NCBI GenBank assembly: GCA_947466585.1
Contig: CANIEU010000003.1
Span: 62,001 to 126,000 of the forward strand
Direction of reading: 5' to 3'
DNA: 64,000 bases
Origin: Fibrobacterota bacterium
GTDB taxonomy: Bacteria; Fibrobacterota; Fibrobacteria; UBA11236
In this document: positions 1-64,000 of the stretch, in pieces
Position numbering within the stretch: the first letter of the stretch is position 1
Layout: every line of letters begins with the position of its first letter
Notes under the pieces: model-generated
What the model was told of the DNA's origin: nothing
Database searches by the model: none
Seen by the model: only the letters and a program-made list of their open reading frames with translations
Position numbers and translations under genes: made by a program

Positions 1-246
1 CGAGAGCCGCGCATCGCCGAGGCCGGAGACGTCTTCGCCACGGAAGCGCACCGCGCCCGCAGTGGGGCTTTCGAGCAGGCCGAGGATATGCAGCAGAGTG
101 CTTTTGCCCGCGCCCGAGGCGCCGGTGATCGACACGAAGTCGCCGGCACCGAGATCGAAGTCGAGATCGCGGAACAGTTCGATGCGGTTGCCGGTTTCGG
201 TGAAGACCTTGGAAGCGCCACGCAGGGACAGAAGTGGGGTTGTCAT
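1..246 (-). CDS. lolD: Lipoprotein-releasing ABC transporter ATP-binding protein (LolD-like), partial
   Basis: The first 82 codons are present; the gene runs off the left edge, so most of the nucleotide-binding domain is missing. The protein begins MTTPLLSLRG and has a clear Walker A, GASGAGKST, at residues 42-50, followed by LLHILGLLE, which is typical of the LolD/MacB ATPases. The family powers release of lipoproteins from the inner membrane to LolA. The permease gene lies 120 bp upstream on the same strand, which fits a LolCD pair. The gap between them holds an inverted repeat (see 270-366). Signature and Walker B motifs cannot be checked because they lie outside the window. MacB-type or FtsE-type ATPases are alternatives, but the adjacent permease favours Lol. 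Confidence 0.85.
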   Translation of the reverse strand, partial: MTTPLLSLRGASKVFTETGNRIELFRDLDFDLGAGDFVSITGASGAGKSTLLHILGLLESPTAGAVRFRGEDVSGLGDARLS

Positions 247-269
247 TGTGGGCGCCCCGAAAAAACAAA

Positions 270-366
270 ATCAGAAATAGGAAATAGGAAATATGAAAGA
301 ACGCAAGCATTCTTGCCGATTTCCATGTTTGTGTTCTTTTTCATATTTCTCGTATCATTCATGTCC
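270..366. repeat. Imperfect inverted repeat, GAAATATGAAAG family, copy A
   Basis: Arms GAAATATGAAAGAAC (288-302) and GTTCTTTTTCATATTTC (333-349) are complementary apart from two extra T residues. The left arm is preceded by direct repeats of GAAATAG (276-287). The same arm, GAAATATGAAAG, recurs at 63231-63242 with its complement at 63315-63326. It fills most of the lolC-lolD gap. Function unknown: a small dispersed palindrome or a transcript-processing hairpin are both possible. Confidence 0.7.
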
Positions 367-1617
367 TCATTCATGTCTGATCGCCTCCACCGGGTCTTGC
401 CGCGCGGCCTTGAGCGCGGGAGGCAGGGTCGCGAGCCCGCACAGCAGGTTGGTCAGCGCCAGCACCCCGATCACATCGGGCCAACGGAGATCTACCGGCA
501 AAACCGTGACGAAATACACATCGCCGGGAAGGCGGATGAGCCCGAATTCTTTTTGGACCCAGTAGCTCAGCAAGCCCAGCGCCGCACCCGCGAGGGAACC
601 GACCAGGCCGACCAGCATACCTTCGTACACGAAGATGCGTAGGATCGAGGCGCGGGTGGCACCCATGGCGCGGAGAATGCCGATCTCGCGGGTCTTGTCG
701 TTGACGACCATGATCAGCGAGGAGATGATGTTGAAAGCGGCGATCAGGATGATGATGCCGAGCGCGAGACCCACGAGCACTTTTTCGTAGGCCATCCATT
801 TGATGAGGGTCGAGTTCTTCGCCTGCCAATCGACCGCCCGGTAGGGGAAGCCGAGTTTCTGTTCGAGCGCTGCGGCCGTGACGGGGCTGTGGTGCGGATC
901 GCGGACGCGCAGTTGCAGGCCCGTGACCGCGCCGGGCATGCCGAACAGGCGCTGCGCGGTTGCGAGCGAGATGTAGGCCAGCGTTTCGTCATATTGATAC
1001 ATGCCCGATTCGAACATGCCCGCGACCACGCAGGGCTGGATGCGCGGCATCATGCCGCTTCCGAGTCCGCCGGTGAAATCGCTTTTGGAAAAGTCGGCGA
1101 GAAACACCTTGTCGCCGGTTTCGACCCCGAGCCGCGCGGCCAAAGCATAGCCGAGGATCACGGCGGGGAAGCGCCGACCCGCTGTATCGATGAGGGAATC
1201 CAACCGGTATTCGCCGCGCGTTACGGTTTCGGGAAGGCCGATCACACCGCGCGAAAGGTCGGCATCAATGCCATAAACGAGGATGCCGTCCTGATTGCCT
1301 TTGAAGGAGATCACGGTTTTGGAAAGGATGAAGGGAGCGGCGGCGACCACGTCCTTGTTTTCGAGGACAGTTCGGCGCAAGGATTCGTGCTCGCGGATCG
1401 GGAGAAACTGGTGCCGCGTGATTTCGACGTGGGCGTCCTTGCCCATGAGCTGCCGGTTGACTTCGGCTTCGAAGCCGTTGATGGCCGAGAGCACGAAAAT
1501 GAGCAGCCAGGTGCCGATCATCACCCCGAGGGCGGAAAACAGCGCGATCAGGCCAGACGACAGGTTGTGCCGCTGGGCCCAGAAGTATTTGCGCGCGAGG
1601 AAGCGTTCGAAGGACAT
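367..1617 (-). CDS. lolC: Lipoprotein-releasing ABC transporter permease (LolC/LolE family)
   Basis: A 416-residue inner-membrane permease of the FtsX/MacB class. One membrane segment lies near the N-terminus (roughly residues 22-45). A long periplasmic MacB-like core follows, then three membrane segments in the last 150 residues with the conserved NDKTREIGILRAMGA loop and a C-terminal DPVEAIRHE. This architecture matches LolC/LolE, which extracts lipoproteins for LolA. I chose the start MSFERFLARKYF because LolC proteins begin like this; an in-frame extension to 1689 exists but looks non-coding. A TATCTTTT box lies 6 bp upstream of this ATG and there is no Shine-Dalgarno, so the leader is probably very short. 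With only one permease visible, whether it acts as a homodimer or pairs with another gene is unknown. Confidence 0.9.
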   Translation of the reverse strand: MSFERFLARKYFWAQRHNLSSGLIALFSALGVMIGTWLLIFVLSAINGFEAEVNRQLMGKDAHVEITRHQFLPIREHESLRRTVLENKDVVAAAPFILSKTVISFKGNQDGILVYGIDADLSRGVIGLPETVTRGEYRLDSLIDTAGRRFPAVILGYALAARLGVETGDKVFLADFSKSDFTGGLGSGMMPRIQPCVVAGMFESGMYQYDETLAYISLATAQRLFGMPGAVTGLQLRVRDPHHSPVTAAALEQKLGFPYRAVDWQAKNSTLIKWMAYEKVLVGLALGIIILIAAFNIISSLIMVVNDKTREIGILRAMGATRASILRIFVYEGMLVGLVGSLAGAALGLLSYWVQKEFGLIRLPGDVYFVTVLPVDLRWPDVIGVLALTNLLCGLATLPPALKAARQDPVEAIRHE

Positions 1618-1623
1618 TGAAGG

Positions 1624-1631
1624 AAAAGATA
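1624..1631 (-). promoter_or_regulatory. TATCTTTT box upstream of lolC
   Basis: On the minus strand TATCTTTT ends 6 bp before the lolC ATG. It matches the TAnnTTTG-like box seen upstream of many genes here. No -33 element is evident. Confidence 0.35.
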
Positions 1632-1739
1632 GAAGGGTATTGGGCGTCTGGGTCTCGCTCCGGCGTCCCTGTTTTTCTTCGGTAACCACAGCAAATCTTC
1701 GTGCTCTGGGGTGTAGGCTTCATTCCTATTTTCCGGTGC

Positions 1740-2657
1740 ATGCTCAAGCCCTACCTCCAGCTCGTCCGTATTCCTGCCGTGTTCAGTTCGCTCTCCAATG
1801 CCTGGGCGGGTTGGTGGATCGGCGGGGCGGTGGCCCTTTCGGTCGGCGCGACCCGCGCACCCGTGACCTCCTTGATTCTCGGCCTGATCGCGGCCGCCGC
1901 GTACCTGCTCGCCGGTATGGCGCTTAACGACATCGCGGACCTCGAGGTCGACCGTAAGGAACGCCCGTCGCGCCCCTTGCCGGCCGGCGCCGTTCCGGTC
2001 CGGAGCGCGTGGCTACTCGTGATCGGGTTGTTCGCACTCGGGTTGTTGTGTCAGTCGATCGCCAATCCGGTCAGCGCAGTGGTGGGACTCCTTCTCGTCG
2101 CAGCGATCTTTCTGTATAACTTCGTACTGAAGGGCACGGCGCTCGGTCCTTTATCGATGGGCCTTTGCCGCGCACTCAACCTCGCCGGTGCGATGGCGCT
2201 CGGGTTCCCTTCCCTGAAAACCTTTCTTGCATTGCCGGTGCCGGTATATGGCGCCTTGGTCTCGTTGGGTTTTTACGTGGCGCTCGTGACCTATCTCGCG
2301 CGCGACGAAGTAACAGGGAACTCCGTCTCGCGCGCACGTGTGTTTTTTATGGGGTTCGCGGCCTGGTTTTCGGCTTGGGCCGCCTTCGCTGCGACAAGCC
2401 ATTCGTTGGCTTCCTTGGGAGTCGTTGCGGTTCTGGTGGTGCACTTGTTCCTGATGAAGGACGCACTGGCGGGTTTGCGCACGATGCCAGGGTCCCCCGC
2501 GACGACGGGTAAAACCGTAGGGGGAATGCTCGGCAGCATGCCGGCCACAGATGCCTTGGCCATGTTCGCCGCCGGTGTTTTTTGGCCGGCCGCGCTGGCG
2601 GGCTTGGTGTGGATGCTGCCCGGAAAATGGCTCGCACGGCGTTTTTACTCGACCTGA
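1740..2657 (+). CDS. UbiA-family prenyltransferase, EboC-like
   Basis: A 305-residue integral membrane protein with about eight hydrophobic segments. The first aspartate-rich motif of the UbiA family is intact (NDIADLEVDRKERPSRPLPAG region, about residues 60-80), as is the YNFVLKGTALGP loop. The second motif is not the usual DxxD: it reads YLARDEVTGN (about residues 184-193), which resembles my memory of EboC proteins more than 4-hydroxybenzoate prenyltransferases. UbiA enzymes transfer prenyl chains to small aromatic or sugar acceptors. The other ebo genes (EboA, B, D, E, F) are not visible nearby, so this is an orphan with unknown substrate. It is transcribed divergently from lolC. The start MLKPYLQLVRIP was chosen over an upstream ATG at 1701 because homologues begin just before this first helix. 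Confidence 0.75.
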   Translation: MLKPYLQLVRIPAVFSSLSNAWAGWWIGGAVALSVGATRAPVTSLILGLIAAAAYLLAGMALNDIADLEVDRKERPSRPLPAGAVPVRSAWLLVIGLFALGLLCQSIANPVSAVVGLLLVAAIFLYNFVLKGTALGPLSMGLCRALNLAGAMALGFPSLKTFLALPVPVYGALVSLGFYVALVTYLARDEVTGNSVSRARVFFMGFAAWFSAWAAFAATSHSLASLGVVAVLVVHLFLMKDALAGLRTMPGSPATTGKTVGGMLGSMPATDALAMFAAGVFWPAALAGLVWMLPGKWLARRFYST

Positions 2658-2736
2658 ATTTTTGCGACCGTCCCGTGTATATTGTCGCCCGTATTGTAGG
2701 CTGTAAGCCGAATTGTTGATTCCACCGGAGGTGCCC

Positions 2737-3330
2737 ATGCCAAAATTTTTTAATGCCGTCCTTTTCATCCCGCTCTTCGCCCTCGCTCTGGCCGCTCCCG
2801 TGCGGGTGCATGCGGAGGATGTGAACCTGAACAGCCATCCCGAAACCACAACGGTCGCCCTCAGCCGATATTCCATCGGGCCGGGCCTCGGCGTGGTGGG
2901 TGCCACCTCCGGGGATATGGCGGACATCAGCAAACAGCTGCTCTCCCTCTCGTTGGTGCAGTCGATCCGTTTTCAAGAGAACTGGGATCTTGGAATCGAT
3001 GCGGAGTTTTGGACTCCGCGGGACAATTACGGGCTGACGATGTCGGCGTCCTACCTGTTCGGAAACGCCGCCTTCCGCCCGTTCATCGGCGCGGGCGCGG
3101 GCATCCGCTCGCTTGACTACAAAGGTGAGCCGATGGGCGACGGGCTGGGCGTAGAAGGGTTGGTGCAAGCCGGTTTGTACCTCGATGTGCTCGACAACAT
3201 GCAGCTGCGCGTTCGCGTACCTTATCGCGTCATCGCCAACAGCCACGGCGATCAGGCGGTCGGCCTCGACATCTCGTTGCTGTTCTCGTCTTCCCAGCGC
3301 AAGACCAAGGTGCGGAAGCTGACGTATTAG
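2737..3330 (+). CDS. Secreted small outer-membrane beta-barrel protein, uncharacterised
   Basis: A 197-residue protein. Residues 1-26 are a clear Sec signal peptide ending VRVHA-ED. The mature part alternates polar and hydrophobic residues and is rich in glycine and aromatics (for example YGLTMSASYLFGN and FRPFIGAGAGIRS), as in 8-stranded OmpA/OmpW-like barrels. The start is fixed by a good ribosome site, CCGGAGGTG (2725-2733), just upstream of ATG 2737. It stands alone and ends in a strong terminator shared with the convergent gene. No specific function can be assigned. Confidence 0.7.
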   Translation: MPKFFNAVLFIPLFALALAAPVRVHAEDVNLNSHPETTTVALSRYSIGPGLGVVGATSGDMADISKQLLSLSLVQSIRFQENWDLGIDAEFWTPRDNYGLTMSASYLFGNAAFRPFIGAGAGIRSLDYKGEPMGDGLGVEGLVQAGLYLDVLDNMQLRVRVPYRVIANSHGDQAVGLDISLLFSSSQRKTKVRKLTY

Positions 3331-3345
3331 CGGATTCCGGATGCT

Positions 3346-3387
3346 CAACAAAAAAGGCGTCCGCTATTGCGGGCGCCTTTTTTGTTG
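3346..3387. terminator. Bidirectional rho-independent terminator
   Basis: A perfect 14-bp stem (3346-3359 with 3374-3387) has A-rich and T-rich ends, so it ends transcription in both directions. It sits between the convergent genes ending at 3330 and 3403. The loop has its own CCGC/GCGG pairing. Confidence 0.9.
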
Positions 3388-3402
3388 TTGGGTTTCTGTG
3401 AA

Positions 3403-3993
3403 CTACTTCGTCGGGCAAACCGCCGGTGCTTGTTGCGAGATCCACACCCGTGCACGCGCCTTCACGTCGTTGACGGCCGCTTCGCGCGAGGTGAAGTAGT
3501 ACTGACGTTTGCTACGGCCCCCGTAGGCATCGCCTTCGGTCGAGTTCGACACGAAGGTGTCGGTATGGCGCAGCAGTTTTTCGACTTCGCGGAACACCGG
3601 CGCCTGACCTTGGAGGCTGCGGGTGGTGACGATGATCAAATCCTTTTCGCGCGTGAGATAGGTCACATCCAGCCGTGCGCTGTAAGACTTGACCCACTCG
3701 TTGCGGCCGGCCACCCCACCCACGCCCTGTACGAAGATCGAGGAGGAGGAGACGAGGGCATCCACGATTTCGGGATTCGGGAGGGAAACGATGCAGTCTT
3801 GCACTTTTTCACGGGTGATTTCGCTGCTGCCGTCCGAAGTGGCGGTGGCCGAAACGACCGTGATGTTTTTGTTCTGGGTGCTGGTGCGCGCGACGCTTTC
3901 GGCAACGGACTCTCCGGCGTGGACCGCCGCTGTACCCAAGGCGCAGACGGCCAAAACAGCCGTAGAGAGAGTGGAAATACGGGTGGTTTTCAT
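3403..3993 (-). CDS. Uncharacterised secreted periplasmic protein
   Basis: A 196-residue protein with an N-terminal signal peptide (residues 1-26, ending AAVHA-GES). The mature part is soluble, with no membrane segment, two cysteines (in QDCIVSLP and at the C-terminal AVCPTK) and an EVEKLLRHTDTF helix. I do not recognise the family. It is divergent from the LpoB-like/COG3014 pair. In other bacteria that pair sits beside further small envelope proteins, so a role in the same envelope process is possible but only inferred. A ribosome site GGAG lies 6 bp before the ATG. A box TAGTTTAC about 35 bp upstream may be the promoter. Confidence 0.65.
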   Translation of the reverse strand: MKTTRISTLSTAVLAVCALGTAAVHAGESVAESVARTSTQNKNITVVSATATSDGSSEITREKVQDCIVSLPNPEIVDALVSSSSIFVQGVGGVAGRNEWVKSYSARLDVTYLTREKDLIIVTTRSLQGQAPVFREVEKLLRHTDTFVSNSTEGDAYGGRSKRQYYFTSREAAVNDVKARARVWISQQAPAVCPTK

Positions 3994-4220
3994 GACGATC
4001 TCCGGGAAGTGGTTACCGGGTAAACTACAAAGGGACCCGGCCTGTGGGGATGGTTATGGGGACCGGGCCTTTTTGCCATGGGCGAGGAGGTTGTGGCCGG
4101 GAGAGATAATCGGTGTAATCGAAGAAACTCGAACCTCATGCACCGTGCGCCTTGCGCCTTTCGGCCCATGGGCCGGATTCGACCATTTATCTAAACTATT
4201 GGCCTATCCAGGAGGTTTCC

Positions 4221-4823
4221 ATGAACCGCATGTTTTTTCGCGCCACCGGCCTTGCCCTTGCGACCCTAATGCTGGCAGGGTGCGGCGGCACCAAGGTCAG
4301 CCGCGTCACCCACGACAGCGTCATCGATTTGTCGGGCCGCTGGAATGACACCGATTCGCGGCTGGTCGCCGAAGAAATTTTGCGTGACTGCCTGAATTCT
4401 TCGTGGTATAACACGTACACGGCGCAGGGGCAGATCCCCACCGTGATCGTCGGCGAGGTGCGCAACCGCAGCCACGAGCACATCGACGCGGAAACCTTCA
4501 TCAAGGACATGGAGCGCACGCTGATCAACTCCGGCAAGGTGGATTTCGTCGCCAACAAGACCGAACGCGACCAACTGCGTGAGGAAAAGGCGGATCAGGC
4601 CACCAATTCTTCGGTGGAAACGCGTAATCAGGCCGGCGAAGAGAGCGGTGCCAAGTTGATGCTCATCGGCACAATCAACTCGATCGTGGACCGGGAGGGC
4701 GGCAAGTCGGTCGTGTTCTATCAGGTCAACTTGGAGCTGGTGCAGATCGATTCGAACCGCAAGCTTTGGATCGGTGACAAGAAGATCAAGAAATACGTGA
4801 CGAAGAGCTCCTCTAGCCTTTAA
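4221..4823 (+). CDS. lpoB: LpoB-like outer-membrane lipoprotein (penicillin-binding protein activator family)
   Basis: A 200-residue lipoprotein. Residues 1-19 end in the lipobox LAGC, giving cysteine 20 as the acylated residue. The rest matches the LpoB fold in outline: VIVGEVRNRSHEHIDAETF, DMERTLINSGKVDFVA, KLMLIGTINSIVDREGG and a closing LELVQIDSNRKLWIGDKKIKK. In enterobacteria LpoB reaches through the periplasm to activate PBP1B. Here the partner synthase is not in the window. Start set by the very strong ribosome site GGAGGT (4211-4216). It is followed 19 bp later by the COG3014 lipoprotein gene, a pairing also seen next to lpoB in gammaproteobacteria (from memory). Confidence 0.75.
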   Translation: MNRMFFRATGLALATLMLAGCGGTKVSRVTHDSVIDLSGRWNDTDSRLVAEEILRDCLNSSWYNTYTAQGQIPTVIVGEVRNRSHEHIDAETFIKDMERTLINSGKVDFVANKTERDQLREEKADQATNSSVETRNQAGEESGAKLMLIGTINSIVDREGGKSVVFYQVNLELVQIDSNRKLWIGDKKIKKYVTKSSSSL

Positions 4824-4842
4824 GCGTCGTCCCGTCCCTGCC

Positions 4843-6300
4843 ATGCGCCCTTGGGCCGTCCTGATCTTTTGCGCATCCCTGTTTATGGGGTGCGCCAATA
4901 CCGCCTTGGTGCGTTACGAGAAGATCGCCAAAAAGGCCGGCTCCCAGAATTATCTGGACGCGGCCGGCATGATCCGCAAACATGCGGATGCGCTGTACGG
5001 CAGCCGCAGCGATCTGCTTTACAACATGGATCTCGGGCTGCTTTACCACTATGCGGGCCGGTACGATAGCAGCACGATCTTTTTGGGGCGCGCCGCCGAC
5101 AAGTACGATGCGCTTTACACGCGCTCGATTTCGAACGAGGCGGCATCGCTGGTGGTGAACGACAACACGCGCCCTTACCGCAGTCGTCCGTACGAGATGA
5201 TGTGGCTGCGTGTGATTCAGGCGTTCAATTATCTGGCGTTGGGGCGGCCCGACGATGCGCGCGTCGAAATGCGGCAGGGGCAGATATTGCTCGACGCCTT
5301 GCACGGCACGGCAGGCAAGGGTTCCAACGCCTATCGCGAAGATCCACTGTACCGCGGCACGGCCGCGCTAGTGTATGATCTGCTTGGCGAACGCGACGAT
5401 GCGGCCATCTCCGTTTACTTTGCCGTGAAGGCACATCGTGACGACCACACCGCCGTACCTCCGATGATCGGAAGGTTGGCTTGCCGCCTGTTGCGCGCAG
5501 CCGACCGTCGTGACGATATCCGTTTGCTCGAACTGGACTGCCCTTCGACGCTGTCGGGAAAGCGCGCCGTGGATTCGGCGGAAGCCGCCACGGCCTCGAC
5601 GGAGACCGGCGATGTCGTGGTGGTCGGTATGTTGGGAAGGTCGCCTGCGATCGGCGAGACCAGTTTTCAGGGCACCTGGATCCGCGACGGCTTGCTGGTG
5701 TACAGTTACCGCGACGCGAATACCGGCAAGGTGGTCACCGATGCGCTTCCAGCACCGGGACTGCCGGTATCCGAATCCAAAAAGGCGGGTCAGGGCGGCC
5801 GCACGCGTTCTGGAACCACCCTCTCCCTCAAGTGGGCGATGCCTGCGCTGCGTGAAGTGCCGACACAGTCACGGGTACTGAAAGTGGCCGGGCCCGCGGT
5901 AGTCACGGGAGAAGCTTGGGGCGACACCCATGATTTGCTGGAGCGGGATCTTGCCGAAAACTGGAATTCGGTTCTGGTGCGCACGGTGATCCGAGTCGGG
6001 CTCCGCACGCTGGCGACCGAAAAAGCAAAGTCCGAAATGCGCACCGACAATCCGTTGTTGAATCTGATCACGAATGTGGGCGTGGACTTTCTTTCGGGAC
6101 AACTGGAACAGGCGGACGCACGGTCTTGGTTTTTGCTTCCGCGCACGGTTCAGTTTGCGAGGCTCACGTTGCCGGTGGGGCGTCAAACCTTGCAGATCGG
6201 GGCGGAGAATGAGTCGGGTGGCACGGTACTCGCCGAAACGCGCGAGATCGAGGTACGTGCGGGCCAAACCTCTTTCGTGTTCTTCAATTCGTTGAAGTGA
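4843..6300 (+). CDS. COG3014-family lipoprotein
   Basis: A 485-residue protein with a lipoprotein signal (LFMGC, cysteine 17). The first half is helical and TPR-like: NYLDAAGMIRKHADALYGS, a Leu-Leu-Tyr-His-Tyr-Ala-Gly repeat, and RPYEMMWLRVIQAFNYLALG (near residues 105-130). This is characteristic of COG3014. The second half is beta-rich and ends in FVFFNSLK. No enzymatic motif is apparent. It probably forms an operon with the LpoB-like gene upstream; the gap is 19 bp and no promoter box is visible in it. Function in the family is not established; an envelope assembly role is inferred from the neighbour. The ribosome site is weak, consistent with coupling to the upstream gene. Confidence 0.7.
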   Translation: MRPWAVLIFCASLFMGCANTALVRYEKIAKKAGSQNYLDAAGMIRKHADALYGSRSDLLYNMDLGLLYHYAGRYDSSTIFLGRAADKYDALYTRSISNEAASLVVNDNTRPYRSRPYEMMWLRVIQAFNYLALGRPDDARVEMRQGQILLDALHGTAGKGSNAYREDPLYRGTAALVYDLLGERDDAAISVYFAVKAHRDDHTAVPPMIGRLACRLLRAADRRDDIRLLELDCPSTLSGKRAVDSAEAATASTETGDVVVVGMLGRSPAIGETSFQGTWIRDGLLVYSYRDANTGKVVTDALPAPGLPVSESKKAGQGGRTRSGTTLSLKWAMPALREVPTQSRVLKVAGPAVVTGEAWGDTHDLLERDLAENWNSVLVRTVIRVGLRTLATEKAKSEMRTDNPLLNLITNVGVDFLSGQLEQADARSWFLLPRTVQFARLTLPVGRQTLQIGAENESGGTVLAETREIEVRAGQTSFVFFNSLK

Positions 6301-6308
6301 CGGCGGGA

Positions 6309-6401
6309 CAACACAACAACACAACATCACAACAACAAAGCAATCAGGAGTTACCGGATTTCTGATGTGTTCTAATGCTGTGATGCTGTGTTGTTGTGTT
6401 G
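6309..6401. repeat. Long inverted repeat, CAACACAACATCAC family, copy 1
   Basis: Arms at 6309-6330 and 6380-6401 match at 21 of 22 positions, and the one mismatch is a permitted G-T. The arms are built from CAACA words. It separates the convergent genes ending at 6300 and 6436, so it may serve as a terminator without a T-run or as a REP-like element. A related copy lies at 32979-33053, also between convergent genes. Confidence 0.75.
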
Positions 6402-6435
6402 ATGCGAAGCAAGAACCCAACCGCAAAGCTTCTAG

Positions 6436-7617
6436 CTAGAATCCCCAAACCCTCTGAACGGCCCAGTAAAGGCCCACCGCGCTGATGACCAGGCTTACCG
6501 GTACGACGATCCCCTTGAAATACCAGTCCTTTTTCCGGAACCACAGCGTGACCGCAAAGGCGAGCGCGATGATGGAAAGTTGTCCGCCTTCGACGCCGAG
6601 GTTGAAGCCGATCAACGCAGGCCAGAAGGATCCCTCAGGCAGCCCGAAGTTGCTGAGTACGCCCGCGAAGCCCATGCCGTGCACGAGACCGAAGGCGAAT
6701 ACCACCAGCCATCGGGAAGTGCGCACGTTTCGGAAGAACACGTTTTCGAGCGCGACCACGGCGATGGAAAGAGCGATCAACGGTTCCACGATGGCCGGTG
6801 GGAGGGAGAATACGCCAAGCAGAGCGAGCGCCAAGGTGATGGAGTGCGCCACCGTGAACGCGGTGACCTGGAAGAACAGGGGGCGCATGCGCGTGGAGAA
6901 GAAGAGCAACCCGATCACGAACAGAATGTGGTCGATCCCGTGCGGGAGAATGTGCTTGTAGCCCAGCGCGATGAACCGGGCGAAGAGATTTTCCCCTGAC
7001 GCCGATTTCGACGAGCCGTGCGTGGTGGCGAGCCGTGCGTTCAGCGAGTCGGGGGAGAGGGGAATGCGAAGGGATCGGTCGAGCGTGAGCCAGCGTCGTT
7101 CGATGAGAGAGTCGCGCCAGTACACCGAGGCTTCGCAGATGGTCTGTACGCCGAATTCGGGAAACACGGCGGGTGATATTTCGAGGGTGTGCGCGCCGCT
7201 CGCGTGACGCCCTCCGAATGTGAGCACGATGGCCGTGTCCCACAGCGCCGCACTGTCGTGGGCGAGGTCGTCATCGGGGCCTGTTCCATGGCGCTTCCAA
7301 AGCAGTGGCCGGGGATTCAAAAAGGACCTGTTGTCGGCCAGCGCGGGCACGCGGGCAAACAAGTAGTTGGCGGCGCGTTCCTGATAATTCCGGGCGCTGG
7401 CGGAGTCGAACACGCCCGGATTCGCCTCGCTGTGTACCGCATTCAGCATGTCGCTGGTGTTCGCATCCACTTCCACGGTCACCGAATCGTTCCCGTGCAG
7501 CCGCACGAACACCTTGGAGCTTCCGTTGGCATGAGCGAACAAGGAGCCGGCGCAAGCTAGCAGAATAAACGCAACGATCGAAAGGCGAAACGGAAGGAGG
7601 AACGGCGTGCGCGACAT
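6436..7617 (-). CDS. HupE/UreJ-family membrane protein
   Basis: A 393-residue protein: signal or first membrane segment (about residues 8-28, ending LFAHANG), then an extracytoplasmic domain of about 190 residues, then six or so membrane helices. The helix bundle opens with the family hallmark GYKHILPHGIDHILFVIG (near residues 230-247), whose histidines resemble those of HupE/UreJ nickel permeases. The HupE-2 subgroup with a large N-terminal domain is common in environmental bacteria and its substrate is uncertain; no hydrogenase or urease gene is in the window. I placed the start at MSRTPFLLPFRLS; a longer open frame to 8277 is antisense noise over the next gene. The aminotransferase gene ends 5 bp upstream, so both may be co-transcribed. 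Confidence 0.8.
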   Translation of the reverse strand: MSRTPFLLPFRLSIVAFILLACAGSLFAHANGSSKVFVRLHGNDSVTVEVDANTSDMLNAVHSEANPGVFDSASARNYQERAANYLFARVPALADNRSFLNPRPLLWKRHGTGPDDDLAHDSAALWDTAIVLTFGGRHASGAHTLEISPAVFPEFGVQTICEASVYWRDSLIERRWLTLDRSLRIPLSPDSLNARLATTHGSSKSASGENLFARFIALGYKHILPHGIDHILFVIGLLFFSTRMRPLFFQVTAFTVAHSITLALALLGVFSLPPAIVEPLIALSIAVVALENVFFRNVRTSRWLVVFAFGLVHGMGFAGVLSNFGLPEGSFWPALIGFNLGVEGGQLSIIALAFAVTLWFRKKDWYFKGIVVPVSLVISAVGLYWAVQRVWGF

Positions 7618-7622
7618 AATCG

Positions 7623-8789
7623 TCACAATGTAGTAGGGAGTGGCAACGAGAGCACGGCCGAGAGCACCGCCCTCGCATCCGCAACCTTCAAATCCGGGTG
7701 CAGCGGCAGGGCGAGGCTGGTGCGGGCTAGTTCGCGGGCTACGGGATATTCCCCGCGCTTGTTTTTTGCGTTTGTCGCGAATGCACGGAAAGCCGGGGTA
7801 TCGGGTAGGGCGGCGGGGTAGTACACCTGATGCCCGATGTTTCGGAGCTGCAGATTCCGGATCAGGGTGGCGCGCTGCGGCGTGTGCACGACGAAGGCGT
7901 GCCAGGAGGAGATGCCGCGCGCATCGGGGATCAGGGGCTCCGGCGCATCGGGAAAAGTAGCGTCGACAGCGGCCGCGCCGAGCGCGCGCAGGTAGCGCGC
8001 AGCCAGTGCTGCGCGGCGCGCGTTGCCGGCGCGCAGGCCGGGCAGTTTCAGCTTTAGGAATAAGGCCTGCAGCGCATCCATGCGCGCATTGAATCCCGAC
8101 TCTTCGGGGAAGAAGCGCTGCGCCTGTCCATGGTCGCGGAGGCGACGGAGATGCGTGGCGTGCGCCTTGGTTTTCACGAGGATGGCGCCGCCGTCGCCGA
8201 GGCCGCCGAGATTCTTGGTCGGATAGAACGAGAAACATCCGAAGTCGCCGTGGGTTCCCAGAGATTTGCCTCTCCACGATCCGCCGTGTGCTTGGGCGGC
8301 GTCTTCGATGAGGGCGATATTTTGGCCCGATGCTTTGGCCTTTTTCACGAGCGCACGCAACGCGTCCAGGTTGGCAGGATGCCCGAAAAGATGGGTCGCC
8401 AGGATCGCGCGGGTTTTGTGCGTCACCGCCTGCGCCACGGATGCGGGATCGAGGCAGCCGTCGCGGCCCTGCACGTCGACGAACACCGGGCGCGCGCCCA
8501 CGTGCACGACGGGACCCGCCGCGCCGGGAAAGGTGAATGCGGGCACGATGACTTCGTCACCGGAACCCACGCCCGCGGCAACCAGCGAGAGATGCAGCGC
8601 GGCCGTGCCACTGGAGACCGCAACGCAATACGGTGACCCCGTTTCAGCGGCGAACGCGCGTTCGAAGGTTTCAACAGCAGGGCCGCCGATGAAGGCGCTG
8701 CGGCGGTAGAGGTCTTTGAGACGGAGGTAAAAGGCGGTTTCGACCCGTTTGTTGGCGGCGTAGAGGTCGAGGAAGGGGACGGAGGGCAT
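7623..8789 (-). CDS. DegT/DnrJ/EryC1/StrS-family PLP aminotransferase
   Basis: A 388-residue sugar aminotransferase. The N-terminus FLDLYAANKRVE, the PLP-phosphate loop AVSSGTAALHLSL, VPAFTFPG, EDAAQAHGG and the Schiff-base lysine in SFYPTKNLGGLGDGG are all present, and the length is normal. The family aminates keto-sugar nucleotides for surface glycans or makes 3-amino sugars. No other nucleotide-sugar genes adjoin it, but a polysaccharide operon lies about 9 kb away. Start MPSVPFLDLY chosen by alignment with the family; the upstream extension runs through palindromes and is not coding. A TACCTTCT box lies just before the start and there is no Shine-Dalgarno. Confidence 0.88.
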   Translation of the reverse strand: MPSVPFLDLYAANKRVETAFYLRLKDLYRRSAFIGGPAVETFERAFAAETGSPYCVAVSSGTAALHLSLVAAGVGSGDEVIVPAFTFPGAAGPVVHVGARPVFVDVQGRDGCLDPASVAQAVTHKTRAILATHLFGHPANLDALRALVKKAKASGQNIALIEDAAQAHGGSWRGKSLGTHGDFGCFSFYPTKNLGGLGDGGAILVKTKAHATHLRRLRDHGQAQRFFPEESGFNARMDALQALFLKLKLPGLRAGNARRAALAARYLRALGAAAVDATFPDAPEPLIPDARGISSWHAFVVHTPQRATLIRNLQLRNIGHQVYYPAALPDTPAFRAFATNAKNKRGEYPVARELARTSLALPLHPDLKVADARAVLSAVLSLPLPTTL

Positions 8790-8805
8790 GGGGGGTAGAA
8801 GGTAG

Positions 8806-8848
8806 GCGAATCGCGATTCGCCGGGTAGGGGCGCAGCATGCTGCGCCC
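8806..8848. repeat. Two adjacent perfect palindromes
   Basis: A 16-bp perfect palindrome (8806-8821, centred on ATCGCGAT) is followed by a 20-bp perfect palindrome (8829-8848, GGGCGCAGCATGCTGCGCCC). The latter begins GTAGGGGCG, shared with the inverted repeat at 24673. Both lie between the divergent aminotransferase and purA genes. Confidence 0.75.
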
Positions 8849-8962
8849 GTACAGCGCCCCATGCCCCCGATTGCATCCGGGTTCAGGAGGGTGGCGCCTG
8901 CGTTGGCCCCCGGAATGGCCACAAGCGCCCAAAAAACACCAGAATTGGCCCACAAATACAAT

Positions 8963-9007
8963 CGTCTACCGTCTACCGTCTACCGTCTCTTTTCTACCTT
9001 CCCCCCC
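8963..9007. repeat. 7-bp tandem repeat and C7 tract upstream of purA
   Basis: CGTCTAC is repeated 3.7 times (8963-8988), followed by TTTTCTACCTT and a run of seven C (9001-9007). The tract ends 33 bp before the purA start. TACCTTCC here resembles the promoter box found elsewhere in the window. Confidence 0.7.
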
Positions 9008-9040
9008 TTTGTTTTCCGGGTTCAAACGAAAGTCGAGATC

Positions 9041-10345
9041 ATGCCAGATCGAGTTGAAAATCGCGTTGAAAATCGAGTTGTCGTAGGCGCCCAGTGGGGC
9101 GACGAGGGCAAGGCCAAGGTGGTGGATTATCTGACCGAGGAGACGGATTACGTGATTCGTTTTCAGGGCGGGGCGAACGCGGGGCACACCGTCGAGGTGG
9201 GCGACCAGAAGTTCGTTTTCCACTTGCTTCCTTCGGGCCTGATGCACGCTGACAAGACCTGCGTGATCGGTAACGGCGTGGTGCTGGATCCGGCACAGCT
9301 GCTCATCGAAATCGACGACGTGCTGACCAAGGGCATCGATGCGGCCGGCCGCCTGTGGCTTTCGGAGGCCGCGCAGGTGGTGCTGCCGACCCACAAGCTG
9401 CTCGATCAGCTCAAGGAAAAGGCTGCGGGCAAGGACGCCATCGGCACTACGGGTCGCGGCATCGGCCCCGCTTATTACGATAAGGTCGCGCGCGTGGGTG
9501 TGCGCGTGGGTGATTTGCTCGAAGACGATTTGCTGCGTGCCCGCTTGGAGAAGGCGCTCGCGGCACACAATGAAATCATCACCAAAATCTACGGTGGAGC
9601 ACCGGTCGAAGTTGGCCCGGTCCACGCGGAGTACCGCGCTTACGGCGAGAAGCTGCGCCCCTATGTGGCCGATTGCGTTGCCTTGTTGGCCGGCGCCCTC
9701 AAGGCGAAAAAAGGCTTGTTGTTTGAAGGCGCGCAAGGCACCTTCCTCGATGTGGACCACGGCACCTATCCGTTTGTGACCTCGTCGAACACCGTGGCGG
9801 GCGCGGCCTGTGCGGGCTCGGGCGTGGGGCCGACGGCGATCCAGCAGGTGATCGGCGTGGTGAAGGCATACACGACGCGCGTGGGCAACGGTCCGTTTCC
9901 GACGGAGATCGAGGGCGGTCTCGGTGCGGAACTTCGTCGTATCGGTCACGAATTCGGCGCGACTACCGGCCGCGAGCGGCGCTGCGGCTGGTTCGATGCC
10001 GTGGTCGTCCGTCGTGCGGCGCAGGTCAACGGTTTGACGCATTTGGCGGTGACCAAACTCGACGTGCTCGACAGTTTCGATTCGATCGAGATCTGCACGT
10101 CCTATGAAATCAATGGCGAGCGCGTGGATCACTTCCCGTCTTCGCTGGCGCGACTGGAGCGTGTGAAACCGGTGTATGAGACCTTGCCCGGTTGGAAGGC
10201 CGACACGACGGGAATCACCGATGAGAAAGATCTGCCCGTGAATGCGCGCAAATATCTCGATCGCCTGTCGGAGCTGGTGGATGTGCCCGTGGGCATGCTG
10301 TCGCTGGGCCCGAAACGCCATCAGACGATTCGCATGGGGATGTAA
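9041..10345 (+). CDS. purA: Adenylosuccinate synthetase
   Basis: A 434-residue enzyme of normal length that joins IMP and aspartate using GTP, the first step from IMP to AMP, in the cytosol. Motifs: VVVGAQWGDEGKAK (residues 13-26), FQGGANAGHTV, GTTGRGIGPAYYDK, LFEGAQGTFLDVDHGTYPFVTSSN, GVVKAYTTRVGNGPFPTE and the terminal GPKRHQTI. The GTP loop has GDEGKAK where nearly all PurA proteins have GDEGKGK (the codon is clearly GCC). The N-terminus carries a short duplication, RVENRVENRV, from a 12-bp tandem repeat. The start ATG 9041 has no good ribosome site. The gene is followed by a strong terminator and looks monocistronic. Confidence 0.97.
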   Translation: MPDRVENRVENRVVVGAQWGDEGKAKVVDYLTEETDYVIRFQGGANAGHTVEVGDQKFVFHLLPSGLMHADKTCVIGNGVVLDPAQLLIEIDDVLTKGIDAAGRLWLSEAAQVVLPTHKLLDQLKEKAAGKDAIGTTGRGIGPAYYDKVARVGVRVGDLLEDDLLRARLEKALAAHNEIITKIYGGAPVEVGPVHAEYRAYGEKLRPYVADCVALLAGALKAKKGLLFEGAQGTFLDVDHGTYPFVTSSNTVAGAACAGSGVGPTAIQQVIGVVKAYTTRVGNGPFPTEIEGGLGAELRRIGHEFGATTGRERRCGWFDAVVVRRAAQVNGLTHLAVTKLDVLDSFDSIEICTSYEINGERVDHFPSSLARLERVKPVYETLPGWKADTTGITDEKDLPVNARKYLDRLSELVDVPVGMLSLGPKRHQTIRMGM

Positions 10346-10367
10346 ACTCCGCACTTCGTTTGACGAA

Positions 10368-10399
10368 AAAAAAGCCTCTCGTTTTCGAGAGGCTTTTTT
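10368..10399. terminator. Rho-independent terminator after purA
   Basis: A perfect 14-bp stem (10368-10381 with 10386-10399) has a 4-base loop and A6/T6 ends, so it works for purA and for the convergent gene ending at 10436. Confidence 0.93.
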
Positions 10400-10435
10400 G
10401 TTTCCGTCCGGTGGAATGTTTTTTCGCGAAGACTT

Positions 10436-11602
10436 CTAAAACAGCGTTGCCTTCTTCGTGTAAGTCCCCTTGGGGGTGATGGCTTTCAGCACATACACGC
10501 CGTGGGTCGAGACGGCCGGGGCCCACTGGAAAGGCGCCTGTGCCGTGTGGGAACTGATACGCGTACCGCGCATGTCGTAGGCTTCTAGCGTTACGCGATC
10601 GATTCCGCCGACCTTGATGGCGTTGCCGACCAAGGTTATCGGTGTGGCGTAACGCGCATCTTGAGGGCTGGCACCTCGGATCCCTGTCGAGCCCGCGCAT
10701 GCCGTAGAGTCGTGCTTCACGAAATACGACTTGTAGTTGGCATCCGTCGGCGTTTTACAGCCCTCGAGATTGAGCACCTCGACTCTGCGGAAACGTGTTC
10801 CGTGGGATTCCGACTGCAGCAGGATGTAACCGCCCTTGATGGCGGTTCCGGTCACGATGCTCACGCTCGGATTGCTGACCTGGTTGTCCCCGTTGTATTG
10901 TACGGGACGGTAGTAGGAGAGGACCAACGAATCCTTGAAGTAATACCGGATGAGCGAGTCGGAGTAGGCTTCGACACGGGCCCATGCCCAATTGGGGGCG
11001 AACGCCTGGGCCCGGTCCTTGGTGGTGGCGCTATTGCAATGCGTATCGTTGCGGGTACCCCCCGTTGCGGCCGTATAATACGAGGTTCCCGGCGTGCACA
11101 GGTTCATGGAGCTGTTGTTGTCCGCGCCGCTATTGCCGGGCCCGAGCAATTGGGCCTCCATGCTGACCGGAAAATTCTGGTTCAGGGACATGCTGGCCAC
11201 CGACTGGGAGTGGTGCATGATGCCGTTGTTCTGAACGGCCCATGTGCCCGGGTTCCCGGCGGCCTGGCTGCCGTAGAACTGGTGCTCAACCCGAACGACG
11301 AAATAATTGAACGGGCGGATTTTGTAGCCGATGTGCCCGTACATGCCGTTGAAATTCGTGTAATTGGCGACACTGACTTCCAGTACGGTGTCGGACCCGA
11401 CGATGGCGCGTTTGAAGGTTCCGAGGGGATCGACGTTCATGGCCCGGGTGGTGATTTTGAAATCCCAGTTCGTCGCGAGGCTGGTGTCCTTGGGGTTGAA
11501 CATCTGCACCCAGTCCGAATCATTCGGACCGGCCATGGCGAGGGTGGGAAGGGCCACCAGCGAGACTGCGAGCAAAAGGCGACGAAGATTAAGCGACGGC
11601 AT
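10436..11602 (-). CDS. Secreted DUF1080 (3-keto-disaccharide hydrolase-like) protein with C-terminal sorting-like tail
   Basis: A 388-residue exported protein; signal peptide residues 1-24 ending TLAMA-GPND. Residues about 30-275 match the DUF1080 jelly-roll domain: WVQMFNPKDTS near the start, GYKIRPFNYFVVRVEHQFYG, NGIMHHSQSV, FPVSMEAQLLG and SESHGTRFRRVEVLNLEGC. DUF1080 proteins bind or hydrolyse glycans; some cleave 3-keto-glycosides. The last 70 residues form a separate beta-rich tail with DRVTLEAYDMRGTRI, HGVYVLKA and KKATLF, resembling type IX sorting domains and shared with three other secreted proteins here. Start set by the signal peptide and an AAAGGAAT ribosome site. A TATATTCC box lies about 33 bp upstream. 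Confidence 0.8.
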   Translation of the reverse strand: MPSLNLRRLLLAVSLVALPTLAMAGPNDSDWVQMFNPKDTSLATNWDFKITTRAMNVDPLGTFKRAIVGSDTVLEVSVANYTNFNGMYGHIGYKIRPFNYFVVRVEHQFYGSQAAGNPGTWAVQNNGIMHHSQSVASMSLNQNFPVSMEAQLLGPGNSGADNNSSMNLCTPGTSYYTAATGGTRNDTHCNSATTKDRAQAFAPNWAWARVEAYSDSLIRYYFKDSLVLSYYRPVQYNGDNQVSNPSVSIVTGTAIKGGYILLQSESHGTRFRRVEVLNLEGCKTPTDANYKSYFVKHDSTACAGSTGIRGASPQDARYATPITLVGNAIKVGGIDRVTLEAYDMRGTRISSHTAQAPFQWAPAVSTHGVYVLKAITPKGTYTKKATLF

Positions 11603-11777
11603 CGGATTCCTTTGGACGAAAAGCTTTCGGAATATACCGCGAGAGGCGGGGATACACGGGTAAAAACTCGGTTTTAGACCGCCGAAGGAATGACTGGATC
11701 GGAGTTCGATCTTGACTTCGAATCTCGCCAAAATCCGGGTCCGGGCATTTACGGGTAAAAAATTGGCAATCCCGATT

Positions 11778-11785
11778 TACCTTTG
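11778..11785 (+). promoter_or_regulatory. TACCTTTG box upstream of hom
   Basis: TACCTTTG ends 7 bp before the hom ATG at 11793, and there is no Shine-Dalgarno. It matches the Bacteroidota -7 consensus exactly. If real, the mRNA is nearly leaderless at this start, or translation begins at 11808. Confidence 0.45.
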
Positions 11786-11792
11786 GCGCACC

Positions 11793-13106
11793 ATGATTAA
11801 GCGTGAAATGCAGGAAATACGCCTCGGAATCGTCGGATTGGGCACGGTGGGGCAGGGTGTTCTGGAATTGCTGGAGCGTCAGGGCGCGTTTTATGCCTCC
11901 GCCTTGGGCGTGCGGTTTCGGGTGGTCGCGGCCTCTTCGCGGAGCGAATCTTCGCTGGGGCGCGTTGCCTACAAAGGGTGCTTCAAGACCACCGATCCCC
12001 TCGCCGTGGCGCAACACCCGGACGTCGATGTGTTCGTGGAACTCGCTGGTGGTGAGGATGCGCCCAAAGCGTGGGTCGAAGCGGCCCTCGATTCGGGAAA
12101 GCACGTGGTAACGGCCAACAAGGCGCTTCTGGCGAAACACGGCGCGACGCTGTTTCCGCTTGCCGCAAAACACGGCCGCGCCTTGCTGTTCGAGGCGGCG
12201 GTGGGCGGCGGCATTCCCATCGTGCGCACCTTGCAGGAAAGTTTGATCGCCAACGATATCGGCGGTCTCGCCTGCATCATCAACGGGACCTGCAACTACA
12301 TCCTCACGCAGATGGCCGTGAAGAAGGAATCCTTCGCGACCGCGCTCGCCGAGGCCCAGCGCCTCGGCTACGCCGAAGCCGATCCCGGCTTCGACATCGA
12401 TGGAGTCGACGCACTGCACAAGGTGGCGCTGCTCGCGTCCATCGCGCACGGTCGCTACGTAGACTATCGCCTGCTTTCGGTCGAAGGCATCCGTAATGTG
12501 AGCGCGCTCGACATCCGCATGGCGGAGGAGCTCGGCTACGAGGTGAAACTCCTGGGTGTGGTGGAACAGGCCGCCTCGGGAAAAATTCTCGCCGCCGTCT
12601 ATCCTGCATTACTGGAGCGCTCGCACCAACTCGCCTCGGTGCAAGGTGTCCTGAACGCGGTGTACCTGAAAACCTCGGCTGCAGGACCGTTGCTTTTGAC
12701 CGGCGCAGGTGCGGGAAAGCTTCCCACGGCCAGTTCGGTGCTTTCGGATCTGGTGGCCGTGGCGCGCCATGCCGCGGACGGGGCGATGCCTCCGCCGTCG
12801 ATGGCCTACTTTTCCGCAACGAATGCAGCAGACCTGACGCCCATCGACGATCTCGAAACGGAGTTTTATCTGCGCCTCACCACGGTGGATAAGCCCGGCG
12901 TGCTCAGCCGCGTGACCGGAATTCTGGGAGACGAAGGGATTTCGATCCGCGCGCTCAGCCAGAAGCCCGAGCATGATCCTGAGAACGTACCGGTGATCAT
13001 TTTGACCCACGCCGCACGCAATGCCCGAGTCACCGCGGCGCTCAAGAAAATCGACGCCCTGGACGTGATCCGTGAACCAACTCGAGTGATCCGCTTTTAC
13101 AAATGA
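11793..13106 (+). CDS. hom: Homoserine dehydrogenase
   Basis: A 437-residue monofunctional enzyme that reduces aspartate semialdehyde to homoserine on the way to threonine and methionine. The NAD(P) Rossmann motif GIVGLGTVGQGV is near residue 10. The catalytic domain has HVVTANKALLAKHG, EAAVGGGIPIVRTL, IINGTCNYILT and the lysine-containing AEADPGFDIDGVDALHK. A C-terminal ACT domain (LTTVDKPGVLSRVTGILG, about residues 358-375) suggests feedback control by threonine. No aspartokinase is fused or adjacent. Start could be 11793 or 11808 (MQEIRLG); neither has a ribosome site. Confidence 0.95.
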   Translation: MIKREMQEIRLGIVGLGTVGQGVLELLERQGAFYASALGVRFRVVAASSRSESSLGRVAYKGCFKTTDPLAVAQHPDVDVFVELAGGEDAPKAWVEAALDSGKHVVTANKALLAKHGATLFPLAAKHGRALLFEAAVGGGIPIVRTLQESLIANDIGGLACIINGTCNYILTQMAVKKESFATALAEAQRLGYAEADPGFDIDGVDALHKVALLASIAHGRYVDYRLLSVEGIRNVSALDIRMAEELGYEVKLLGVVEQAASGKILAAVYPALLERSHQLASVQGVLNAVYLKTSAAGPLLLTGAGAGKLPTASSVLSDLVAVARHAADGAMPPPSMAYFSATNAADLTPIDDLETEFYLRLTTVDKPGVLSRVTGILGDEGISIRALSQKPEHDPENVPVIILTHAARNARVTAALKKIDALDVIREPTRVIRFYK

Positions 13107-13210
13107 TCCACCAATTCGATGCCCCGCAACGGGCGAACGATCGCGAAACGGCGCAATTACATCGCATGCGTCGCTCTCCGGGTTGATCTGTTTTGTTGGA
13201 AGGAGCCGTG

Positions 13211-13342
13211 ATGGTGAATGTGGAATGGTTGGCGGTACTGACCGCGGCAGTTTCAAGCTTTGCATTGGGCAGTCTCTGGTATTCCCCGTTGGTATTCGGG
13301 AAGTGGCAACTGCGTGAGTTGCATGCCCATGGCGAAACCTGA
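13211..13342 (+). CDS. Short DUF1761-like membrane protein, probably a truncated remnant
   Basis: A 43-residue frame with an excellent ribosome site (GGAAGGAG, 13198-13205) reading MVNVEWLAVLTAAVSSFALG then SLWYSPLVFGKWQLRE. This matches the first helix of DUF1761 proteins, which are normally about 130-140 residues with four helices and the same LWYSPLLFGK-type motif. Here the frame stops at GET, overlapping the leader of the next gene. The rest of the domain is not visible in another frame. It is either a gene truncated by deletion or a genuine one-helix peptide; the preserved start region makes recent truncation likely. Confidence 0.6.
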   Translation: MVNVEWLAVLTAAVSSFALGSLWYSPLVFGKWQLRELHAHGET

Positions 13343-13376
13343 AGCGCTTCATGGCAGGATTTTCGGCCGCTGCAGC

Positions 13377-14378
13377 ATGAGTTCCAGTTCGTTGCGCCTC
13401 GGCGTGATCGGTACGGGCCACGTGGCGCGGCGCGCGCATTTGCCGGCGTGGACCACGCTTCCGGACGCCGAACTCGTCGCCCTGTGTGACACCGACCCCG
13501 AAGCACTGGATGCTGCGCAGCGGTGCATCCCGCAAAGATCGCTACCCGCATTCGACAATGCACGCGACCTCTTGGCGGCCGATATGGATGCGGTCTCGGT
13601 CTGCACGCCCAACATGGCCCACTTCCCGATCGTGCTCGCGGCTCTGGAAGCCGGCAAACACGTGCTCTGCGAAAAACCGTTGTGCGTGACCGCCGACGAG
13701 GTGAAGGCCCTCGGTGCGGCGGCGGATAAGCGGGGACTCATCCTCATGGTGCGCCATCCCCTTCGCTTCGGCACATCGGCCCGCGAGGCAATAGAGTCGA
13801 TGCGAGCCGGCGCGGCGGGAGAGGTTCGGCACGTGCGCGTGCGGGCTTTGCGCCGCGATCGCATTCCAACCCTGCCCGGGCTCATCGATCGTACCTTGGC
13901 GGGAGGCGGCGTCGCCCTCGATCTCGGAGTGCACGCACTCGACATGGCGCTGTGGTTGATGGATTTTCCGCGTGTGACCGCCGTTACCGGGACGGTACAG
14001 ACACGGTATGGTCGAGACCCGGATTTTGTCGGTCGCTGGGGTGGTTGGGATCGCGCCCGCTTCACGGTCGAGGATACCGCATCAGGGCATGTGCGGTTTG
14101 ACAACGGCGTAACGCTTTCGATCGAATGCGCCTGGGCGGGTGATTTTGACCCTGCAGAGGAGGGACTTTCGTGCACGGTCTCCGGAGATCGAGGCACGGT
14201 GCACTGGGCCGCAGGCGAGTCGCCGGAGCCTTCGCAACCGGATTTTGCGGCGTTCCTTGCGGCGATCCGGACAGGCGGGCCTTCACCCGTATCGTGGCGA
14301 GAGGCGTTGCCCTCCATCGCAATTCTCGAAGGATTGTACCGTTCGGCGCAGAACGGCCGCGAGGTCGCGCTTTACTGA
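13377..14378 (+). CDS. Gfo/Idh/MocA-family oxidoreductase
   Basis: A 333-residue NAD(P)-dependent dehydrogenase. Rossmann motif LGVIGTGHVARRAHL (residues 8-22), SVCTPNMAHFPIVLAALEAG, the catalytic-lysine motif GKHVLCEKPLCVT, and the C-terminal GGGVALDLGVHALDMALWL where the histidine is expected. Members oxidise or reduce sugars and cyclitols; the substrate here cannot be told. Start MSSSSLRLGVIG fits the family. It follows hom by about 270 bp with the DUF1761 fragment between, and its 3' end overlaps the convergent MazG-like gene by 7 bp. Confidence 0.85.
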   Translation: MSSSSLRLGVIGTGHVARRAHLPAWTTLPDAELVALCDTDPEALDAAQRCIPQRSLPAFDNARDLLAADMDAVSVCTPNMAHFPIVLAALEAGKHVLCEKPLCVTADEVKALGAAADKRGLILMVRHPLRFGTSAREAIESMRAGAAGEVRHVRVRALRRDRIPTLPGLIDRTLAGGGVALDLGVHALDMALWLMDFPRVTAVTGTVQTRYGRDPDFVGRWGGWDRARFTVEDTASGHVRFDNGVTLSIECAWAGDFDPAEEGLSCTVSGDRGTVHWAAGESPEPSQPDFAAFLAAIRTGGPSPVSWREALPSIAILEGLYRSAQNGREVALY

Positions 14379-14698
14379 AGCTTCGGGTTGTTCTTGTGAC
14401 GCTCGGAATCGCGCGCGGTTTTTTTGTCGAGGTTGCGGGCCAGCGCGGCGGTGAGGTCGATACCGGTTTGGTTCGCGAGGCAGACGAGCACGAAAAGGAT
14501 GTCGGCCATCTCGTCTCCGAGGTCGCGGCCTTCGTCCGACTTTTTAAAGCTTTGGTCGCCGTAGGTGCGCGCCATCAGCCGCGCCAATTCGCCCACTTCC
14601 TCCATGAGGATGGCGGTGTTGGTCAGTTCGGAGAAATAACGCACGCCGTGCGTTTTGATCCAGGTATCGACTTGTTGCTGGGCTTCTTCGAGGGTCAT
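14372..14698 (-). CDS. MazG-like nucleotide pyrophosphohydrolase
   Basis: A 108-residue all-alpha protein with the MazG metal-binding pattern: AILMEEVGELARLMAR (near residues 29-44) and DLGDEMADILFVLVCLAN (near residues 59-76). Single-domain MazG-like enzymes hydrolyse nucleoside triphosphates or dNTPs to monophosphate and pyrophosphate, often as house-cleaning enzymes. It stands alone, divergent from the sulfatase gene. Minus-strand TATTATTTCC lies about 40 bp upstream of the start. Confidence 0.85.
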   Translation of the reverse strand: MTLEEAQQQVDTWIKTHGVRYFSELTNTAILMEEVGELARLMARTYGDQSFKKSDEGRDLGDEMADILFVLVCLANQTGIDLTAALARNLDKKTARDSERHKNNPKLQ

Positions 14699-14801
14699 GG
14701 GTCCGTCCGGGACAGGATGAGGGAAAAGAGGAAATAATAGATCTCCGCGCGGGAGGAACCCTGCGGATCCCGCCGGATCTGGTGGCCTCCGGCGGCGATA
14801 T

Positions 14802-14809
14802 TACCTTTC
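14802..14809 (+). promoter_or_regulatory. TACCTTTC box upstream of the sulfatase-fold gene
   Basis: TACCTTTC lies 45 bp upstream of ATG 14855 in the divergent gap with the MazG-like gene, and fits the recurrent TAnnTTTG-like box. Confidence 0.35.
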
Positions 14810-14854
14810 CCCGGCTCGCGCCCCCGCATACTGCATTTTCCCCCTCAAAAATCC

Positions 14855-16786
14855 ATGAAAAAACTGCTGCTCCAATCGCTCGCACTCCCTGCGGTCCAGA
14901 TCTTTTTCGATCTCGCGATGCGCGCGCTTTGGGTTTCCAAGGGCGGGTCCAAGTGGCGTCTGGCGGTCTACCTGACGGGACTGTTCGCCTGCTGGGCGCT
15001 CTCGTTTGTGTTCGTTGCCACGGTTTCGTTGCTGCGTCGCACGGGGCCTTGGCCGGCGCGGATCGCGGCGGGAGCGTTTGCGGTGTTCCACACCGGAATG
15101 CTCACCTCGAATTTTTTCATGTTCCGATTCTTCGGCGAGTACGTGTTTCCCGGTTCCATCGCCTTCTTGTTCGACAAAGCCTACCTCGCAGACTATGTGC
15201 GCACTTTCGGCGGCGTGGGTCCGGTCGCGGCGCTGCTGGCGATCTGGGCGGCATTCTTCCTGTGCGTGCGTCCCTGGGGCAAACCCTCGGGGCATCCGCT
15301 TCTGATTCTGCCTCTACTGGCGGTGGTGGCCGTGACGGGCGTCATGGCGCTCAATTCCAACGACAAAAAAAGCGAGTTCCGCATGCCGCCCGACGTGGTC
15401 GGGGTGGAATCGTTGGCGAAACACTTTCTGCGCGTGCGCGACCAGATCTGGCCGCTCAGACCAGCGGATCGACTCCCCGTGCGTGCCCGCACGGGCGGGC
15501 CCCGACCGAGCGTCGTGCTGCTGATGATCCACGAAAGCATGGGCACACGCTCGCTCGCCTTTATTGAAGGCGCGCGCATGCACGGTGGTCCCTTGGGCGG
15601 CATGCCGCGCCTCGCGAACCGGATGCGCCGCGACAGTGCGGATTTCTTTGTGATGCAGCGTGCCTATACTAACGCCGTGGCCACACAGGTGAGCATGGCC
15701 TCCATCTTCTCGGGCGTTTCCCCAGAAGAAAGCCAACGCAAATTGCACTGCATGCCGATGTTGTGGGATTTGGCCAAGGCCGCCGGGTACAAAACCGCCT
15801 ACTTTACTTCGCAGCGTTTGCGCTGGGCGACCTTGAGCGACTTCCTCCTCAAAGAACCGCTTGACACCTTGGTTTCACGCGAGAATACCGACTTCCCTCC
15901 GGCAAACGACATGGGGATCGACGATTTCCATATCGTGCATTCGATCGAAACATGGTTGGCCTCGCATCCCGACGAACCGCTTTTCATCGTATGGAACACC
16001 AATGCCATGCACGTGCCGCATCAGGAGACCAGCGAATTCGTCGATCTTTCCCAGGTTACCGGCGGCCGCTATGAAAAGGCGCTCTACCTGCTCGACACCG
16101 CTCTCGCACAGGTTTTCGGAGCACTTGAAAAATCCGGTCGCATGGAGGACGCGCTCATCCTGAGCACGGCCGATCACGGCGAAGAGCCTGAGCCGACGCA
16201 CGCACTCGCGCGTATCAACTCCTATTACGACGAATTTACCCGCATCCCCCTCTGGGTTCGGTTGCCCCGCTCCATGCGGGGAAGCGCTCCCGCCCGTGCC
16301 TTGCGTGATCGCCTCCACACACCTGTCGCCAATATCGATCTGGTGGCCAGCCTGGCGGCCTATTGGAATCTCGTACCGGACCGCAATGCTCCGGTTTCCA
16401 AAAAATCGGCGTCACGGTCGCGCAACAAATTCCCCGAAATGTGCTCTGTGGCGAACGGGCGGTTCCCGTGGTTGGGCGAAAGTCTATTCGACCGCAATCC
16501 GCCGACCGACCGCGTACTGGTGGCGCTTTCGACCAACGACATCCGTCATTGGGACGGCGACGGTTTCGGCTTGGTGCACGGCCCCTGGCGCATGGTCCTG
16601 TGGCCCGATTCCGGGCGCGCGCTCTACAACATCGACACCGACCCCCAACAGGCGCACAACGTGCTGGCCACCGCTCCCGACTCCGTGATGGCACCCTTTG
16701 AACAGCGTATCAAAGGTAGTCGTTGGTTGAACAAGATCTACACCCACCATCGCAAGCGCGAAACCGTGGAGCCGGGAAACGAATAG
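14855..16786 (+). CDS. Membrane-anchored sulfatase/alkaline-phosphatase-fold protein
   Basis: A 643-residue protein: four or five N-terminal membrane helices (residues about 5-165), then a periplasmic sulfatase-fold domain. Metal and nucleophile region: VVLLMIHESMGTRSL (about residues 221-235), with the likely catalytic threonine or serine in QVSMASIFSG. Later metal motifs are TNAMHVPHQ and STADHGEEPEPTHA. This is the architecture of phosphoethanolamine transferases and lipoteichoic acid synthase-like enzymes, which move phospho-groups onto lipid A, glycans or polyglycerol phosphate. The substrate is unknown. The next gene downstream encodes a glycosyltransferase on the same strand, and the polysaccharide operon follows, so modification of a surface glycan is a fair inference. 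Confidence 0.82.
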   Translation: MKKLLLQSLALPAVQIFFDLAMRALWVSKGGSKWRLAVYLTGLFACWALSFVFVATVSLLRRTGPWPARIAAGAFAVFHTGMLTSNFFMFRFFGEYVFPGSIAFLFDKAYLADYVRTFGGVGPVAALLAIWAAFFLCVRPWGKPSGHPLLILPLLAVVAVTGVMALNSNDKKSEFRMPPDVVGVESLAKHFLRVRDQIWPLRPADRLPVRARTGGPRPSVVLLMIHESMGTRSLAFIEGARMHGGPLGGMPRLANRMRRDSADFFVMQRAYTNAVATQVSMASIFSGVSPEESQRKLHCMPMLWDLAKAAGYKTAYFTSQRLRWATLSDFLLKEPLDTLVSRENTDFPPANDMGIDDFHIVHSIETWLASHPDEPLFIVWNTNAMHVPHQETSEFVDLSQVTGGRYEKALYLLDTALAQVFGALEKSGRMEDALILSTADHGEEPEPTHALARINSYYDEFTRIPLWVRLPRSMRGSAPARALRDRLHTPVANIDLVASLAAYWNLVPDRNAPVSKKSASRSRNKFPEMCSVANGRFPWLGESLFDRNPPTDRVLVALSTNDIRHWDGDGFGLVHGPWRMVLWPDSGRALYNIDTDPQQAHNVLATAPDSVMAPFEQRIKGSRWLNKIYTHHRKRETVEPGNE

Positions 16787-16851
16787 TCGGGTCGAGTCCT
16801 CACCTCGACCGTTCTTCGTCCGGTCCAATTTCCGGTCTGGAACTAGTTTTC

Positions 16852-18006
16852 ATGCCGCCCATGTACGACGTCATTCTCACCTGCAACTATTCGCCGTGGT
16901 CGTCGTACCGTGGCGGGGGACAGAAGTCCACCCACATGATCGCGACGGAACTGGCACGCAACGGCTTGCGCGTCTGCGTGGTCTACAGCCGGGGAATCTT
17001 CGAGCGGATTCCGGTTCCGGAAAACCTTCCCTATGACGTAAGGTGGGCCTTCTTCTTCGCGATCAAACCGGGGATCTCCTCGCCGCTGCGGTTTCTTAAC
17101 GGTCTTTCCTTTTACCGCAGCGTTCGCCGCATGTCGACAAAGCGGACCGTGCTGCACGGCAACGGCGACGAGGCCGCCCTGCTCGGATCGATCCGCGACA
17201 AAAAGAAATTCGTGTACAGCCATCGCTATCCCGGTTTTGAACCGTTCATGTTCCAGACCCACTGGGGAACGTGGAAGACGCGCTTGTCGGTGTTTTTCCG
17301 GGAGCCGCGCTTCACCGCCATCGCGCTCGCCTTGCGCGGCGCCAAGGCGGTCGCATGCACCAGCGCATCCTCGGCAGATCAACTACGCGCTTGCTTTCAG
17401 GTTCCCGATTCAAAGGTGTGCGTCATTCCCAACGGCATCGACCCCGCCTTTCTCGAGGTCGCTCCTCCGGACGCTTCCGCACGTGGCGTGGTCTACTACG
17501 GCCGCATGACGCGGGCGAAGGGTGTCGATATCCTGCTGCGAGCCTACGCCGGCCTTTCTCCGGATCTGCGTGCGAACCATCCACTCACGTTGATCGGCGA
17601 TGGACCCGCTCTTTCCGAACTGCGGGCGCTGGCTACCGAACTCGGTTTGACGGGCAGTCCTCATTGGATCGCTTGGCTCGATTCCGATGCCCTGGCGCGC
17701 GAAATCGCGGCGCATCGCCTCGCCGCGCTGCCCTCGCGCGAAGAGTCGTTCGGCAACACCATGCTCGAGACATTGGCCACCGGGGCCGCGCTTGTCACCA
17801 CGCGCGCGGGGTCGATTCCCGAGGTGGTCGGCGATCAGGCGCTCTTGGTGGAACCGGACGATGTCGCCGGGTTGCGCGCGGCGATCGAACGGGAACTCGC
17901 GACCACACCCGATCCGCAGAAGGCGGCCGTCCGACGCGAGTACGTGCGTACGCGCTATGCATGGGCCCGCACCGCGGAAGCGTATCGGGATTTATACGAG
18001 GCTTGA
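16852..18006 (+). CDS. GT4-family glycosyltransferase
   Basis: A 384-residue GT-B fold enzyme. The N-terminal domain has the GGGQKSTHMIATELARNG loop and HGNGDEAALLG. The C-terminal domain has VCVIPNGIDPAFLEV, VVYYGRMTRAKGVDILLRA and the E-x7-E nucleotide-sugar motif in SREESFGNTMLETLATGA (near residues 297-314), then GSIPEVVGD. It transfers a sugar from a nucleotide donor at the cytosolic membrane face. Start 16852 (MPPMYDV) or 16861. It follows the sulfatase gene by 65 bp and converges with the wecB operon, separated by only 19 bp. Confidence 0.88.
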   Translation: MPPMYDVILTCNYSPWSSYRGGGQKSTHMIATELARNGLRVCVVYSRGIFERIPVPENLPYDVRWAFFFAIKPGISSPLRFLNGLSFYRSVRRMSTKRTVLHGNGDEAALLGSIRDKKKFVYSHRYPGFEPFMFQTHWGTWKTRLSVFFREPRFTAIALALRGAKAVACTSASSADQLRACFQVPDSKVCVIPNGIDPAFLEVAPPDASARGVVYYGRMTRAKGVDILLRAYAGLSPDLRANHPLTLIGDGPALSELRALATELGLTGSPHWIAWLDSDALAREIAAHRLAALPSREESFGNTMLETLATGAALVTTRAGSIPEVVGDQALLVEPDDVAGLRAAIERELATTPDPQKAAVRREYVRTRYAWARTAEAYRDLYEA

Positions 18007-18025
18007 ACGGTTTTAAAGACTGGTT

Positions 18026-19144
18026 CTAGACGCCCAACACTTCGGCGATCTTGCCGACGATGCGAGCACTCGCCTTGCCGTCACCATAGGGATTTCCCGC
18101 ACGCCCCATGCGGTTCCGCTCGACCGAATCCGCAAGCAGCCGTGTGGTTTCACGCCGGATGTCTTCCGGATTCGTGCCCACCAGCTTGACGACACCCGTA
18201 TGAACGGCTTCGGGTCGCTCGGTTTCGTTCCGGAGAACCAACACCGGGATTCCCAATGTGGGCGCCTCCTCCTGAACCCCACCCGAATCGGTCAGGATCA
18301 AATAGGCGCGTTGCATTAGAAGCGCGAAATCGAAATAGTCCATCGGTGCGATCAGCTGGATGTTGGGGACCTCACCCAGAATGCGTTTCGCGGGTTCCTG
18401 GACGTTCGGGTTCAGATGGACCGGGTAAACCCATTCCGTATCCGGATGGGCCAACGCGAGTTCGCGGATGGTTTCAAACACGCCTTCCAAGGTGGCTCCG
18501 AAGCTCTCGCGACGGTGCAAAGTCACCAAGACCAGTCTTTTTGCGCCTAGTACTTCATCGGGAGACTTGCGGGTTGCCGAATCCCCAACGGTCAAAAGCA
18601 ATGCATCCACTCCGGTATTCCCGGTCACCAAAATGGTTTCCGGAGAAATGTTTTCACGCAACAGGTTCTCGCGGTTCGACTCGGTGGGGCAGAAGTTCCA
18701 GTCGGCGCACACTGAAATCATGCGTCGGTTGACTTCTTCGGGAAACGGAAAATATTTGTTGTCGGTTCGAAGTCCGGCCTCTACGTGACCGACGGGTATC
18801 TTGGCATAAAATGCCGCAAGTGCGCCGAGAAATGCGGTGGTGGTATCGCCTTGAACGAGAAGAAAATCCGGTTTCACCTGCGTGAACGCAGCTTCGAAAG
18901 CCGCCAGGGCCTTGCTGCTGAGCCGGAACAACGATTGGTTCGGCTCCATGAGGTCCATCTCCACCTCGACTGGAATCCGGAAGCGTTCCAATATCGGTTC
19001 CAACATTTGACGATGTTGGCCGGTGGAAATCACACGTACCTCGAGGCCGGGATGGCGCAACAATTCCAGAACGACCGGCGCCATCTTGATGGCTTCGGGA
19101 CGAGTGCCGAACACCACGGCGACGACGGGTTTGCGGTCGGTCAT
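18026..19144 (-). CDS. wecB: UDP-N-acetylglucosamine 2-epimerase (non-hydrolysing)
   Basis: A 372-residue enzyme converting UDP-GlcNAc to UDP-ManNAc, precursor of ManNAc or ManNAcA residues in surface polysaccharide. Typical motifs are VVFGTRPEAIKMAPVVLEL (residues 10-28), STGQHRQML, LVQGDTTTAFLGALAAF, VGHVEAGLRTD, VTGNTGVDAL and TDSGGVQEEAPTLGIPVLVL. Length is standard. It is the last gene of a four-gene operon: its ATG overlaps the stop of the preceding glycosyltransferase (ATGA, 19141-19144). No UDP-ManNAc dehydrogenase gene follows. Confidence 0.95.
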   Translation of the reverse strand: MTDRKPVVAVVFGTRPEAIKMAPVVLELLRHPGLEVRVISTGQHRQMLEPILERFRIPVEVEMDLMEPNQSLFRLSSKALAAFEAAFTQVKPDFLLVQGDTTTAFLGALAAFYAKIPVGHVEAGLRTDNKYFPFPEEVNRRMISVCADWNFCPTESNRENLLRENISPETILVTGNTGVDALLLTVGDSATRKSPDEVLGAKRLVLVTLHRRESFGATLEGVFETIRELALAHPDTEWVYPVHLNPNVQEPAKRILGEVPNIQLIAPMDYFDFALLMQRAYLILTDSGGVQEEAPTLGIPVLVLRNETERPEAVHTGVVKLVGTNPEDIRRETTRLLADSVERNRMGRAGNPYGDGKASARIVGKIAEVLGV

Positions 19145-20310
19145 ACTTTTCCCTTTGCCTGGCGCGCCGAGGCCAGAGTGGATTCATAGGCCTGGACCGT
19201 GCGGGCCGCGCAACGGATCCACGAAAAGTTTTCGGTGACGCTTTCCCGCGCGCGAAGTCCCATTTCCAAAATGGAAGCTCGTTTCGAGAACATCTCCACC
19301 AGAATTTCACCCAAGCGCCGATGGTTTTCCACGGGAAACAATTTTCCGTTGGCGCCGTCGAACACGAATTCCGGTATTCCGCCGACGCGGCTGCCGACTA
19401 CGGGAAGGCCGCAGGCCATGGCTTCAAGCCCCGCGAGCGACACGGCTTCGGCGCGCGAGGGAAGGGCCGCTAGGTCCGCAAGCCTCAAATGGGGGGGCAT
19501 TGCGAGGCGGGGCTGGCTGCCGCAGAAAATCACGCGATCCCGCACTCCCAATTTATTTGAAAGCGCTACGAGTTCCGGCTTTTGTTCTCCGTCACCCACG
19601 AGCAGAACTTTCAGCTGTGGCAAGGCTTCTTTAACATCAGCCACGGCCCGCACCAACACGTCCACGCCGTTTTTTGGATCGAGCCGACGTGGGACGACGA
19701 CGACCTGGTCTCCGGCAACGAGGCCGTAGGCCTTGAGAAGATCGGGGTCGCGGGCGCCGGGGCAAAAATCCCGGGTATTCACACCGTTGGGGATGTAATG
19801 GATGCGGTCCCGAGGATACCGTGCTTCCACTGACTTTTCCAGCAGTTCGGTCGAAGGCGTGAGAATCGTATCCGCCATGCTCAACATCAAGGGCATCTGG
19901 AACTTGCGCCGCCAAGGGCTCTTCATGCGGCGTAAGAATCCCGAACTGTGGTTCGTGAAGACGCGCGGAAGGCCGCGTGCGGCAAAACGTACCCCCCATG
20001 TTTCCCAGGCCAGATTATGCCAATGCACGATATCATACCGATCACGTCCGAGTTGACGACGAATGTCGAAGTATACCCGGAAGGTGTTTACGATGTACCC
20101 GAAATAATTGCGTCGGTAGGGTCTATTCAGCAAGAGCCGGGCTCCAGCCGGAAGCGGGGGGATGGGTTGGCCGGCGAGCAGGTGGGAATGCCCCGCCAGC
20201 AGGTCGACTTGATGCCCTGCCTGCGCGAGCTCACGAACCAACTCATAGACGTGTGCGGCGATTCCCCCCGGATTCGGCAAGTAGTCGTCGCTGACCATCA
20301 AGATTTTCAC
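19141..20310 (-). CDS. GT4-family glycosyltransferase
   Basis: A 389-residue GT-B enzyme. N-terminal MKILMVSDDYLPNPGGIAAH and YELVRELAQAGHQVDLL; C-terminal IHYIPNGVNTRDFCPG, VVVPRRLDPKNGVDVLVRA and the donor motif SRAEAVSLAGLEAMACGLPV. The start is GTG at 20310, which overlaps the flippase stop codon (GTGA, 20307-20310) and gives the canonical N-terminus of the family. Translation is therefore probably coupled. It presumably adds one sugar of the repeat unit exported by the neighbouring flippase. Confidence 0.88.
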   Translation of the reverse strand: MKILMVSDDYLPNPGGIAAHVYELVRELAQAGHQVDLLAGHSHLLAGQPIPPLPAGARLLLNRPYRRNYFGYIVNTFRVYFDIRRQLGRDRYDIVHWHNLAWETWGVRFAARGLPRVFTNHSSGFLRRMKSPWRRKFQMPLMLSMADTILTPSTELLEKSVEARYPRDRIHYIPNGVNTRDFCPGARDPDLLKAYGLVAGDQVVVVPRRLDPKNGVDVLVRAVADVKEALPQLKVLLVGDGEQKPELVALSNKLGVRDRVIFCGSQPRLAMPPHLRLADLAALPSRAEAVSLAGLEAMACGLPVVGSRVGGIPEFVFDGANGKLFPVENHRRLGEILVEMFSKRASILEMGLRARESVTENFSWIRCAARTVQAYESTLASARQAKGKV

Positions 20311-21866
20311 GGCTGTTGCCCCGCTTCGATTTTCAGGAAATGTTTCCAGGCCTGACGAAAGTAGATCCAGTAGGCGAACCCTGCGGCGAGAAACAATGCC
20401 GCTCCCACCACAAGGGAGGGACGCCAAATGAGATAAACGAGAGCCGGAATTGTAAAAATCGCGGCCTCAATGCAGACCGAAATGAAATAAGGCCGGTCGA
20501 ACACCCAGGTCTTGAGACGCCACCGTAGTACTCCCATGCAGAGCAGTCCGCTCAACAGGTGCGAGATACCGGTTGCAGTCGCCGCTCCTTCCATCCCGAA
20601 ATGCGGAATCAGGAGCGTGTTGAAGCCGAAGGTGCATGCGAAAAACAGAGCCTGCGCCAAGGGGATTGCCCAGGTTTTTCCGAGCCCCATCAAAAGCTGC
20701 GTCGAAAAACCGAACGGTGCGATCACAACTAAAAAACCCAATGTGATCAACAAGGTGTGCTGACCCGATCCGTAGGCGGGTGAAATCAAGCCCAGCAATT
20801 CGCGTCCGAAAAACAACACAAGAAAGAAAAAGGGAATCTGGGCAGAAAGCACGATCCAAGTCACATGGTTGAACTTTTGCCGCCCTTCCCGGGTGAGGGT
20901 TTTGCCACCCCGTGAAAATACCGACAACATGATCCCGTCGAAACTCTGCCGCACCGATCGCAGGGTATTTGCGACCATCACGATCACCGAATAGACCTCG
21001 ACGGCTTGTAATCCTACGAATCGCGCCAGCAACAGGATATCCATACGGTAGGCAAGGCTCATTGCGAAATCGGTGCTTGCAAGCGGCAGGGAAAACTTGA
21101 TCATATCGCGAGGAACCTTGGCACTGCCAGACCACTCCCGTAGGCTCATTGGAAATGCGCGGAGGAAGTAGAACAGCGACAGCCCGAACCCCAGGAAGCT
21201 ACCGAAGAGATAGGGGACCGCGAGCCCATGTGACTTGAAGGGCGTGAAGGCCATCAATGCCGCAGGTCCGAAGGTGGCGAGCGGGATGGCGATGTTGCGG
21301 ACGATGGCTTGAGGCAACAAGCGCCGTTTGTTGAGCAGCGCCTGCAGCATGAGCAGGGTCGTCGCCTGCAGGGGAATGGAAGCGAGAAAACAGGCGATGT
21401 TGAACCCGGTTGAACCCGGCGCACCATGACCGAATCCGCTCCATCCGGGAATCCACCCCATCCAATGCGCGCCGGCGCCGAGCGCAAGCAGAACGGCAAA
21501 GCCGAAAACGAAATTTGCGGCGCGCGAGAATACCCGAATAAAGGAAACGTCTCCGGGACGTTGGCCGTAAATCCAAACCACCCCGCGATCCATTCCGAAG
21601 GCCGCCAATCGAGTGAGGAGCAGGAGCACGGATTCGTAATACTTGAAAAACCCCCACTCGCCGCCTGCGTAAAGTTTGGCGCAGAAGAGTACAAGCAGTG
21701 GGCTGAGCACTTTGGAAGCATTGTCCACGATCATGAATCGGGAACCGTTGTGGATGAAATCCCGGTCTGCTCGAATATTCTTTTCGAGTTCCAGCCTGCG
21801 CTCGTGTTCGAGCGCAGTGCCGTCGGCCGGATCTTCTTCTGGAAGGAGGGGTGATTCAACGGTCAT
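20307..21866 (-). CDS. Polysaccharide flippase (Wzx/MATE-like)
   Basis: A 519-residue polytopic protein with 12 to 14 predicted membrane segments beginning near residue 45 (FMIVDNASKVLSPLLVLFCA), characteristic of the oligosaccharide flippase family that moves undecaprenyl-linked units across the inner membrane. A charged cytosolic N-terminus of about 40 residues, rich in Glu and Arg, precedes the first helix. It sits between two GT4 genes and overlaps both by 4 bp. No Wzy polymerase or chain-length regulator is visible, so the product may be a single repeat unit, or those genes lie elsewhere. Confidence 0.87.
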   Translation of the reverse strand: MTVESPLLPEEDPADGTALEHERRLELEKNIRADRDFIHNGSRFMIVDNASKVLSPLLVLFCAKLYAGGEWGFFKYYESVLLLLTRLAAFGMDRGVVWIYGQRPGDVSFIRVFSRAANFVFGFAVLLALGAGAHWMGWIPGWSGFGHGAPGSTGFNIACFLASIPLQATTLLMLQALLNKRRLLPQAIVRNIAIPLATFGPAALMAFTPFKSHGLAVPYLFGSFLGFGLSLFYFLRAFPMSLREWSGSAKVPRDMIKFSLPLASTDFAMSLAYRMDILLLARFVGLQAVEVYSVIVMVANTLRSVRQSFDGIMLSVFSRGGKTLTREGRQKFNHVTWIVLSAQIPFFFLVLFFGRELLGLISPAYGSGQHTLLITLGFLVVIAPFGFSTQLLMGLGKTWAIPLAQALFFACTFGFNTLLIPHFGMEGAATATGISHLLSGLLCMGVLRWRLKTWVFDRPYFISVCIEAAIFTIPALVYLIWRPSLVVGAALFLAAGFAYWIYFRQAWKHFLKIEAGQQP

Positions 21867-23056
21867 GGTTGGGCCGTTCCCTGCATCAGTGCGAGGAACT
21901 TGTCACCGGTGGCTTCCCAAGTGAGGCCTTCCAGAACGCGCTGCCGGGCGCGCTTGCCCATCCGAAGGGATTCCTCAGGATTCTGCAAGAGCCGCAGAAG
22001 GGCCTCGCGCAAGGCGTCGACGTTTTCCTGGGGCACGAGCAATCCGGTTTCGCCGTCAGCAACGGCATCTGCGATGCCGCCGGCACGGGTTGCAACTACC
22101 GGCACTTCGCACGCGCCCGCCTCAACGAGCACAATGCCGAAGCCCTCGATGTCGCGCGGCCCCTGCCTGCTCGGCATTGCGAAAACCGTGGCCATGCGAT
22201 AATGGTCCACGAGTACATCCTCTCCGATTCGGCCCGCAAAGGTCACCTGCTGCTCCACACCCAGTTCGGCGACGAGGGCGCGCAGGCGGGCTTCTTCCGG
22301 CCCTTCGCCACCGATCACGAGCCGCGCGGTGGGCACCTTTTGAAGCACACCCGGCAGGGCGCGGATCAACAGATCGTGCCCCTTGCGGGGCACCAGACGG
22401 GCGAGGGCGAGAATGACCGGAGCATCACCCACGCCGTAACGGGAACGCAGGCTCGGAGAGGAGTCCGCGTCTCCGGGAGAAAACCGAACCGGATCAACCC
22501 CCGGGTTGATCCGCGCCACCCGACCGCGGGGTCGACCAGTCCTGCGAAGCAACTGTTCAATTGCGGTGCTCACCGGAACGGCAATGTCGGCGCGTCGAAA
22601 CGCGGCGCGGCACAAGAGCCCGTGAAACGGAATCAGCACGCTGGTCAGCAGTTCGCGCCCGTGCGCGAGCACCACGCTGCGATGCCTGTGCGCTCCCGTT
22701 CCGGGCGACCGGGAGATCAACAACTCGGGGAGGGAGGATTGCCACTGGGCGTAGATCACTGCGGTATAGCCGCCTTCGCGGATCAAACGTGGCAAACGAA
22801 ACATTAGGGGCAGGAACAACCATGAGGAATGGATCCGCACCCGCGTGACGGGAATTTCGGAGGGCAAGGGTGAGGGGGCGTCGGGTTTGCCCGGGCAGAC
22901 CACCGCGACGTGATGTCCGCGCTTGCTGAAATGGCGCACCAGTTCGAGCATGTATGCCTGAATCCCCCCGGCCTCGGGTGGGAAATCCTGCGTCACCACG
23001 AGAATCCGCTGCAGGGAAGGCGGGGCCTTTTCCAGAAGTGTGGGCGATGCGGGCAT
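21863..23056 (-). CDS. GT4-family glycosyltransferase, first gene of the polysaccharide operon
   Basis: A 397-residue GT-B enzyme. N-terminal ILVVTQDFPPEAGGIQAYML (near residues 18-37) and RHFSKRGHHVAVV; C-terminal VARINPGVDPVRFSPG, ILALARLVPRKGHDLLIRA, LVIGGEGPEEARLRAL and the donor motif IEGFGIVLVEAGACEVPVV. It leads a four-gene run (this gene, flippase, GT4, wecB) in which every junction overlaps by 4 bp. A minus-strand TAGCTTTA box lies about 14 bp before the ATG, with no Shine-Dalgarno. Confidence 0.88.
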   Translation of the reverse strand: MPASPTLLEKAPPSLQRILVVTQDFPPEAGGIQAYMLELVRHFSKRGHHVAVVCPGKPDAPSPLPSEIPVTRVRIHSSWLFLPLMFRLPRLIREGGYTAVIYAQWQSSLPELLISRSPGTGAHRHRSVVLAHGRELLTSVLIPFHGLLCRAAFRRADIAVPVSTAIEQLLRRTGRPRGRVARINPGVDPVRFSPGDADSSPSLRSRYGVGDAPVILALARLVPRKGHDLLIRALPGVLQKVPTARLVIGGEGPEEARLRALVAELGVEQQVTFAGRIGEDVLVDHYRMATVFAMPSRQGPRDIEGFGIVLVEAGACEVPVVATRAGGIADAVADGETGLLVPQENVDALREALLRLLQNPEESLRMGKRARQRVLEGLTWEATGDKFLALMQGTAQP

Positions 23057-23179
23057 TTCCGGGGTAAAGCTAATTTCTGGCCGTATCCCCTGCTTTCTTT
23101 ACGGTGTTTTAAGGGAAGTGTCGTGCGCTCCGGATTACGGACGTGTACCTTTGCAGACAGCCCGACTGGACGCACCCAC

Positions 23180-24661
23180 GTGAAATCGCACCGCCTCCTT
23201 TCGCTTTTGACCCTGATGGTGGTCGCCGCTCTGCCCGCACCGGGAGCGGATGTCACGGACACGAAAAGGGGACACGAGTCGCGGAAGTCGACGGAAACCA
23301 AACCGGTCGACTCCGAACCGGACAGCCTCTCGGTCATCGTCCGCATTGTGGATTTCGTCGCCCACCCGACCCTGCAGGTCGTGACCTGGCCGCTGCAGCA
23401 CGTGGTCGCCCCGGGGGTCGAGTTTCTGACCTATCCCACGCAGCCGCCCATCCGATATTTTCTGCAGGAGAATGTGATCGACCGCGCCACGGGTCTGTTC
23501 CAGTTCGGTCCCTCCCAAGACTTCAGTATTTACCCGACCGTCAGCCTCGCTTCAGGCACGGCTTCGCGGACCGGCGCCACCCTGCGGCACCAGTCTCCCT
23601 TTGGCAGGGAAAATGAACGTCTCGCGGCTTACTTCCAGTACTACGTCAACGGAGATTACCGGATCCGAGCTTACCTGGCATCGCGCGGCCTTGGAGGCAC
23701 CCCCTTCAATGGAAAGGTGGGCTTCGCTCTGAACCGCCTGGAAAGCGGCCGATTTTTTCAACCCGAGGTGAACCTTCCTTTTTACCACGCGCTCAATTCG
23801 GAGAGTTACGAGACACAGCTCGATTATCCGGTATATGAGGAGTTTCGTTTGCGGGTTGGCTTCGACGTCCTCAATAACCGGTACGGAGAGGCGCCTCCCG
23901 TGGTCGCCGACCAGCCCTCGAATACGCTGACCAGCGGTTTTTTCCAAAGTGATACGGGCTTCGATCCCACCGGTGCTTATCGCGGCCTGAACCAGTCTTT
24001 TCTCGACCGCATGTGGCAGGTGGCCTTGGTGCGCGATACGCGCTCCAATGAAAATATTCCGCTGGACGGCAGCCGGTTCGAATTGGGCTGGAATTATCAC
24101 GACGTACAGCTGGACCATAGTTTTTACGAATGGAAGGGCCGTTACACCACCTACTTCAAGTTGGGTGCGGAACGCTACGAGATTACCGCCCGCGAAGAAA
24201 AGCAGCTCGGTGGCACCGCCATCGACCGGTTTGTGCGGCGCCTGGAATACCAACGGCTCCGCCAGTCGATTTTCTCCAGGAAGGTCGTGGTATTCCAAGT
24301 GTTCGGCGGGCAAAGCTACGAGTTGCCGGGAAACAGCATGCCCGTGTACGGTCCGCAATCTCTTGGAAACGGCACGCCGCTGCGGGCTTATGCGGGTTCA
24401 CGCTACCGCAACTATGCGGTGACTGCGACCAGTATGGAATACCGCTTTCCGATCCTGCGCATCATGGACGGAACGGTCTTCAACGAGTACGGTGTGTTCG
24501 GGTCCTCGATGGGGGAACTCGACTTCAAGAACAACCTGCGCAACTCCTGGGGATTCGGCGTCCGGGTCCGCCAGCCCGACATGTTCCTGTTCCGCCTCGA
24601 AGCCGCGTTCCATGGGCTTTCGGGAATTGTTTTCAACGCCACCGCCGATACGCCGTTCTGA
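23180..24661 (+). CDS. Outer-membrane barrel protein of the bacterial surface antigen (Omp85/D15) type, no POTRA domain
   Basis: A 493-residue protein starting at GTG, with a signal peptide (residues 1-23, ending LPAPGA). Residues 30-100 are a hydrophobic-amphipathic stretch naming itself by repeated proline and tyrosine (VAPGVEFLTYPTQPPIRYF); the rest is a 16-strand-like barrel with aromatic strand ends such as LAAYFQYYVNGDYRIRAYLA and FGVRVRQPDMFLFRLEAAFH. The end resembles the Omp85 C-terminal strands. No POTRA repeats are seen, so it is not BamA itself. It is divergent from the polysaccharide operon and might be an export or surface protein; that link is only positional. Confidence 0.65.
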   Translation: MKSHRLLSLLTLMVVAALPAPGADVTDTKRGHESRKSTETKPVDSEPDSLSVIVRIVDFVAHPTLQVVTWPLQHVVAPGVEFLTYPTQPPIRYFLQENVIDRATGLFQFGPSQDFSIYPTVSLASGTASRTGATLRHQSPFGRENERLAAYFQYYVNGDYRIRAYLASRGLGGTPFNGKVGFALNRLESGRFFQPEVNLPFYHALNSESYETQLDYPVYEEFRLRVGFDVLNNRYGEAPPVVADQPSNTLTSGFFQSDTGFDPTGAYRGLNQSFLDRMWQVALVRDTRSNENIPLDGSRFELGWNYHDVQLDHSFYEWKGRYTTYFKLGAERYEITAREEKQLGGTAIDRFVRRLEYQRLRQSIFSRKVVVFQVFGGQSYELPGNSMPVYGPQSLGNGTPLRAYAGSRYRNYAVTATSMEYRFPILRIMDGTVFNEYGVFGSSMGELDFKNNLRNSWGFGVRVRQPDMFLFRLEAAFHGLSGIVFNATADTPF

Positions 24662-24672
24662 CGGCGTATCGC

Positions 24673-24720
24673 GTAGGGGCGAATTGCGTTGGGCGCTTGC
24701 GCCCTATTATTCGCCCCTAC
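24673..24720. repeat. Inverted repeat with GTAGGGGCGAAT arms
   Basis: Perfect 12-bp arms (24673-24684 and 24709-24720), with an inner GGGCGCTTGCGCCC hairpin. GTAGGGGCG is shared with the palindrome at 8825. It lies just before the terminator between convergent genes. Confidence 0.75.
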
Positions 24721-24721
24721 A

Positions 24722-24760
24722 AACAAAAAACCCTCGCTGTTGCAGCGAGGGTTTTTTGTT
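24722..24760. terminator. Bidirectional rho-independent terminator
   Basis: Stem of 18 bp (24722-24739 with 24743-24760), perfect, 3-base loop, A6 and T6 ends. It separates the barrel gene (+) from the sigma factor gene (-). Confidence 0.95.
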
Positions 24761-24775
24761 GCCATGGCGTTTGGT

Positions 24776-25588
24776 TTACGTTCCGAGCGCCTGCAGGTAG
24801 CCTTCGTATTTCTCGCGAAGGACGTCCTTGTTTTTGTTGCGGCGGATGCGGCGCAGGGCCTGATCGCGCAACTGGCGCACACGCTCGTGCGAGATGTTCA
24901 GCGTCTCGCCCACTTCGCGCAGCGTCTGCGGCGCTTCGTGATTGATGCCGAAAAGACCCTTGATGACCTGCGCCTCGCGCTCGGGCAGCTCGGAGAGCAA
25001 GTCCTTGGCGAGGTGTTCCACGGCCTGGATCTCGGCTTCGGACTCCGGATTCACGGCCTTTTCGTCGGCGAGAACTTCCTGATAGGTCGTCTTGGTGTCG
25101 GTCTTGAGCGGCGCATCGAAGCTGATGCCGGCTTCACCGAGCTGGATCAGCTCGCGAATGTCATCCGACAACTCCTTACCCTTCGACTTTTCCTTGAGCG
25201 CCTTGCGCACGCGCAGGTGCTGGTTGGCCGGCAAACGGATCAGCGAACCCTGCTCGTTGATGGCGCGCGTGATGTAGGCCTTGATCCACCAGACGGCGTA
25301 CGAAATGAACTTGAGGCCGCGCGAGTGATCGAAGCTCTCGATGGCGCGGATGAGGCCCATGGCGCCTTCGCTCACCAGATCGGGGAGAGGAATGGGGCAA
25401 CCACGGTACTGGAGGGCGACCTTCAGCACGAACCGCATGTTCGCGGAAACCAGCTTTTCGCGCGCAGCGCGATTCCCTTCGCGGCAGAGTTGGAAGAGCC
25501 TGTGCTCATCCTTCCGGTCGATGGGACTGGTTTTGCGGATATCTTCGAGATATCGCTTGAGTGTTTCGTCTGTGGTATCGAAGGTCAT
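24776..25588 (-). CDS. RNA polymerase sigma factor, sigma-70 family (RpoD-like, no region 1.1)
   Basis: A 270-residue sigma factor. Region 1.2 is DETLKRYLEDIRKTSPIDRK (residues 7-26). Region 2 includes NMRFVLKVALQYRG and the -10-recognition stretch KFISYAVWWIKAYITRA (about residues 92-108). Region 3 follows, and region 4 has LPEREAQVIKGLFGI then EVGETLNISHERVRQLRDQA (about residues 230-249). Region 1.1 is absent, as in the short primary sigmas of Bacteroidota. A second sigma of the same size lies 2.8 kb away; this one diverges more from the primary consensus in region 2, so I think it is an alternative (group 2-like) sigma. Its mRNA likely starts with a 10-bp hairpin (25616-25643). Confidence 0.92.
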   Translation of the reverse strand: MTFDTTDETLKRYLEDIRKTSPIDRKDEHRLFQLCREGNRAAREKLVSANMRFVLKVALQYRGCPIPLPDLVSEGAMGLIRAIESFDHSRGLKFISYAVWWIKAYITRAINEQGSLIRLPANQHLRVRKALKEKSKGKELSDDIRELIQLGEAGISFDAPLKTDTKTTYQEVLADEKAVNPESEAEIQAVEHLAKDLLSELPEREAQVIKGLFGINHEAPQTLREVGETLNISHERVRQLRDQALRRIRRNKNKDVLREKYEGYLQALGT

Positions 25589-25615
25589 GGATATTTCCGC
25601 GTCCTGGGTGCGCCG

Positions 25616-25643
25616 CTTGCTGAATCAATAGGAATTCAGCAAG
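25616..25643 (-). promoter_or_regulatory. 5'-leader hairpin of the sigma factor gene
   Basis: CTTGCTGAAT pairs perfectly with ATTCAGCAAG across an 8-base loop. It starts exactly at the end of a TATGTTTC box (minus strand, 25643-25650), so the predicted transcript would begin within the hairpin, about 28 bp or more before the ATG. It may stabilise the message or bind a regulator. Confidence 0.5.
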
Positions 25644-25650
25644 AAACATA
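25643..25650 (-). promoter_or_regulatory. TATGTTTC box upstream of the sigma factor gene
   Basis: Minus-strand TATGTTTC, fitting the TAnnTTTG-like box, in an AT-richer gap (25589-25870) that otherwise shows no gene. Confidence 0.4.
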
Positions 25651-25870
25651 CCATTCAGGGTAAGCTTTGAAGATACGGAAATATAGCCAATCAGCAGGCA
25701 TTATTCCACCCAATTAGCGATAATTTTGCGCGATTTTTTCACAAATTTGACCGAATGTCAAGAATGGGGTTTATCGGATGCGAATAGGGCTTTCAATTGG
25801 GGGCTGGTAAAAAAAGACCAAATCGTGGCCACGGCCATTCAGAATGGAACAGTCGGGGCCCAACGTTTGA

Positions 25871-26728
25871 TTATCGCACCGGAATAGGCCCCAAGCGCAG
25901 GAAAAGCGCCGCAAACTCTTCAACAGAGAGATCCTCGGCGCGACTGTCCGGGCGCAGTCCGAGTTCTTCGAGATGGCGGGCCGCCTCGGACTTGCCGTAA
26001 AAAGCCTCGAGTACGTTCGAGAGCTTTTTGCGGCGCTGGGAAAAGGCCAGGTCCACAAAAGGTTTGAAGCCCGGATCGGTGCAGATGGGGGTTTCGCGAG
26101 GTGTGAGCCGGAGAGTGGCCGACCAAACGTTGGGGCGTGGGCGAAACGCGTCGGGGGAAACCTTGCGCAACAGCTCCGCGGTGGCCCAGTTCTGCACCAT
26201 CACGGTGAGGAATCCGAAGTCGCGTGAATGCGGTTTTCCGCAGATGCGCTTTGCCACCTCGAACTGCACCATGATCTGGAGCGAGAGGCAGCGCGGAAGG
26301 CGCGGCAGCAATCCGAGTAAGATCGGAGCCGCGCGATTGTAGGGCAGGTTGCCGACCACGAGCGGCTTTTGGCCCGGTTCGGGCGCGTGTTGGTCCAGGA
26401 TCTCCTCCCAGTCCACGCGAGTGGCATCGGTTTGCACGACGTCGAGATTGCCCCATTGCGGATGGTTGTTGAGGTGTTCCACCCACTTGGTGTCGATCTC
26501 GAGCGCGGTGAGTTTGCGGCAGCGCGGCGCAAGGCGGCGGGTCAAAGCACCTTGTCCGGGACCGATTTCGATGATCCAATCGGAAGGGTTGGATTCGACG
26601 TCTTCGCAAATCCCGCGGATCACCGCTTCGTCGACCAGGAAGTTTTGCCCGAATTTCCAGCGATTTTTACGGTCTTCGTCGAGGGGAGCATTTTTGGAGG
26701 AAGGCTTGCGCGCGGAAGGTTTGGGCAT
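25871..26728 (-). CDS. rsmA: 16S rRNA dimethyladenosine transferase (RsmA/KsgA)
   Basis: A 285-residue SAM-dependent enzyme that dimethylates two adjacent adenines near the 3' end of 16S rRNA. Hallmarks: KFGQNFLVDEAVI (residues 25-37), the SAM loop IIEIGPGQGALTRRL (near residues 52-66), VVQTDATRVDW, the NLPYN catalytic motif, and a C-terminal FVDLAFSQRRKKLSNVL. It has a lysine-rich N-terminal tail before the core. Start at 26728; the longer frame to 27694 is antisense to mrp. A TATCTTTC box (26733-26740) ends 4 bp before the ATG, with no Shine-Dalgarno, suggesting a leaderless mRNA. Confidence 0.95.
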   Translation of the reverse strand: MPKPSARKPSSKNAPLDEDRKNRWKFGQNFLVDEAVIRGICEDVESNPSDWIIEIGPGQGALTRRLAPRCRKLTALEIDTKWVEHLNNHPQWGNLDVVQTDATRVDWEEILDQHAPEPGQKPLVVGNLPYNRAAPILLGLLPRLPRCLSLQIMVQFEVAKRICGKPHSRDFGFLTVMVQNWATAELLRKVSPDAFRPRPNVWSATLRLTPRETPICTDPGFKPFVDLAFSQRRKKLSNVLEAFYGKSEAARHLEELGLRPDSRAEDLSVEEFAALFLRLGPIPVR

Positions 26729-26731
26729 TGG

Positions 26732-26808
26732 GGAAAGATAGCCCCCCGCACCCGATGTGGCGCATGCGACCGGAACGGGATGTGCGCTTCCGGCGAGGCT
26801 ATCTTTCC
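26732..26808. promoter_or_regulatory. Symmetric divergent promoter region with 12-bp inverted repeat
   Basis: GGAAAGATAGCC (26732-26743) and its exact complement GGCTATCTTTCC (26797-26808) face outward toward rsmA and mrp. Each copy holds a TATCTTTC box near the start of the gene it faces. The symmetry suggests twin promoters or two sites for one regulator. Confidence 0.5.
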
Positions 26809-26827
26809 GCTCCCGCCTTGGAAAACA

Positions 26828-27943
26828 ATGCAGAACCCTATGACCGTTACACCCGACCTGGTGCTCGAGGCCTTGCGCCACGTGCAGGATCCCGATTTGC
26901 ACCGCGATATCGTCGCACTCGGTTTCATCAAGAATCTCGCTATCACCGACGGAGCCGTTCGCTTCGACGTGGAGCTCACCACCCCCGCCTGCCCGGTCAA
27001 GGAAGACCTGAAGCGTCAATGCGAGCACATGGTGAGCGCGCTTCCCGGTGTAAAGTCGGTCGAGGTGGTCATGACGGCTCAGCCCGCCGGCGGGTCTTCC
27101 GAAAAGCGCACGGAGTTGTTGAAGGATGTGCGGCACGTGCTGGCTGTTGCCAGCGGCAAAGGCGGTGTTGGCAAAAGCACCGCGACGGCGAATCTCGCCA
27201 TCGCGCTGGCGAACACGGGCGCGAAGGTGGGCGTGCTCGACGCGGATATTTACGGACCATCGATGAGCCTGATGTTCGGCGTGCTGCAGGCGCCCGAGAT
27301 CAACGAAAACAAAAAGCTCGTTCCCGTGACTTCGCGCGGTATCAAGATCGTGTCGATGGCCATGTTCGATGAAGGCGAAAAGGGCGTGGTCTGGCGCGGC
27401 CCGATGGTTTCGCAGATGATCCAGAACTTCGTGCACAACGTGGTGTGGGGCGAACTCGACTACCTGTTGATTGACATGCCTCCGGGAACCGGCGATGTGC
27501 AGCTGACCTTGACGCAGACGGCGCCGATCTCGGGTGCTGTGATTCTCACCACTCCGCAGGATGTGAGCGTGCTCGACGCGAAAAAGGGACTGCGCATGTT
27601 CCAGAGCGTGAACGTTCCGGTGCTGGGCATTGTGGAGAACATGAGCTATTTCATTTGCGACCAATGCGAGAAGAAGCATTACATCTTTCGCCAAGGCGGA
27701 GGAAAACGCGTCGCCGAATCGCTGGGCGTTCCCTTTCTCGGCGAGATCCCGCTCGAACCCGAGGTGGCCGAAGGCGGCGACGCGGGCACTCCCATCGTGG
27801 AGCGGCGCCCGAATTCACCGGCGTCCCTCGCCTACAATGCGATCGCGGGGACCTTGGCATCCTCGCTGTCCATCCTCTCCGCCGGTCGCGCTGGCCTGCT
27901 CGGGGAATTCGACCTGAAGTGGGAAGAGGTACCCGAGCCATGA
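26828..27943 (+). CDS. mrp: Mrp/NBP35-family iron-sulfur carrier ATPase
   Basis: A 371-residue P-loop protein. Residues 1-95 form a MIP18/DUF59 domain (VQDPDLHRDIVALGF, TTPACPVKEDL). The ATPase domain has the deviant Walker A VASGKGGVGKSTATANLA (about residues 105-122), VLDADIYGPS, DYLLIDMPPGTGD and the cluster-binding CxxC in SYFICDQCEKKH. ApbC/Mrp proteins bind and transfer Fe-S clusters in the cytosol. The stop overlaps the start of a DUF971 gene (ATGA, 27940-27943); DUF971 domains are often fused to or adjacent to Mrp. Start 26828 or 26840. It is divergent from rsmA through a symmetric promoter region. Confidence 0.95.
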   Translation: MQNPMTVTPDLVLEALRHVQDPDLHRDIVALGFIKNLAITDGAVRFDVELTTPACPVKEDLKRQCEHMVSALPGVKSVEVVMTAQPAGGSSEKRTELLKDVRHVLAVASGKGGVGKSTATANLAIALANTGAKVGVLDADIYGPSMSLMFGVLQAPEINENKKLVPVTSRGIKIVSMAMFDEGEKGVVWRGPMVSQMIQNFVHNVVWGELDYLLIDMPPGTGDVQLTLTQTAPISGAVILTTPQDVSVLDAKKGLRMFQSVNVPVLGIVENMSYFICDQCEKKHYIFRQGGGKRVAESLGVPFLGEIPLEPEVAEGGDAGTPIVERRPNSPASLAYNAIAGTLASSLSILSAGRAGLLGEFDLKWEEVPEP

Positions 27944-28257
27944 TCGCTCCCGTTGCATTACATCGCCTTGGCGATACCGCCCTTCTGGTCAGCTGGAACG
28001 ACGGTAGTCGTTCCCAATACGAAGTGCGCGACCTGCGCCTTTCCTGCCCCTGTGCCGCTTGCGTGAACGAGTGGACCGGAGAGAAAATGCTGCGCCCGGC
28101 GCAGGTGTCCGAAGGGGTGCGTCCCGTGCGCCTGTTTTCGGTGGGTCGGTATGCCCTCGGAATCAACTGGAGCGATGGTCACACTACCGGAATCTACAGT
28201 TACGACTATTTGCGCCGACTCAAAAATCCGCCGTCCGCGGAAACGGGACTACCTTGA
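27940..28257 (+). CDS. DUF971-domain protein (gamma-butyrobetaine hydroxylase-like N-terminal domain)
   Basis: A 105-residue protein made of one DUF971 domain: LLVSWNDGSRSQYEVRDLRL (residues 15-34), CPCAACVNEWTGEKML with three cysteines, and YALGINWSDGHTTGIYSYDY near the end. The domain binds metal in eukaryotic hydroxylases, and stand-alone bacterial forms sit beside Mrp. Here the ATG overlaps the mrp stop by 4 bp, so the two are translated together and a role in Fe-S cluster delivery is likely, though not proven for the family. Confidence 0.9.
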   Translation: MIAPVALHRLGDTALLVSWNDGSRSQYEVRDLRLSCPCAACVNEWTGEKMLRPAQVSEGVRPVRLFSVGRYALGINWSDGHTTGIYSYDYLRRLKNPPSAETGLP

Positions 28258-28356
28258 ATTTCTTGAAATTCGGGGCTTTACTTCCCCACGGCCTTGTTCG
28301 GACGGAGTGCGGGAGCCCGGGTTCAGCCTACCTTGCGCCTCGGCAAAGCCGGAGTG

Positions 28357-28364
28357 TAGATTTG
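28357..28364 (+). promoter_or_regulatory. TAGATTTG box upstream of the second sigma factor gene
   Basis: TAGATTTG lies 43 bp before ATG 28408. CTTG at 28332-28335 is 21 bp further upstream, close to the Bacteroidota -33/-7 spacing. The leader has GAGGGAGAGAGG. Confidence 0.4.
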
Positions 28365-28407
28365 CGCCGAGGGAGAGAGGCGCCGCGTTCCGTGCGGCGT
28401 CGTTCGT

Positions 28408-29241
28408 ATGGTTGATTTAAACGAGCAACTTTATTTTCGCGATTTGTATCGCTACCGAGTCCTGACTCCCGAAGAGGAGAAGGATTTGGTGCATCGTGTC
28501 AAGCGCGGAGACCCCACCGCGCTGAACCCGCTGATCTTGGGAAACTTGCGTTTCGTGGTTTCCATCGCGCGCCGTTACCAGGGCAAAGGCCTTTCATTGC
28601 TCGAGTTGATCAACGAAGGCAATCTCGGCCTCTACAAAGCCGCCAAACGTTACGATCCTTCGCGCGAGGTGAAGTTTATTTCCTACGCCGTGTGGTGGAT
28701 CCGTCAGTCGATTCAAAAAGCATTGTTCGAGCAGGTCGGCGCCGTGCGCATACCGCCCAACAAGCTGGCACTGGTGAACCGTTTTAAGCGCGCCCTGTTG
28801 CAAAACGGCGGTAACTACGAAAAAACCGTCTCTCTTCCCGAGTTCGAAAGCCACGAAAAAGAGATCGCCGAGATCATGGAAAAAATCGCCGACGTTTCTC
28901 TCAACGCCCCGGTGGGCGGCGAGGGCGACGGCCGCGATCCGGTGACCACCTTGCTCGACGTGCTTGGAAGCGATGGCGGTCAGGAAGTGGACGCCGAAAA
29001 GGCCGAGCTTTCCCGTTCGCTCGACTCGGTGCTGGGCCAGATGTCGGAACGCGAGGAAAAGGTTCTTCGCATGTATTACGGCATCAACTATGCGCGCGAG
29101 TTCACCCTCGATGAAATCGGCCGGGAGCTGAAACTGACCCGTGAGCGCGTTCGTCAAATCAAGAACCGCTCCCTCCGCAAGTTGCTTCGGTCCCGTGAAT
29201 CCAAGGAAAAGCTCCTGCCGTTCGTGAACGGCAACGACTGA
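28408..29241 (+). CDS. RNA polymerase sigma factor, sigma-70 family (candidate primary sigma)
   Basis: A 277-residue sigma factor without region 1.1. Region 1.2 is short (LYFRDLYRYRVLTPEEEKDL). Region 2: NLRFVVSIARRYQGKGLSL (near residues 46-64), LINEGNLGLYKAAKRYD, and the melting/-10 stretch KFISYAVWWIRQSIQKAL (about residues 90-107). Region 4 closes with MSEREEKVLRMYYGIN and ELKLTRERVRQIKNRSLR. It is the closer match to the RpoD consensus of the two sigmas in this window, and its size matches the short primary sigmas of Bacteroidota. Which of the two is essential cannot be told from sequence alone. It follows DUF971 by 150 bp with its own likely promoter. Confidence 0.92.
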   Translation: MVDLNEQLYFRDLYRYRVLTPEEEKDLVHRVKRGDPTALNPLILGNLRFVVSIARRYQGKGLSLLELINEGNLGLYKAAKRYDPSREVKFISYAVWWIRQSIQKALFEQVGAVRIPPNKLALVNRFKRALLQNGGNYEKTVSLPEFESHEKEIAEIMEKIADVSLNAPVGGEGDGRDPVTTLLDVLGSDGGQEVDAEKAELSRSLDSVLGQMSEREEKVLRMYYGINYAREFTLDEIGRELKLTRERVRQIKNRSLRKLLRSRESKEKLLPFVNGND

Positions 29242-29538
29242 TCTTCGGGCTTCTACTCCCCCTCGAATAATCCATCGGTCAAGGCCGTTTTGCAGGCGGA
29301 TTGCGAATCGTCTGCGAACGCCATTCAAACGCGTTTCAAACGGATGGAATCACGTGCGTTTGGCTGCGAAAGTTCCGTATTTTGCCGCATTAATGGTATT
29401 CTCAACACCTTGAGCTCCGCTTTACGCTCAAATATCCTGCTCCCGTTCGGGGGATCGGGGATAGATTGTCCCAAAGCCAATTCCCCTGAAAGATCATGAG
29501 CAGTTTGTAAGCCGCGAATTTGCGGCATGGGAGACCGG

Positions 29539-31125
29539 ATGAAGCGTTATAGGATCATTGCGCTGGCTTTTGGGATGTTGGCCGGGTTTGTCGTGGATTC
29601 CGCCGCCCAAACTTTCGCGCGCACACCGTATTTGCAGCTCGGAGCTCCCAATCGGGCCACCGTATGCTGGCGACTCAGCACGGCCACTTCGCTTACGGTG
29701 CGGTTCGGTACCGATTCGCTCAATTTGAATCGGGTTTCGGCGCCGAGCGCAGCGAGCACAGATGCCTGCGCACAGTTGGATACGTTGCTTCCATCCACGA
29801 AATACTTCTATCGGGTGTTCAATGCAAATACCGAGATTCCCGGCTCGTCCTATCAATACATCAAAACGCATCCGCCCGTAGGTTCCAAGGCCAAACATTC
29901 CTTCTGGGTGATCGGCGATTTCGGCATCGGCCCCAACCACGCCTCCTTCGGAAACTCCCAGTTGCAAGTTCGCGACGCGTTCGTGCGCGTGAACAAGAGC
30001 AACCATACCGACGGCATTTTAATGCTGGGCGATAACGCTTACGAGAACGGCACCGACACCGAGTTTACCACGGGTCTTTTCAATGTTTATCCCGATATCA
30101 TGGCCAACTCCTTTTCATGGCCGGCCATCGGAAACCACGACGCGGTCAATCTCAGCTCCGGATACCTTACGGCCTTCCGGCTCCCCGATGCCGCACAGAC
30201 GGGCGGCGTGGCTTCCGGTACCGAATACTATTACTCTTATAACTACGGCAATATCCACTTCATCAATCTCGACTCCCAGGTCAGCAACCGCACCAACACC
30301 GGTGCCATGTACCAGTGGCTACTTCAAGATCTCCAGTCGCCTTCGGCAAGTCAGGCAGATTGGATCGTGGCATACTTCCACCATGCCCCTTATACTTGTT
30401 GCGACCATAACGCCGATACGGAAATCAACCACGTCAACATGCGGTACGTGTTCATGCCGTTACTGGAGCAGTACGGTGTCGACATCCAACTCAGTGGCCA
30501 CAGTCACGACTACGAGCGCACCTGGCTGCTCGATAGCGCCTACTCTTCTTCGGGCACCAGCACGACTCAGGCGACCCATGTGAACTGGTTCAACGCCAAC
30601 CGCGCCCGGATTATCGTCGACAGCAGCACCGGGAACCCTGATGGCACCGGTCCTTACCGCAAGAAAAAGGGCGGCAACAACGGCACCGTTTACGCGGTGG
30701 TGGGAAGTTCGGCGAAACTTGGAACCAGCACCGGCCAGCATCCGATGATCGGCATCAAAATGAATGTGTTCGGTTCGATGATCCTCGAGATTCAAGATTC
30801 GGTGGTGACGGCACGGTTCATCGACAGCGGTGGCGTGATGCTCGACAAATTCCAGATCGTGAAGAGCAATCTCACCGTGGCGGTGCGGGAACCTGGCAAT
30901 ACCCCGACTCCGTTGCGGTCCAATGCGGCATCGTTCCATCATGAAGACAGGCATTTCCTGTTCGCCACAGACAATTCGGAGGCCTTGCGGGTATTCGCGC
31001 TCGACGGAAGAATCGTTTTCGAGGGCGTGCCACACGGTGCTTGGGAGGCCTCGCGCAAGGAGTTTCCCGCGGGCGAATATTATTTCCGCCATGGATCTGC
31101 GCTGGGCAAGATTTCTCTGAAGTGA
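29539..31125 (+). CDS. Secreted purple acid phosphatase-like metallophosphoesterase with C-terminal sorting-like tail
   Basis: A 528-residue exported enzyme. Signal peptide residues 1-24 (ending DSAAQ), an Fn3-like purple acid phosphatase N-terminal domain (TPYLQLGAPNRATVCWRL, VRFGTDSLN, YFYRVF), then the metallophosphoesterase domain with every metal motif: VIGDFGIG, LGDNAYENG, IGNHDAV, YFHHAPYTCC and SGHSHDYERTW. It should hydrolyse phosphate esters outside the cytoplasm with a two-metal centre. The last 70 residues form a tail, FATDNSEALRVFALDGRIVF and FPAGEYYFRHG, like that of other secreted proteins here. Start 29539 is set by GGGAG five bases upstream; 29527 is possible. Confidence 0.88.
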   Translation: MKRYRIIALAFGMLAGFVVDSAAQTFARTPYLQLGAPNRATVCWRLSTATSLTVRFGTDSLNLNRVSAPSAASTDACAQLDTLLPSTKYFYRVFNANTEIPGSSYQYIKTHPPVGSKAKHSFWVIGDFGIGPNHASFGNSQLQVRDAFVRVNKSNHTDGILMLGDNAYENGTDTEFTTGLFNVYPDIMANSFSWPAIGNHDAVNLSSGYLTAFRLPDAAQTGGVASGTEYYYSYNYGNIHFINLDSQVSNRTNTGAMYQWLLQDLQSPSASQADWIVAYFHHAPYTCCDHNADTEINHVNMRYVFMPLLEQYGVDIQLSGHSHDYERTWLLDSAYSSSGTSTTQATHVNWFNANRARIIVDSSTGNPDGTGPYRKKKGGNNGTVYAVVGSSAKLGTSTGQHPMIGIKMNVFGSMILEIQDSVVTARFIDSGGVMLDKFQIVKSNLTVAVREPGNTPTPLRSNAASFHHEDRHFLFATDNSEALRVFALDGRIVFEGVPHGAWEASRKEFPAGEYYFRHGSALGKISLK

Positions 31126-31231
31126 AATGGTCCGTTGCCATCTTTTGGAGAACCCTGTCTGTGGCCCGCATCTGCAAAAACCATTCGGGCGACTTGATTC
31201 CGTGGTTGCGCCCCGGCGGGATTTCTTCCCG

Positions 31232-32098
31232 GTGATCCGCACCTGTTTTTTCGTGGCCGCGCTCTCCCTGTGCGGCGCATTTCCCCGTTCCATTCTTGCA
31301 CACGAGGCGCTTGCCACGACGATCGACCGGCTTCAGGCCGAGATGCGGCAAAACCCCGCCGCGGATTCTTTGCGTTCCCAACGCGCGTGGCTCATGCTCG
31401 ATCATGGGTTGACGAGCGCGCCAGTGGCCGAGGACATCGACACGTTGTGGAGGCGGCCCGCCTGGAGAAACGACGCATTGCGCCTGCGGGCCTGGCATTT
31501 GTACCTGCAAGACCGTTTTCGCGAAGCGAGCGCTCAGGCGCGCAGGAACCTCAGGGCGGGCATCGTCGGACCGGAACAGTACCGGTTGCTCGCGGGGGCT
31601 GCCTTGGCTCGAAGGGACACCGCGGAATCGGCGCACGCCTATCTCGAGGGTTGGGAAGAGTTGCATCTGGAGGAAGACTATCTCTCCATGGTGCGATTGG
31701 CGCAGGGAGGGAGCGCGCGGCCCCGGTCGCGATCCGTCCTGCGGCGGTTCGATACGTTGCTTGATGCGGGTGTGCGGGCGTATCCGAATTCTCCGGGGGT
31801 CTATGCAGAGGTCTTTCAGGCCTACCTCAAAAACCGGAACCCCGCATCGCTGCGGAAGGCGCTCGATCTCTCGAACCTTGGTCAGGTGAGGCTGTGGCCC
31901 GGCAGCGTGGACTGGAAGATCTGGCATGCGCGGGCGCTGCTCGCGGCCGGCATGAGCGACAGCGCGCAGGGCATCTTGTTGCGTGCAATGGATATTCTGG
32001 AAGGCGAAACGCGGCTGCGCCCCGACTCCGACCTGGCAATGCGCCTGCGACAGGAAATATTCGAACTGCTCGACAGTGTGCACGTGAAGAAAAAATAA
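31232..32098 (+). CDS. Uncharacterised secreted helical repeat protein
   Basis: A 288-residue protein starting at GTG with a signal peptide (residues 1-24, CFFVAALSLCGAFPRSILA). The mature part is alpha-helical, with repeated leucine/alanine patterns such as ALRLRAWHLYLQDRFREASAQA and YRLLAGAALARRDTAESAHA that look like degenerate TPR units. No catalytic motif. It starts about 105 bp after the phosphatase gene on the same strand, so co-transcription is possible. An upstream in-frame start at 31127 would put the signal peptide 35 residues in, so GTG 31232 is preferred. Confidence 0.6.
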   Translation: MIRTCFFVAALSLCGAFPRSILAHEALATTIDRLQAEMRQNPAADSLRSQRAWLMLDHGLTSAPVAEDIDTLWRRPAWRNDALRLRAWHLYLQDRFREASAQARRNLRAGIVGPEQYRLLAGAALARRDTAESAHAYLEGWEELHLEEDYLSMVRLAQGGSARPRSRSVLRRFDTLLDAGVRAYPNSPGVYAEVFQAYLKNRNPASLRKALDLSNLGQVRLWPGSVDWKIWHARALLAAGMSDSAQGILLRAMDILEGETRLRPDSDLAMRLRQEIFELLDSVHVKKK

Positions 32099-32162
32099 GG
32101 TTCGGCCTTCGGGTGTGGTGCGGATGATCTCGACCGCAGGCCGATTACCTAACTTCCCTGCC

Positions 32163-32978
32163 GTGACTTTTTCGAATCCGCAATCCGTTTTGATCACCGG
32201 CGCGAGCTCGGGCATCGGCCTCGCCACGGCGCGACTCCTCGTGGAACGCGGTTACCGCGTGGCCGGCACCTGCCGCCACCCCGACGCTATTTCGGGCGCG
32301 GAGTTTCCCTTGATCGCGATGGATCAGTCCGATCCCGAAGCCGTGGAGCGGGGGTTCGCGCAGGCGCGGGCGCTGCTGGGCCCGATCGACATCCTGATCA
32401 ACAACGCCGGTTCGGGCGAACTCGGTGCCGTGGAAGATACGCCGGCCGCCTTCACGCGTCGGTTGTTCGAGGTGAATTATTTCTCTGCGGTGCAACTGAC
32501 GCGGTTGTGCCTGCCCGAAATGCGGACGCGCGGCGCGGGGGTGATCGTTCAGCTCGGCTCGATCGTGCATTCACTCCAGTTTCCGTTCAAGGCGCAGTAT
32601 TGCGCCAGCAAGTCGGCGCTTTCTGGATTCACGCTCGCCTTGCGCCACGAAGTGAAGCCCTTCGGCATCCGCGTGCATTTGCTGGAACCGGGATGGGTGC
32701 GCAGCGCGTTTCATGCGCGCCTCAAGCCCCTCACGCCTCCGGGTTCCGCCTATGCGGACCGCCTTCGGCAGTTCACCGACTATGCTCGCGATTCCGACCC
32801 GCGGGTGATCGACGGTGAGGGCGTGGGGCGCATCATCCTGGAAGCTCTCGAAAACCCGAAGGCTCCGGTGCGGATTGCGGTCGGCGCGGATGCGCGGAAA
32901 TTCTTCCGTGTCAGCCGGTTTTTGTCGCACTACCTGCTCGACAAAATTCTCGGGTGGAAGCTGGCGCGAAAGCGATAA
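32163..32978 (+). CDS. Short-chain dehydrogenase/reductase
   Basis: A 271-residue classical SDR. Cofactor loop VLITGASSGIGLATARLL (residues 9-26), NNAG motif in LINNAGSGELG, catalytic serine in VQLGSIVHSLQFP and the YxxxK motif in AQYCASKSALSGF. Note that Ser-Tyr-Lys are all present. The Asp-free second strand (GTCRHPD) suggests NADPH preference. Substrate unknown. The start is uncertain: GTG 32163 gives the usual spacing to the cofactor loop, ATG 32124 is an alternative. It is convergent with sod across an inverted repeat. Confidence 0.87.
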   Translation: MTFSNPQSVLITGASSGIGLATARLLVERGYRVAGTCRHPDAISGAEFPLIAMDQSDPEAVERGFAQARALLGPIDILINNAGSGELGAVEDTPAAFTRRLFEVNYFSAVQLTRLCLPEMRTRGAGVIVQLGSIVHSLQFPFKAQYCASKSALSGFTLALRHEVKPFGIRVHLLEPGWVRSAFHARLKPLTPPGSAYADRLRQFTDYARDSDPRVIDGEGVGRIILEALENPKAPVRIAVGADARKFFRVSRFLSHYLLDKILGWKLARKR

Positions 32979-33053
32979 AACAACACAGCATCACAACATC
33001 ACAACAATAATCGTCTGGATGCTATTGTGTTGCTTTCGTTTTGCTGTGTTGTT
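32979..33053. repeat. Inverted repeat, CAACACAGCATCAC family, copy 2
   Basis: Perfect 12-bp arms AACAACACAGCA (32979-32990) and complement (33042-33053), with a nested ACAATA/TATTGT pair. The arm sequence and CAACA-rich composition match copy 1 at 6309-6401. Both copies lie between convergent genes. Confidence 0.7.
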
Positions 33054-33073
33054 GTGCCTTACTGGCCCTCTGA

Positions 33074-33682
33074 TCACAGTCTGGAATTCACTCTGTCCCA
33101 ATCTACCACGTTCCACCACGCGTCGATCCATTCTGGGCGGCGATTCTGGAATTTGAGGTAGTAGGCGTGTTCCCAAACGTCGAGGTTGAGAAGCGGCTTG
33201 CGTCCCTTGCTAATCGGGCAGTCCTGATTGCTGGTGTTTCCGATATTGAGGGCACCGTCGTCTGTGAGTATGAGCCAAGTCCAACCCGAGCCGAATTGCG
33301 CAAGAGCTGATTCCTTGAATTGTGCCTTGAAGGTTTCGAAATCGCCGAAGGCCGCGTCGATCGCCTTGGCGAGTGCACCGGTAGGTATCCCACTGCCGAC
33401 TTCTTTCCCGGGGCCCATGCCGTTCCAGAAGAATTCGTGGCTCCAAATGCCGCCGGCATTGTTCGAGACCTTTTGACGGATCGCTGCGGGTACGGCATCC
33501 AGGTTTTTCAAAAGGCCGTCGAGGCTTTCGGATGAAAGTCCCGGGAAGTCTTTTAAGAGCGTGTTCAATTGATCCACGTAGGCCTGTTGGTGTTTTCCAT
33601 GGTGGATTTCCACGGTGGCCTTGTCGTAGTGGGGTTCGAGAGCATCGGATGCGAAGGGTAGGGGAGAGAGCGTAAAGTGCAT
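33074..33682 (-). CDS. sodA: Superoxide dismutase, Mn-type of the Fe/Mn family
   Basis: A 202-residue cytosolic enzyme (no signal peptide) converting superoxide to oxygen and hydrogen peroxide. Metal ligands lie in EIHHGKHQQAYVDQLN, GGIWSHEFFWN and LDVWEHAYYL. NNAGG before the second ligand and NQD in NIGNTSNQDCPI place the active-site glutamine in the MnSOD position rather than the FeSOD position; this assignment is by family knowledge and cambialistic use is possible. It is divergent from the PuuD-like membrane gene. Confidence 0.95.
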   Translation of the reverse strand: MHFTLSPLPFASDALEPHYDKATVEIHHGKHQQAYVDQLNTLLKDFPGLSSESLDGLLKNLDAVPAAIRQKVSNNAGGIWSHEFFWNGMGPGKEVGSGIPTGALAKAIDAAFGDFETFKAQFKESALAQFGSGWTWLILTDDGALNIGNTSNQDCPISKGRKPLLNLDVWEHAYYLKFQNRRPEWIDAWWNVVDWDRVNSRL

Positions 33683-33776
33683 GGAGAACTTCCGGGGGTA
33701 AAATGCGATGAAAGCCGCCGAAGGACGGTCGGCAGGGAATCACCCACCGATCTGGTAAACATTCGCCAAAATGTTC

Positions 33777-33784
33777 TAATTTTG
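33777..33784 (+). promoter_or_regulatory. TAATTTTG box upstream of the PuuD-like gene
   Basis: TAATTTTG, an exact TAnnTTTG match, lies 37 bp before ATG 33822. The surrounding GTTCTAATT is repeated in the leader at about 35018, upstream of the sugar isomerase operon. Confidence 0.45.
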
Positions 33785-33821
33785 GCTCTACGGGAGAAAT
33801 CCATCCAACAAGGAGTCGATT

Positions 33822-34523
33822 ATGGAATGGGCATTGTTCAGTCAGTCGGGCGTTGAGTTTTTGCTGCGCTGGGGTCACTTCCTCGGTGGGGTATCCTGGA
33901 TCGGTATTCTGTGGTACCTGAATTTTTCGCAGGGCCCCTTCATGAACGATGTGGACGCGACCGTAAAGACGGCCGTCAACGCCAAGCTCGCTCCGCGCAC
34001 CTTGTGGTATTTCCGTTGGGGTGCGATGCTGACCTTTCTCACGGGCTGGGCCATCATCGGCATGCGCATGAGCACGCCGGGCGGCGCGGAGCTGCTGTAC
34101 ACCTCGTGGGGCGTCACCATTTTGACCGGCGCATTGTTCGGTTCGGTGATGTGGTTCAACGTGTGGTTTGTAATCTGGCCGCGCCAGAAGAAGATCATTG
34201 CGGCGGCCCAAGGCGGCCCCGCGGTTGAAAACGCTCCTGCGGTGGCGCGTCGCGCGTTCCTCGCTTCGCGCACCAATACGCTGCTGTCTATTCCGTTGTT
34301 GTTTCTGATGGCCGCTGCCAGCCACCTCGTCATCGCGGTCAACCCGGCCTGCGTGGGGCTGTGGTTCCTGATTCTGATCGCGGTGGTCGCACTGATCGAG
34401 ATCAATGCGCTCGTCGCCACCAACGGGGCGACCACCAAGCCGATCGAAAAGGTCAAGGGCGTGGTCCACATGGGCATTTTGCTCACCGTGGTTCTGTACG
34501 TGTTGCTCGAGGTGCTGCTCTAG
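33822..34523 (+). CDS. Urate hydroxylase PuuD-like membrane protein (Urate_ox_N domain only)
   Basis: A 233-residue inner-membrane protein with six or so helices, matching the N-terminal membrane domain of PuuD-type urate oxidases. Features: FLLRWGHFLGGVSWIGILWYLNF (residues 12-34), YFRWGAMLTFLTGWAI, VMWFNVWFVIWPRQKKII and ASHLVIAVNP. Histidines in these helices resemble those of the cytochrome-linked enzyme. PuuD normally carries a C-terminal cytochrome c domain; here a cytochrome c lipoprotein is encoded 37 bp downstream instead. Many members are annotated from this domain alone and may oxidise something other than urate. Excellent ribosome site AAGGAG. No other purine-degradation gene is in the window. 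Confidence 0.78.
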   Translation: MEWALFSQSGVEFLLRWGHFLGGVSWIGILWYLNFSQGPFMNDVDATVKTAVNAKLAPRTLWYFRWGAMLTFLTGWAIIGMRMSTPGGAELLYTSWGVTILTGALFGSVMWFNVWFVIWPRQKKIIAAAQGGPAVENAPAVARRAFLASRTNTLLSIPLLFLMAAASHLVIAVNPACVGLWFLILIAVVALIEINALVATNGATTKPIEKVKGVVHMGILLTVVLYVLLEVLL

Positions 34524-34560
34524 GCTCTGCCAGAGCGACCAGAACAACGGAGTCGATCCG

Positions 34561-34911
34561 ATGTCGCGCACTTCCTGCTCACTGATTGCCGCTGCGCTTT
34601 TTGTCGCGGCCGTCCTCTCCCTTGCGGCCTGCAAGAAAGAGGATTTGTCACCGGAGCAGGTGCGCGTGCGCAGGGGGCAGACGATGTACACCCTGCATTG
34701 TGCGTCCTGTCACAACCCCTCCGATCCCAAGCGGGACGGCGGGGTGGGCCCTGCCATCGCAGGTTCCAGTCTCGAATTGCTGCAGGCGCGGATTTTCCGC
34801 AGCGCCTACCCCGAGGGCTATCATCCCAAACGGGAAACGCACATCATGCCGAGATTGCCGCTCGACCAAGATCAGGTGGGAGCTCTACACGCCTACCTGA
34901 GCTCGCTTTAA
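34561..34911 (+). CDS. c-type cytochrome lipoprotein
   Basis: A 116-residue lipoprotein (lipobox LAAC, cysteine 24) with one haem-binding site CASCH (residues 48-52) and a distal methionine candidate in HIMPRLPLDQDQ, followed by the closing helix VGALHAYLSSL. It is a periplasmic, membrane-tethered monohaem cytochrome c. It follows the PuuD-like gene by 37 bp and corresponds to the cytochrome domain that is fused in standard PuuD, so it is probably the electron acceptor of that protein. Export and haem attachment need the Ccm or Ccs system, not seen here. Confidence 0.9.
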   Translation: MSRTSCSLIAAALFVAAVLSLAACKKEDLSPEQVRVRRGQTMYTLHCASCHNPSDPKRDGGVGPAIAGSSLELLQARIFRSAYPEGYHPKRETHIMPRLPLDQDQVGALHAYLSSL

Positions 34912-35038
34912 AAGGCTTTGGAAAGCCCTGAAAAAGGGCTGAAAATACTTTAGGCGTTCGAAAATCCGGGTGTCTGATCCCGGACGCTGATTCTGGTCAA
35001 GTTTATGCCGAAATAGTTCTAATTCCACGCTTTTTATT

Positions 35039-35068
35039 TTGCCCGGAAGGCCGGTCGGAATCTATACT
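35039..35068 (+). promoter_or_regulatory. Possible promoter of the sugar isomerase operon
   Basis: TTGCCC (35039-35044) and TATACT (35063-35068) are 18 bp apart, about 105 bp before ATG 35173. Nearby TTATTTTG is an alternative of the other box type. Confidence 0.3.
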
Positions 35069-35172
35069 ATGCACCCTCGGGAGCGTGGTACCCCACTTCT
35101 CCGAAACCATTTTTCGGCGCCCCAGCAGACGCCGATGCGAACCGATTCTGCGAACCGAACAAGGAGAACTTC

Positions 35173-36414
35173 ATGGCGGTCAAAGCCTTTGAACCCAAGC
35201 CGATGAAACTGAGCGTTTTGACTGCTGCTTTGCAGGAGTTGACCCCTCGCGCCAAGCGCGATGCCGATCCGGATCTGGCCATCGAGGAATGGCTGCAGTT
35301 TTCCAAGGACATCGGCTCTCCGAACATCCAAATCTCCGCGGCCTTGCATCCGACCGAAACCGACGTGCCGGCCGAAGCGATGCTCGATCCGGTCGCCAAC
35401 CATCTCGATCTGCGCCAGCCGTTCACCAAAGAGCGTGCGGCCCGCGTACATGCGTCCATGAAGTCCACTGGCGTGGGCCTGTCGGATATCGCCTACTTCG
35501 ACAACTTCCTGCACCCGGACAAGGCCGTCCGCCAAAAGAAAATCGACTTCATGATGCGCGTGTTCGACGCGGCGGCGCTGCTGGGTCTCGACGCTGTGTG
35601 CGGCTTTGTGGGCCGCAACTACGAACTCGACATGGACCAGAACCTTCAGATGTTCGAAGAAGTGTTCGTGCCCATGCTGAAAGAAGCCAAGGCGCGCGGC
35701 CTCACCTACCGCGTGGAACAGTGTCCGATGCCCGGGTGGAACATCACCGATAAGTGGCACAACAACATCGCCTATGCACCCGGTCCGTGGATCGCGCTGC
35801 ATCGCGTCTGCGAGAAGCACGGCGTGGGCGACCAGTTCCGCATCCATTACGATCCGTCCCACGCGATTCTCATGGGTCAAGATACCCGTTCCATCTTCCA
35901 GTACCTCAAAGACACCGGGTACAACTTCCTGATCGCCGGCTTCCACGTGAAGGGCCAGGTGGTGGATTCGAAGGGCGTTTCGGCCTGGGGTTACGGCGGA
36001 CAGACGATGGAGCGCGGCGACTGGATCGACGGCAAGCCGAGCCCCAATGCGGCCGACCACGTGAACGCCTGGAAGAAACAGGTGGCCTTGGCCGAGCACG
36101 AGTTGCCCGGCACCGCCAAGCACGATCCGCTGGCTTATCTGCAGAACCGTTCGGTGGACTGGCTCGATCATCAGCTCGCCGCACGCGAGTTGTTGGCCAT
36201 CGATCCGGCGAACACCTATCTGGTGGTTGAGCACGAGTATCCCCGCGCCCGTATCCAGGACAAGGCGAAGCTCGCCCCGATTCTCAAGGGTTCGCTGGCG
36301 TTCACCAAGGCGATCGACGAAGCCGCTGCCGCGATGTACGCGCTGCAACACGACGTGCTCGCCGCACAAGGCATTCCTGTTCAGGGATTTGGCCGGGAGG
36401 CATACCGCTCATGA
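35173..36414 (+). CDS. Sugar phosphate isomerase/epimerase-family TIM-barrel protein
   Basis: A 413-residue AP-endonuclease-2-like TIM barrel, longer than the usual 280-300 residues. Likely metal ligands sit in TYRVEQCPM (Glu), RIHYDPSHA (Asp/His), AGFHVKGQV (His) and [11 protein letters not shown] (Glu), matching the xylose isomerase-like fold. No signal peptide, so cytosolic. Ribosome site AAGGAG seven bases from ATG. The stop overlaps the start of an oxidoreductase gene by 4 bp (36411-36414). The pair is typical of sugar or inositol catabolic modules in which one enzyme oxidises a sugar and the other isomerises the product; the substrate is unknown. Confidence 0.85.
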
Positions 36415-37571
36415 TCCACGGAACCAATCTCCCCGATGCCAACAAGCGTCGCCTCCTCGCCGGCATCGTCGGCGGTGGCGAAGGCGCCTTTATCGGCAGC
36501 GTGCACCGCATCGCGGCGGAACTCGACGGCCAGGCCCAGGTGGTCGCAGGTGCCATGTCTTCCGATCCCGTGAAGGCCAAGCGCAGCGCAGACGCGTGGT
36601 TCCTCGATCGTTCCTACGGCAGCTTCGCTGAAATGGCCAAGGCCGAAGCGGCTCGCCCCGACGGCATCGACTTCGCCATGGTTTGCGTGCCCAACCACAT
36701 GCACTTCCCGGTGGCGAAAGCCTTCCTTGAAGCCGGCATTCACGTGGTGTGCGACAAGCCCATGACCTTCACGCTCGAAGAGGCCGAAGAACTGGTGAAG
36801 ATTGTGGAGGCCAAGGGTCTCGTGTTCGCACTCACGCACAACTACACTGGTTACCCGACCGTGCGCCAAGCGCGCGCGATGGTGAAGCAGGGATTGATCG
36901 GCGACGTGCGTAAGGTGCTGGTGGAATACAATCAAGATTGGCTGATGGAGCCGCTGGAAACCACCGGCCAGAAGCAGGCCGCATGGCGCACCGATCCGTC
37001 CAAGGCGGGCATCTCGAACTGCGTGGGCGACATCGGCACGCACGCGGAGAACCTGCTGGAGTATATCACCGGCGTGAAGATCAAATCGGTGTGCGCCGAC
37101 TTCACCTCGTTCGTGGCGGGCCGCAAGCTCGAAGACGACGCCAACATTTTGCTGCGCCTCGAGAACGGCGGCAAAGGCACCTTGGTCTGCTCGCAGATCG
37201 CGTGCGGCGAAGAGAACAACCTCAACATCCGCGTATACGGCAGCAAAGGCGGCCTCGAGTGGCACCAGCAGCAGCCGAACACCCTCATCTTCAAGCCGGC
37301 CGGCAAGCCGTGGGAGTACATGCGTACCGGTCTCGGCTACATGGGTGCCGAATCCGCCTGCGCCACGCGCCTGCCTTCGGGACACCCCGAGGGATACCTC
37401 GAAGCGTTCGCCAACATCTATCGCGGCGCCATCGCCGACATTCGCCGTGCCAAATCGGGTGAACCGCTCGCAGGCGGGTATCCCGACGTGCACGACGGCC
37501 TTCGCGGCATCCGCTTCCTGGTGAAGACGGTGGAGAGTGCGAAAAAGGGCGCGGCTTGGGTGGAGATTTAG
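36411..37571 (+). CDS. Gfo/Idh/MocA-family oxidoreductase
   Basis: A 386-residue NAD(P)-dependent dehydrogenase. Rossmann region [20 protein letters not shown] (residues 16-35), [19 protein letters not shown], the lysine motif [17 protein letters not shown], then [20 protein letters not shown] with the catalytic-region aspartate and histidine. It lacks a Tat signal, so it is cytosolic. Translationally coupled to the sugar isomerase and followed by a strong terminator, so the two make a closed bicistronic operon. Codon and base use resemble the neighbours. Confidence 0.9.
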
Positions 37572-37619
37572 GGGAGTTGTCGGTTCACTGTGAACGTGAA
37601 CTGTAAACGCGAAACGAAA

Positions 37620-37662
37620 AAAAAAGGTCGACCCCCATTTTAACGGCGGGCCGGCCTTTTTT
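37620..37662. terminator. Rho-independent terminator of the sugar operon
   Basis: An 11-bp stem, AAAAAAGGTCG (37620-37630) with CGGCCTTTTTT (37652-37662), with one G-U pair, then a T-rich tail. It lies between convergent genes ending at 37571 and 37729. Confidence 0.85.
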
Positions 37663-37728
37663 GTTTTCGGTATTCCGTGCGGGCCTTGCAAGGCTGCAGC
37701 GAGAACGCCCTCCGTTATGACGAACGGC

Positions 37729-38316
37729 TTACGCTTTAGGTAGACGGATCACGATGGTGCCCGCAATAAAATCGTGCAGCGAGCGGCGCAGCGGATGGAA
37801 TAGGCAAGCGAAGATTTCGGTGATGGCCCACAGCGTGCTGAGGTTGCTGAGCCGCTCGTAGGATTCACGGGCCTGAAGAATTTTCAGGAGGGCGAGCACG
37901 TCATCGTTCGGCAAGGTGCCACCGTAGACATGCAGGGCCTGGGCGGCCAGGGTGGCCATGCTCAGTCGCAGCACGGCGTCCACGAAGCTGCGTTTGATGG
38001 CCACGTTCGCGTCGATGGAGCTTCCGTCGACGGCGCGCACCACGCGCAGGCGCATGGCCATTTTTCCGACGGTGGCTCCGTAGCGTGCATGAAACGCGAT
38101 CTGATAGACGGCGAAGCTGACGAGGCCGAAAGGGAAAAGCAGAAAGCCCCACCGCAGCGAAACGCTGCTGGCGTAGGCAACGAGGAAAACGACGGGCATC
38201 CACACGAGACCGTCGAGCACGAGAGCGACGAAACGCGCCCACACGGGAGCGATCTGCAAGGCGGTGGGCGGAATCGTGCGTGTTTCGGAATTTTCGGCGG
38301 AAGAAATTTCAGGCAT
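37729..38316 (-). CDS. RDD-family membrane protein
   Basis: A 195-residue membrane protein with three or four helices. The RDD signature is present: VWARFVALVLDGLVWMPVVF (Arg and first Asp, residues 25-44), then YGATVGKMAMRLRVVRA after the second helix and SLHDFIAGTIVI near the end (last Asp). The family is of unknown transport-like or ion-related function. It stands alone, with a TACCTTTG box 4 bp upstream of the ATG and no Shine-Dalgarno. Confidence 0.85.
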   Translation of the reverse strand: MPEISSAENSETRTIPPTALQIAPVWARFVALVLDGLVWMPVVFLVAYASSVSLRWGFLLFPFGLVSFAVYQIAFHARYGATVGKMAMRLRVVRAVDGSSIDANVAIKRSFVDAVLRLSMATLAAQALHVYGGTLPNDDVLALLKILQARESYERLSNLSTLWAITEIFACLFHPLRRSLHDFIAGTIVIRLPKA

Positions 38317-38320
38317 GGGG

Positions 38321-38328
38321 CAAAGGTA
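38321..38328 (-). promoter_or_regulatory. TACCTTTG box upstream of the RDD gene
   Basis: Minus-strand TACCTTTG ends 4 bp before the ATG at 38316. The 13-base context CTACCTTTGCCCC is repeated before the gene at 39308. Confidence 0.5.
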
Positions 38329-38465
38329 GAATCCGCCGACGGCGGACTTCGGGCTTTGCCCTCAGCGCGACTCTCGCGGTGCGAAGGGGCGGGGCGTGTG
38401 TGTCGAGCCTGCCCCCGCGTAGGCGGGGGGCGGGGCATGCACACCGCGCCACCTTCCTTTTATTC

Positions 38466-38765
38466 CTAGAGCTTCTCCACCTTTTCCGCCAAGGCGAAAT
38501 CCTTCCCCGTAATCCCGCCCGCATCGTGGGTCCATGTGACGATGCGCACCTTGCCCCACGACAAATGAATATCGGGATGGTGGCCTTCGGCCTCGGCGAC
38601 CGCGCCGACCTTGTTCGTGAACGCGAGCGCTGTCGCGAAATCGGGGAAGGTGTATTTCTTTTCGAGGTGATGGTCCTTCACCGCTTCCCAGCCGTGGCCG
38701 CGTCGATCGACCATTGCCTGCAATTCCACACCCTTGATCACCCGGCTATTCTTTTCCGATTCCAT
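38466..38765 (-). CDS. phhB: 4a-hydroxytetrahydrobiopterin dehydratase (pterin-4a-carbinolamine dehydratase)
   Basis: A 99-residue enzyme that dehydrates pterin carbinolamine. Family motif EAEGHHPDIHLSWGKVRI (residues 58-75) holds the catalytic histidines, and THDAGGITGKDFALAEKV follows. Length is standard. No aromatic amino acid hydroxylase is nearby; many bacteria keep this gene alone, where it may serve molybdopterin or other pterin chemistry. The gap to the RDD gene start (38317-38465) holds GC-rich palindromes (near 38410-38435) but no clear T-run. Confidence 0.93.
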   Translation of the reverse strand: MESEKNSRVIKGVELQAMVDRRGHGWEAVKDHHLEKKYTFPDFATALAFTNKVGAVAEAEGHHPDIHLSWGKVRIVTWTHDAGGITGKDFALAEKVEKL

Positions 38766-39050
38766 TCCGCACCTCCGCCATGCAACGTAGGAAGCTGAGA
38801 ACCTAAGAAGCTGAGGGCTATTAGCAGGAAGCCCGCCGGAGGCGGGTCGAAGTTCGTAATCTGATTTTAAGGAAATTATGATACGATCGACTCCTGAAGG
38901 TGTAACCGGGGTGGTACTCGAACTATTATGGTTGACGCAGAAAACCGACCAAAATCAGGAACTCAACCATTCAAGCGTAATATGGGTATTCCGGAAATGA
39001 ATGGATTTGGTTACACTGGATTCAAGAGTGCACCTGCGCCGGGATCGAAA

Positions 39051-39173
39051 ATGTCACCTGATATTTACCAGTACGACGACTTCCGGGCTTTCCTGAAGGA
39101 AAGCTTCGAGGCGAAAGTGCGTGCCGAGGTGGAGGCGGGGCGCAAATATTCGCAGCGCGGCCCGGTGCGATAA
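39051..39173 (+). pseudogene. TIGR02147-family protein, N-terminal remnant
   Basis: Forty residues, MSPDIYQYDDFRAFLKESFE then AKVRAEVEAGRKYSQRGPVR, match the start of TIGR02147 proteins, which read D-I-Y-x-Y-x-D-(Y/F)-R-x-(F/Y)-L followed by a basic region and an S-(Y/Q)-R step into the helix-turn-helix. Full proteins are about 270 residues; here a stop comes just where the DNA-binding part should begin, and no continuation is visible in other frames to 39300. The frame is open back to 38928, but that part looks non-coding. It is probably a truncated copy of a family that is multiplied in Fibrobacter. Confidence 0.55.
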
Positions 39174-39271
39174 GCACTGGGCCGTTTCTGCGTGAGAGGG
39201 TCACGGTTCTTGAGGCACAGACCCGAAACATCGCGGGAATGCAGGGAAACCTCGATAATCCCCTCTAAAAC

Positions 39272-39279
39272 TACCTTTG
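39272..39279 (+). promoter_or_regulatory. TACCTTTG box upstream of the polyamine operon
   Basis: TACCTTTG lies 28 bp before ATG 39308, within CTACCTTTGCCCC, the same 13 bases that precede the RDD gene on the other strand. Confidence 0.5.
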
Positions 39280-39307
39280 CCCCCGTCCTTCTTCCCGGGA
39301 AACAAGC

Positions 39308-40504
39308 ATGAGCAAGGTTCTAATCGTCGGTGCGGGTGGTGTCGGTCAGGTGGTGGCCCACAAGGTCAGCCAGGCCCCCGAGGTATTCACGTCCGCGGTG
39401 CTGGCGAGCCGCACCCAATCGAAGTGCGACGCCATCGCAGCCCAAATCACCAAGCGGCGCAATTTCCCTCTCGAGACCGCACAGGTCGATGCCGACAACC
39501 CCCGCGAGATGGCCGAGCTCATCCGCAAGGTCAAGCCCGATCTCGTGATGAATATCGCGCTTCCGTATCAGGATCTGTCCATCATGGACGCCTGCCTCGA
39601 AACCGGAGTCGATTATCTCGACACCGCCAACTACGAGCCGCCCGACACGGCGAAGTTCGAATACAAGTGGCAGTGGGCGTATCAGGAGCGTTTCCATGAA
39701 AAGGGCTTGATGGCGCTGCTTGGTTCCGGGTTCGATCCCGGCGTGACCAACGTGTTCTGCGCCCACGCGCAAAAGCACCGCTTCAGTGAAATCCACACCG
39801 TCGACATCATGGACGCCAATGCGGGCGACCACGGATACCACTTCGCCACGAACTTCAATCCCGAGATCAATATCCGCGAGATCACGGCGAAGGGGCGCTT
39901 CTGGGAAAAAGGCGAGTGGATCGAAACGGACGCGCTCTCGGTGCACAAGACCTGGGACTTTCCCGAGATCGGACCCAAGGAGATGTACCTCATGTATCAT
40001 GAGGAACTCGAATCCCTCGCGCAGAACCTCAACGGTCTGAAGACGATTCGTTTCTGGATGACCTTCTCCGAGAAGTACCTCACGCATCTCCGCGTGTTGG
40101 AGAATGTCGGCATGACGGGCATCAAGCCCATTCTGTTCGAGGGTAGGGAAATCATTCCCTTGCATTTCCTCAAGGCCCTGCTTCCCGACCCGGCCTCGCT
40201 GGGCCCGCGCACCAAGGGCAAGACCAACATCGGTTGCCTGATCGAAGGTCTCGGCAAGGACGGCAAGCCGCTGAAGACCTACACCTACAACGTGTGCGAC
40301 CATGAGGCGTGCTACGCCGAGGTGGAATCCCAGGCGATTTCGTACACCACCGGCGTGCCCGCCATGATCGGCGGCCTGCTCATGGTGACGGGCAAGTGGA
40401 AAAAGCCGGGCGTGTGGAACATGGAACAGCTCGACCCCGATCCGTTCATGGAACAGCTCAACCTCCGCGGCCTGCCGTGGACGGAAGAGATCACACAGGG
40501 ATGA
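39308..40504 (+). CDS. Carboxynorspermidine/carboxyspermidine synthase (saccharopine dehydrogenase family)
   Basis: A 398-residue NADPH-dependent enzyme. N-terminal Rossmann motif KVLIVGAGGVGQVVAHKVSQ (residues 3-22), the SRTQSKCDAIA loop, and the family-typical VNIALPYQDLSIMDACLETG and GVDYLDTANYEPPDTAKFEY, then LLGSGFDPGVTNVF. It condenses aspartate semialdehyde with putrescine or diaminopropane and reduces the imine to carboxyspermidine or carboxynorspermidine. The decarboxylase gene overlaps by 4 bp (40501-40504), which fixes the pathway. Lysine saccharopine reductase is an alternative in isolation but not in this context. Confidence 0.9.
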   Translation: MSKVLIVGAGGVGQVVAHKVSQAPEVFTSAVLASRTQSKCDAIAAQITKRRNFPLETAQVDADNPREMAELIRKVKPDLVMNIALPYQDLSIMDACLETGVDYLDTANYEPPDTAKFEYKWQWAYQERFHEKGLMALLGSGFDPGVTNVFCAHAQKHRFSEIHTVDIMDANAGDHGYHFATNFNPEINIREITAKGRFWEKGEWIETDALSVHKTWDFPEIGPKEMYLMYHEELESLAQNLNGLKTIRFWMTFSEKYLTHLRVLENVGMTGIKPILFEGREIIPLHFLKALLPDPASLGPRTKGKTNIGCLIEGLGKDGKPLKTYTYNVCDHEACYAEVESQAISYTTGVPAMIGGLLMVTGKWKKPGVWNMEQLDPDPFMEQLNLRGLPWTEEITQG

Positions 40505-41682
40505 GCCTTCAACCCGATACCACCGGGATGAGCGTTCCTTTGGACATCTCGCAGGTTCCTTCGCCGTCTTACGTGCTCGAGGAGGCGCTGCTGCGCCGCA
40601 ACCTCTCGGTGTTCGACCGCGTGCAGCGCGAGTCGGGGGCGAAGATCATTCTCGCGCTCAAGGGTTTCGCCTTTTGGAGTGCATTCCCGTGGATGCGCGA
40701 CACGCTGCACGGCGCGACCGCCAGCTCGCTGCACGAGGCGCGCCTCGCCTACGAAGAGTTCGGCCGCGAAACGCACGTCTATTCGGTGGCCTACGCCGAC
40801 CGAGAGTTTCCCGAAATTCTGCGCATGGCGGATCACCTCGTGTTCAATTCGTTTTCGCAGTGGGCGCACTTTCGCGGACAAGTCGGGGAACACGTTTCCC
40901 AAACCGGCCGAAAAGTCGAGTGCGGCATCCGGGTGAACCCCGGCCACAGCGAGATCGAGACCCCCTTGTACGACCCGTGTTACACGGGTTCCCGACTGGG
41001 AGTGCTCCGCAGCGAATTTCGATCTGAAGAACTCGAGGGCGTTTCCGGCATGCACTTTCACGCGCATTGCGGCAACAACAGCGACACGCTCGAACGCGTG
41101 GTGGCTTCGTTTGAAAAACTCTACGGCGAATTCATCCCGCGCTTGCGGTGGGTCAATTTCGGCGGAGGTCACCACATCACCCGCGCCGACTACGACCTGG
41201 AGCGCCTGATCCGCGTGGTGAAAACCTTCCGTGAGAAATGGGGCGTGGAGGTGTATCTGGAGCCGGGCGAAGCGGCGGGCTGGCAGACGGGGCCCCTCGT
41301 GGGTTCGGTGCTCGACATCGTGCGCAACGGCATGGAGGTCGCCATTCTCGACGTGAGTGCGACGGCGCACATGCCCGACACATTGGAGATGCCCTATCGT
41401 CCCGCCGTGCGCGGAGCCGATCTTCCCGGCAAGCTGTCGCATACTTACCGCCTCGGCGGCAACACCTGTCTCGCCGGCGACGTGATCGGCGACTACAGTT
41501 TCGCACAGCCTCTGAAAGTGGGCGATCGCGTGGTGTTCGAAGACATGATCCACTATACGATCGTGAAGAACAGCACCTTCAACGGCGTCACGCTTCCCTC
41601 TTTGTGCATTTGGACGAAAGAGGGCGAGATCAAGGTCGTGCGGCGCTTCGGATACGAGACCTACCGCGACCGTAATTCCTGA
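40501..41682 (+). CDS. nspC: Carboxynorspermidine decarboxylase
   Basis: A 393-residue PLP enzyme of the alanine racemase fold (group IV decarboxylases). The PLP lysine is in ILALKGFAFWSAFP (about residues 50-63). Other landmarks: GATASSLHEARLAYEEFG, CGIRVNPGHSEIETPLYDPC, MHFHAHCGNNSD, VNFGGGHHITRADYD, LEPGEAAGW and the active-site cysteine region NTCLAGDVIGDYSF. It removes the carboxyl group from carboxy(nor)spermidine to give spermidine or norspermidine. The upstream synthase is translationally coupled. The decarboxylase supplying putrescine is not in the window. Confidence 0.95.
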   Translation: MSLQPDTTGMSVPLDISQVPSPSYVLEEALLRRNLSVFDRVQRESGAKIILALKGFAFWSAFPWMRDTLHGATASSLHEARLAYEEFGRETHVYSVAYADREFPEILRMADHLVFNSFSQWAHFRGQVGEHVSQTGRKVECGIRVNPGHSEIETPLYDPCYTGSRLGVLRSEFRSEELEGVSGMHFHAHCGNNSDTLERVVASFEKLYGEFIPRLRWVNFGGGHHITRADYDLERLIRVVKTFREKWGVEVYLEPGEAAGWQTGPLVGSVLDIVRNGMEVAILDVSATAHMPDTLEMPYRPAVRGADLPGKLSHTYRLGGNTCLAGDVIGDYSFAQPLKVGDRVVFEDMIHYTIVKNSTFNGVTLPSLCIWTKEGEIKVVRRFGYETYRDRNS

Positions 41683-41788
41683 GCGATCGGCCCTTTGCGA
41701 GGCGGCAAGGGGTCAATCGGCTTTATAATCCGGCCAAAAATAATTGTCAATATGCCGGAAACGCACCGTCTAAATGGCAGGCGCGGCG

Positions 41789-41796
41789 TACATTTC
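41789..41796 (+). promoter_or_regulatory. TACATTTC box upstream of the barrel gene
   Basis: TACATTTC lies 68 bp before ATG 41865. A perfect TATAAT at 41724 is also present but has no -35 partner. Confidence 0.3.
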
Positions 41797-41864
41797 TCCC
41801 AAAGCGTGTTAAAAAAGAGGCGGTCGGGAAAAATCCCGATTGGCCGAGTGCACGCCATGGGGAG

Positions 41865-42536
41865 ATGATGCACTCTCGGTTTCAGAAATTTGTTCTCCTA
41901 GGAATTTCCTTGTTCCTCGGTGGAACCGCCAGTGCCGAGGAGGGGGCACCCCTGCCTTCGCCGACCCGTTGGGCAATGGATGCGGGATTGGGCGTGCGTC
42001 TGTGGGATCCCCAAAAGGGGACGCAAGAGGAAATCGATTATCTGGACCGGGCGCGCGTGGGCGCGGTGACCTCCTTCGAGGTGGCGGTGTTCCCCTGGGG
42101 TAGTTACGGTGCGGGCATAATGTTCGCGACCTTTCATTCCGGCACCTCCGACTCTTCCATGACCTACCTCGATCAGACCCAGCAGGCTGCGCAGGACGCG
42201 TATTTCATTCCCTATCTCGCTCCTACACTGAATGTGCAGCGAAGCTTTGCGGGCGATCGTTTCTGCTTGGTGGCCCAAGTGGGTGGGGGCGTATTCTACT
42301 ACCGTGACGAAACCAAAAAGGGGCCGTTCCCCGGGATCTCGGATGCGTTTGCGCCGGGAGCACATGTGGCCGTGTCGCTGGATTATCGTTTGCTCCCCCG
42401 ATTCGCCGTGGGGGGAGGCGTGCGCGCGCTATACGGGAAGACACCGAACCTCCGCTATAACGCGATCGATGCCGATCTTCCGCCGGTGTCGCTCTCACGC
42501 GTGGATATCACCGCCGGCGTGCGGTTTTATCCCTAG
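41865..42536 (+). CDS. Secreted outer-membrane beta-barrel protein, uncharacterised
   Basis: A 223-residue protein. Signal peptide to about residue 24 (LFLGGTASA-EEG). The mature part has eight or so amphipathic strands, for example RWAMDAGLGVRLWD, VGAVTSFEVAVFPWG, FCLVAQVGGGVFYYRDE and the final VDITAGVRFYP with a C-terminal aromatic-proline end. Resembles OmpW/OmpA-like barrels; no function can be given. It converges with recD, overlapping its end by 4 bp. Two ATG codons (41865, 41868) are possible starts. Confidence 0.65.
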   Translation: MMHSRFQKFVLLGISLFLGGTASAEEGAPLPSPTRWAMDAGLGVRLWDPQKGTQEEIDYLDRARVGAVTSFEVAVFPWGSYGAGIMFATFHSGTSDSSMTYLDQTQQAAQDAYFIPYLAPTLNVQRSFAGDRFCLVAQVGGGVFYYRDETKKGPFPGISDAFAPGAHVAVSLDYRLLPRFAVGGGVRALYGKTPNLRYNAIDADLPPVSLSRVDITAGVRFYP

Positions 42537-44566
42537 TTACCTGGTTGCGCCGCCGCTTGGTGCCGCAGCATTTCGCGCAGGCCGCCGGGTCGCCGCAATT
42601 TATGATCGACCGCTTGTCGGATCGCCTCTTCCGTTCCGAGCACGCGGACGGAATGACGCGCGCGTGTGACCGCCGTGTAAAGCGTTTCACGCGCAAGCAG
42701 GCGGTTGCCGGCCTCGGGCAAAATCAACAGCACCTCGTCATACTCCGATCCCTGGCTTTTATGCACGGTCACGGCGAAGCCCGCTTCATGCGCCGGAAGT
42801 TGTGAAACCGGAAGCCGCAACCAGCCCTCCGGAAGTTCGGGGCGCGGAAAGAATACCGTGGGTCCGCCGGAGGCTTCGAGCCACACACCGATTTCTCCGT
42901 TGGAGAGTCCCGAACTACGGTCGTTCCGTGTGATGAGGATCGGGGCTCCGTGGAAACCCGTCTCCGGCGAGTCGCGGTGTTGACTCCAGAGTGGTTCCAG
43001 ACGCTCGCGCAGCATTCGGTTCGCTGTATCCGCGCTGAACAATCCCTTCCGTAACGGTGCGAGCACGCGCGCAGCCGCGACGAAGACCCACAGCCGTTTC
43101 AGTACGGCTGGCTCTTCGTCGCGTGCGGCGATACGGAAGGCGTCGAGCCATTCGGTACAGGTTTTTCCCTCGACGCGGCGATCGAGGTAGTTCGAGTCCG
43201 CGAAGTCCTTCAAGGTCGCTGTGAGAACCTTTTTGCCTTCCACGGATTCACTGCCGGGGTCGATACGTTCCCCGAGTGCGGCGAGAGTCGCCGCCGCATC
43301 GCCGCGCAGCAGGGCCGCGATCAACGGGACGACCGCACCACGGGCGCGATGGCTGACGTCGAGCATGACGGAGGGAACAGAGGTATGCGCGTTTGCGGTC
43401 AATCGCGGCAGGCGGTCTTCTGGAAGCAACTCGCCGAGCACCGAACCTGCATCGACCGGAGGCAACTGGTCCGCATCGCCCACCAGCACCAGATGCGTTC
43501 CCGGGCGCAAGGCGCGCACCAGGGCGGTTAGCAGAAACACGTCGACCATAGAGGCTTCGTCGACCAGAACGTAATCGGCATCGAGCGGATCTTCGGGACG
43601 GCGCGCGAAGCCACCCGTGTAAGGCTGGTAACCGAGCAATGTATGCAGCGTGGTGGTTTGTAGGTCGCGCGCAGCGGCATCGGGTCCGGTGGTTTCGCCG
43701 GCGGAAACGCTCACCAGACTGGTGCGCAGCGATTCCTGCAGGCGTTGCGCGGCGCGACCCGTGGGGGCGCAGAGGCGCACGCGATCGGGCGAGACGCCGG
43801 GAAGGCGCAGCAGTGCACGCAACCAAGAGGCGGTCCAGGTGGTTTTACCCGTTCCAGGGCCACCCGAGAGCACGAACACCGGCTCGCACAAGGCGGCCTC
43901 AAGCGCCAACCTTTGACGCTGCGCCAGTTGCAAGGGTTCGCCCTGCAGTTGTCTCAGCGGTTTCTCCGAGAGGGTTTCATGGAGCGCCGCTTCGATTGTG
44001 GCATCGCGAGCACGGCTCTCTGCATGCGATATCGTTGCGGAAGATTCACCCGGGCGTGTGGCAACGGCGGTAGCGATCACGCGCAGTGCATTCCAAAAAC
44101 GGTGGAAATACAACGCGCCGAAAGCGGCGATCAATGGCTTTGGTTTGCCGGAGGCGCCTGCGGGAAACGCATCGGTGGTCGCAGGTATCACCCGGCACAG
44201 AGGGTCGAGGCGGCCCGACTCCAAGTCGGCGAGAAAGTTCAGGGCTAACGCTTCCGCGGACGGCGCCGCATCGCTTCCATTGGCCGAAGTCTCTTCGCCA
44301 GGCGGTAAGGTCGGGTCTCCGGGAGTCCCGGACCCCAGGAGTTCGCGCAGCACCTCGATCAAATCTTCTTTTTGCAACGAAAGGCACAAGCTTCCCTCGC
44401 TGCACGCGCGGAACAAGGCGGCAAGCACCATTTGCAGCGCGTTTTCATCGGCCTGCGGTGCCTGTGCGGCGAGCAGGTTGATCAGCCTGAGATCGGCGGA
44501 ATCAATCCACTCCTTGGTCTGCGCGCGTTGCAGCGCTGCGGAGACGGTCGCGGAATGTGCGGTCAT
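42533..44566 (-). CDS. recD: Exodeoxyribonuclease V alpha subunit RecD
   Basis: A 677-residue SF1B 5'-3' helicase, the fast motor of RecBCD. Walker A SGGPGTGKTTWTASWL (near residues 222-237), CAPTGRAAQRLQ, TLHTLLGY, VLVDEASMVDVFLLTAL, LVLVGDADQLPPV and the C-terminal FAVTVHKSQGSEYDEVLLIL and YTAVTRAR. All helicase motifs look intact. It is the last gene of recC-recB-recD; the ATG overlaps the recB stop by 4 bp (44563-44566). The start MTAHSATV was chosen for that coupling; a longer frame upstream is inside recB. Confidence 0.95.
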   Translation of the reverse strand: MTAHSATVSAALQRAQTKEWIDSADLRLINLLAAQAPQADENALQMVLAALFRACSEGSLCLSLQKEDLIEVLRELLGSGTPGDPTLPPGEETSANGSDAAPSAEALALNFLADLESGRLDPLCRVIPATTDAFPAGASGKPKPLIAAFGALYFHRFWNALRVIATAVATRPGESSATISHAESRARDATIEAALHETLSEKPLRQLQGEPLQLAQRQRLALEAALCEPVFVLSGGPGTGKTTWTASWLRALLRLPGVSPDRVRLCAPTGRAAQRLQESLRTSLVSVSAGETTGPDAAARDLQTTTLHTLLGYQPYTGGFARRPEDPLDADYVLVDEASMVDVFLLTALVRALRPGTHLVLVGDADQLPPVDAGSVLGELLPEDRLPRLTANAHTSVPSVMLDVSHRARGAVVPLIAALLRGDAAATLAALGERIDPGSESVEGKKVLTATLKDFADSNYLDRRVEGKTCTEWLDAFRIAARDEEPAVLKRLWVFVAAARVLAPLRKGLFSADTANRMLRERLEPLWSQHRDSPETGFHGAPILITRNDRSSGLSNGEIGVWLEASGGPTVFFPRPELPEGWLRLPVSQLPAHEAGFAVTVHKSQGSEYDEVLLILPEAGNRLLARETLYTAVTRARHSVRVLGTEEAIRQAVDHKLRRPGGLREMLRHQAAAQPGN

Positions 44567-47500
44567 GCGAAGTCTCGCTTTCCTGCTCCCGCATGGGCTT
44601 GCGGAGAGGCGGCAGCGGCGATTTTCAGGCCGAGCAGGCTGCGGAGCCGTGCGGGAAAGTGTTCCCCGAGATCTGCGGGAGTGGGCTTGCAGTGGTAGCC
44701 GCTGAAGAAATCTGGTGCCGCGCCGCGCAGATAAACATACAGGACGCCTCCGAAATGTTGTGCCGCATCGTAATCGCGAACCGCTTCGCGCAACCAGCGA
44801 TCCACGGCCACCGCATACAGCTGCCATTGCAGGTCGTAACCGGAAGCGCGCATCGCCGCTTCGACCGAGGCGTCTTCATAATCGTCGAGCAGGTTGGATT
44901 TCCAGTCGAGCACGTAATATCGCCCTTCATGGCGGAGCACGAGATCGATGAATCCCCACAGAAAGTCGCCGCGATGTTCGGTTTTCTCCGTCGTCACGAT
45001 TTGCTCTGAGGAGGAGACGGGCGCCACGGGGAAGAGGAACTCCACCTCGTGCAGGTGCTCGGCATTGTCGGCGAGCCGGAAGGTGGATCCGGGGCGCGCG
45101 GGATCGGGGATCGGCATGCGCAAGGTGTTCCAGACGGCACGGGCCACGGCCCCGGCGCACTCCGGGTCCAACCCTTCGTGACGCAGCTGTGCCTCGATCT
45201 CGGCGCGTCGGCCGGGCTCGGCGAGCCAGTCTTCCGGGGATGCGGCCTGCAGCACCGATGCGAAGTCGGTGACTTCCAGCACGTGGTGCAGTACATTGCC
45301 GGCCGCCGCACCTGCCGGAAGGTCTTCTCGCGTGATGGGTTGGTAGACCGTCGCGCTTTCGGGATCCGTTGCGGGTACCGCAAGAGCAACTTCGTCGCGC
45401 ACAGTGCGCTTTCCATCTTCGCCCAGCATTTCCGCAACCGATGTCTGTTCGCCTGCGCGTTTGGCAAGGCCCGAATAGGAATTCAATCGGCGTTGCCTTA
45501 AGAATACCGCATCGGTTTCTTCCGCAGTGATTTTGGAAGCCTGCAAGGTATCCGATTGTCCGGAGGCGGATGAAGGAGTCTTGGCTGCCGGGAGAGTGGT
45601 TGTCTCCTCCTTCGGCATTGCCTCTTCCGTATCCCAATACACCACGGCAGCCTCGGGATTCTGCGCGGCCGAAAGCAAGGCGTCGCAGGCGAATCCGCCC
45701 AACGGTCCGTAGTCGGACCGTCCCGTGGGTTTGGGCAGCAAAGGGGCATACAGCCGGTCCTTGGCGCGGGTGAAGGCGACGTAAAAAAGTCGACGGTCTT
45801 CGTCTTCGGACTGCCTGCGATGCCGCTCCTTGGAAGCTGCGTCCGCCTTGTCGAGCACGTGTTTGAAGCCGTATTCTTCACGCAAGGTGTAGAAGTCGGG
45901 GCGCTTGCCGGCACCTGCTGCGGCCACAAAGACGACCGGGAACTCGAGACCCTTGCTCATGTGCAGGGTCATCACGGTCACCGCGCCGCGCCGTGCAGCG
46001 TTCGTTTCGGCTCCCGTTCCGTCACCGGTTTTTTCGGATTCGGTGTCTTCGTGCCCGTCTTCTACCACACCCTCGCTACCCTCGCCTTCGCCGCGGCGCA
46101 AGGCGTCGAAGCGGTCGGCCAAGGCGCCGGTGCTGGTGCCGGGAGTGGCACCGGCCTCGCCGAGCGCGCGTCCTAGAGCGAGCAGACGTTTGGCATCCGA
46201 TTCCGAAGCCTGCGCGACGCGCGCCAAATGGCCGCTGTGTACGAGCACGGACTCAAAGAATTCGGGCCAACGTCCCGCAGTGGCCAAAAGCACCCAACGC
46301 TCAAGCAGTGGCGGAAGCGCAGCAGGACGGCCTTCGGGCCAATCCATTCCGCTGCATCGCAGAAACGGCAGCATCAGTATTTTGGCTTGCGTCGCCGGAT
46401 CCGCACCGGTGGGAAGTAAATCGAGTAATAGCCGGAGCGCATCCGCGCCTTGGCCCTGGAATACGCCGCCGGTGCGTCGCACGCGACAGGGGATTCCCAA
46501 CTTGCGCAGCATTTTTTCCAACGCGGCAGCTTCGGAATGCTTGCGCACCAGAATCGCGATGTCGCCGAAGTGCGGTGGCCGCGGAATGGTTTCTTGTTTC
46601 GGCAAAAGAGTCCATCCGTCGCGACCCGACACCAGATCCTGAATGCGCGCCGCGACCCACAATCGCAGTTCCCGTTCGACCTTGCGTTTTGCGGGAGGAT
46701 TTTCCAGCCCGTCGTACCGCAAATCGCGGATCCAGAGTTCGGGAGGTGCGGAAGGGGTCGTAGGTTCTGTCGCAGACGAACCCGTTCGGGCTTCTTCGTC
46801 ATCCTGTTTCAGACCGGGCTTCACCGGGGTGAACACGATTTCCTTCGAATGCGAAAGTTTCCAAGCACCGCTTTGTTCACTTCCGTCTTCGGAGCGAAAC
46901 CAATCCGCTTGTGCGAAAAGGGTGTTGAGGCTTTTGATTAGTGTTGGGAGCGATCGGAAGTTTTCATCGAGCGAAACGCCTTGTGCGCGCGGAGGTTGTC
47001 GCTCTGAAAGGGTCCGCAGGTTTTCGCGTGCGGCGAGATACGTTTGCAGGTCGCCGCCGCGAAAAGAGTAGATCGCTTGCTTCGGATCGCCCACGAGGAA
47101 CAGTGGCAGCAACGGCGCGGCCTCGTCGTCGCTCAAGCACAACGCTTTCAAGATCGACCATTGCTGCAGATCGGTGTCCTGAAATTCATCCACGATGCAG
47201 ACCTTGTAGAGCCGACGCAGCTTCGGGGCCAGCTCTGGATTCTTTTCCAGTGCTTCGGCGAGGTTCTGCGTCATGTCGTCGTAACTGATGGCCCCGCGCC
47301 GGCGTTTTTCTTGGCCGAGTTCCATACGCAGTTCACGTCCGGCATCGGCGAACACGCGTAAGTTTTCCAGCACCTCTTCACGTTTGAAACGCATCGATTC
47401 CGCGAGAAAGGCGTCGCATGCCGTTGCAAGTTCGGTCCATTCCGAAAGCGCGGCTATATTGAGGTTTTTGGTTGCCTTAAAGCAGGACGCAAACCCGCTC

Positions 47501-48396
47501 TTTAACGCTTTGCTGCCTTTGAGGGGCTTTGCGTGATCATAGTTTCCGTAAAAGGCCTTCACAAAGTTTCCGCAAGCGGAGCGCGCCTCGGTGGCCCTCT
47601 CTAACGCCTCGAAAACCTTGTTAAACGCGTCCTGCTTCAATGCTGTGCGCCCGTTCTCGGAGTCCGGGAAGCTCCGGCGGTATGCGGAAATATCGAAAGC
47701 ACTCCGTGTGGTTTTTTCCGCGGCTTGAAGAAGCTTGCTAAAGCAGTGATCGAGTTCGCTCACAACGGAATCAAGAAAACCCGGAGATTTTTCTGGTTCG
47801 ATCACATCCCCGCGCTTTTCCTGAAACGCCAACGCCAACGCGATCAGTTTGCTGCGCCACCCGTCGGCGCTACTGATCGCGAGGGCTTCGCGCAAACGCG
47901 CAAGGCGCACGGGGTCGGCGGCCCAGGCACCGCGCAGCAGGTTTTCGAGAGCGACCTCTGCAAGGGCCTTGTCGTCCAGCACATCGGGACGGATCAGCGC
48001 ATCGTTGGCGATGGGATACCGCAACAAGGCCGAGTGACAAAACCCGTGCAACGTATGAATCGCCAGATCTTCGCACTGTTGCCAAAGGGCATGAATCCGC
48101 TCGCGCACGTCGGGGTGCCAATGCTCCCTGTTCGCACCCGCCCATTCCTGATGCAAGCGTTCCCGAATGCGTTTGCGAAGATCGGCGGCGGTCTTTTCCG
48201 TGAAGGAAAGCAGGAGGATTTCTTTGGGTTCGAGCGCGCTGTTCTCGACTAGAAGACGCAGCACCAAATGCTCGATCGCATAGGTCTTTCCCGTGCCCGC
48301 GGAGGCTTCGAATACGGCGTGGTGGCGGATGTCGAGGTGGCGCACCGAATCCGGAAATGTCTCGGGCCAGGAAAATGGAGAGTGTGCGGAATTCAT
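44563..48396 (-). CDS. recB: Exodeoxyribonuclease V beta subunit RecB
   Basis: A 1277-residue helicase-nuclease. N-terminal Walker A FEASAGTGKTYAIEHLVL (residues 29-46), LLSFTEKTAADLRKRI, TLHGFCHSALLRYP, VDEFQDTDLQQWSIL and LFLVGDPKQAIYSFRGGD. The second helicase half has VTVMTLHMSKGLEFPVVFVA. The C-terminal nuclease domain keeps GFIDLVLRHEGRYYVLDWKS with the catalytic Asp-Trp-Lys, then YDLQWQLYAVAV, so it should cut DNA. A glutamate/glycine-rich acidic linker (about residues 783-817) precedes the second helicase motif block and seems specific to this protein. Overlaps recC and recD by 4 bp each. Confidence 0.95.
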   Translation of the reverse strand: MNSAHSPFSWPETFPDSVRHLDIRHHAVFEASAGTGKTYAIEHLVLRLLVENSALEPKEILLLSFTEKTAADLRKRIRERLHQEWAGANREHWHPDVRERIHALWQQCEDLAIHTLHGFCHSALLRYPIANDALIRPDVLDDKALAEVALENLLRGAWAADPVRLARLREALAISSADGWRSKLIALALAFQEKRGDVIEPEKSPGFLDSVVSELDHCFSKLLQAAEKTTRSAFDISAYRRSFPDSENGRTALKQDAFNKVFEALERATEARSACGNFVKAFYGNYDHAKPLKGSKALKSGFASCFKATKNLNIAALSEWTELATACDAFLAESMRFKREEVLENLRVFADAGRELRMELGQEKRRRGAISYDDMTQNLAEALEKNPELAPKLRRLYKVCIVDEFQDTDLQQWSILKALCLSDDEAAPLLPLFLVGDPKQAIYSFRGGDLQTYLAARENLRTLSERQPPRAQGVSLDENFRSLPTLIKSLNTLFAQADWFRSEDGSEQSGAWKLSHSKEIVFTPVKPGLKQDDEEARTGSSATEPTTPSAPPELWIRDLRYDGLENPPAKRKVERELRLWVAARIQDLVSGRDGWTLLPKQETIPRPPHFGDIAILVRKHSEAAALEKMLRKLGIPCRVRRTGGVFQGQGADALRLLLDLLPTGADPATQAKILMLPFLRCSGMDWPEGRPAALPPLLERWVLLATAGRWPEFFESVLVHSGHLARVAQASESDAKRLLALGRALGEAGATPGTSTGALADRFDALRRGEGEGSEGVVEDGHEDTESEKTGDGTGAETNAARRGAVTVMTLHMSKGLEFPVVFVAAAGAGKRPDFYTLREEYGFKHVLDKADAASKERHRRQSEDEDRRLFYVAFTRAKDRLYAPLLPKPTGRSDYGPLGGFACDALLSAAQNPEAAVVYWDTEEAMPKEETTTLPAAKTPSSASGQSDTLQASKITAEETDAVFLRQRRLNSYSGLAKRAGEQTSVAEMLGEDGKRTVRDEVALAVPATDPESATVYQPITREDLPAGAAAGNVLHHVLEVTDFASVLQAASPEDWLAEPGRRAEIEAQLRHEGLDPECAGAVARAVWNTLRMPIPDPARPGSTFRLADNAEHLHEVEFLFPVAPVSSSEQIVTTEKTEHRGDFLWGFIDLVLRHEGRYYVLDWKSNLLDDYEDASVEAAMRASGYDLQWQLYAVAVDRWLREAVRDYDAAQHFGGVLYVYLRGAAPDFFSGYHCKPTPADLGEHFPARLRSLLGLKIAAAASPQAHAGAGKRDFA

Positions 48397-51300
48397 GTCG
48401 CGTCCTCACCGGTTTCTTCCGACTCGTCTGCCGAGGCACCCGATTTCCCGCGCTGTTTTTTCGGCGGATTCCACGCCTGCTTCCACGCGATGTAGGGCAA
48501 GGCTCTCCGCACGACCTGGACGTTCGCATTGCGCGGGACGGCGGTCGCCAAGGTGCCGAGAATACGGTCCCAAAATTTCGGACCGCCGAAGGAGGCTTCC
48601 TGTTCGTCGCGGCGCCATGCTTCGATGGCCTCGCTCCAATCTTCCACGCCCTCACTTGTTTCGCCCGTCTGCGTTTTTTCAAGCAGGGATTCGATGCCGT
48701 TCAAAGGGAGATCATCGAAGCGCGGCGCCTGGGTGATGTCGAGCAATAGATTCTTGAGTTGCGTGCGTGCCGCTTCGGGTTCGAGCGGCCGGAGCGGATA
48801 CAGGGTGTAGGCGTTTTCCGCTTTCGCCGACTTATCCGCGTCCTTACTCCGCCGAATGAGAAAGCCCGGGCCATGCAGGCGCACGGAGGATACGGTTTTG
48901 TCTGGGGCGCCTCCGAGAGCGGTGATGCTGAGCTGCAAAAGGTAGGCGGCGATTTCCTGTCCCTCTTCCAACAACACCGCCCAGCCCCCATCGGGTCCCG
49001 AACCTTGGAAAAACCACGGCAGCACACCGACCAATCGCATCTTGTCCAAGGCGTGATTTTCCAACAAACGCGCGTCAAACTCCGGTAGGGAAACCGACGG
49101 TGGATCGACCGTCTTGCCGTCTTGCGGCCCCATGCGCAGGCTTCCAGCGAAGGCGAGATTTTCGGCGGCAAGTTTCGATCGCAAATGATCGGCCTCCAAA
49201 CGGAGTTTGCCTGTGACGAGAGTGTGCAAACGCTCGTACTCAACGGTATCGTAGGGCGGGGGCGGCAAGAGTCCGCCGCGCGCGCGTTCATTCCAAAGTC
49301 GCTCAAAGGTGGCTTCGCCGCTCCCCGGAGCTACGAGTTCCGCGCGCAGCACGGCTTCACGGAACGGCCTGTCGTCGCGCCGATCGAGAAACAAGGTGGC
49401 CGCACGCTCTTCCTCTTCGAAGTCAAGCGCGTCGTAGGCGTTGAGGCGGAAGTGCGAACGTGCGGCATGCAGCGCGGGGTTTTCGAGAAAGCGCGCGAGA
49501 TCCGTCCAGTTCACGCGGACGATCTCCTGCAGCGGCGGGACGGCCCACGTTGCCGCGTGCGAGCGTCGCACCGCCTCCGTCTCCGCCGGAAGCGGAGCGG
49601 CATGCAGCAGGCGTACCGGAAACTCTTCACCTTCGGGCAGGATTTCGGATTCGAGCCAGGCCTTGAGTCCCGTGATCGCGCGCGAAGGCGAAACTTCGGC
49701 GTCTTTGGCGGCATCGCGCCGCACCCAAGAAAGCGATATCGACTCCGTGGCGGACGCGAGCACTTCAAGCAGGGCGTACAAGTCACGCGCAGTGGGATCG
49801 CTTTCGCCAGGCAGGCGGCGGTACGAACGGAGATCGAGCGGTGCGGCATCGCTGGGCGCGGGGAAGACTCCCGCCGCGAGACCGGTCACCCAAACGTGGC
49901 GGAAGGGCAGGCCGCGCAATTCCGAAATGCCGCCCACGCGCACGCCTCCGCGCAGAAAAGCCGTGCGTGTCGAGCCCGGTGCGCGAAAAGCGTCTTCGAA
50001 CAAGGTGCGCACGAGGTCTGCGGAAACCCGGTCGGCAGGTTCGGCCCAGCGATCCCACGACTCCATTTCGGTGAAGAACGTATTCAGTTCGCGTTCCGCA
50101 CGTTGATCGGAAGCGAATTCTTCCGCGGCTTTCAGAAATTCGGCCAGCAGTGCACGGAGTGCGGCTGCCCACTGCGCCCAGGTTTGCGCGGTCGAAGAGA
50201 AGGCGTCGTCTCCGATTCGGAACGGATGCAAGGCGACGCGTAAGCGCGCGAGCCAATCGATCACGCGGGCGGTTTCCGCGCGTTCGAGGAGCCCGTTCAC
50301 GCCGTGTGCGGGCCAGTAATCGCCCTCCGTCAGGGATGCGTCTTCCGTATCGAACACGCGCGCAAGCAAAGCTCGCTCCTCAGCGGCCAGCGCTGTCGAT
50401 ACTGCGGCCTTCCCAACTTGTTCCCCAACTTGTTCCCCACCAGAATGCACCGGTCCCGTTTCGTCTCCCCAACCTTCCTGAAAACCCGCGGCGGTCCAAT
50501 ACTCCCGCACGGCCCGCAGACGGTCGCCCGCGATTCCGGCCTTGGTACGGAGGGCGGGATTTTCGAGCAACGCGAGAATCGCATTGCGATCTGCGGCCAA
50601 CACCGCGGGGGAGAGCAGTGCGCGGAACCCGCGCAGTAGCGGAGATTCCGCAGAGGAGTCTGCACCGGGAAGCAGTACCGGGACGTTTCCCGCGCTTTCG
50701 CGCCCGCCGGCGAAAACGGCGCGGATCACCGGCATGGCGGCATCCGGATCGGCGGGAATGAGCGCGAAATCTTCCGGACGCAGCCCGGGTTCTTTGCGCA
50801 GCAACTGCGCCATCTCGTCGCGCACGGCTTCGAGTTCGGTGCGCGCATCCGGTGCGGCGAACAGGCGGACCGAATCATCCGCGGAAACCCGCACGAGGTC
50901 TTCGGGTGCGGCCTCGGCGTCCGCTTCTGGAAGCGGCCCAAGTCGTGACAAAACAGATTTTTGAATAACCCCGAGTAACTTGCCTGATTCCGGGACGCGG
51001 AAGTCGTCTTCAAAGGCGTGTTCGGTGAGCTGGCACCACAGTTTGATGGTTTCCCGCCCGGGTTTTCCGAATAGTGCGAGCAATTTGTTTTCGGACGCGG
51101 CATCGTCGATCACGCCCCGGTCGCGTTCCGATGCGGCGGGTTGCGCGCCGGTGATCACGTCGACCGGCACCTTCCGTGCATGGCGATGGCGGGCGCGGGC
51201 ACGCCGTTCACCTTCGGTGCGGGTGTCCTCCCAGAATTCCGCGCAGGGGTTCAACGCATAAATCTCGAAACGGACCGCAGCGGAACCCAAACGGTTTGCG

Positions 51301-52082
51301 TCCGCCAGTTGGCCGATCAAATCACGGTGGAACGGCGAAATATTGGAGAGCCCGAAAAGATGATAGACGGTCGAAACCGTCGCAGGCGTTTTCAGTTCGG
51401 GTCGCTTCGCAGACGACCCGGTGCCGAGCACCATTTGGGCGAATTGCGGCAAGGTGTAGCGGTAACCCTTGGCCGCATCGCCCCAACGATCGCGCAAGCC
51501 GTCTTCCTTGCGGAAGAGTGCGCGATAAATTTCCATCTGCCAACTCTCGAGTTCCGGAATGTCGGGATGATCGGCGAACCGATCGAAGCATCGCTCTCCG
51601 TGCATCCAGCTGCCGGCGAGACCGGGACGCCCGTTTTCGGCGACACGGCTGTATTCGTATTCGCGAAACAGCGCGGCGAGTCGCCCGGCAAGCTGCACCC
51701 GTTTGCGAGCGCCCTCGGCGGTGTCTCCGACATCGAGGTAGGCGCGCAACGCGGCCGGAGGATTTGCGCTTAGGTGCGTCAGCAGAAGCCCTTGAAACGA
51801 AAACGTGTCCAGCATGCGGGCGGGTTGACGCTCGGCGATGCGGTGTGCGGGGTCGCGTTCCGCCAGCAAATCCCACAACAGACGTTCGAGATGGGGGAAC
51901 GCGATGTTGACCGCGATATTCCTTTTTTCCGCGATACGCACCTTCAGCCAGTCGCGCATGGCCGACGCGGGCGTTGCGATGGAGGGTGCGCGAAAGGGAT
52001 CCCCACCGGCGTCCCGGATGTTTTCGATCAGCCGGTCCGCGAGGGCATCGAGCGAATTACTGAAGTGTAGGGTTGCCGGCAT
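48393..52082 (-). CDS. recC: Exodeoxyribonuclease V gamma subunit RecC
   Basis: A 1229-residue subunit of the double-strand-break repair enzyme RecBCD; RecC holds the other subunits together and recognises Chi. The N-terminus has SNSLDALADRLIENI, PSIATPASAMRDWLKVRIAE and NIAFPHLERLLWDLL; later FHLFGLSNISPFHRDL-like YHLFGLSNISPFH, then GVRVGGISELRGLPFRHVW and VTGLAAGVFPAPSD. Length slightly above E. coli RecC (1122). First gene of the operon. The long C-terminal nuclease-like fold is presumably inactive as in other RecC proteins, by family knowledge. The Chi sequence cannot be inferred here. Confidence 0.93.
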   Translation of the reverse strand: MPATLHFSNSLDALADRLIENIRDAGGDPFRAPSIATPASAMRDWLKVRIAEKRNIAVNIAFPHLERLLWDLLAERDPAHRIAERQPARMLDTFSFQGLLLTHLSANPPAALRAYLDVGDTAEGARKRVQLAGRLAALFREYEYSRVAENGRPGLAGSWMHGERCFDRFADHPDIPELESWQMEIYRALFRKEDGLRDRWGDAAKGYRYTLPQFAQMVLGTGSSAKRPELKTPATVSTVYHLFGLSNISPFHRDLIGQLADANRLGSAAVRFEIYALNPCAEFWEDTRTEGERRARARHRHARKVPVDVITGAQPAASERDRGVIDDAASENKLLALFGKPGRETIKLWCQLTEHAFEDDFRVPESGKLLGVIQKSVLSRLGPLPEADAEAAPEDLVRVSADDSVRLFAAPDARTELEAVRDEMAQLLRKEPGLRPEDFALIPADPDAAMPVIRAVFAGGRESAGNVPVLLPGADSSAESPLLRGFRALLSPAVLAADRNAILALLENPALRTKAGIAGDRLRAVREYWTAAGFQEGWGDETGPVHSGGEQVGEQVGKAAVSTALAAEERALLARVFDTEDASLTEGDYWPAHGVNGLLERAETARVIDWLARLRVALHPFRIGDDAFSSTAQTWAQWAAALRALLAEFLKAAEEFASDQRAERELNTFFTEMESWDRWAEPADRVSADLVRTLFEDAFRAPGSTRTAFLRGGVRVGGISELRGLPFRHVWVTGLAAGVFPAPSDAAPLDLRSYRRLPGESDPTARDLYALLEVLASATESISLSWVRRDAAKDAEVSPSRAITGLKAWLESEILPEGEEFPVRLLHAAPLPAETEAVRRSHAATWAVPPLQEIVRVNWTDLARFLENPALHAARSHFRLNAYDALDFEEEERAATLFLDRRDDRPFREAVLRAELVAPGSGEATFERLWNERARGGLLPPPPYDTVEYERLHTLVTGKLRLEADHLRSKLAAENLAFAGSLRMGPQDGKTVDPPSVSLPEFDARLLENHALDKMRLVGVLPWFFQGSGPDGGWAVLLEEGQEIAAYLLQLSITALGGAPDKTVSSVRLHGPGFLIRRSKDADKSAKAENAYTLYPLRPLEPEAARTQLKNLLLDITQAPRFDDLPLNGIESLLEKTQTGETSEGVEDWSEAIEAWRRDEQEASFGGPKFWDRILGTLATAVPRNANVQVVRRALPYIAWKQAWNPPKKQRGKSGASADESEETGEDAT

Positions 52083-52429
52083 GAGGATAAAACAGGGGTG
52101 GTTGCATGATAAAAAAGACGATTTGGAACGGCGGATCGATTGCCCTCTGATCTACCCGGCTGTGGTGATTCCCGAGGGGAGAAATTCGGCTTGACCTGGA
52201 CCGTGCAGCGACCTTAAAAATCCTTAAAGCGCAACTAAAATTGCTTTAAAAGTATAAAAACACGTTATAAAGAAGAAAATCCGGCTCTTTCGTATCAAAA
52301 AATACCGCAGTAATCATTTTGAAACAATTACAGTCCGGCATAAATTATTCTGCCCAAGGTAATGTATGGGGCCATGAGACGAAGATGAAATCGGACCTTG
52401 CAAACCTTGAACCGGGGACGGGATAACTC
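52083..52429. other. AT-rich intergenic region between recC and the DUF2341 gene
   Basis: 347 bp with no convincing gene. The stretch 52210-52345 is notably AT-rich, with repeated CTTAAA and TATAAA words. TTGACC (52191-52196) followed 17 bp later by TTAAAA (52214-52219) is a weak sigma-70-like promoter pointing to the DUF2341 gene. This region should also carry the recC promoter; GTTTTATCC just before the recC ATG is the nearest candidate. Confidence 0.4.
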
Positions 52430-53845
52430 ATGAAGAATCCAAGAATGTTGGCGGCCAGTGGGATGTGTGGCTTTGCATCCGCCTTTGCATTGGTGGCGGC
52501 GTTGGCTTTCCCGGCGACGGCGCAGGAGGATTACTCTACCTGGGCCCATACCAAGGTGATCACGCTGAACACTTCGGCCACAGGCGCCAACGTCGCGGGT
52601 CTTGTGGGCGGCTTTCAGGTGCTCGTAAGGCTGACTTCCGCGCATGCCGAAATCTTCGCCCAAGCGAAGGCGAACGGCGCGGATCTTCGCTTCCGCCGGT
52701 TGCCGGGACCTTCGCTGCGCTATCAGATCGAGCGTTGGGATTCAGCCGGTCAAACCGCCAGCATCTGGGTGCGCCTCGACACGATTCTCGGCAACAATTC
52801 CACCCAGACCTTCAACATTTATTGGGGCAAGGCATCCGCCTCCGACAGTTCGAATGGTGCGAAAACCTTTGACGCAGCGGGCGGCTACCAAGGGGTATGG
52901 CACTTCAACAACTCGTTGAACGATGCCACCGCCAACGCCATCAACGGTACCGACGAAGGCTCGACCGACATCGCCGGTGCCATTGGACGCGGCCGCGATT
53001 TCGACGGCGCGAGCCGGATCACGCTCGGCAACAATCCCGCCATGTCGAGCGGCGACGCCGACCTTTTTACCGTGGAATCGTGGGTCAATTGGACGTCCAT
53101 CGGAACGAGCGCCGCGGATCGCTATCGCTGCATCATCAACCATGGTACCACCAACAACGCCGACCAGTTCTTCATGTACGCACGGAATCCTTCCGCCGGC
53201 GGTACCGACCCGCACTACTCCTTCGGTTATTACACGGGCAGCGCGTCCAACGCGGCCTTGGGTTACGGAATTGCTTCCGATGCCGGAGTGTGGACTCACG
53301 TAACCGGCGTCTATGACGGCAACGAATGGCGCGTCTACCGCAACGGCGCGGTGGCCGCGACCGTTGCCAAGTCGGGAGCGCCCGTCAATGCCTCGGCGGA
53401 TTGGATCATCGGTGCATGGGGCTCTTCGCGCAATTTTCTCGGCAGCCTCGACGAAATCCGTTTTTCCAACAAGGTGCGCAGCGATGACTGGATCAAGCTG
53501 GCATACGAGACGCAAAAAACTGGCTCCACCACGTTGACGTACGGAGCAACCACTGTTCCGGCCGCGTTGCAGCAGCAAACGGGAAAGCAGGTCGGATTCC
53601 GTTGGGTAGAGCCCTCCGCGACGAGCCTCGTGTTCCGGCTTCCGGCAGGGGAGGGCACGGGCCTGATCCGTATCAGCGACCTTCGGGGGCGCACGGTCTG
53701 GGCCCGCGAGGCGCTTTTGGGCGCGACCGAAACATCCCTCATCGGTGAACATCTGCACGCGGGCACTTATTTGGTGCGGATGACCGTTCGCCAATCCGGT
53801 TCCGCAGACCGGGTGTGGCAGCGGAGAATAACGCTCGGGCAGTAA
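52430..53845 (+). CDS. Secreted DUF2341/LamG-like surface protein with C-terminal sorting-like tail
   Basis: A 471-residue exported protein. Signal peptide residues 1-32 (ending FPATA-QED). Residues 35-150 are a DUF2341 domain (WAHTKVITLNTSATGANVAG, VLVRLTSAHAEIF, GADLRFRRL). Residues about 155-375 are a LamG/concanavalin-like jelly roll (GVWHFNNSLNDATANAINGT, TVESWVNWTS, WTHVTGVYDGNEWRVYRNG, FLGSLDEIRFSN). Such pairs occur in cell-surface carbohydrate-binding or adhesion proteins. The last 75 residues carry GLIRISDLRGRTVW and LHAGTYLVRMTV, the tail seen in three other proteins. It is followed by a second DUF2341 gene on the same strand. Confidence 0.85.
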   Translation: MKNPRMLAASGMCGFASAFALVAALAFPATAQEDYSTWAHTKVITLNTSATGANVAGLVGGFQVLVRLTSAHAEIFAQAKANGADLRFRRLPGPSLRYQIERWDSAGQTASIWVRLDTILGNNSTQTFNIYWGKASASDSSNGAKTFDAAGGYQGVWHFNNSLNDATANAINGTDEGSTDIAGAIGRGRDFDGASRITLGNNPAMSSGDADLFTVESWVNWTSIGTSAADRYRCIINHGTTNNADQFFMYARNPSAGGTDPHYSFGYYTGSASNAALGYGIASDAGVWTHVTGVYDGNEWRVYRNGAVAATVAKSGAPVNASADWIIGAWGSSRNFLGSLDEIRFSNKVRSDDWIKLAYETQKTGSTTLTYGATTVPAALQQQTGKQVGFRWVEPSATSLVFRLPAGEGTGLIRISDLRGRTVWAREALLGATETSLIGEHLHAGTYLVRMTVRQSGSADRVWQRRITLGQ

Positions 53846-53969
53846 TTCGAGCGAAGTCGATTCCGGTTTCGAGAACCCGGGAATCCGATTTGGGGGTAAG
53901 TTGGGGGAGGGGCGACCCTACCCCTGCACACCTTTTGGCCCGGTTCTACGCCTACTCGAGGATGACCAC

Positions 53970-55517
53970 ATGAAACGATTTGGATCGATGATTTCCTCTG
54001 CGGCAGCTGGTTCCGCCCTATTGACTCTCTCCGCTCTTTCGGTACTCTCCGCCCCCTCCGTCTTTGCGCAGGAAAATTACGCGAGTTGGACCTACAGCCG
54101 GTCTTTGGTCCTCAACACCAAGACCAGCGGGGCGAATCTCGCCAACCCGGTCACCCAGTTCCCGGTGCTGGTGCGCCTGACGCACGCCAACGGCGGAGAC
54201 GTGGTGTACTACTCGCAGGGACGCGGAGCGGATCTCCGTTTTACCAAGGCCGACGGGGTGACGCGATTGCCGCACCAGATCGACTCCTGGGACAGCGCGG
54301 CGCACACCGCGACGATCTGGGTGCTGCTGGACTCGGTCAAGCCGAACGACAGCCTCCAGTCCTTCAAAATGTTTTGGAACAAAACCGGAGTTGCCGACAG
54401 CGGCAATGGCGGCAAGGTTTTCGACACCGCCAACGGATATGTCGATGTTTGGCACCTCGGCAACACGAACGATGTCGCGGCCCGTCCCAATGCGATCCCC
54501 GGACGATTCTCCGCCACACCGGTCAATTTTCCCGGGGGATATTCCCGTGTGGCCGGTGCCATCGGCTGGGCCGACAATCTGACGGGGGGAGGCAGTTCCG
54601 GAGCCACCACTTATCTCGCCATCAACGAAGGAGCTTCCACACCGCTCTACAATTTCCCCGCGGGAAACTTCACCTACTCGATATGGGCCAAGCCGACGAC
54701 GCTGGGTCGTTATGCGCGCCTGATCAGCATCGTCGGCGACGATGCAGCCTCCGGCGCAAACCGGATTTTCATGGCGGTCGCCGACGCCAACGGGTACGTC
54801 ATCGGCCGTCTTTACGCCGACGGAGCCTCGCGTGCAATCAATTCTACCACTTCGGCGACGACCGGCGCCTGGAGCCACTTCGCCTACACCATCACGCGCA
54901 ACGGCACCTCGGACGTGGGCACTCTTTATCTGAACGGTGTTCAGATCGCGACCGCGACCTTTACCTCACCGCAACAGCTCGCAGACGTAGAGCGCGCCTG
55001 GGTGCGCATCGGTCGCGACAACATCAATCCTTCAGCGGATTCCTCCCTGAATGCCGTGGTGGACGAAGCGCGGATCTCGAACGTTTCCCGTTCCGCGGAC
55101 TATCTCAAGCTGAGTTACGACATCGAAAAACCTGGTTCCGCCGTCGTCGCGCTCGGGTCCACCAGTCCGACACCGCCTGCCATTCCTCCGGCATCGCTTT
55201 TTGCTTCGGCTTCTTCGTCCCGGGAGAAGCTCGGCGCGCGTCCGGTGTCTGGCGGCATGGCCTTTCGGATTCCTCTCGCATTGCAAGGACATGCGGTCCG
55301 CCTCACGGTCACCGACTTGCACGGACGTCTCGTTGGGAGCCGCTACTTCGAAGCGGCTATTACCGCCCGGGGCGCCGAAATCACTTGGACAGGTTTGCAT
55401 TCCCGCGCTGCCGGCGTTTACGTAGCGCGCCTTCTCGCCACCGAGGAAACCGACCCAACCGAAGCCTCGGCAAAAAGCCCCGATGGCTACCGCACGACCT
55501 TTACGTTGAATCCCTGA
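53970..55517 (+). CDS. Secreted DUF2341/LamG-like surface protein, paralogue, with C-terminal sorting-like tail
   Basis: A 515-residue exported protein; signal peptide to about residue 33 (PSVFA-QEN). Domain order is as in its neighbour: DUF2341 (TYSRSLVLNTKTSGANLANP, PVLVRLTHANGGD, GADLRFTKADG, then VDVWHLGN), LamG-like jelly roll (FTYSIWAKPTTLGRYARLIS, WSHFAYTITRNG, LYLNGVQIATATF, VVDEARISNVSRS) and a C-terminal tail (RLTVTDLHGRLVGS, SRAAGVYVARLLA). Similarity to the 52430 gene runs along the whole length but is modest, so the duplication is not recent. Start 53970 has GAGGA upstream. It converges with mtgA with no gap at all between stop codons. Confidence 0.85.
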   Translation: MKRFGSMISSAAAGSALLTLSALSVLSAPSVFAQENYASWTYSRSLVLNTKTSGANLANPVTQFPVLVRLTHANGGDVVYYSQGRGADLRFTKADGVTRLPHQIDSWDSAAHTATIWVLLDSVKPNDSLQSFKMFWNKTGVADSGNGGKVFDTANGYVDVWHLGNTNDVAARPNAIPGRFSATPVNFPGGYSRVAGAIGWADNLTGGGSSGATTYLAINEGASTPLYNFPAGNFTYSIWAKPTTLGRYARLISIVGDDAASGANRIFMAVADANGYVIGRLYADGASRAINSTTSATTGAWSHFAYTITRNGTSDVGTLYLNGVQIATATFTSPQQLADVERAWVRIGRDNINPSADSSLNAVVDEARISNVSRSADYLKLSYDIEKPGSAVVALGSTSPTPPAIPPASLFASASSSREKLGARPVSGGMAFRIPLALQGHAVRLTVTDLHGRLVGSRYFEAAITARGAEITWTGLHSRAAGVYVARLLATEETDPTEASAKSPDGYRTTFTLNP

Positions 55518-56342
55518 TCAGTTGTAGCGCTGATAGAACGTCGGCATCTGGCGTAGAATGTGCGCCTGTTTGCGGAGCACGCGGGCTGGGGGATGCACGG
55601 GCGACCACGAGCGCGGCTTGGGCAGGATAGCGGCGATCAGTGCAGCCTGTGCACGCGTGAGATGGGCCGCATCGCGCCCGAAGTAATGTCGTGCGGCGAT
55701 CGGCGCACCGTACAGGCCGTCACCGGTTTCCGCGACGTTCAGGTACACCTCGAGAATCCGCTCCTTGGGCCATAGGGTTTCGATCAGGAAGGTGAACCAC
55801 ACTTCCAGCCCCTTGCGCGTCCAGGAACGGGCCGGCCACAGGAACACGTTCTTCGCCGTTTGCTGCGAGATGGTGCTCGCACCGCGTAGGCGGGCAGGCC
55901 GACCCCCGCGCCGCTCGGCACGCGCAAGGGCGCGCTCATTGTGTGCGCGGGCCTTTTGGATCGATTCGAAATCGAAACCGTTATGCTCGTAAAATCGTTG
56001 ATCCTCTGAGGTGATCACGGCCGCCGCCATCCACGGCGAAATGCGGTCGAGCGGTTCCCAATCCTTTTTCAGCGTGAGCGGTTCGCCGGTGCGGAACTGG
56101 TCCCAGAGACGCAACACCATCAGGGGCGTGGCCGGAGGCGGCACGAAGCGGTACAGCAAAACCACGGCGACGCTGGAAACCACGAAGAATACCGTAACCC
56201 AGCGTAACAGATGGAGACCGCGCCGGAAAAGGCGCCCGGGTCCTCCCGCGCGGCGGGATGTGTCATTTCGGGACGATTCGGCTGCGTGCAACGGGTTTTC
56301 CAGGTTTTTCGGATTCCGGAACTCGAATTCGAGGTACCTCAA
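55518..56342 (-). CDS. mtgA: Monofunctional peptidoglycan glycosyltransferase
   Basis: A 274-residue GT51 enzyme with one N-terminal membrane helix (about residues 46-66) and a periplasmic catalytic domain that polymerises lipid II into glycan strands. Motifs: AAAVITSEDQRFYEHNGFD with the catalytic glutamate (near residues 107-125), RGASTISQQTAKNVFLW, RKGLEVWFTFLIETLWPKER, LEVYLNVAETGDGLYG and ARHYFGRDAAHLTRAQAALI. No transpeptidase domain, hence MtgA. The start is doubtful: the first in-frame start is TTG 56342, inside a TAACTTTG box; a second TTG lies 17 codons later. Either keeps the membrane anchor. Confidence 0.9.
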   Translation of the reverse strand: MRYLEFEFRNPKNLENPLHAAESSRNDTSRRAGGPGRLFRRGLHLLRWVTVFFVVSSVAVVLLYRFVPPPATPLMVLRLWDQFRTGEPLTLKKDWEPLDRISPWMAAAVITSEDQRFYEHNGFDFESIQKARAHNERALARAERRGGRPARLRGASTISQQTAKNVFLWPARSWTRKGLEVWFTFLIETLWPKERILEVYLNVAETGDGLYGAPIAARHYFGRDAAHLTRAQAALIAAILPKPRSWSPVHPPARVLRKQAHILRQMPTFYQRYN

Positions 56343-56347
56343 AGTTA
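56340..56347 (-). promoter_or_regulatory. TAACTTTG box overlapping the putative mtgA start
   Basis: Minus-strand TAACTTTG ends in the TTG used as the first possible mtgA start. If it is a promoter, the true start must lie downstream. Confidence 0.3.
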
Positions 56348-56463
56348 ATGCTAAGGGGGCCGTTTTAATACTTTACAGGCCCCTGCGCCTCCATTTTTGC
56401 GCGGTTCCGGTTTGCACCGGTCTTCGGTGCGGCGATTTCTGTCTTTTTCGAAGCGACGGTTTC

Positions 56464-59355
56464 ATGATTTTGAACGCACTGCTCACCAAAATTTTCGGCA
56501 CCACGCACGAGCGTGAGGTCAAGCGCTTGCTTCCCCTGGTGGACGCGGTCAACGCGTTCGCCTCGCGGGTCGAAGCCTTGGATGATGCAGAACTGGTCGC
56601 CAAAACCTCCGAGTTTCGGTCGAGGCTCTCCGCCGGCGAAACCTTGGATGACCTTCTGCCGGAAGCCTTCGCCGTCTGCCGCGAAGCGGCGGACCGCCGT
56701 CTGGGCATGCTCAACATTCTGAATCCCGACTTCGGATTCGACTTCGCGGCCTTGACCCCCGCATCGCGCGCCGCCGTCGAAGAGGCCCGCCAACGCCTCG
56801 CCGACGGAACGCCGCATCCCGATCTGCTGTTTCTCGCGTCCCTGTATCACGAGATCCGCACGCTCAATCCCGAAAGCCGTTTCCCGTTCCGCTACCGTCC
56901 CTTCGACGTGCAGTTGATCGGTGGTATGGTCTTGCACGAAGGCAAGATCGCCGAAATGAAAACCGGCGAAGGCAAAACTGTGGTGGCCACGCTGCCGGTG
57001 TACCTGAACGCGCTTGCGGGCCAAGGCGTGCACGTCGTGACGGTAAACGACTATCTCGCCAAGCGCGACGCGGAGACCATGAGCCGCGTGTACCGCTTCC
57101 TCGGTCTTACCGTGGGTATCATCGTGCACGGTCTCGACGAGGCCCAGCGCAAAGAAAACTACGGCGCCGACGTGACCTACGGCACCAACAACGAATTCGG
57201 TTTCGACTACCTGCGCGACAACATGGCGCACGACATCGCCGATTGCGTGCAGCGCGAATTGAACTTCGCCATCGTCGACGAAGTGGACTCCATTCTCATC
57301 GACGAGGCGCGCACGCCCCTTATCATCTCGGGTCCCGCCGACCAGTCCACCGACAAGTACTCCAAGGCCAACGAGGTGGTGCGCCATCTGGTGCGCGATG
57401 TGCACTTCACGCTCGAAGAGAAAGACAAGCACGTCTCGCTCACCGAAGAGGGCGTCAACGTGTGCGAGCAGCAGCTCGGCCTCGAAAACCTCTACGGCGA
57501 CCTCAACGTCGAATGGGTGCACCACGTGCAGCAGGCGCTCAAGGCGTACGCGCTGTTCAAGCGCGACGTCGACTATGTCGTGCGCGACCGTCAGATTATC
57601 ATCGTCGACGAGTTCACTGGCCGCCTCATGGAAGGCCGCCGTTATTCCGAAGGGTTGCATCAAGCGATCGAGGCCAAGGAAGGCGTGCCCATCCTCCGCG
57701 AGAACCAGACGCTGGCCACCATCACCTTCCAGAACCTGTTCCGCCTTTACAAGAAGCTCGCGGGCATGACCGGTACGGCCGACACCGAAGCCACCGAGCT
57801 CATGCAGATCTACAAGCTCAAGGTGGTCGCCATCCCGACCAACCGCAACATGGTACGTTTGGATCGCGATGACGTGATCTTCAAGACAGGCGAGGCTAAG
57901 GCCAAGGCCATCGCGCAAGATATCAAGGAGCGACACGAAAAGGGACAGCCGGTGCTGGTGGGTACGGTGTCGATCGAAAAATCCGAAGAATTGTCCGCGC
58001 TGCTGAAGCGTGATGGCGTGCCGCACAACGTGTTGAACGCGAAGCAGCACGACCGTGAAGCCACGGTGATCGTGGAAGCCGGTCTCGCCGGCAAGGTCAC
58101 CATCGCCACCAACATGGCCGGCCGCGGTACTGACATCCAGCTCGGGCCCGGCGTGTCGGATCTCGGCGGCCTCTACGTGCTGGGCACCGAGCGGCACGAA
58201 AGCCGTCGTATCGACAATCAGCTGCGCGGTCGTTCGGGCCGTCAGGGCGACCCGGGCGAGTCGCAGTTCTACCTATCGCTCGAAGACGATCTCATGCGCA
58301 TCTTCGGCGGTCCCGACCGCATCATGAAGTGGATGGACCGCATGGGCGTGAAGGATGACGAGGTCATTTCGCATTCGATGGTGAACCGCGCCATCGCCAC
58401 GGCACAAAAGCGCGTCGAAGGCCAGAACTACGAAATCCGCAAACACCTGCTTGAATACGACGACGTACTCAACAAGCAGCGCACCGTGGTGTACGGCCTG
58501 CGTCGCCGTATTCTCCAAGGCGAAGAAATCCAAGACGAAATCCGCGCGCGTCTCGACGAGGCCGCCGATCTGGTGGTGGCGCCCTACGCCATCGAAGGCA
58601 ACTATCCCGAGTCGTGGGAATTGGAGAACTTCTACGCCGAGGTGAAGCGCTCCTTCGCCATCGATTACAAGATCCCCGACGACCTGCTGCAGACCCAAAC
58701 CGTTTCCGACACCGCCGAACAGGTCTCCGAGGCGATCAAGACCCGCTATGCCGAAATCGAAGAAGCGGTGGGTTCCGAAAACATGCGCGACATCGAGCGC
58801 CAGGTGTTGCTCGGCGTGATCGATATGGCCTGGCGCGAGCATTTGTACGCCATGGACGGTCTGCGCGATGCCACCCGCTTCCGCGGCTATGCGCAAAAGG
58901 ATCCGTTGCAGGAGTACAAGAAGGAAGGCTTCTCCCTGTTCGGCGCCGCGCTGGAGCGCATCGCGTTGGAGACCATCCAGCGCCTTCTGCATATCGATCC
59001 CGATTTCCTCGCTCGCCAGCAGCAGGCAATGCAGCAGGCCCGCGAGCAGGAAGCGCGCATGCGCGCCCAGTTGCAATTCAGCGCGCCCGGCGAGCCCGGC
59101 GGTGGCATTCAGGGGCCCTCGGGCGGCATATCCTCCACGCCTGCACCGCAATTCTCGGCGCCTTCCGCGTCCCAAACAGGCGGCCCCGCACGTCCGGTGG
59201 CCGGCCCCATGCCGGGCACGATGGTCCCCCGCGGATCAAATGCAGCCCAGCAGGCTCCCGGCATGAACGCCGCGTTCCGCGACGTGGGCCGCAACGATCC
59301 TTGCCCTTGCGGCAGCGGCAAGAAGTTCAAGAAGTGTCACGGAGAAGGACAGTAG
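56464..59355 (+). CDS. secA: Preprotein translocase ATPase SecA
   Basis: A 963-residue motor that pushes preproteins through SecYEG. NBD1 has QLIGGMVLHEGKIAEMKTGE then GKTVVATLP (Walker A, about residues 152-180), VTVNDYLAKRDAE and NFAIVDEVDSILIDEARTPL. NBD2 has VGTVSIEKSEELSALLKRDG, TIATNMAGRGTDIQLGPGV and IDNQLRGRSGRQGDPGESQF. The helical scaffold is intact. The C-terminal linker is rich in Pro, Gly and Gln and ends in the zinc-binding SecB/ribosome motif DPCPCGSGKKFKKCHG. Length is slightly above E. coli SecA (901). Start MILNALLTKIFG fits the family; the open frame extends upstream but is antisense to mtgA. Confidence 0.97.
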   Translation: MILNALLTKIFGTTHEREVKRLLPLVDAVNAFASRVEALDDAELVAKTSEFRSRLSAGETLDDLLPEAFAVCREAADRRLGMLNILNPDFGFDFAALTPASRAAVEEARQRLADGTPHPDLLFLASLYHEIRTLNPESRFPFRYRPFDVQLIGGMVLHEGKIAEMKTGEGKTVVATLPVYLNALAGQGVHVVTVNDYLAKRDAETMSRVYRFLGLTVGIIVHGLDEAQRKENYGADVTYGTNNEFGFDYLRDNMAHDIADCVQRELNFAIVDEVDSILIDEARTPLIISGPADQSTDKYSKANEVVRHLVRDVHFTLEEKDKHVSLTEEGVNVCEQQLGLENLYGDLNVEWVHHVQQALKAYALFKRDVDYVVRDRQIIIVDEFTGRLMEGRRYSEGLHQAIEAKEGVPILRENQTLATITFQNLFRLYKKLAGMTGTADTEATELMQIYKLKVVAIPTNRNMVRLDRDDVIFKTGEAKAKAIAQDIKERHEKGQPVLVGTVSIEKSEELSALLKRDGVPHNVLNAKQHDREATVIVEAGLAGKVTIATNMAGRGTDIQLGPGVSDLGGLYVLGTERHESRRIDNQLRGRSGRQGDPGESQFYLSLEDDLMRIFGGPDRIMKWMDRMGVKDDEVISHSMVNRAIATAQKRVEGQNYEIRKHLLEYDDVLNKQRTVVYGLRRRILQGEEIQDEIRARLDEAADLVVAPYAIEGNYPESWELENFYAEVKRSFAIDYKIPDDLLQTQTVSDTAEQVSEAIKTRYAEIEEAVGSENMRDIERQVLLGVIDMAWREHLYAMDGLRDATRFRGYAQKDPLQEYKKEGFSLFGAALERIALETIQRLLHIDPDFLARQQQAMQQAREQEARMRAQLQFSAPGEPGGGIQGPSGGISSTPAPQFSAPSASQTGGPARPVAGPMPGTMVPRGSNAAQQAPGMNAAFRDVGRNDPCPCGSGKKFKKCHGEGQ

Positions 59356-59363
59356 GGCCGAAA

Positions 59364-59993
59364 ATGTTCTTCGTCATCGAAGGCATCGACGGCGCGGGCA
59401 AGTCGACCCAGGTCGCGCTGCTCGCCGAAGCCTTGGAGGCTCGTGGCCATTCCGTGGTGCGCGTGCGCGACCCCGGCGGCACACCGCTTTCCGATCGCAT
59501 CCGCGCCTTGTTGCTCGATCCCGAAACTCCGGTGGCGCCCGCGACGGAGTTGTGTCTCTACGCCGCCGCACGCGCGCAACTCGTGCATGAAATCATCCGC
59601 CCGGCCCTCAAGGCGGGCAAGGTGGTGATCTCCGACCGGTTCACATGGTCCACCCGCGCTTATCAGGGCGGCGGTCGCGGACTGGATGCGGGGCATATCG
59701 CCGCTCTGGCCGAGGTCGCCTGCGGCGACGTTCGTCCCGCGCAGGTCTTCGTACTCGATTTGGACCCCGCCGGTCGCGAAGCCCGCATCGGCGCGCGCGC
59801 CGGAGCCGTCCGGGACCGTTTGGAGCGGGAAGGGGATGACTTCTTCAGTCGGGTGCGGCGCAGCTTTTTGGAACAGGCCGCAGAAAGCAAAGGGATGGGG
59901 CCGGGGGAAGGCATGTTGCTGTCTGCAACGCGTCCCGCCGCAGAGCTGCACGCGGAGATCCTCGACCGTGTCCTGAAGATTCTGGGCCCCTGA
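59364..59993 (+). CDS. tmk: Thymidylate kinase
   Basis: A 209-residue enzyme phosphorylating dTMP to dTDP. P-loop VIEGIDGAGKSTQVALLAEA (residues 4-23), the substrate motif VRDPGGTPLSDRIR (usually R-E-P-G-G), ISDRFTWSTRAYQGGGRGLD and a LID-like RIGARAGAVRDRLEREGDDF. Normal length. It begins 8 bp after the secA stop, so it is co-transcribed with secA. The gene then runs 31 bp to an S41 protease gene that has its own promoter-like box. Confidence 0.95.
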   Translation: MFFVIEGIDGAGKSTQVALLAEALEARGHSVVRVRDPGGTPLSDRIRALLLDPETPVAPATELCLYAAARAQLVHEIIRPALKAGKVVISDRFTWSTRAYQGGGRGLDAGHIAALAEVACGDVRPAQVFVLDLDPAGREARIGARAGAVRDRLEREGDDFFSRVRRSFLEQAAESKGMGPGEGMLLSATRPAAELHAEILDRVLKILGP

Positions 59994-60011
59994 CCCGAGG
60001 TCTGCGGTTCC

Positions 60012-60019
60012 TACATTTG
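60012..60019 (+). promoter_or_regulatory. TACATTTG box upstream of the S41 protease
   Basis: TACATTTG ends 5 bp before ATG 60025; no Shine-Dalgarno is present. It is an exact TAnnTTTG match. Confidence 0.45.
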
Positions 60020-60024
60020 CGGCT

Positions 60025-61839
60025 ATGAACAAAGGCAAGCCGTACTTTTTCGCCGTCCTTCTGATCGTGGGAGGGTTGGCCCTGCTCGGCAACCGTGCCG
60101 ACGCCGATGGCGACCGCTTCTACTCCGATCTCACACGTCTCGACCGGATCGTCACAAAAATCACCGAGAACTATGTGGAGGAAGTCTCCTCCAAGGAACT
60201 GGTGGATGCGGCCATCGCGGGCATGCGCGGCGTGCTCGATCCGCATACGGCGTATTTCGACGCGAAGGATTACGAAGACCTCAAGATCAACACCGAAGGT
60301 GAATTCGGCGGGCTGGGCATTCAGATCGGCATGCGCGGCCAGGTGCTGACGGTGGTGTCTCCCTTGTCGGGAACGCCCGCGCAACGCATGGGCATCCAGG
60401 CGGGAGACCAGATCCTTCGCATCGATACGCTCGACACGCGCGGCATCACGGTGGACGCCGCGGTGGGCAAGCTGCGCGGAAAGCCCGGCAGCAAGGTGAC
60501 CTTGCGCATCCATCGCGAAGGCGTGACGGAGCCGCTCGACTTTTCCATCACCCGCGAGATCATTAAGATCGAAAGCGTACCGTATGCGGCCATGCTGAAC
60601 GACTCGGTGGCGTACGTGAAGGTCACCCAATTCAGCCGCACCACCGCCGATGATCTGGAAGCGAAGATTCGCGACCTGCAAAAGCACGGCAATCCCCGCG
60701 CGTTGGTGCTCGACCTGCGCACCAACCCCGGCGGCCTGCTCAATCAGGCCGTGGCGGTTTCGGAGCTGTTCCTCGACAAGGGCGTGACCGTGGTGCAGAC
60801 TAAGGGACGCGTACGCGGGCAGAATCAGGACTATCGCAGCGAGCGCGCTCCGCTGTGGACGGGCAAGCTGGCGGTTTTGGTGAACGGCAGTTCGGCTTCC
60901 GCAGCGGAGATCGTGGCGGGCGCGATTCAGGATTGGGATCGAGGCGTGCTCCTGGGCGTCACCTCCTTCGGTAAGGGATCGGTGCAGACCGTGCAGGAGA
61001 TCGACAAGCGCGGCAATGCGCTCAAGCTCACCACGGCGCATTATTATACGCCCTCAGGTCGTGATATCAACAAGGCGGAGAACGGTCGCCGCGGACGCGC
61101 GGCAGCGGTGAACGAAGACGGTGAAGACGAGGCAGAGCCGGGCGACACCGCCCTCGCGCCGCATTCGGCCAAGGATGCCAGGGTTTCCCAGGCCGCCAAG
61201 GCTTCGGATACCGCCGTATTCCACACGCGCTCAGGTCGCGCAGTCAAGGCGGCGGGGGGAATCACACCCGACCGCATCGTGCCCGACCGTCGCTATGCGC
61301 GCTTCGTGCTGGAGCTCTACCGCAAGAACATGTTCTTCGACTTCACGGTCAAGCATCGCGCCGAGGCAGCAGCAAAGGCGCCCGGCGGCGCGATCACACC
61401 TGCGTTCGAAGTTTCTCCCGAACTGCTCGGGGAGTTCCGCGTCTTCGTGTTCGCCGATACCACCTTCAGCCGATATCGCGGCGCCGCCGCGATCGCACTC
61501 GAACAGTCGCGCGCGGCTTGGAAAAAGGAACGCGCCGATCGGGGTGATACGCTTTCTGGCGCGCCCGACTTCGACCGCGCCTACGCCGCGCTCGACGGTC
61601 TGTTGCGCTCCGATGCGGAGCGCGAGTACACCGCGAATCTCGACTTCATTCGCCGCGAGTTGAAGGCGGAATTTTTGGGCGCCGCGCTGGGCGAATTGGC
61701 CCGCACGACGCACGAGTTGAAGGGCGACGGGCAGGTGCTGGAAGCCTTGCGGATACTGGGCGACAGCCGCCTCTACGCGGCAACCCTGAAGCCCGCTCCG
61801 GCGGTGAAATCGACCGCAACCGCTCCCGCTAAGAAGTAA
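60025..61839 (+). CDS. Carboxy-terminal processing protease (S41 family, CtpA/Prc-like)
   Basis: A 604-residue exported serine protease. An N-terminal membrane anchor or signal (residues 6-23), a PDZ domain (LGIQIGMRGQVLTVVSPLSG, about residues 97-116, then GIQAGDQILRID), and the S41 catalytic domain with ALVLDLRTNPGGLLNQAV, the nucleophile in LVNGSSASAAEIVAGAIQD and the catalytic lysine in GVTSFGKGSVQTVQEI. The catalytic domain is interrupted after ALKLTTAHYYTPSGRDI by an acidic, low-complexity stretch (about residues 350-400). A C-terminal helical extension of some 180 residues follows, longer than in CtpA. Such extensions are common in FCB-group S41 proteases (from memory). Acts in the periplasm on protein C-termini. 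Confidence 0.92.
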   Translation: MNKGKPYFFAVLLIVGGLALLGNRADADGDRFYSDLTRLDRIVTKITENYVEEVSSKELVDAAIAGMRGVLDPHTAYFDAKDYEDLKINTEGEFGGLGIQIGMRGQVLTVVSPLSGTPAQRMGIQAGDQILRIDTLDTRGITVDAAVGKLRGKPGSKVTLRIHREGVTEPLDFSITREIIKIESVPYAAMLNDSVAYVKVTQFSRTTADDLEAKIRDLQKHGNPRALVLDLRTNPGGLLNQAVAVSELFLDKGVTVVQTKGRVRGQNQDYRSERAPLWTGKLAVLVNGSSASAAEIVAGAIQDWDRGVLLGVTSFGKGSVQTVQEIDKRGNALKLTTAHYYTPSGRDINKAENGRRGRAAAVNEDGEDEAEPGDTALAPHSAKDARVSQAAKASDTAVFHTRSGRAVKAAGGITPDRIVPDRRYARFVLELYRKNMFFDFTVKHRAEAAAKAPGGAITPAFEVSPELLGEFRVFVFADTTFSRYRGAAAIALEQSRAAWKKERADRGDTLSGAPDFDRAYAALDGLLRSDAEREYTANLDFIRRELKAEFLGAALGELARTTHELKGDGQVLEALRILGDSRLYAATLKPAPAVKSTATAPAKK

Positions 61840-61903
61840 ACCATCGCGAACCTGAACGAACGATTTCACGAGTTACCGGAACAGGGTACCGTAAGGAACA
61901 CAA

Positions 61904-63217
61904 ATGGCCCGTAAATACAGTATCGAAGGCGGCATCCGGCTTGAGGGCGAAATCACCGTCCGCGGGGCAAAGAACGCCGTTACCAAGGAAATGGTGGCCG
62001 CCCTTCTCGCTCCCGGCGTTTCGACCTTGCGCAACGTTCCCGAGATCGGCGATGTCGAGATCACCAAGCGGGTGATCGAATCGGTTGGTTGCGTCGTGAA
62101 GCACGATATGGCTGCCGGCACGGTGACGATCGACGCGACCACCCTTGCCGGTCCTGAAGTGCCCGAAGAATATTCCGGCCTCAACCGCATCCCCATTCTG
62201 CTCGCAGGTGCACTCCTGCACCGCTTCGGCCGCGCGGTCATTCCAGCTCCCGGCGGCTGCGACATCGGCGCCCGCCCGCTCGACTTCCATTTGCAGGGAT
62301 TCGAACGCCTCGGCGCGAAAGTCGAACATCGCGACGGCGCATACCACTTCAGCGCCGAACGCCTGACGGGCGCTCGCATCACCCTCCCGTTTCCCAGTGT
62401 GGGCGCGACCGAGAACCTAATGATGGCCGCTGTGCTCGCGCGCGGCACCACCGAGATTCGCAATGCGGCGGTCGAACCCGAAATCGTCGACCTCGCGCTT
62501 TTGCTCCAGTCGATGGGCGCAATCATCGTGCAGGAAACCGACCGCACCTGGGTGATCCAAGGTGTTGACGCTCTGCGCCCCGCCGATCACCGCGTGGTGA
62601 ACGACCGTATCGAAGCGGCCTCCTTCGCCGCATCCGCTGTGGCCACGCGCGGCGAGGTCTACATCCGCGGCGCCGATCAACTGCATTTGCTCACCTTTCT
62701 CAATTGGTTGCGCCGCGCGGGCGGCGAATACGAAGTGCGCCCCGACGGCATCGTTTTCAGCGGCCGCGACTCCAAGCTCAAAGCCGTGGCCGCTGAAACC
62801 GCGGTGCATCCCGGCCTTATGACCGACTGGCAGCAGCCGCTGGTGATCCTGCTCACGCAGGCCGAAGGCATGTCGGTGATCCATGAGACGGTGTACGAAA
62901 ACCGCTTTGGCTACACCGAGGCGCTCAACCGCATGGGTGCGCGCATCCAGCTCTTCAGCGAATGCCTCGGCGGCAGTGAATGCCGCTTTCGTCACCTCGG
63001 CCACAAACACTCCGCCGTCATTCTCGGCCCCACGCCGCTGCAAGGCGCCGACATCGAGATCCCCGATTTACGGGCCGGGTTCTCCTACCTCGTTGCCGCC
63101 GCTCTGGCGAAGGGGCGTACCACGCTCAGCGGCGTACGCTACATCGAGCGCGGCTACGACCGCGTGGTGGAAAAGTTCAAGGCGCTCGGCCTGCCGATCG
63201 AAGTCATCGAAGGATAG
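61904..63217 (+). CDS. murA: UDP-N-acetylglucosamine 1-carboxyvinyltransferase
   Basis: A 437-residue cytosolic enzyme committing UDP-GlcNAc to peptidoglycan by transferring enolpyruvate from PEP. EPSP synthase-like fold with GAKNAVTKEMVAALLAPG (residues 21-38), the active-site loop PAPGGCDIGARPLDFHLQG keeping the cysteine (so fosfomycin-type attack is expected), LPFPSVGATENLMMAAVLA and ADIEIPDLRAGFSYLVAAAL. Length is standard. It follows the protease by 64 bp and is separated from the ParA-type gene by an inverted repeat. Confidence 0.96.
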   Translation: MARKYSIEGGIRLEGEITVRGAKNAVTKEMVAALLAPGVSTLRNVPEIGDVEITKRVIESVGCVVKHDMAAGTVTIDATTLAGPEVPEEYSGLNRIPILLAGALLHRFGRAVIPAPGGCDIGARPLDFHLQGFERLGAKVEHRDGAYHFSAERLTGARITLPFPSVGATENLMMAAVLARGTTEIRNAAVEPEIVDLALLLQSMGAIIVQETDRTWVIQGVDALRPADHRVVNDRIEAASFAASAVATRGEVYIRGADQLHLLTFLNWLRRAGGEYEVRPDGIVFSGRDSKLKAVAAETAVHPGLMTDWQQPLVILLTQAEGMSVIHETVYENRFGYTEALNRMGARIQLFSECLGGSECRFRHLGHKHSAVILGPTPLQGADIEIPDLRAGFSYLVAAALAKGRTTLSGVRYIERGYDRVVEKFKALGLPIEVIEG

Positions 63218-63230
63218 GGGAGTAAAATCG

Positions 63231-63340
63231 GAAATATGAAAGCGAAAACGAACAACCTCACATTACGTAGGGAAGCCGACCTGTCGAGTGGTAAGGTTAT
63301 TGGTTCCTGCAATTCTTTCATATTTCTGATTTCATATTTC
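63231..63340. repeat. Inverted repeat, GAAATATGAAAG family, copy B
   Basis: GAAATATGAAAG (63231-63242) and its exact complement CTTTCATATTTC (63315-63326) are 72 bp apart; a further direct copy TTTCATATTTC lies at 63330-63340. The arm is identical to that of copy A near 288. It fills the murA-parA gap. Confidence 0.7.
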
Positions 63341-63354
63341 TGCTTTGGAGTTGC

Positions 63355-64000
63355 ATGACCCAAGCCTATTGCCTTCTCTCCAAAAAGGGCGGGGTGGGGA
63401 AAACCACCTTTACGCTCAACTGCGCGCACGCCCTGGCATTCTCAGGCTTTCGCGTATTGCTCGTCGACCTCGACGCGCAGTCCAACCTCACCAAGCATCT
63501 GCTCGGCAAGGGCAAGGACGGCGCCTTTCCGCGCGATCCGGACCGCCCCGACATTTCCAAGGTGATGCAGCAACGTTGCGCCGCCGAAGACGCCTGTCTG
63601 GAAACCGGCTACACCGGCCTTCATCTGATCGCGGGCAGTCCCGATCTCGACGACCTGCTCCTGCTCAACCCCCGGCTCGCGCGCGAACCCATGCGCCTGC
63701 GCGCACTGCTTTCGCCGCTGTTCCCCAGCTACGATTACGTGCTCATCGACTGCCCGCCCGTGCTGAACTGGCTCACGCGCATGGCTCTGATGACCGCGGG
63801 TGACGTGATCGTGCCCACCCAGCCCGAAGCCTACGCGCTGCAAGGCCTCGACGATCTCGTCCCCTGGCTCGACAAGATGAGCTCCACCGCGAAGCTCTAC
63901 CGCATCGTGATCAACATGTACCGCGCCAACACCCAGTTGCATCAGGCTCTATCGTCACAGATTGAAAAAGCCTATCCCGGTCGGGTGGCCAAACAGCGGG
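63355..64000 (+). CDS. ParA/MinD-family ATPase, partial
   Basis: 215 codons are present before the right edge. Deviant Walker A LLSKKGGVGKTTFTLNCAHA (residues 7-26), the adenine-contact VDLDAQSNLTKHLLG and Walker B region YDYVLIDCPPVLNWLTRMAL, then VPTQPEAYALQGLDDL. This is the ParA/Soj group used for chromosome or plasmid segregation or for positioning other cargo; the neighbour that would decide is outside the window. Ribosome site GGAG five bases before ATG 63355. Upstream sequence is an inverted repeat of the GAAATATGAAAG family. Confidence 0.9.
   Translation, partial: MTQAYCLLSKKGGVGKTTFTLNCAHALAFSGFRVLLVDLDAQSNLTKHLLGKGKDGAFPRDPDRPDISKVMQQRCAAEDACLETGYTGLHLIAGSPDLDDLLLLNPRLAREPMRLRALLSPLFPSYDYVLIDCPPVLNWLTRMALMTAGDVIVPTQPEAYALQGLDDLVPWLDKMSSTAKLYRIVINMYRANTQLHQALSSQIEKAYPGRVAKQR

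What the first reader, a model, noticed from the sequence alone, without database searches (positions are those of the whole stretch)
1624..60019. Recurrent TAnnTTTG-like box just upstream of many start codons, resembling the Bacteroidota -7 promoter element
Seen: exact TAnnTTTG before hom (11778), the RDD gene (38321, minus), the polyamine operon (39272), the S41 protease (60012), the second sigma gene (28357), the PuuD-like gene (33777) and mtgA (56340, minus). Near matches TAnnTTT(C/T) occur before lolC (1624), the sulfatase gene (14802), the first sigma gene (25643), rsmA and mrp (26733, 26800) and a barrel gene (41789). In several cases the box is only 4-7 bp from the start codon and no Shine-Dalgarno is present, so mRNAs may be leaderless or nearly so. 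Known: Bacteroidota use TTTG/TAnnTTTG promoters with a short primary sigma. Both sigmas here are also short. I do not see a conserved -33 TTTG. Inference: this lineage shares the unusual -7 element.
Basis: partly seen in the sequence, partly recalled or inferred. Interest (0 to 1): 0.7.

Follow-up and report, generated by a model that had tools for sequence, protein, structure and literature searches.

The report
Bacteroidota-type promoters on leaderless Fibrobacterota genes
A short promoter signal known from Bacteroidota sits directly in front of about a quarter of the sampled genes with upstream space in this Fibrobacter relative, so closely that their messages probably begin at the start codon itself, while other genes carry the same signal further back and use an ordinary ribosome-binding site.

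Summary
The window comes from a Fibrobacterota-like genome (nearest named relative of its sigma factor: Fibrobacter succinogenes, 62%). In 844 kb of that genome TAnnTTTG/C is 20- to 50-fold denser upstream of genes than inside them, and de novo motif search returns cTAHHTTTS. Of 545 genes with an upstream gap of at least 25 bp, 107 have TAnnTT placed so that the start codon falls at about +1 to +6 (14 expected); a mixture model gives 25%. Spacing 4 is commonest, exactly where +1 lies if the box spans -12 to -5 as mapped in Flavobacterium. Near-box genes lack Shine-Dalgarno (8%); far-box genes have it (57%). Near boxes are common on divergent genes (25%) and rare inside operons (5%), as expected of promoters. 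The hom box is at the leaderless position in seven same-family genomes, but about 30 nt back, with a Shine-Dalgarno, in Fibrobacteraceae. E. coli shows no peak. Best reading: Bacteroidota-type primary-sigma promoters, with abundant leaderless genes beside Shine-Dalgarno-led ones. No transcription start has been mapped.

The parts
11778..11785 (+). box TACCTTTG, 7 nt before ATG of hom (11793): leaderless-range promoter
   Evidence: box at the leaderless position in the same-family genomes whose starts could be read
26733..26740 (-). box TATCTTTC, 4 nt before ATG of rsmA (26728)
   Evidence: conserved as TACCTTTC at spacer 7 in the same-genus orthologue
38321..38328 (-). box TACCTTTG, 4 nt before ATG of the RDD gene (38316)
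60012..60019 (+). box TACATTTG, 5 nt before ATG of the S41 protease (60025)
1624..1631 (-). box TATCTTTT, 6 nt before ATG of an FtsX/MacB-type permease (LolC-like, 1617)
1727..1734 (+). box variant TATTTTCC, 5 nt before ATG of a UbiA-family gene (1740)
8797..8804 (-). box variant TACCTTCT, 7 nt before ATG of a DegT/DnrJ aminotransferase (8789)
16844..16851 (+). box TAGTTTTC, 9 nt before ATG of a glycosyltransferase (16861)
32150..32157 (+). box variant TAACTTCC, 5 nt before GTG of a short-chain dehydrogenase (32163)
26800..26807 (+). box TATCTTTC, 32 nt before ATG of mrp (26840): leadered promoter, divergent from the rsmA promoter
39272..39279 (+). box TACCTTTG, 28 nt before ATG of the saccharopine-dehydrogenase-like gene (39308): leadered promoter
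33777..33784 (+). box TAATTTTG, 37 nt before ATG 33822, which has a Shine-Dalgarno (AAGGAG): leadered promoter
28357..28364 (+). box TAGATTTG, 43 nt before ATG of sigma gene 2 (28408); its G at -10 departs from the TAHH rule
14802..14809 (+). box TACCTTTC, 45 nt before ATG of the sulfatase gene (14855)
25643..25650 (-). box TATGTTTC, 54 nt before ATG of sigma gene 1 (25588)
56340..56347 (-). box TAACTTTG upstream of mtgA; start codon uncertain
41789..41796 (+). box TACATTTC upstream of the gene at 41865 (start uncertain), about 68 nt away
28408..29241 (+). short primary-type sigma factor, 277 aa, regions 1.2, 2 and 4, no region 1.1; candidate reader of the box
24776..25588 (-). second short sigma-70-family factor, 270 aa, with IKAYIT in region 2.4 where sigma 2 has IRQSIQ; probably alternative

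Best explanation
The box is the core promoter element (-12 to -5) read by RNA polymerase with the short Bacteroidota-type primary sigma (probably the 277-aa protein at 28408-29241). Its form here is (c)TAHHTTTS, S being C more often than G. Genes use it in two layouts. In about a quarter of genes that need their own promoter the box lies 4-9 nt before the start codon, transcription starts at or within about five bases of the A of ATG, and a (nearly) leaderless mRNA is translated without a Shine-Dalgarno. In the others the box lies about 25-60 nt back and the leader carries a Shine-Dalgarno. Implied leaders of 6-15 nt, too short for a Shine-Dalgarno, are rare. Shown: motif, enrichment, spacing, Shine-Dalgarno partition, operon pattern, orthologue pattern. 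Inferred: that it is a promoter, which sigma reads it, where transcription starts, and that translation is leaderless.
For: Enrichment upstream and against shuffles. De novo motif without seeding by the hypothesis. Sharp spacing: first T to start codon at 12,13,14,15,16,17 = 40,29,13,15,6,4 boxes, near zero on either side; 107 genes against 14.2 expected from intergenic density (Poisson p about 1e-55); 25% by mixture model. Whole-genome, gene-caller-free: TAnnTTTS-N4-ATG 47 places, N14 5, reversed pattern 6. Geometry: the box is at -12 to -5 in F. psychrophilum (PMC9723704), so N4 puts ATG at +1. Shine-Dalgarno of 4 or more bases in 8% of near-box, 57% of far-box and 64% of gap<25 genes. Near box 25% on divergent genes, 5% operon-internal (p 1e-6), Shine-Dalgarno the opposite. 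No TTG starts among 116 near-box genes against 46 of 580 (p 3e-4). Orthologues in a same-genus genome: 5 of 8 near-box genes also near-box, against 3 of 28 others (p 0.006). hom: leaderless spacing 5-8 in seven same-family genomes, box 30-31 nt back plus GGAGA/GGAG in Fibrobacteraceae genomes. E. coli control: no peak. Sigma 2 carries the FCB-type FISYAVWWIRQS motif.
Against: No RNA data. Start codons come from my own gene finder, not an annotation. 844 kb of 2.24 Mb was examined closely. The shortage of Shine-Dalgarno in near-box genes is partly forced, because the box occupies the place. The ZOOPS fit converged on this motif at the leaderless position only in G000 and the Bacteroidota control G027; the small samples of other relatives gave mixed fits.
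Confidence: 0.86

Rival explanations
1. The near box is a translation-initiation element (a U- or pyrimidine-rich site for ribosomal protein S1) and not a promoter.
For: It lies just before start codons and C/U-rich bases follow it. PMC5397173 offers S1 sites as one reading of AT-rich upstream bias in bacteria.
Against: Operon-internal genes, which need translation signals but not promoters, lack it (5% against 25%), whereas Shine-Dalgarno shows the opposite. The same TAnnTT(T) box occurs at leadered distances with a Shine-Dalgarno, and hom changes position between families. S1 sites would not need TA at fixed register.
Confidence: 0.05
2. The boxes are promoters, but start codons are mis-called and the true starts lie downstream, so the mRNAs have leaders.
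For: Start codons were predicted; a few are clearly uncertain (mtgA 56183, the gene at 41976).
Against: A caller that ignores the box finds ATG at one narrow distance from it. The raw pattern count without gene calling gives the same answer (47 against 5). For hom and rsmA the same-genus orthologue has an ATG at nearly the same place.
Confidence: 0.04
3. The near boxes are read by an alternative sigma (for example sigma 1 at 24776-25588) that defines a leaderless regulon; the primary sigma reads something else.
For: Sigma 1 shares FISYAVWW. Five Sigma70_r2 matches were found in the genome.
Against: Near and far boxes have the same core. Box genes include housekeeping genes (hom, rsmA, mrp). 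The motif equals the primary-sigma motif of Bacteroidota, and sigma 1 lacks the Q at the position of E. coli Q437.
Confidence: 0.06
4. Chance: AT-rich intergenic DNA and repeats produce the boxes.
For: The raw count in the window is not significant. Some near boxes end a heptamer array.
Against: 107 against 14 expected at fixed spacing; 104 of 536 remain after removing genes with arrays; reversed pattern 6 against 47; strand-specific (139 against 11).
Confidence: 0.01

Closest known systems
Bacteroidota -7/-33 promoter (TAnnTTTG / TTTG) of sigma-ABfr type
   Same: T-12, A-11, no G at -10/-9, T-8, T-7, T-6; reader is a short sigma without region 1.1 that shares FISYAVWWIRQS; -33 hard to see, as reported for F. 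johnsoniae (PMC7366714, PMC6847099).
   Different: -5 is C (0.47) more often than G (0.23); boxes are often at the start codon; genes also use Shine-Dalgarno. Short leaders are few in mapped Bacteroidota: 3.7% under 10 nt (PMC7366714), 5.5% leaderless (PMC9723704), about 13% at 10 nt or less (PMC6847099).
-10-adjacent leaderless promoters of Deinococcus-Thermus and Actinobacteria (TAnnnT about 12 bp before ATG)
   Same: First T 12-13 nt before the start codon, no -35, 20-30% of genes, coexistence with Shine-Dalgarno-led genes (PMC3160421, PMC12340547).
   Different: The box requires T-8 (76% T) and favours T-6, so it is the Bacteroidota and not the Pribnow form.
E. coli sigma-70 promoter (TTGACA / TATAAT)
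   Same: T-12, A-11, T-7; weak TTG at 22-24 nt upstream of the box at leadered promoters.
   Different: No A-8/A-9, TTT run at -8 to -6; no peak at the start codon in E. coli.

Membership tests
Bacteroidota -7 element | TAHHTTTG core, with no G at -10/-9 | tested here: met
   Mixture model: T .77, A .88, G .06, G .01, T .86, T .99, T .60; -5 is C .47 / G .23, so the G is relaxed.
Bacteroidota -7 element | box at -12 to -5 relative to a mapped transcription start | not testable with these tools
   No RNA data; known for F. psychrophilum and F. johnsoniae.
Bacteroidota -7 element | -33 TTTG/TTG element | tested here: inconclusive
   Absent at near boxes in G000 (4 against 4.0 control); weak at far boxes (8 against 3.6; G001 6 against 1.7).
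Bacteroidota -7 element | primary sigma without region 1.1 and with the FCB-type region 2.4 | tested here: met
   277-aa sigma 2, 42-45% identical to Bacteroidota RpoD, FISYAVWWIRQS shared.
Leaderless genes | promoter box placed so that the start codon is at or near +1 | tested here: met
   Peak at first-T distance 12-17, 107 against 14 expected.
Leaderless genes | no Shine-Dalgarno before the start codon | tested here: met
   8% against 57% at far-box genes; partly forced by the box itself.
Leaderless genes | AUG (or GUG) start, TTG excluded | tested here: met
   0 TTG in 116 near-box genes against 46 in 580.
Leaderless genes | mRNA 5' end mapped at the start codon | not testable with these tools
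   Needs 5'-end sequencing.
Sigma-70 Pribnow box TATAAT | A at -9 and -8 | tested here: not met
   -8 is T in 76% and A in 12% of near TAnnnT boxes.

The most novel reading that the evidence does not exclude
The common ancestor of the FCB group already used TAHHTTTS promoters with two translation modes, leaderless and Shine-Dalgarno-led, separated by a gap of disfavoured leader lengths (about 6-15 nt). Fibrobacterota kept both; Bacteroidota later lost Shine-Dalgarno use and most leaderless genes while keeping the promoter.
Probability: 0.25. Interest if true: 0.65.

Novelty: new variant of a known kind. Interest (0 to 1): 0.5.

Why it matters
Promoters and leaderless genes have not, as far as the searches here show, been described for Fibrobacterota, a group of plant-fibre degraders with few genetic tools. 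If right, expression cassettes for Fibrobacter relatives should carry TAHHTTTS and may omit the ribosome-binding site, E. coli promoters should fail, and gene starts can be annotated from the box. Leaderless surveys that look for a Pribnow box (PMC3160421 found 1 of 37 Bacteroidetes/Chlorobi genomes) would miss this form. The group keeps both translation modes next to Bacteroidota, which use neither widely, so it is a place to ask how Shine-Dalgarno use was lost.

Tried and rejected
Depletion of the box inside genes (34 against 77 with synonymous shuffling) was not counted as evidence, because TAnnTT in general is as depleted (388 against 748). The N4/N14 ratio is uninformative in AT-rich genomes, where chance matches dominate (G010, G016, most Bacteroidota). 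G014 (65% GC; few ATG starts called) gave unreliable gene calls and was not used. My first automatic start choice for hom orthologues failed for several genomes; only readable ones are cited. 16S was not found in the window's own genome, so the anti-Shine-Dalgarno was not read directly. Literature searches for Fibrobacter promoters or leaderless genes returned nothing specific.

Full report
WHAT WAS CHECKED. The window is G000:C3:62001-126000 of a 2.24 Mb, 28-contig assembly. Its second sigma gene is closest to Fibrobacter succinogenes and another Fibrobacter (62 and 61%), then to Ignavibacteria, Bacteroidota and Gemmatimonadota at about 41-45%, so the lineage is inferred to be Fibrobacterota. 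The raw window count is unremarkable (14 against 10.6); only position relative to genes is informative.

GENOME-SCALE TEST. I fetched about 800 kb of further stretches, joined them with the window (844 kb used) and predicted 699 genes with a coding-potential gene finder that ignores upstream motifs. TAnnTTTG occurs 0.69 times per kb in upstream intergenic DNA and 0.024 in genes, TAnnTTTC 0.997 and 0.021; both exceed dinucleotide shuffles three-fold. An EM motif search from random seeds returned cTAnnTTts as the best 10- and 12-mer. The refined matrix is c T A H(no G) H(no G) T T T S.

SPACING. Among 545 genes with a gap of at least 25 bp, TAnnTT begins 12 to 17 nt before the start codon in 107 genes; 14 are expected from intergenic density. 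The profile is 40, 29, 13, 15, 6, 4, with almost nothing at 8-11 and 18-22. Reverse-strand matches are 11 against 139 forward. A whole-genome pattern count that needs no gene calls agrees: spacer 4, 47 places; spacer 14, 5; reversed pattern, 6. E. coli through the same pipeline shows no peak. Because F. psychrophilum boxes lie at -12 to -5 (PMC9723704) and F. johnsoniae boxes have T-12, A-11, T-8, T-7, T-6, G-5 (PMC6847099), a spacer of 4 puts the A of ATG at +1.

TWO LAYOUTS. Near-box genes have a Shine-Dalgarno match of 4 or more in 8%, far-box genes (28-70 nt) in 57%, genes with gap below 25 in 64%, background 30%. Implied leaders in G000 (gap at least 75): 0-5 nt 61, 6-15 nt 7, 16-25 nt 14, 26-35 nt 23. 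The dip at 6-15 nt is seen in the two other large samples with Shine-Dalgarno use (G025 22, 6, 14, 19) and is absent in one Bacteroidota control (G027 17, 12, 13, 13) but present in the other (G026 10, 2, 12, 7), so its link to Shine-Dalgarno use is only suggestive. Near boxes are found on 25% of divergent genes and 5% of operon-internal genes, Shine-Dalgarno on 33% and 66%. Near-box genes never start with TTG (0 of 116 against 46 of 580).

ORTHOLOGUES. Of 8 near-box genes with an orthologue (gap at least 25) in the same-genus G001 stretch, 5 are near-box there, against 3 of 28 others (p 0.006). For hom, readable same-family genomes (G000, G001, G002, G003, G005, G008, G009) have TACCTTTS or TAACTTTC 5-8 nt before ATG; Fibrobacteraceae genomes (G011, G017, G018, G020, G021, G022, G025) have a TAnnTT-type box about 30 nt back with a GGAGA or GGAG-type Shine-Dalgarno. 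So the box moves with the leader, as a promoter should. This is the best single argument against a translation element.

SIGMA. Sigma 2 (28408-29241) has regions 1.2, 2 and 4, no region 1.1, and FISYAVWWIRQS shared with every FCB RpoD aligned; sigma 1 has IKAYIT in place of IRQSI. That sigma 2 reads the box is inference.

-35/-33. At near boxes in G000 TTG at -24 to -22 from the box is at control level (4 against 4.0); at far boxes it is 8 against 3.6 in G000 and 6 against 1.7 in G001. So leaderless promoters appear to lack an upstream element and leadered ones have a weak one.

SPREAD. The spacer-4 excess over spacer-14 is significant (uncorrected p<0.05) in 16 of the 18 same-class genomes searched and in both named Fibrobacter genomes, strongest in G000 and G003 (57 against 11). 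It is also seen in one Gemmatimonadetes record (22 against 0) and in Hymenobacter (76 against 30); it is absent in G010, G016 and many AT-rich Bacteroidota, where chance dominates. Leaderless-range boxes also occur in the Bacteroidota control G027 (29 of 129 genes), so the layout is not exclusive to Fibrobacterota.

COMPARISON AND VERDICT. The element is the Bacteroidota -7 element with a relaxed -5 base; the layout is that of Deinococcus and actinobacterial leaderless genes. Mapped Bacteroidota have few leaderless mRNAs (3.7%, 5.5%), and Zheng et al. found 1 of 37 Bacteroidetes/Chlorobi genomes with any. Nothing on Fibrobacterota was found in the library searched.

Noticed in passing
G000 intergenic DNA, e.g. 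C1 160600-160720, 163040-163150, 209590-209700, 243400-243510, 264835-264960, 315786-315823; C2 9794, 55786, 113669, 129838, 188549; outside the window: Arrays of degenerate 7-bp tandem repeats (CTACCGA/CTACCGT/CTACCTA; TTTCTCA/TTTCATA/TTTCTGA; AATGATG) in intergenic gaps, several as inverted pairs 70-100 bp apart; 22 per Mb in G000 but none in the stretches of a same-genus genome or of G004. They resemble cyanobacterial heptamer repeats by memory only.
   Followed up: partly
L013 / G029 (Gemmatimonadetes bacterium palsa_1233): TAnnTTTS-N4-ATG 22 places against 0 for N14: this phylum may share the box and the leaderless layout.
   Followed up: no
G027 (Chitinophagaceae bacterium LGM1): 29 of 129 sampled genes have TAnnTT 12-17 nt before the start codon, more than the few percent of leaderless mRNAs mapped in other Bacteroidota; whole-genome counts do not show it (113 against 119).
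   Followed up: partly
window 26728-26840: rsmA and mrp are divergent and their two TATCTTTC boxes lie within 111 bp; one is leaderless-range, the other implies a 28-nt leader.
   Followed up: partly
window 24776-25588: A second short sigma-70-family factor, without the Q at the position of E. coli Q437, lies near the primary-type sigma; similar pairs of matches are listed in same-genus genomes.
   Followed up: no
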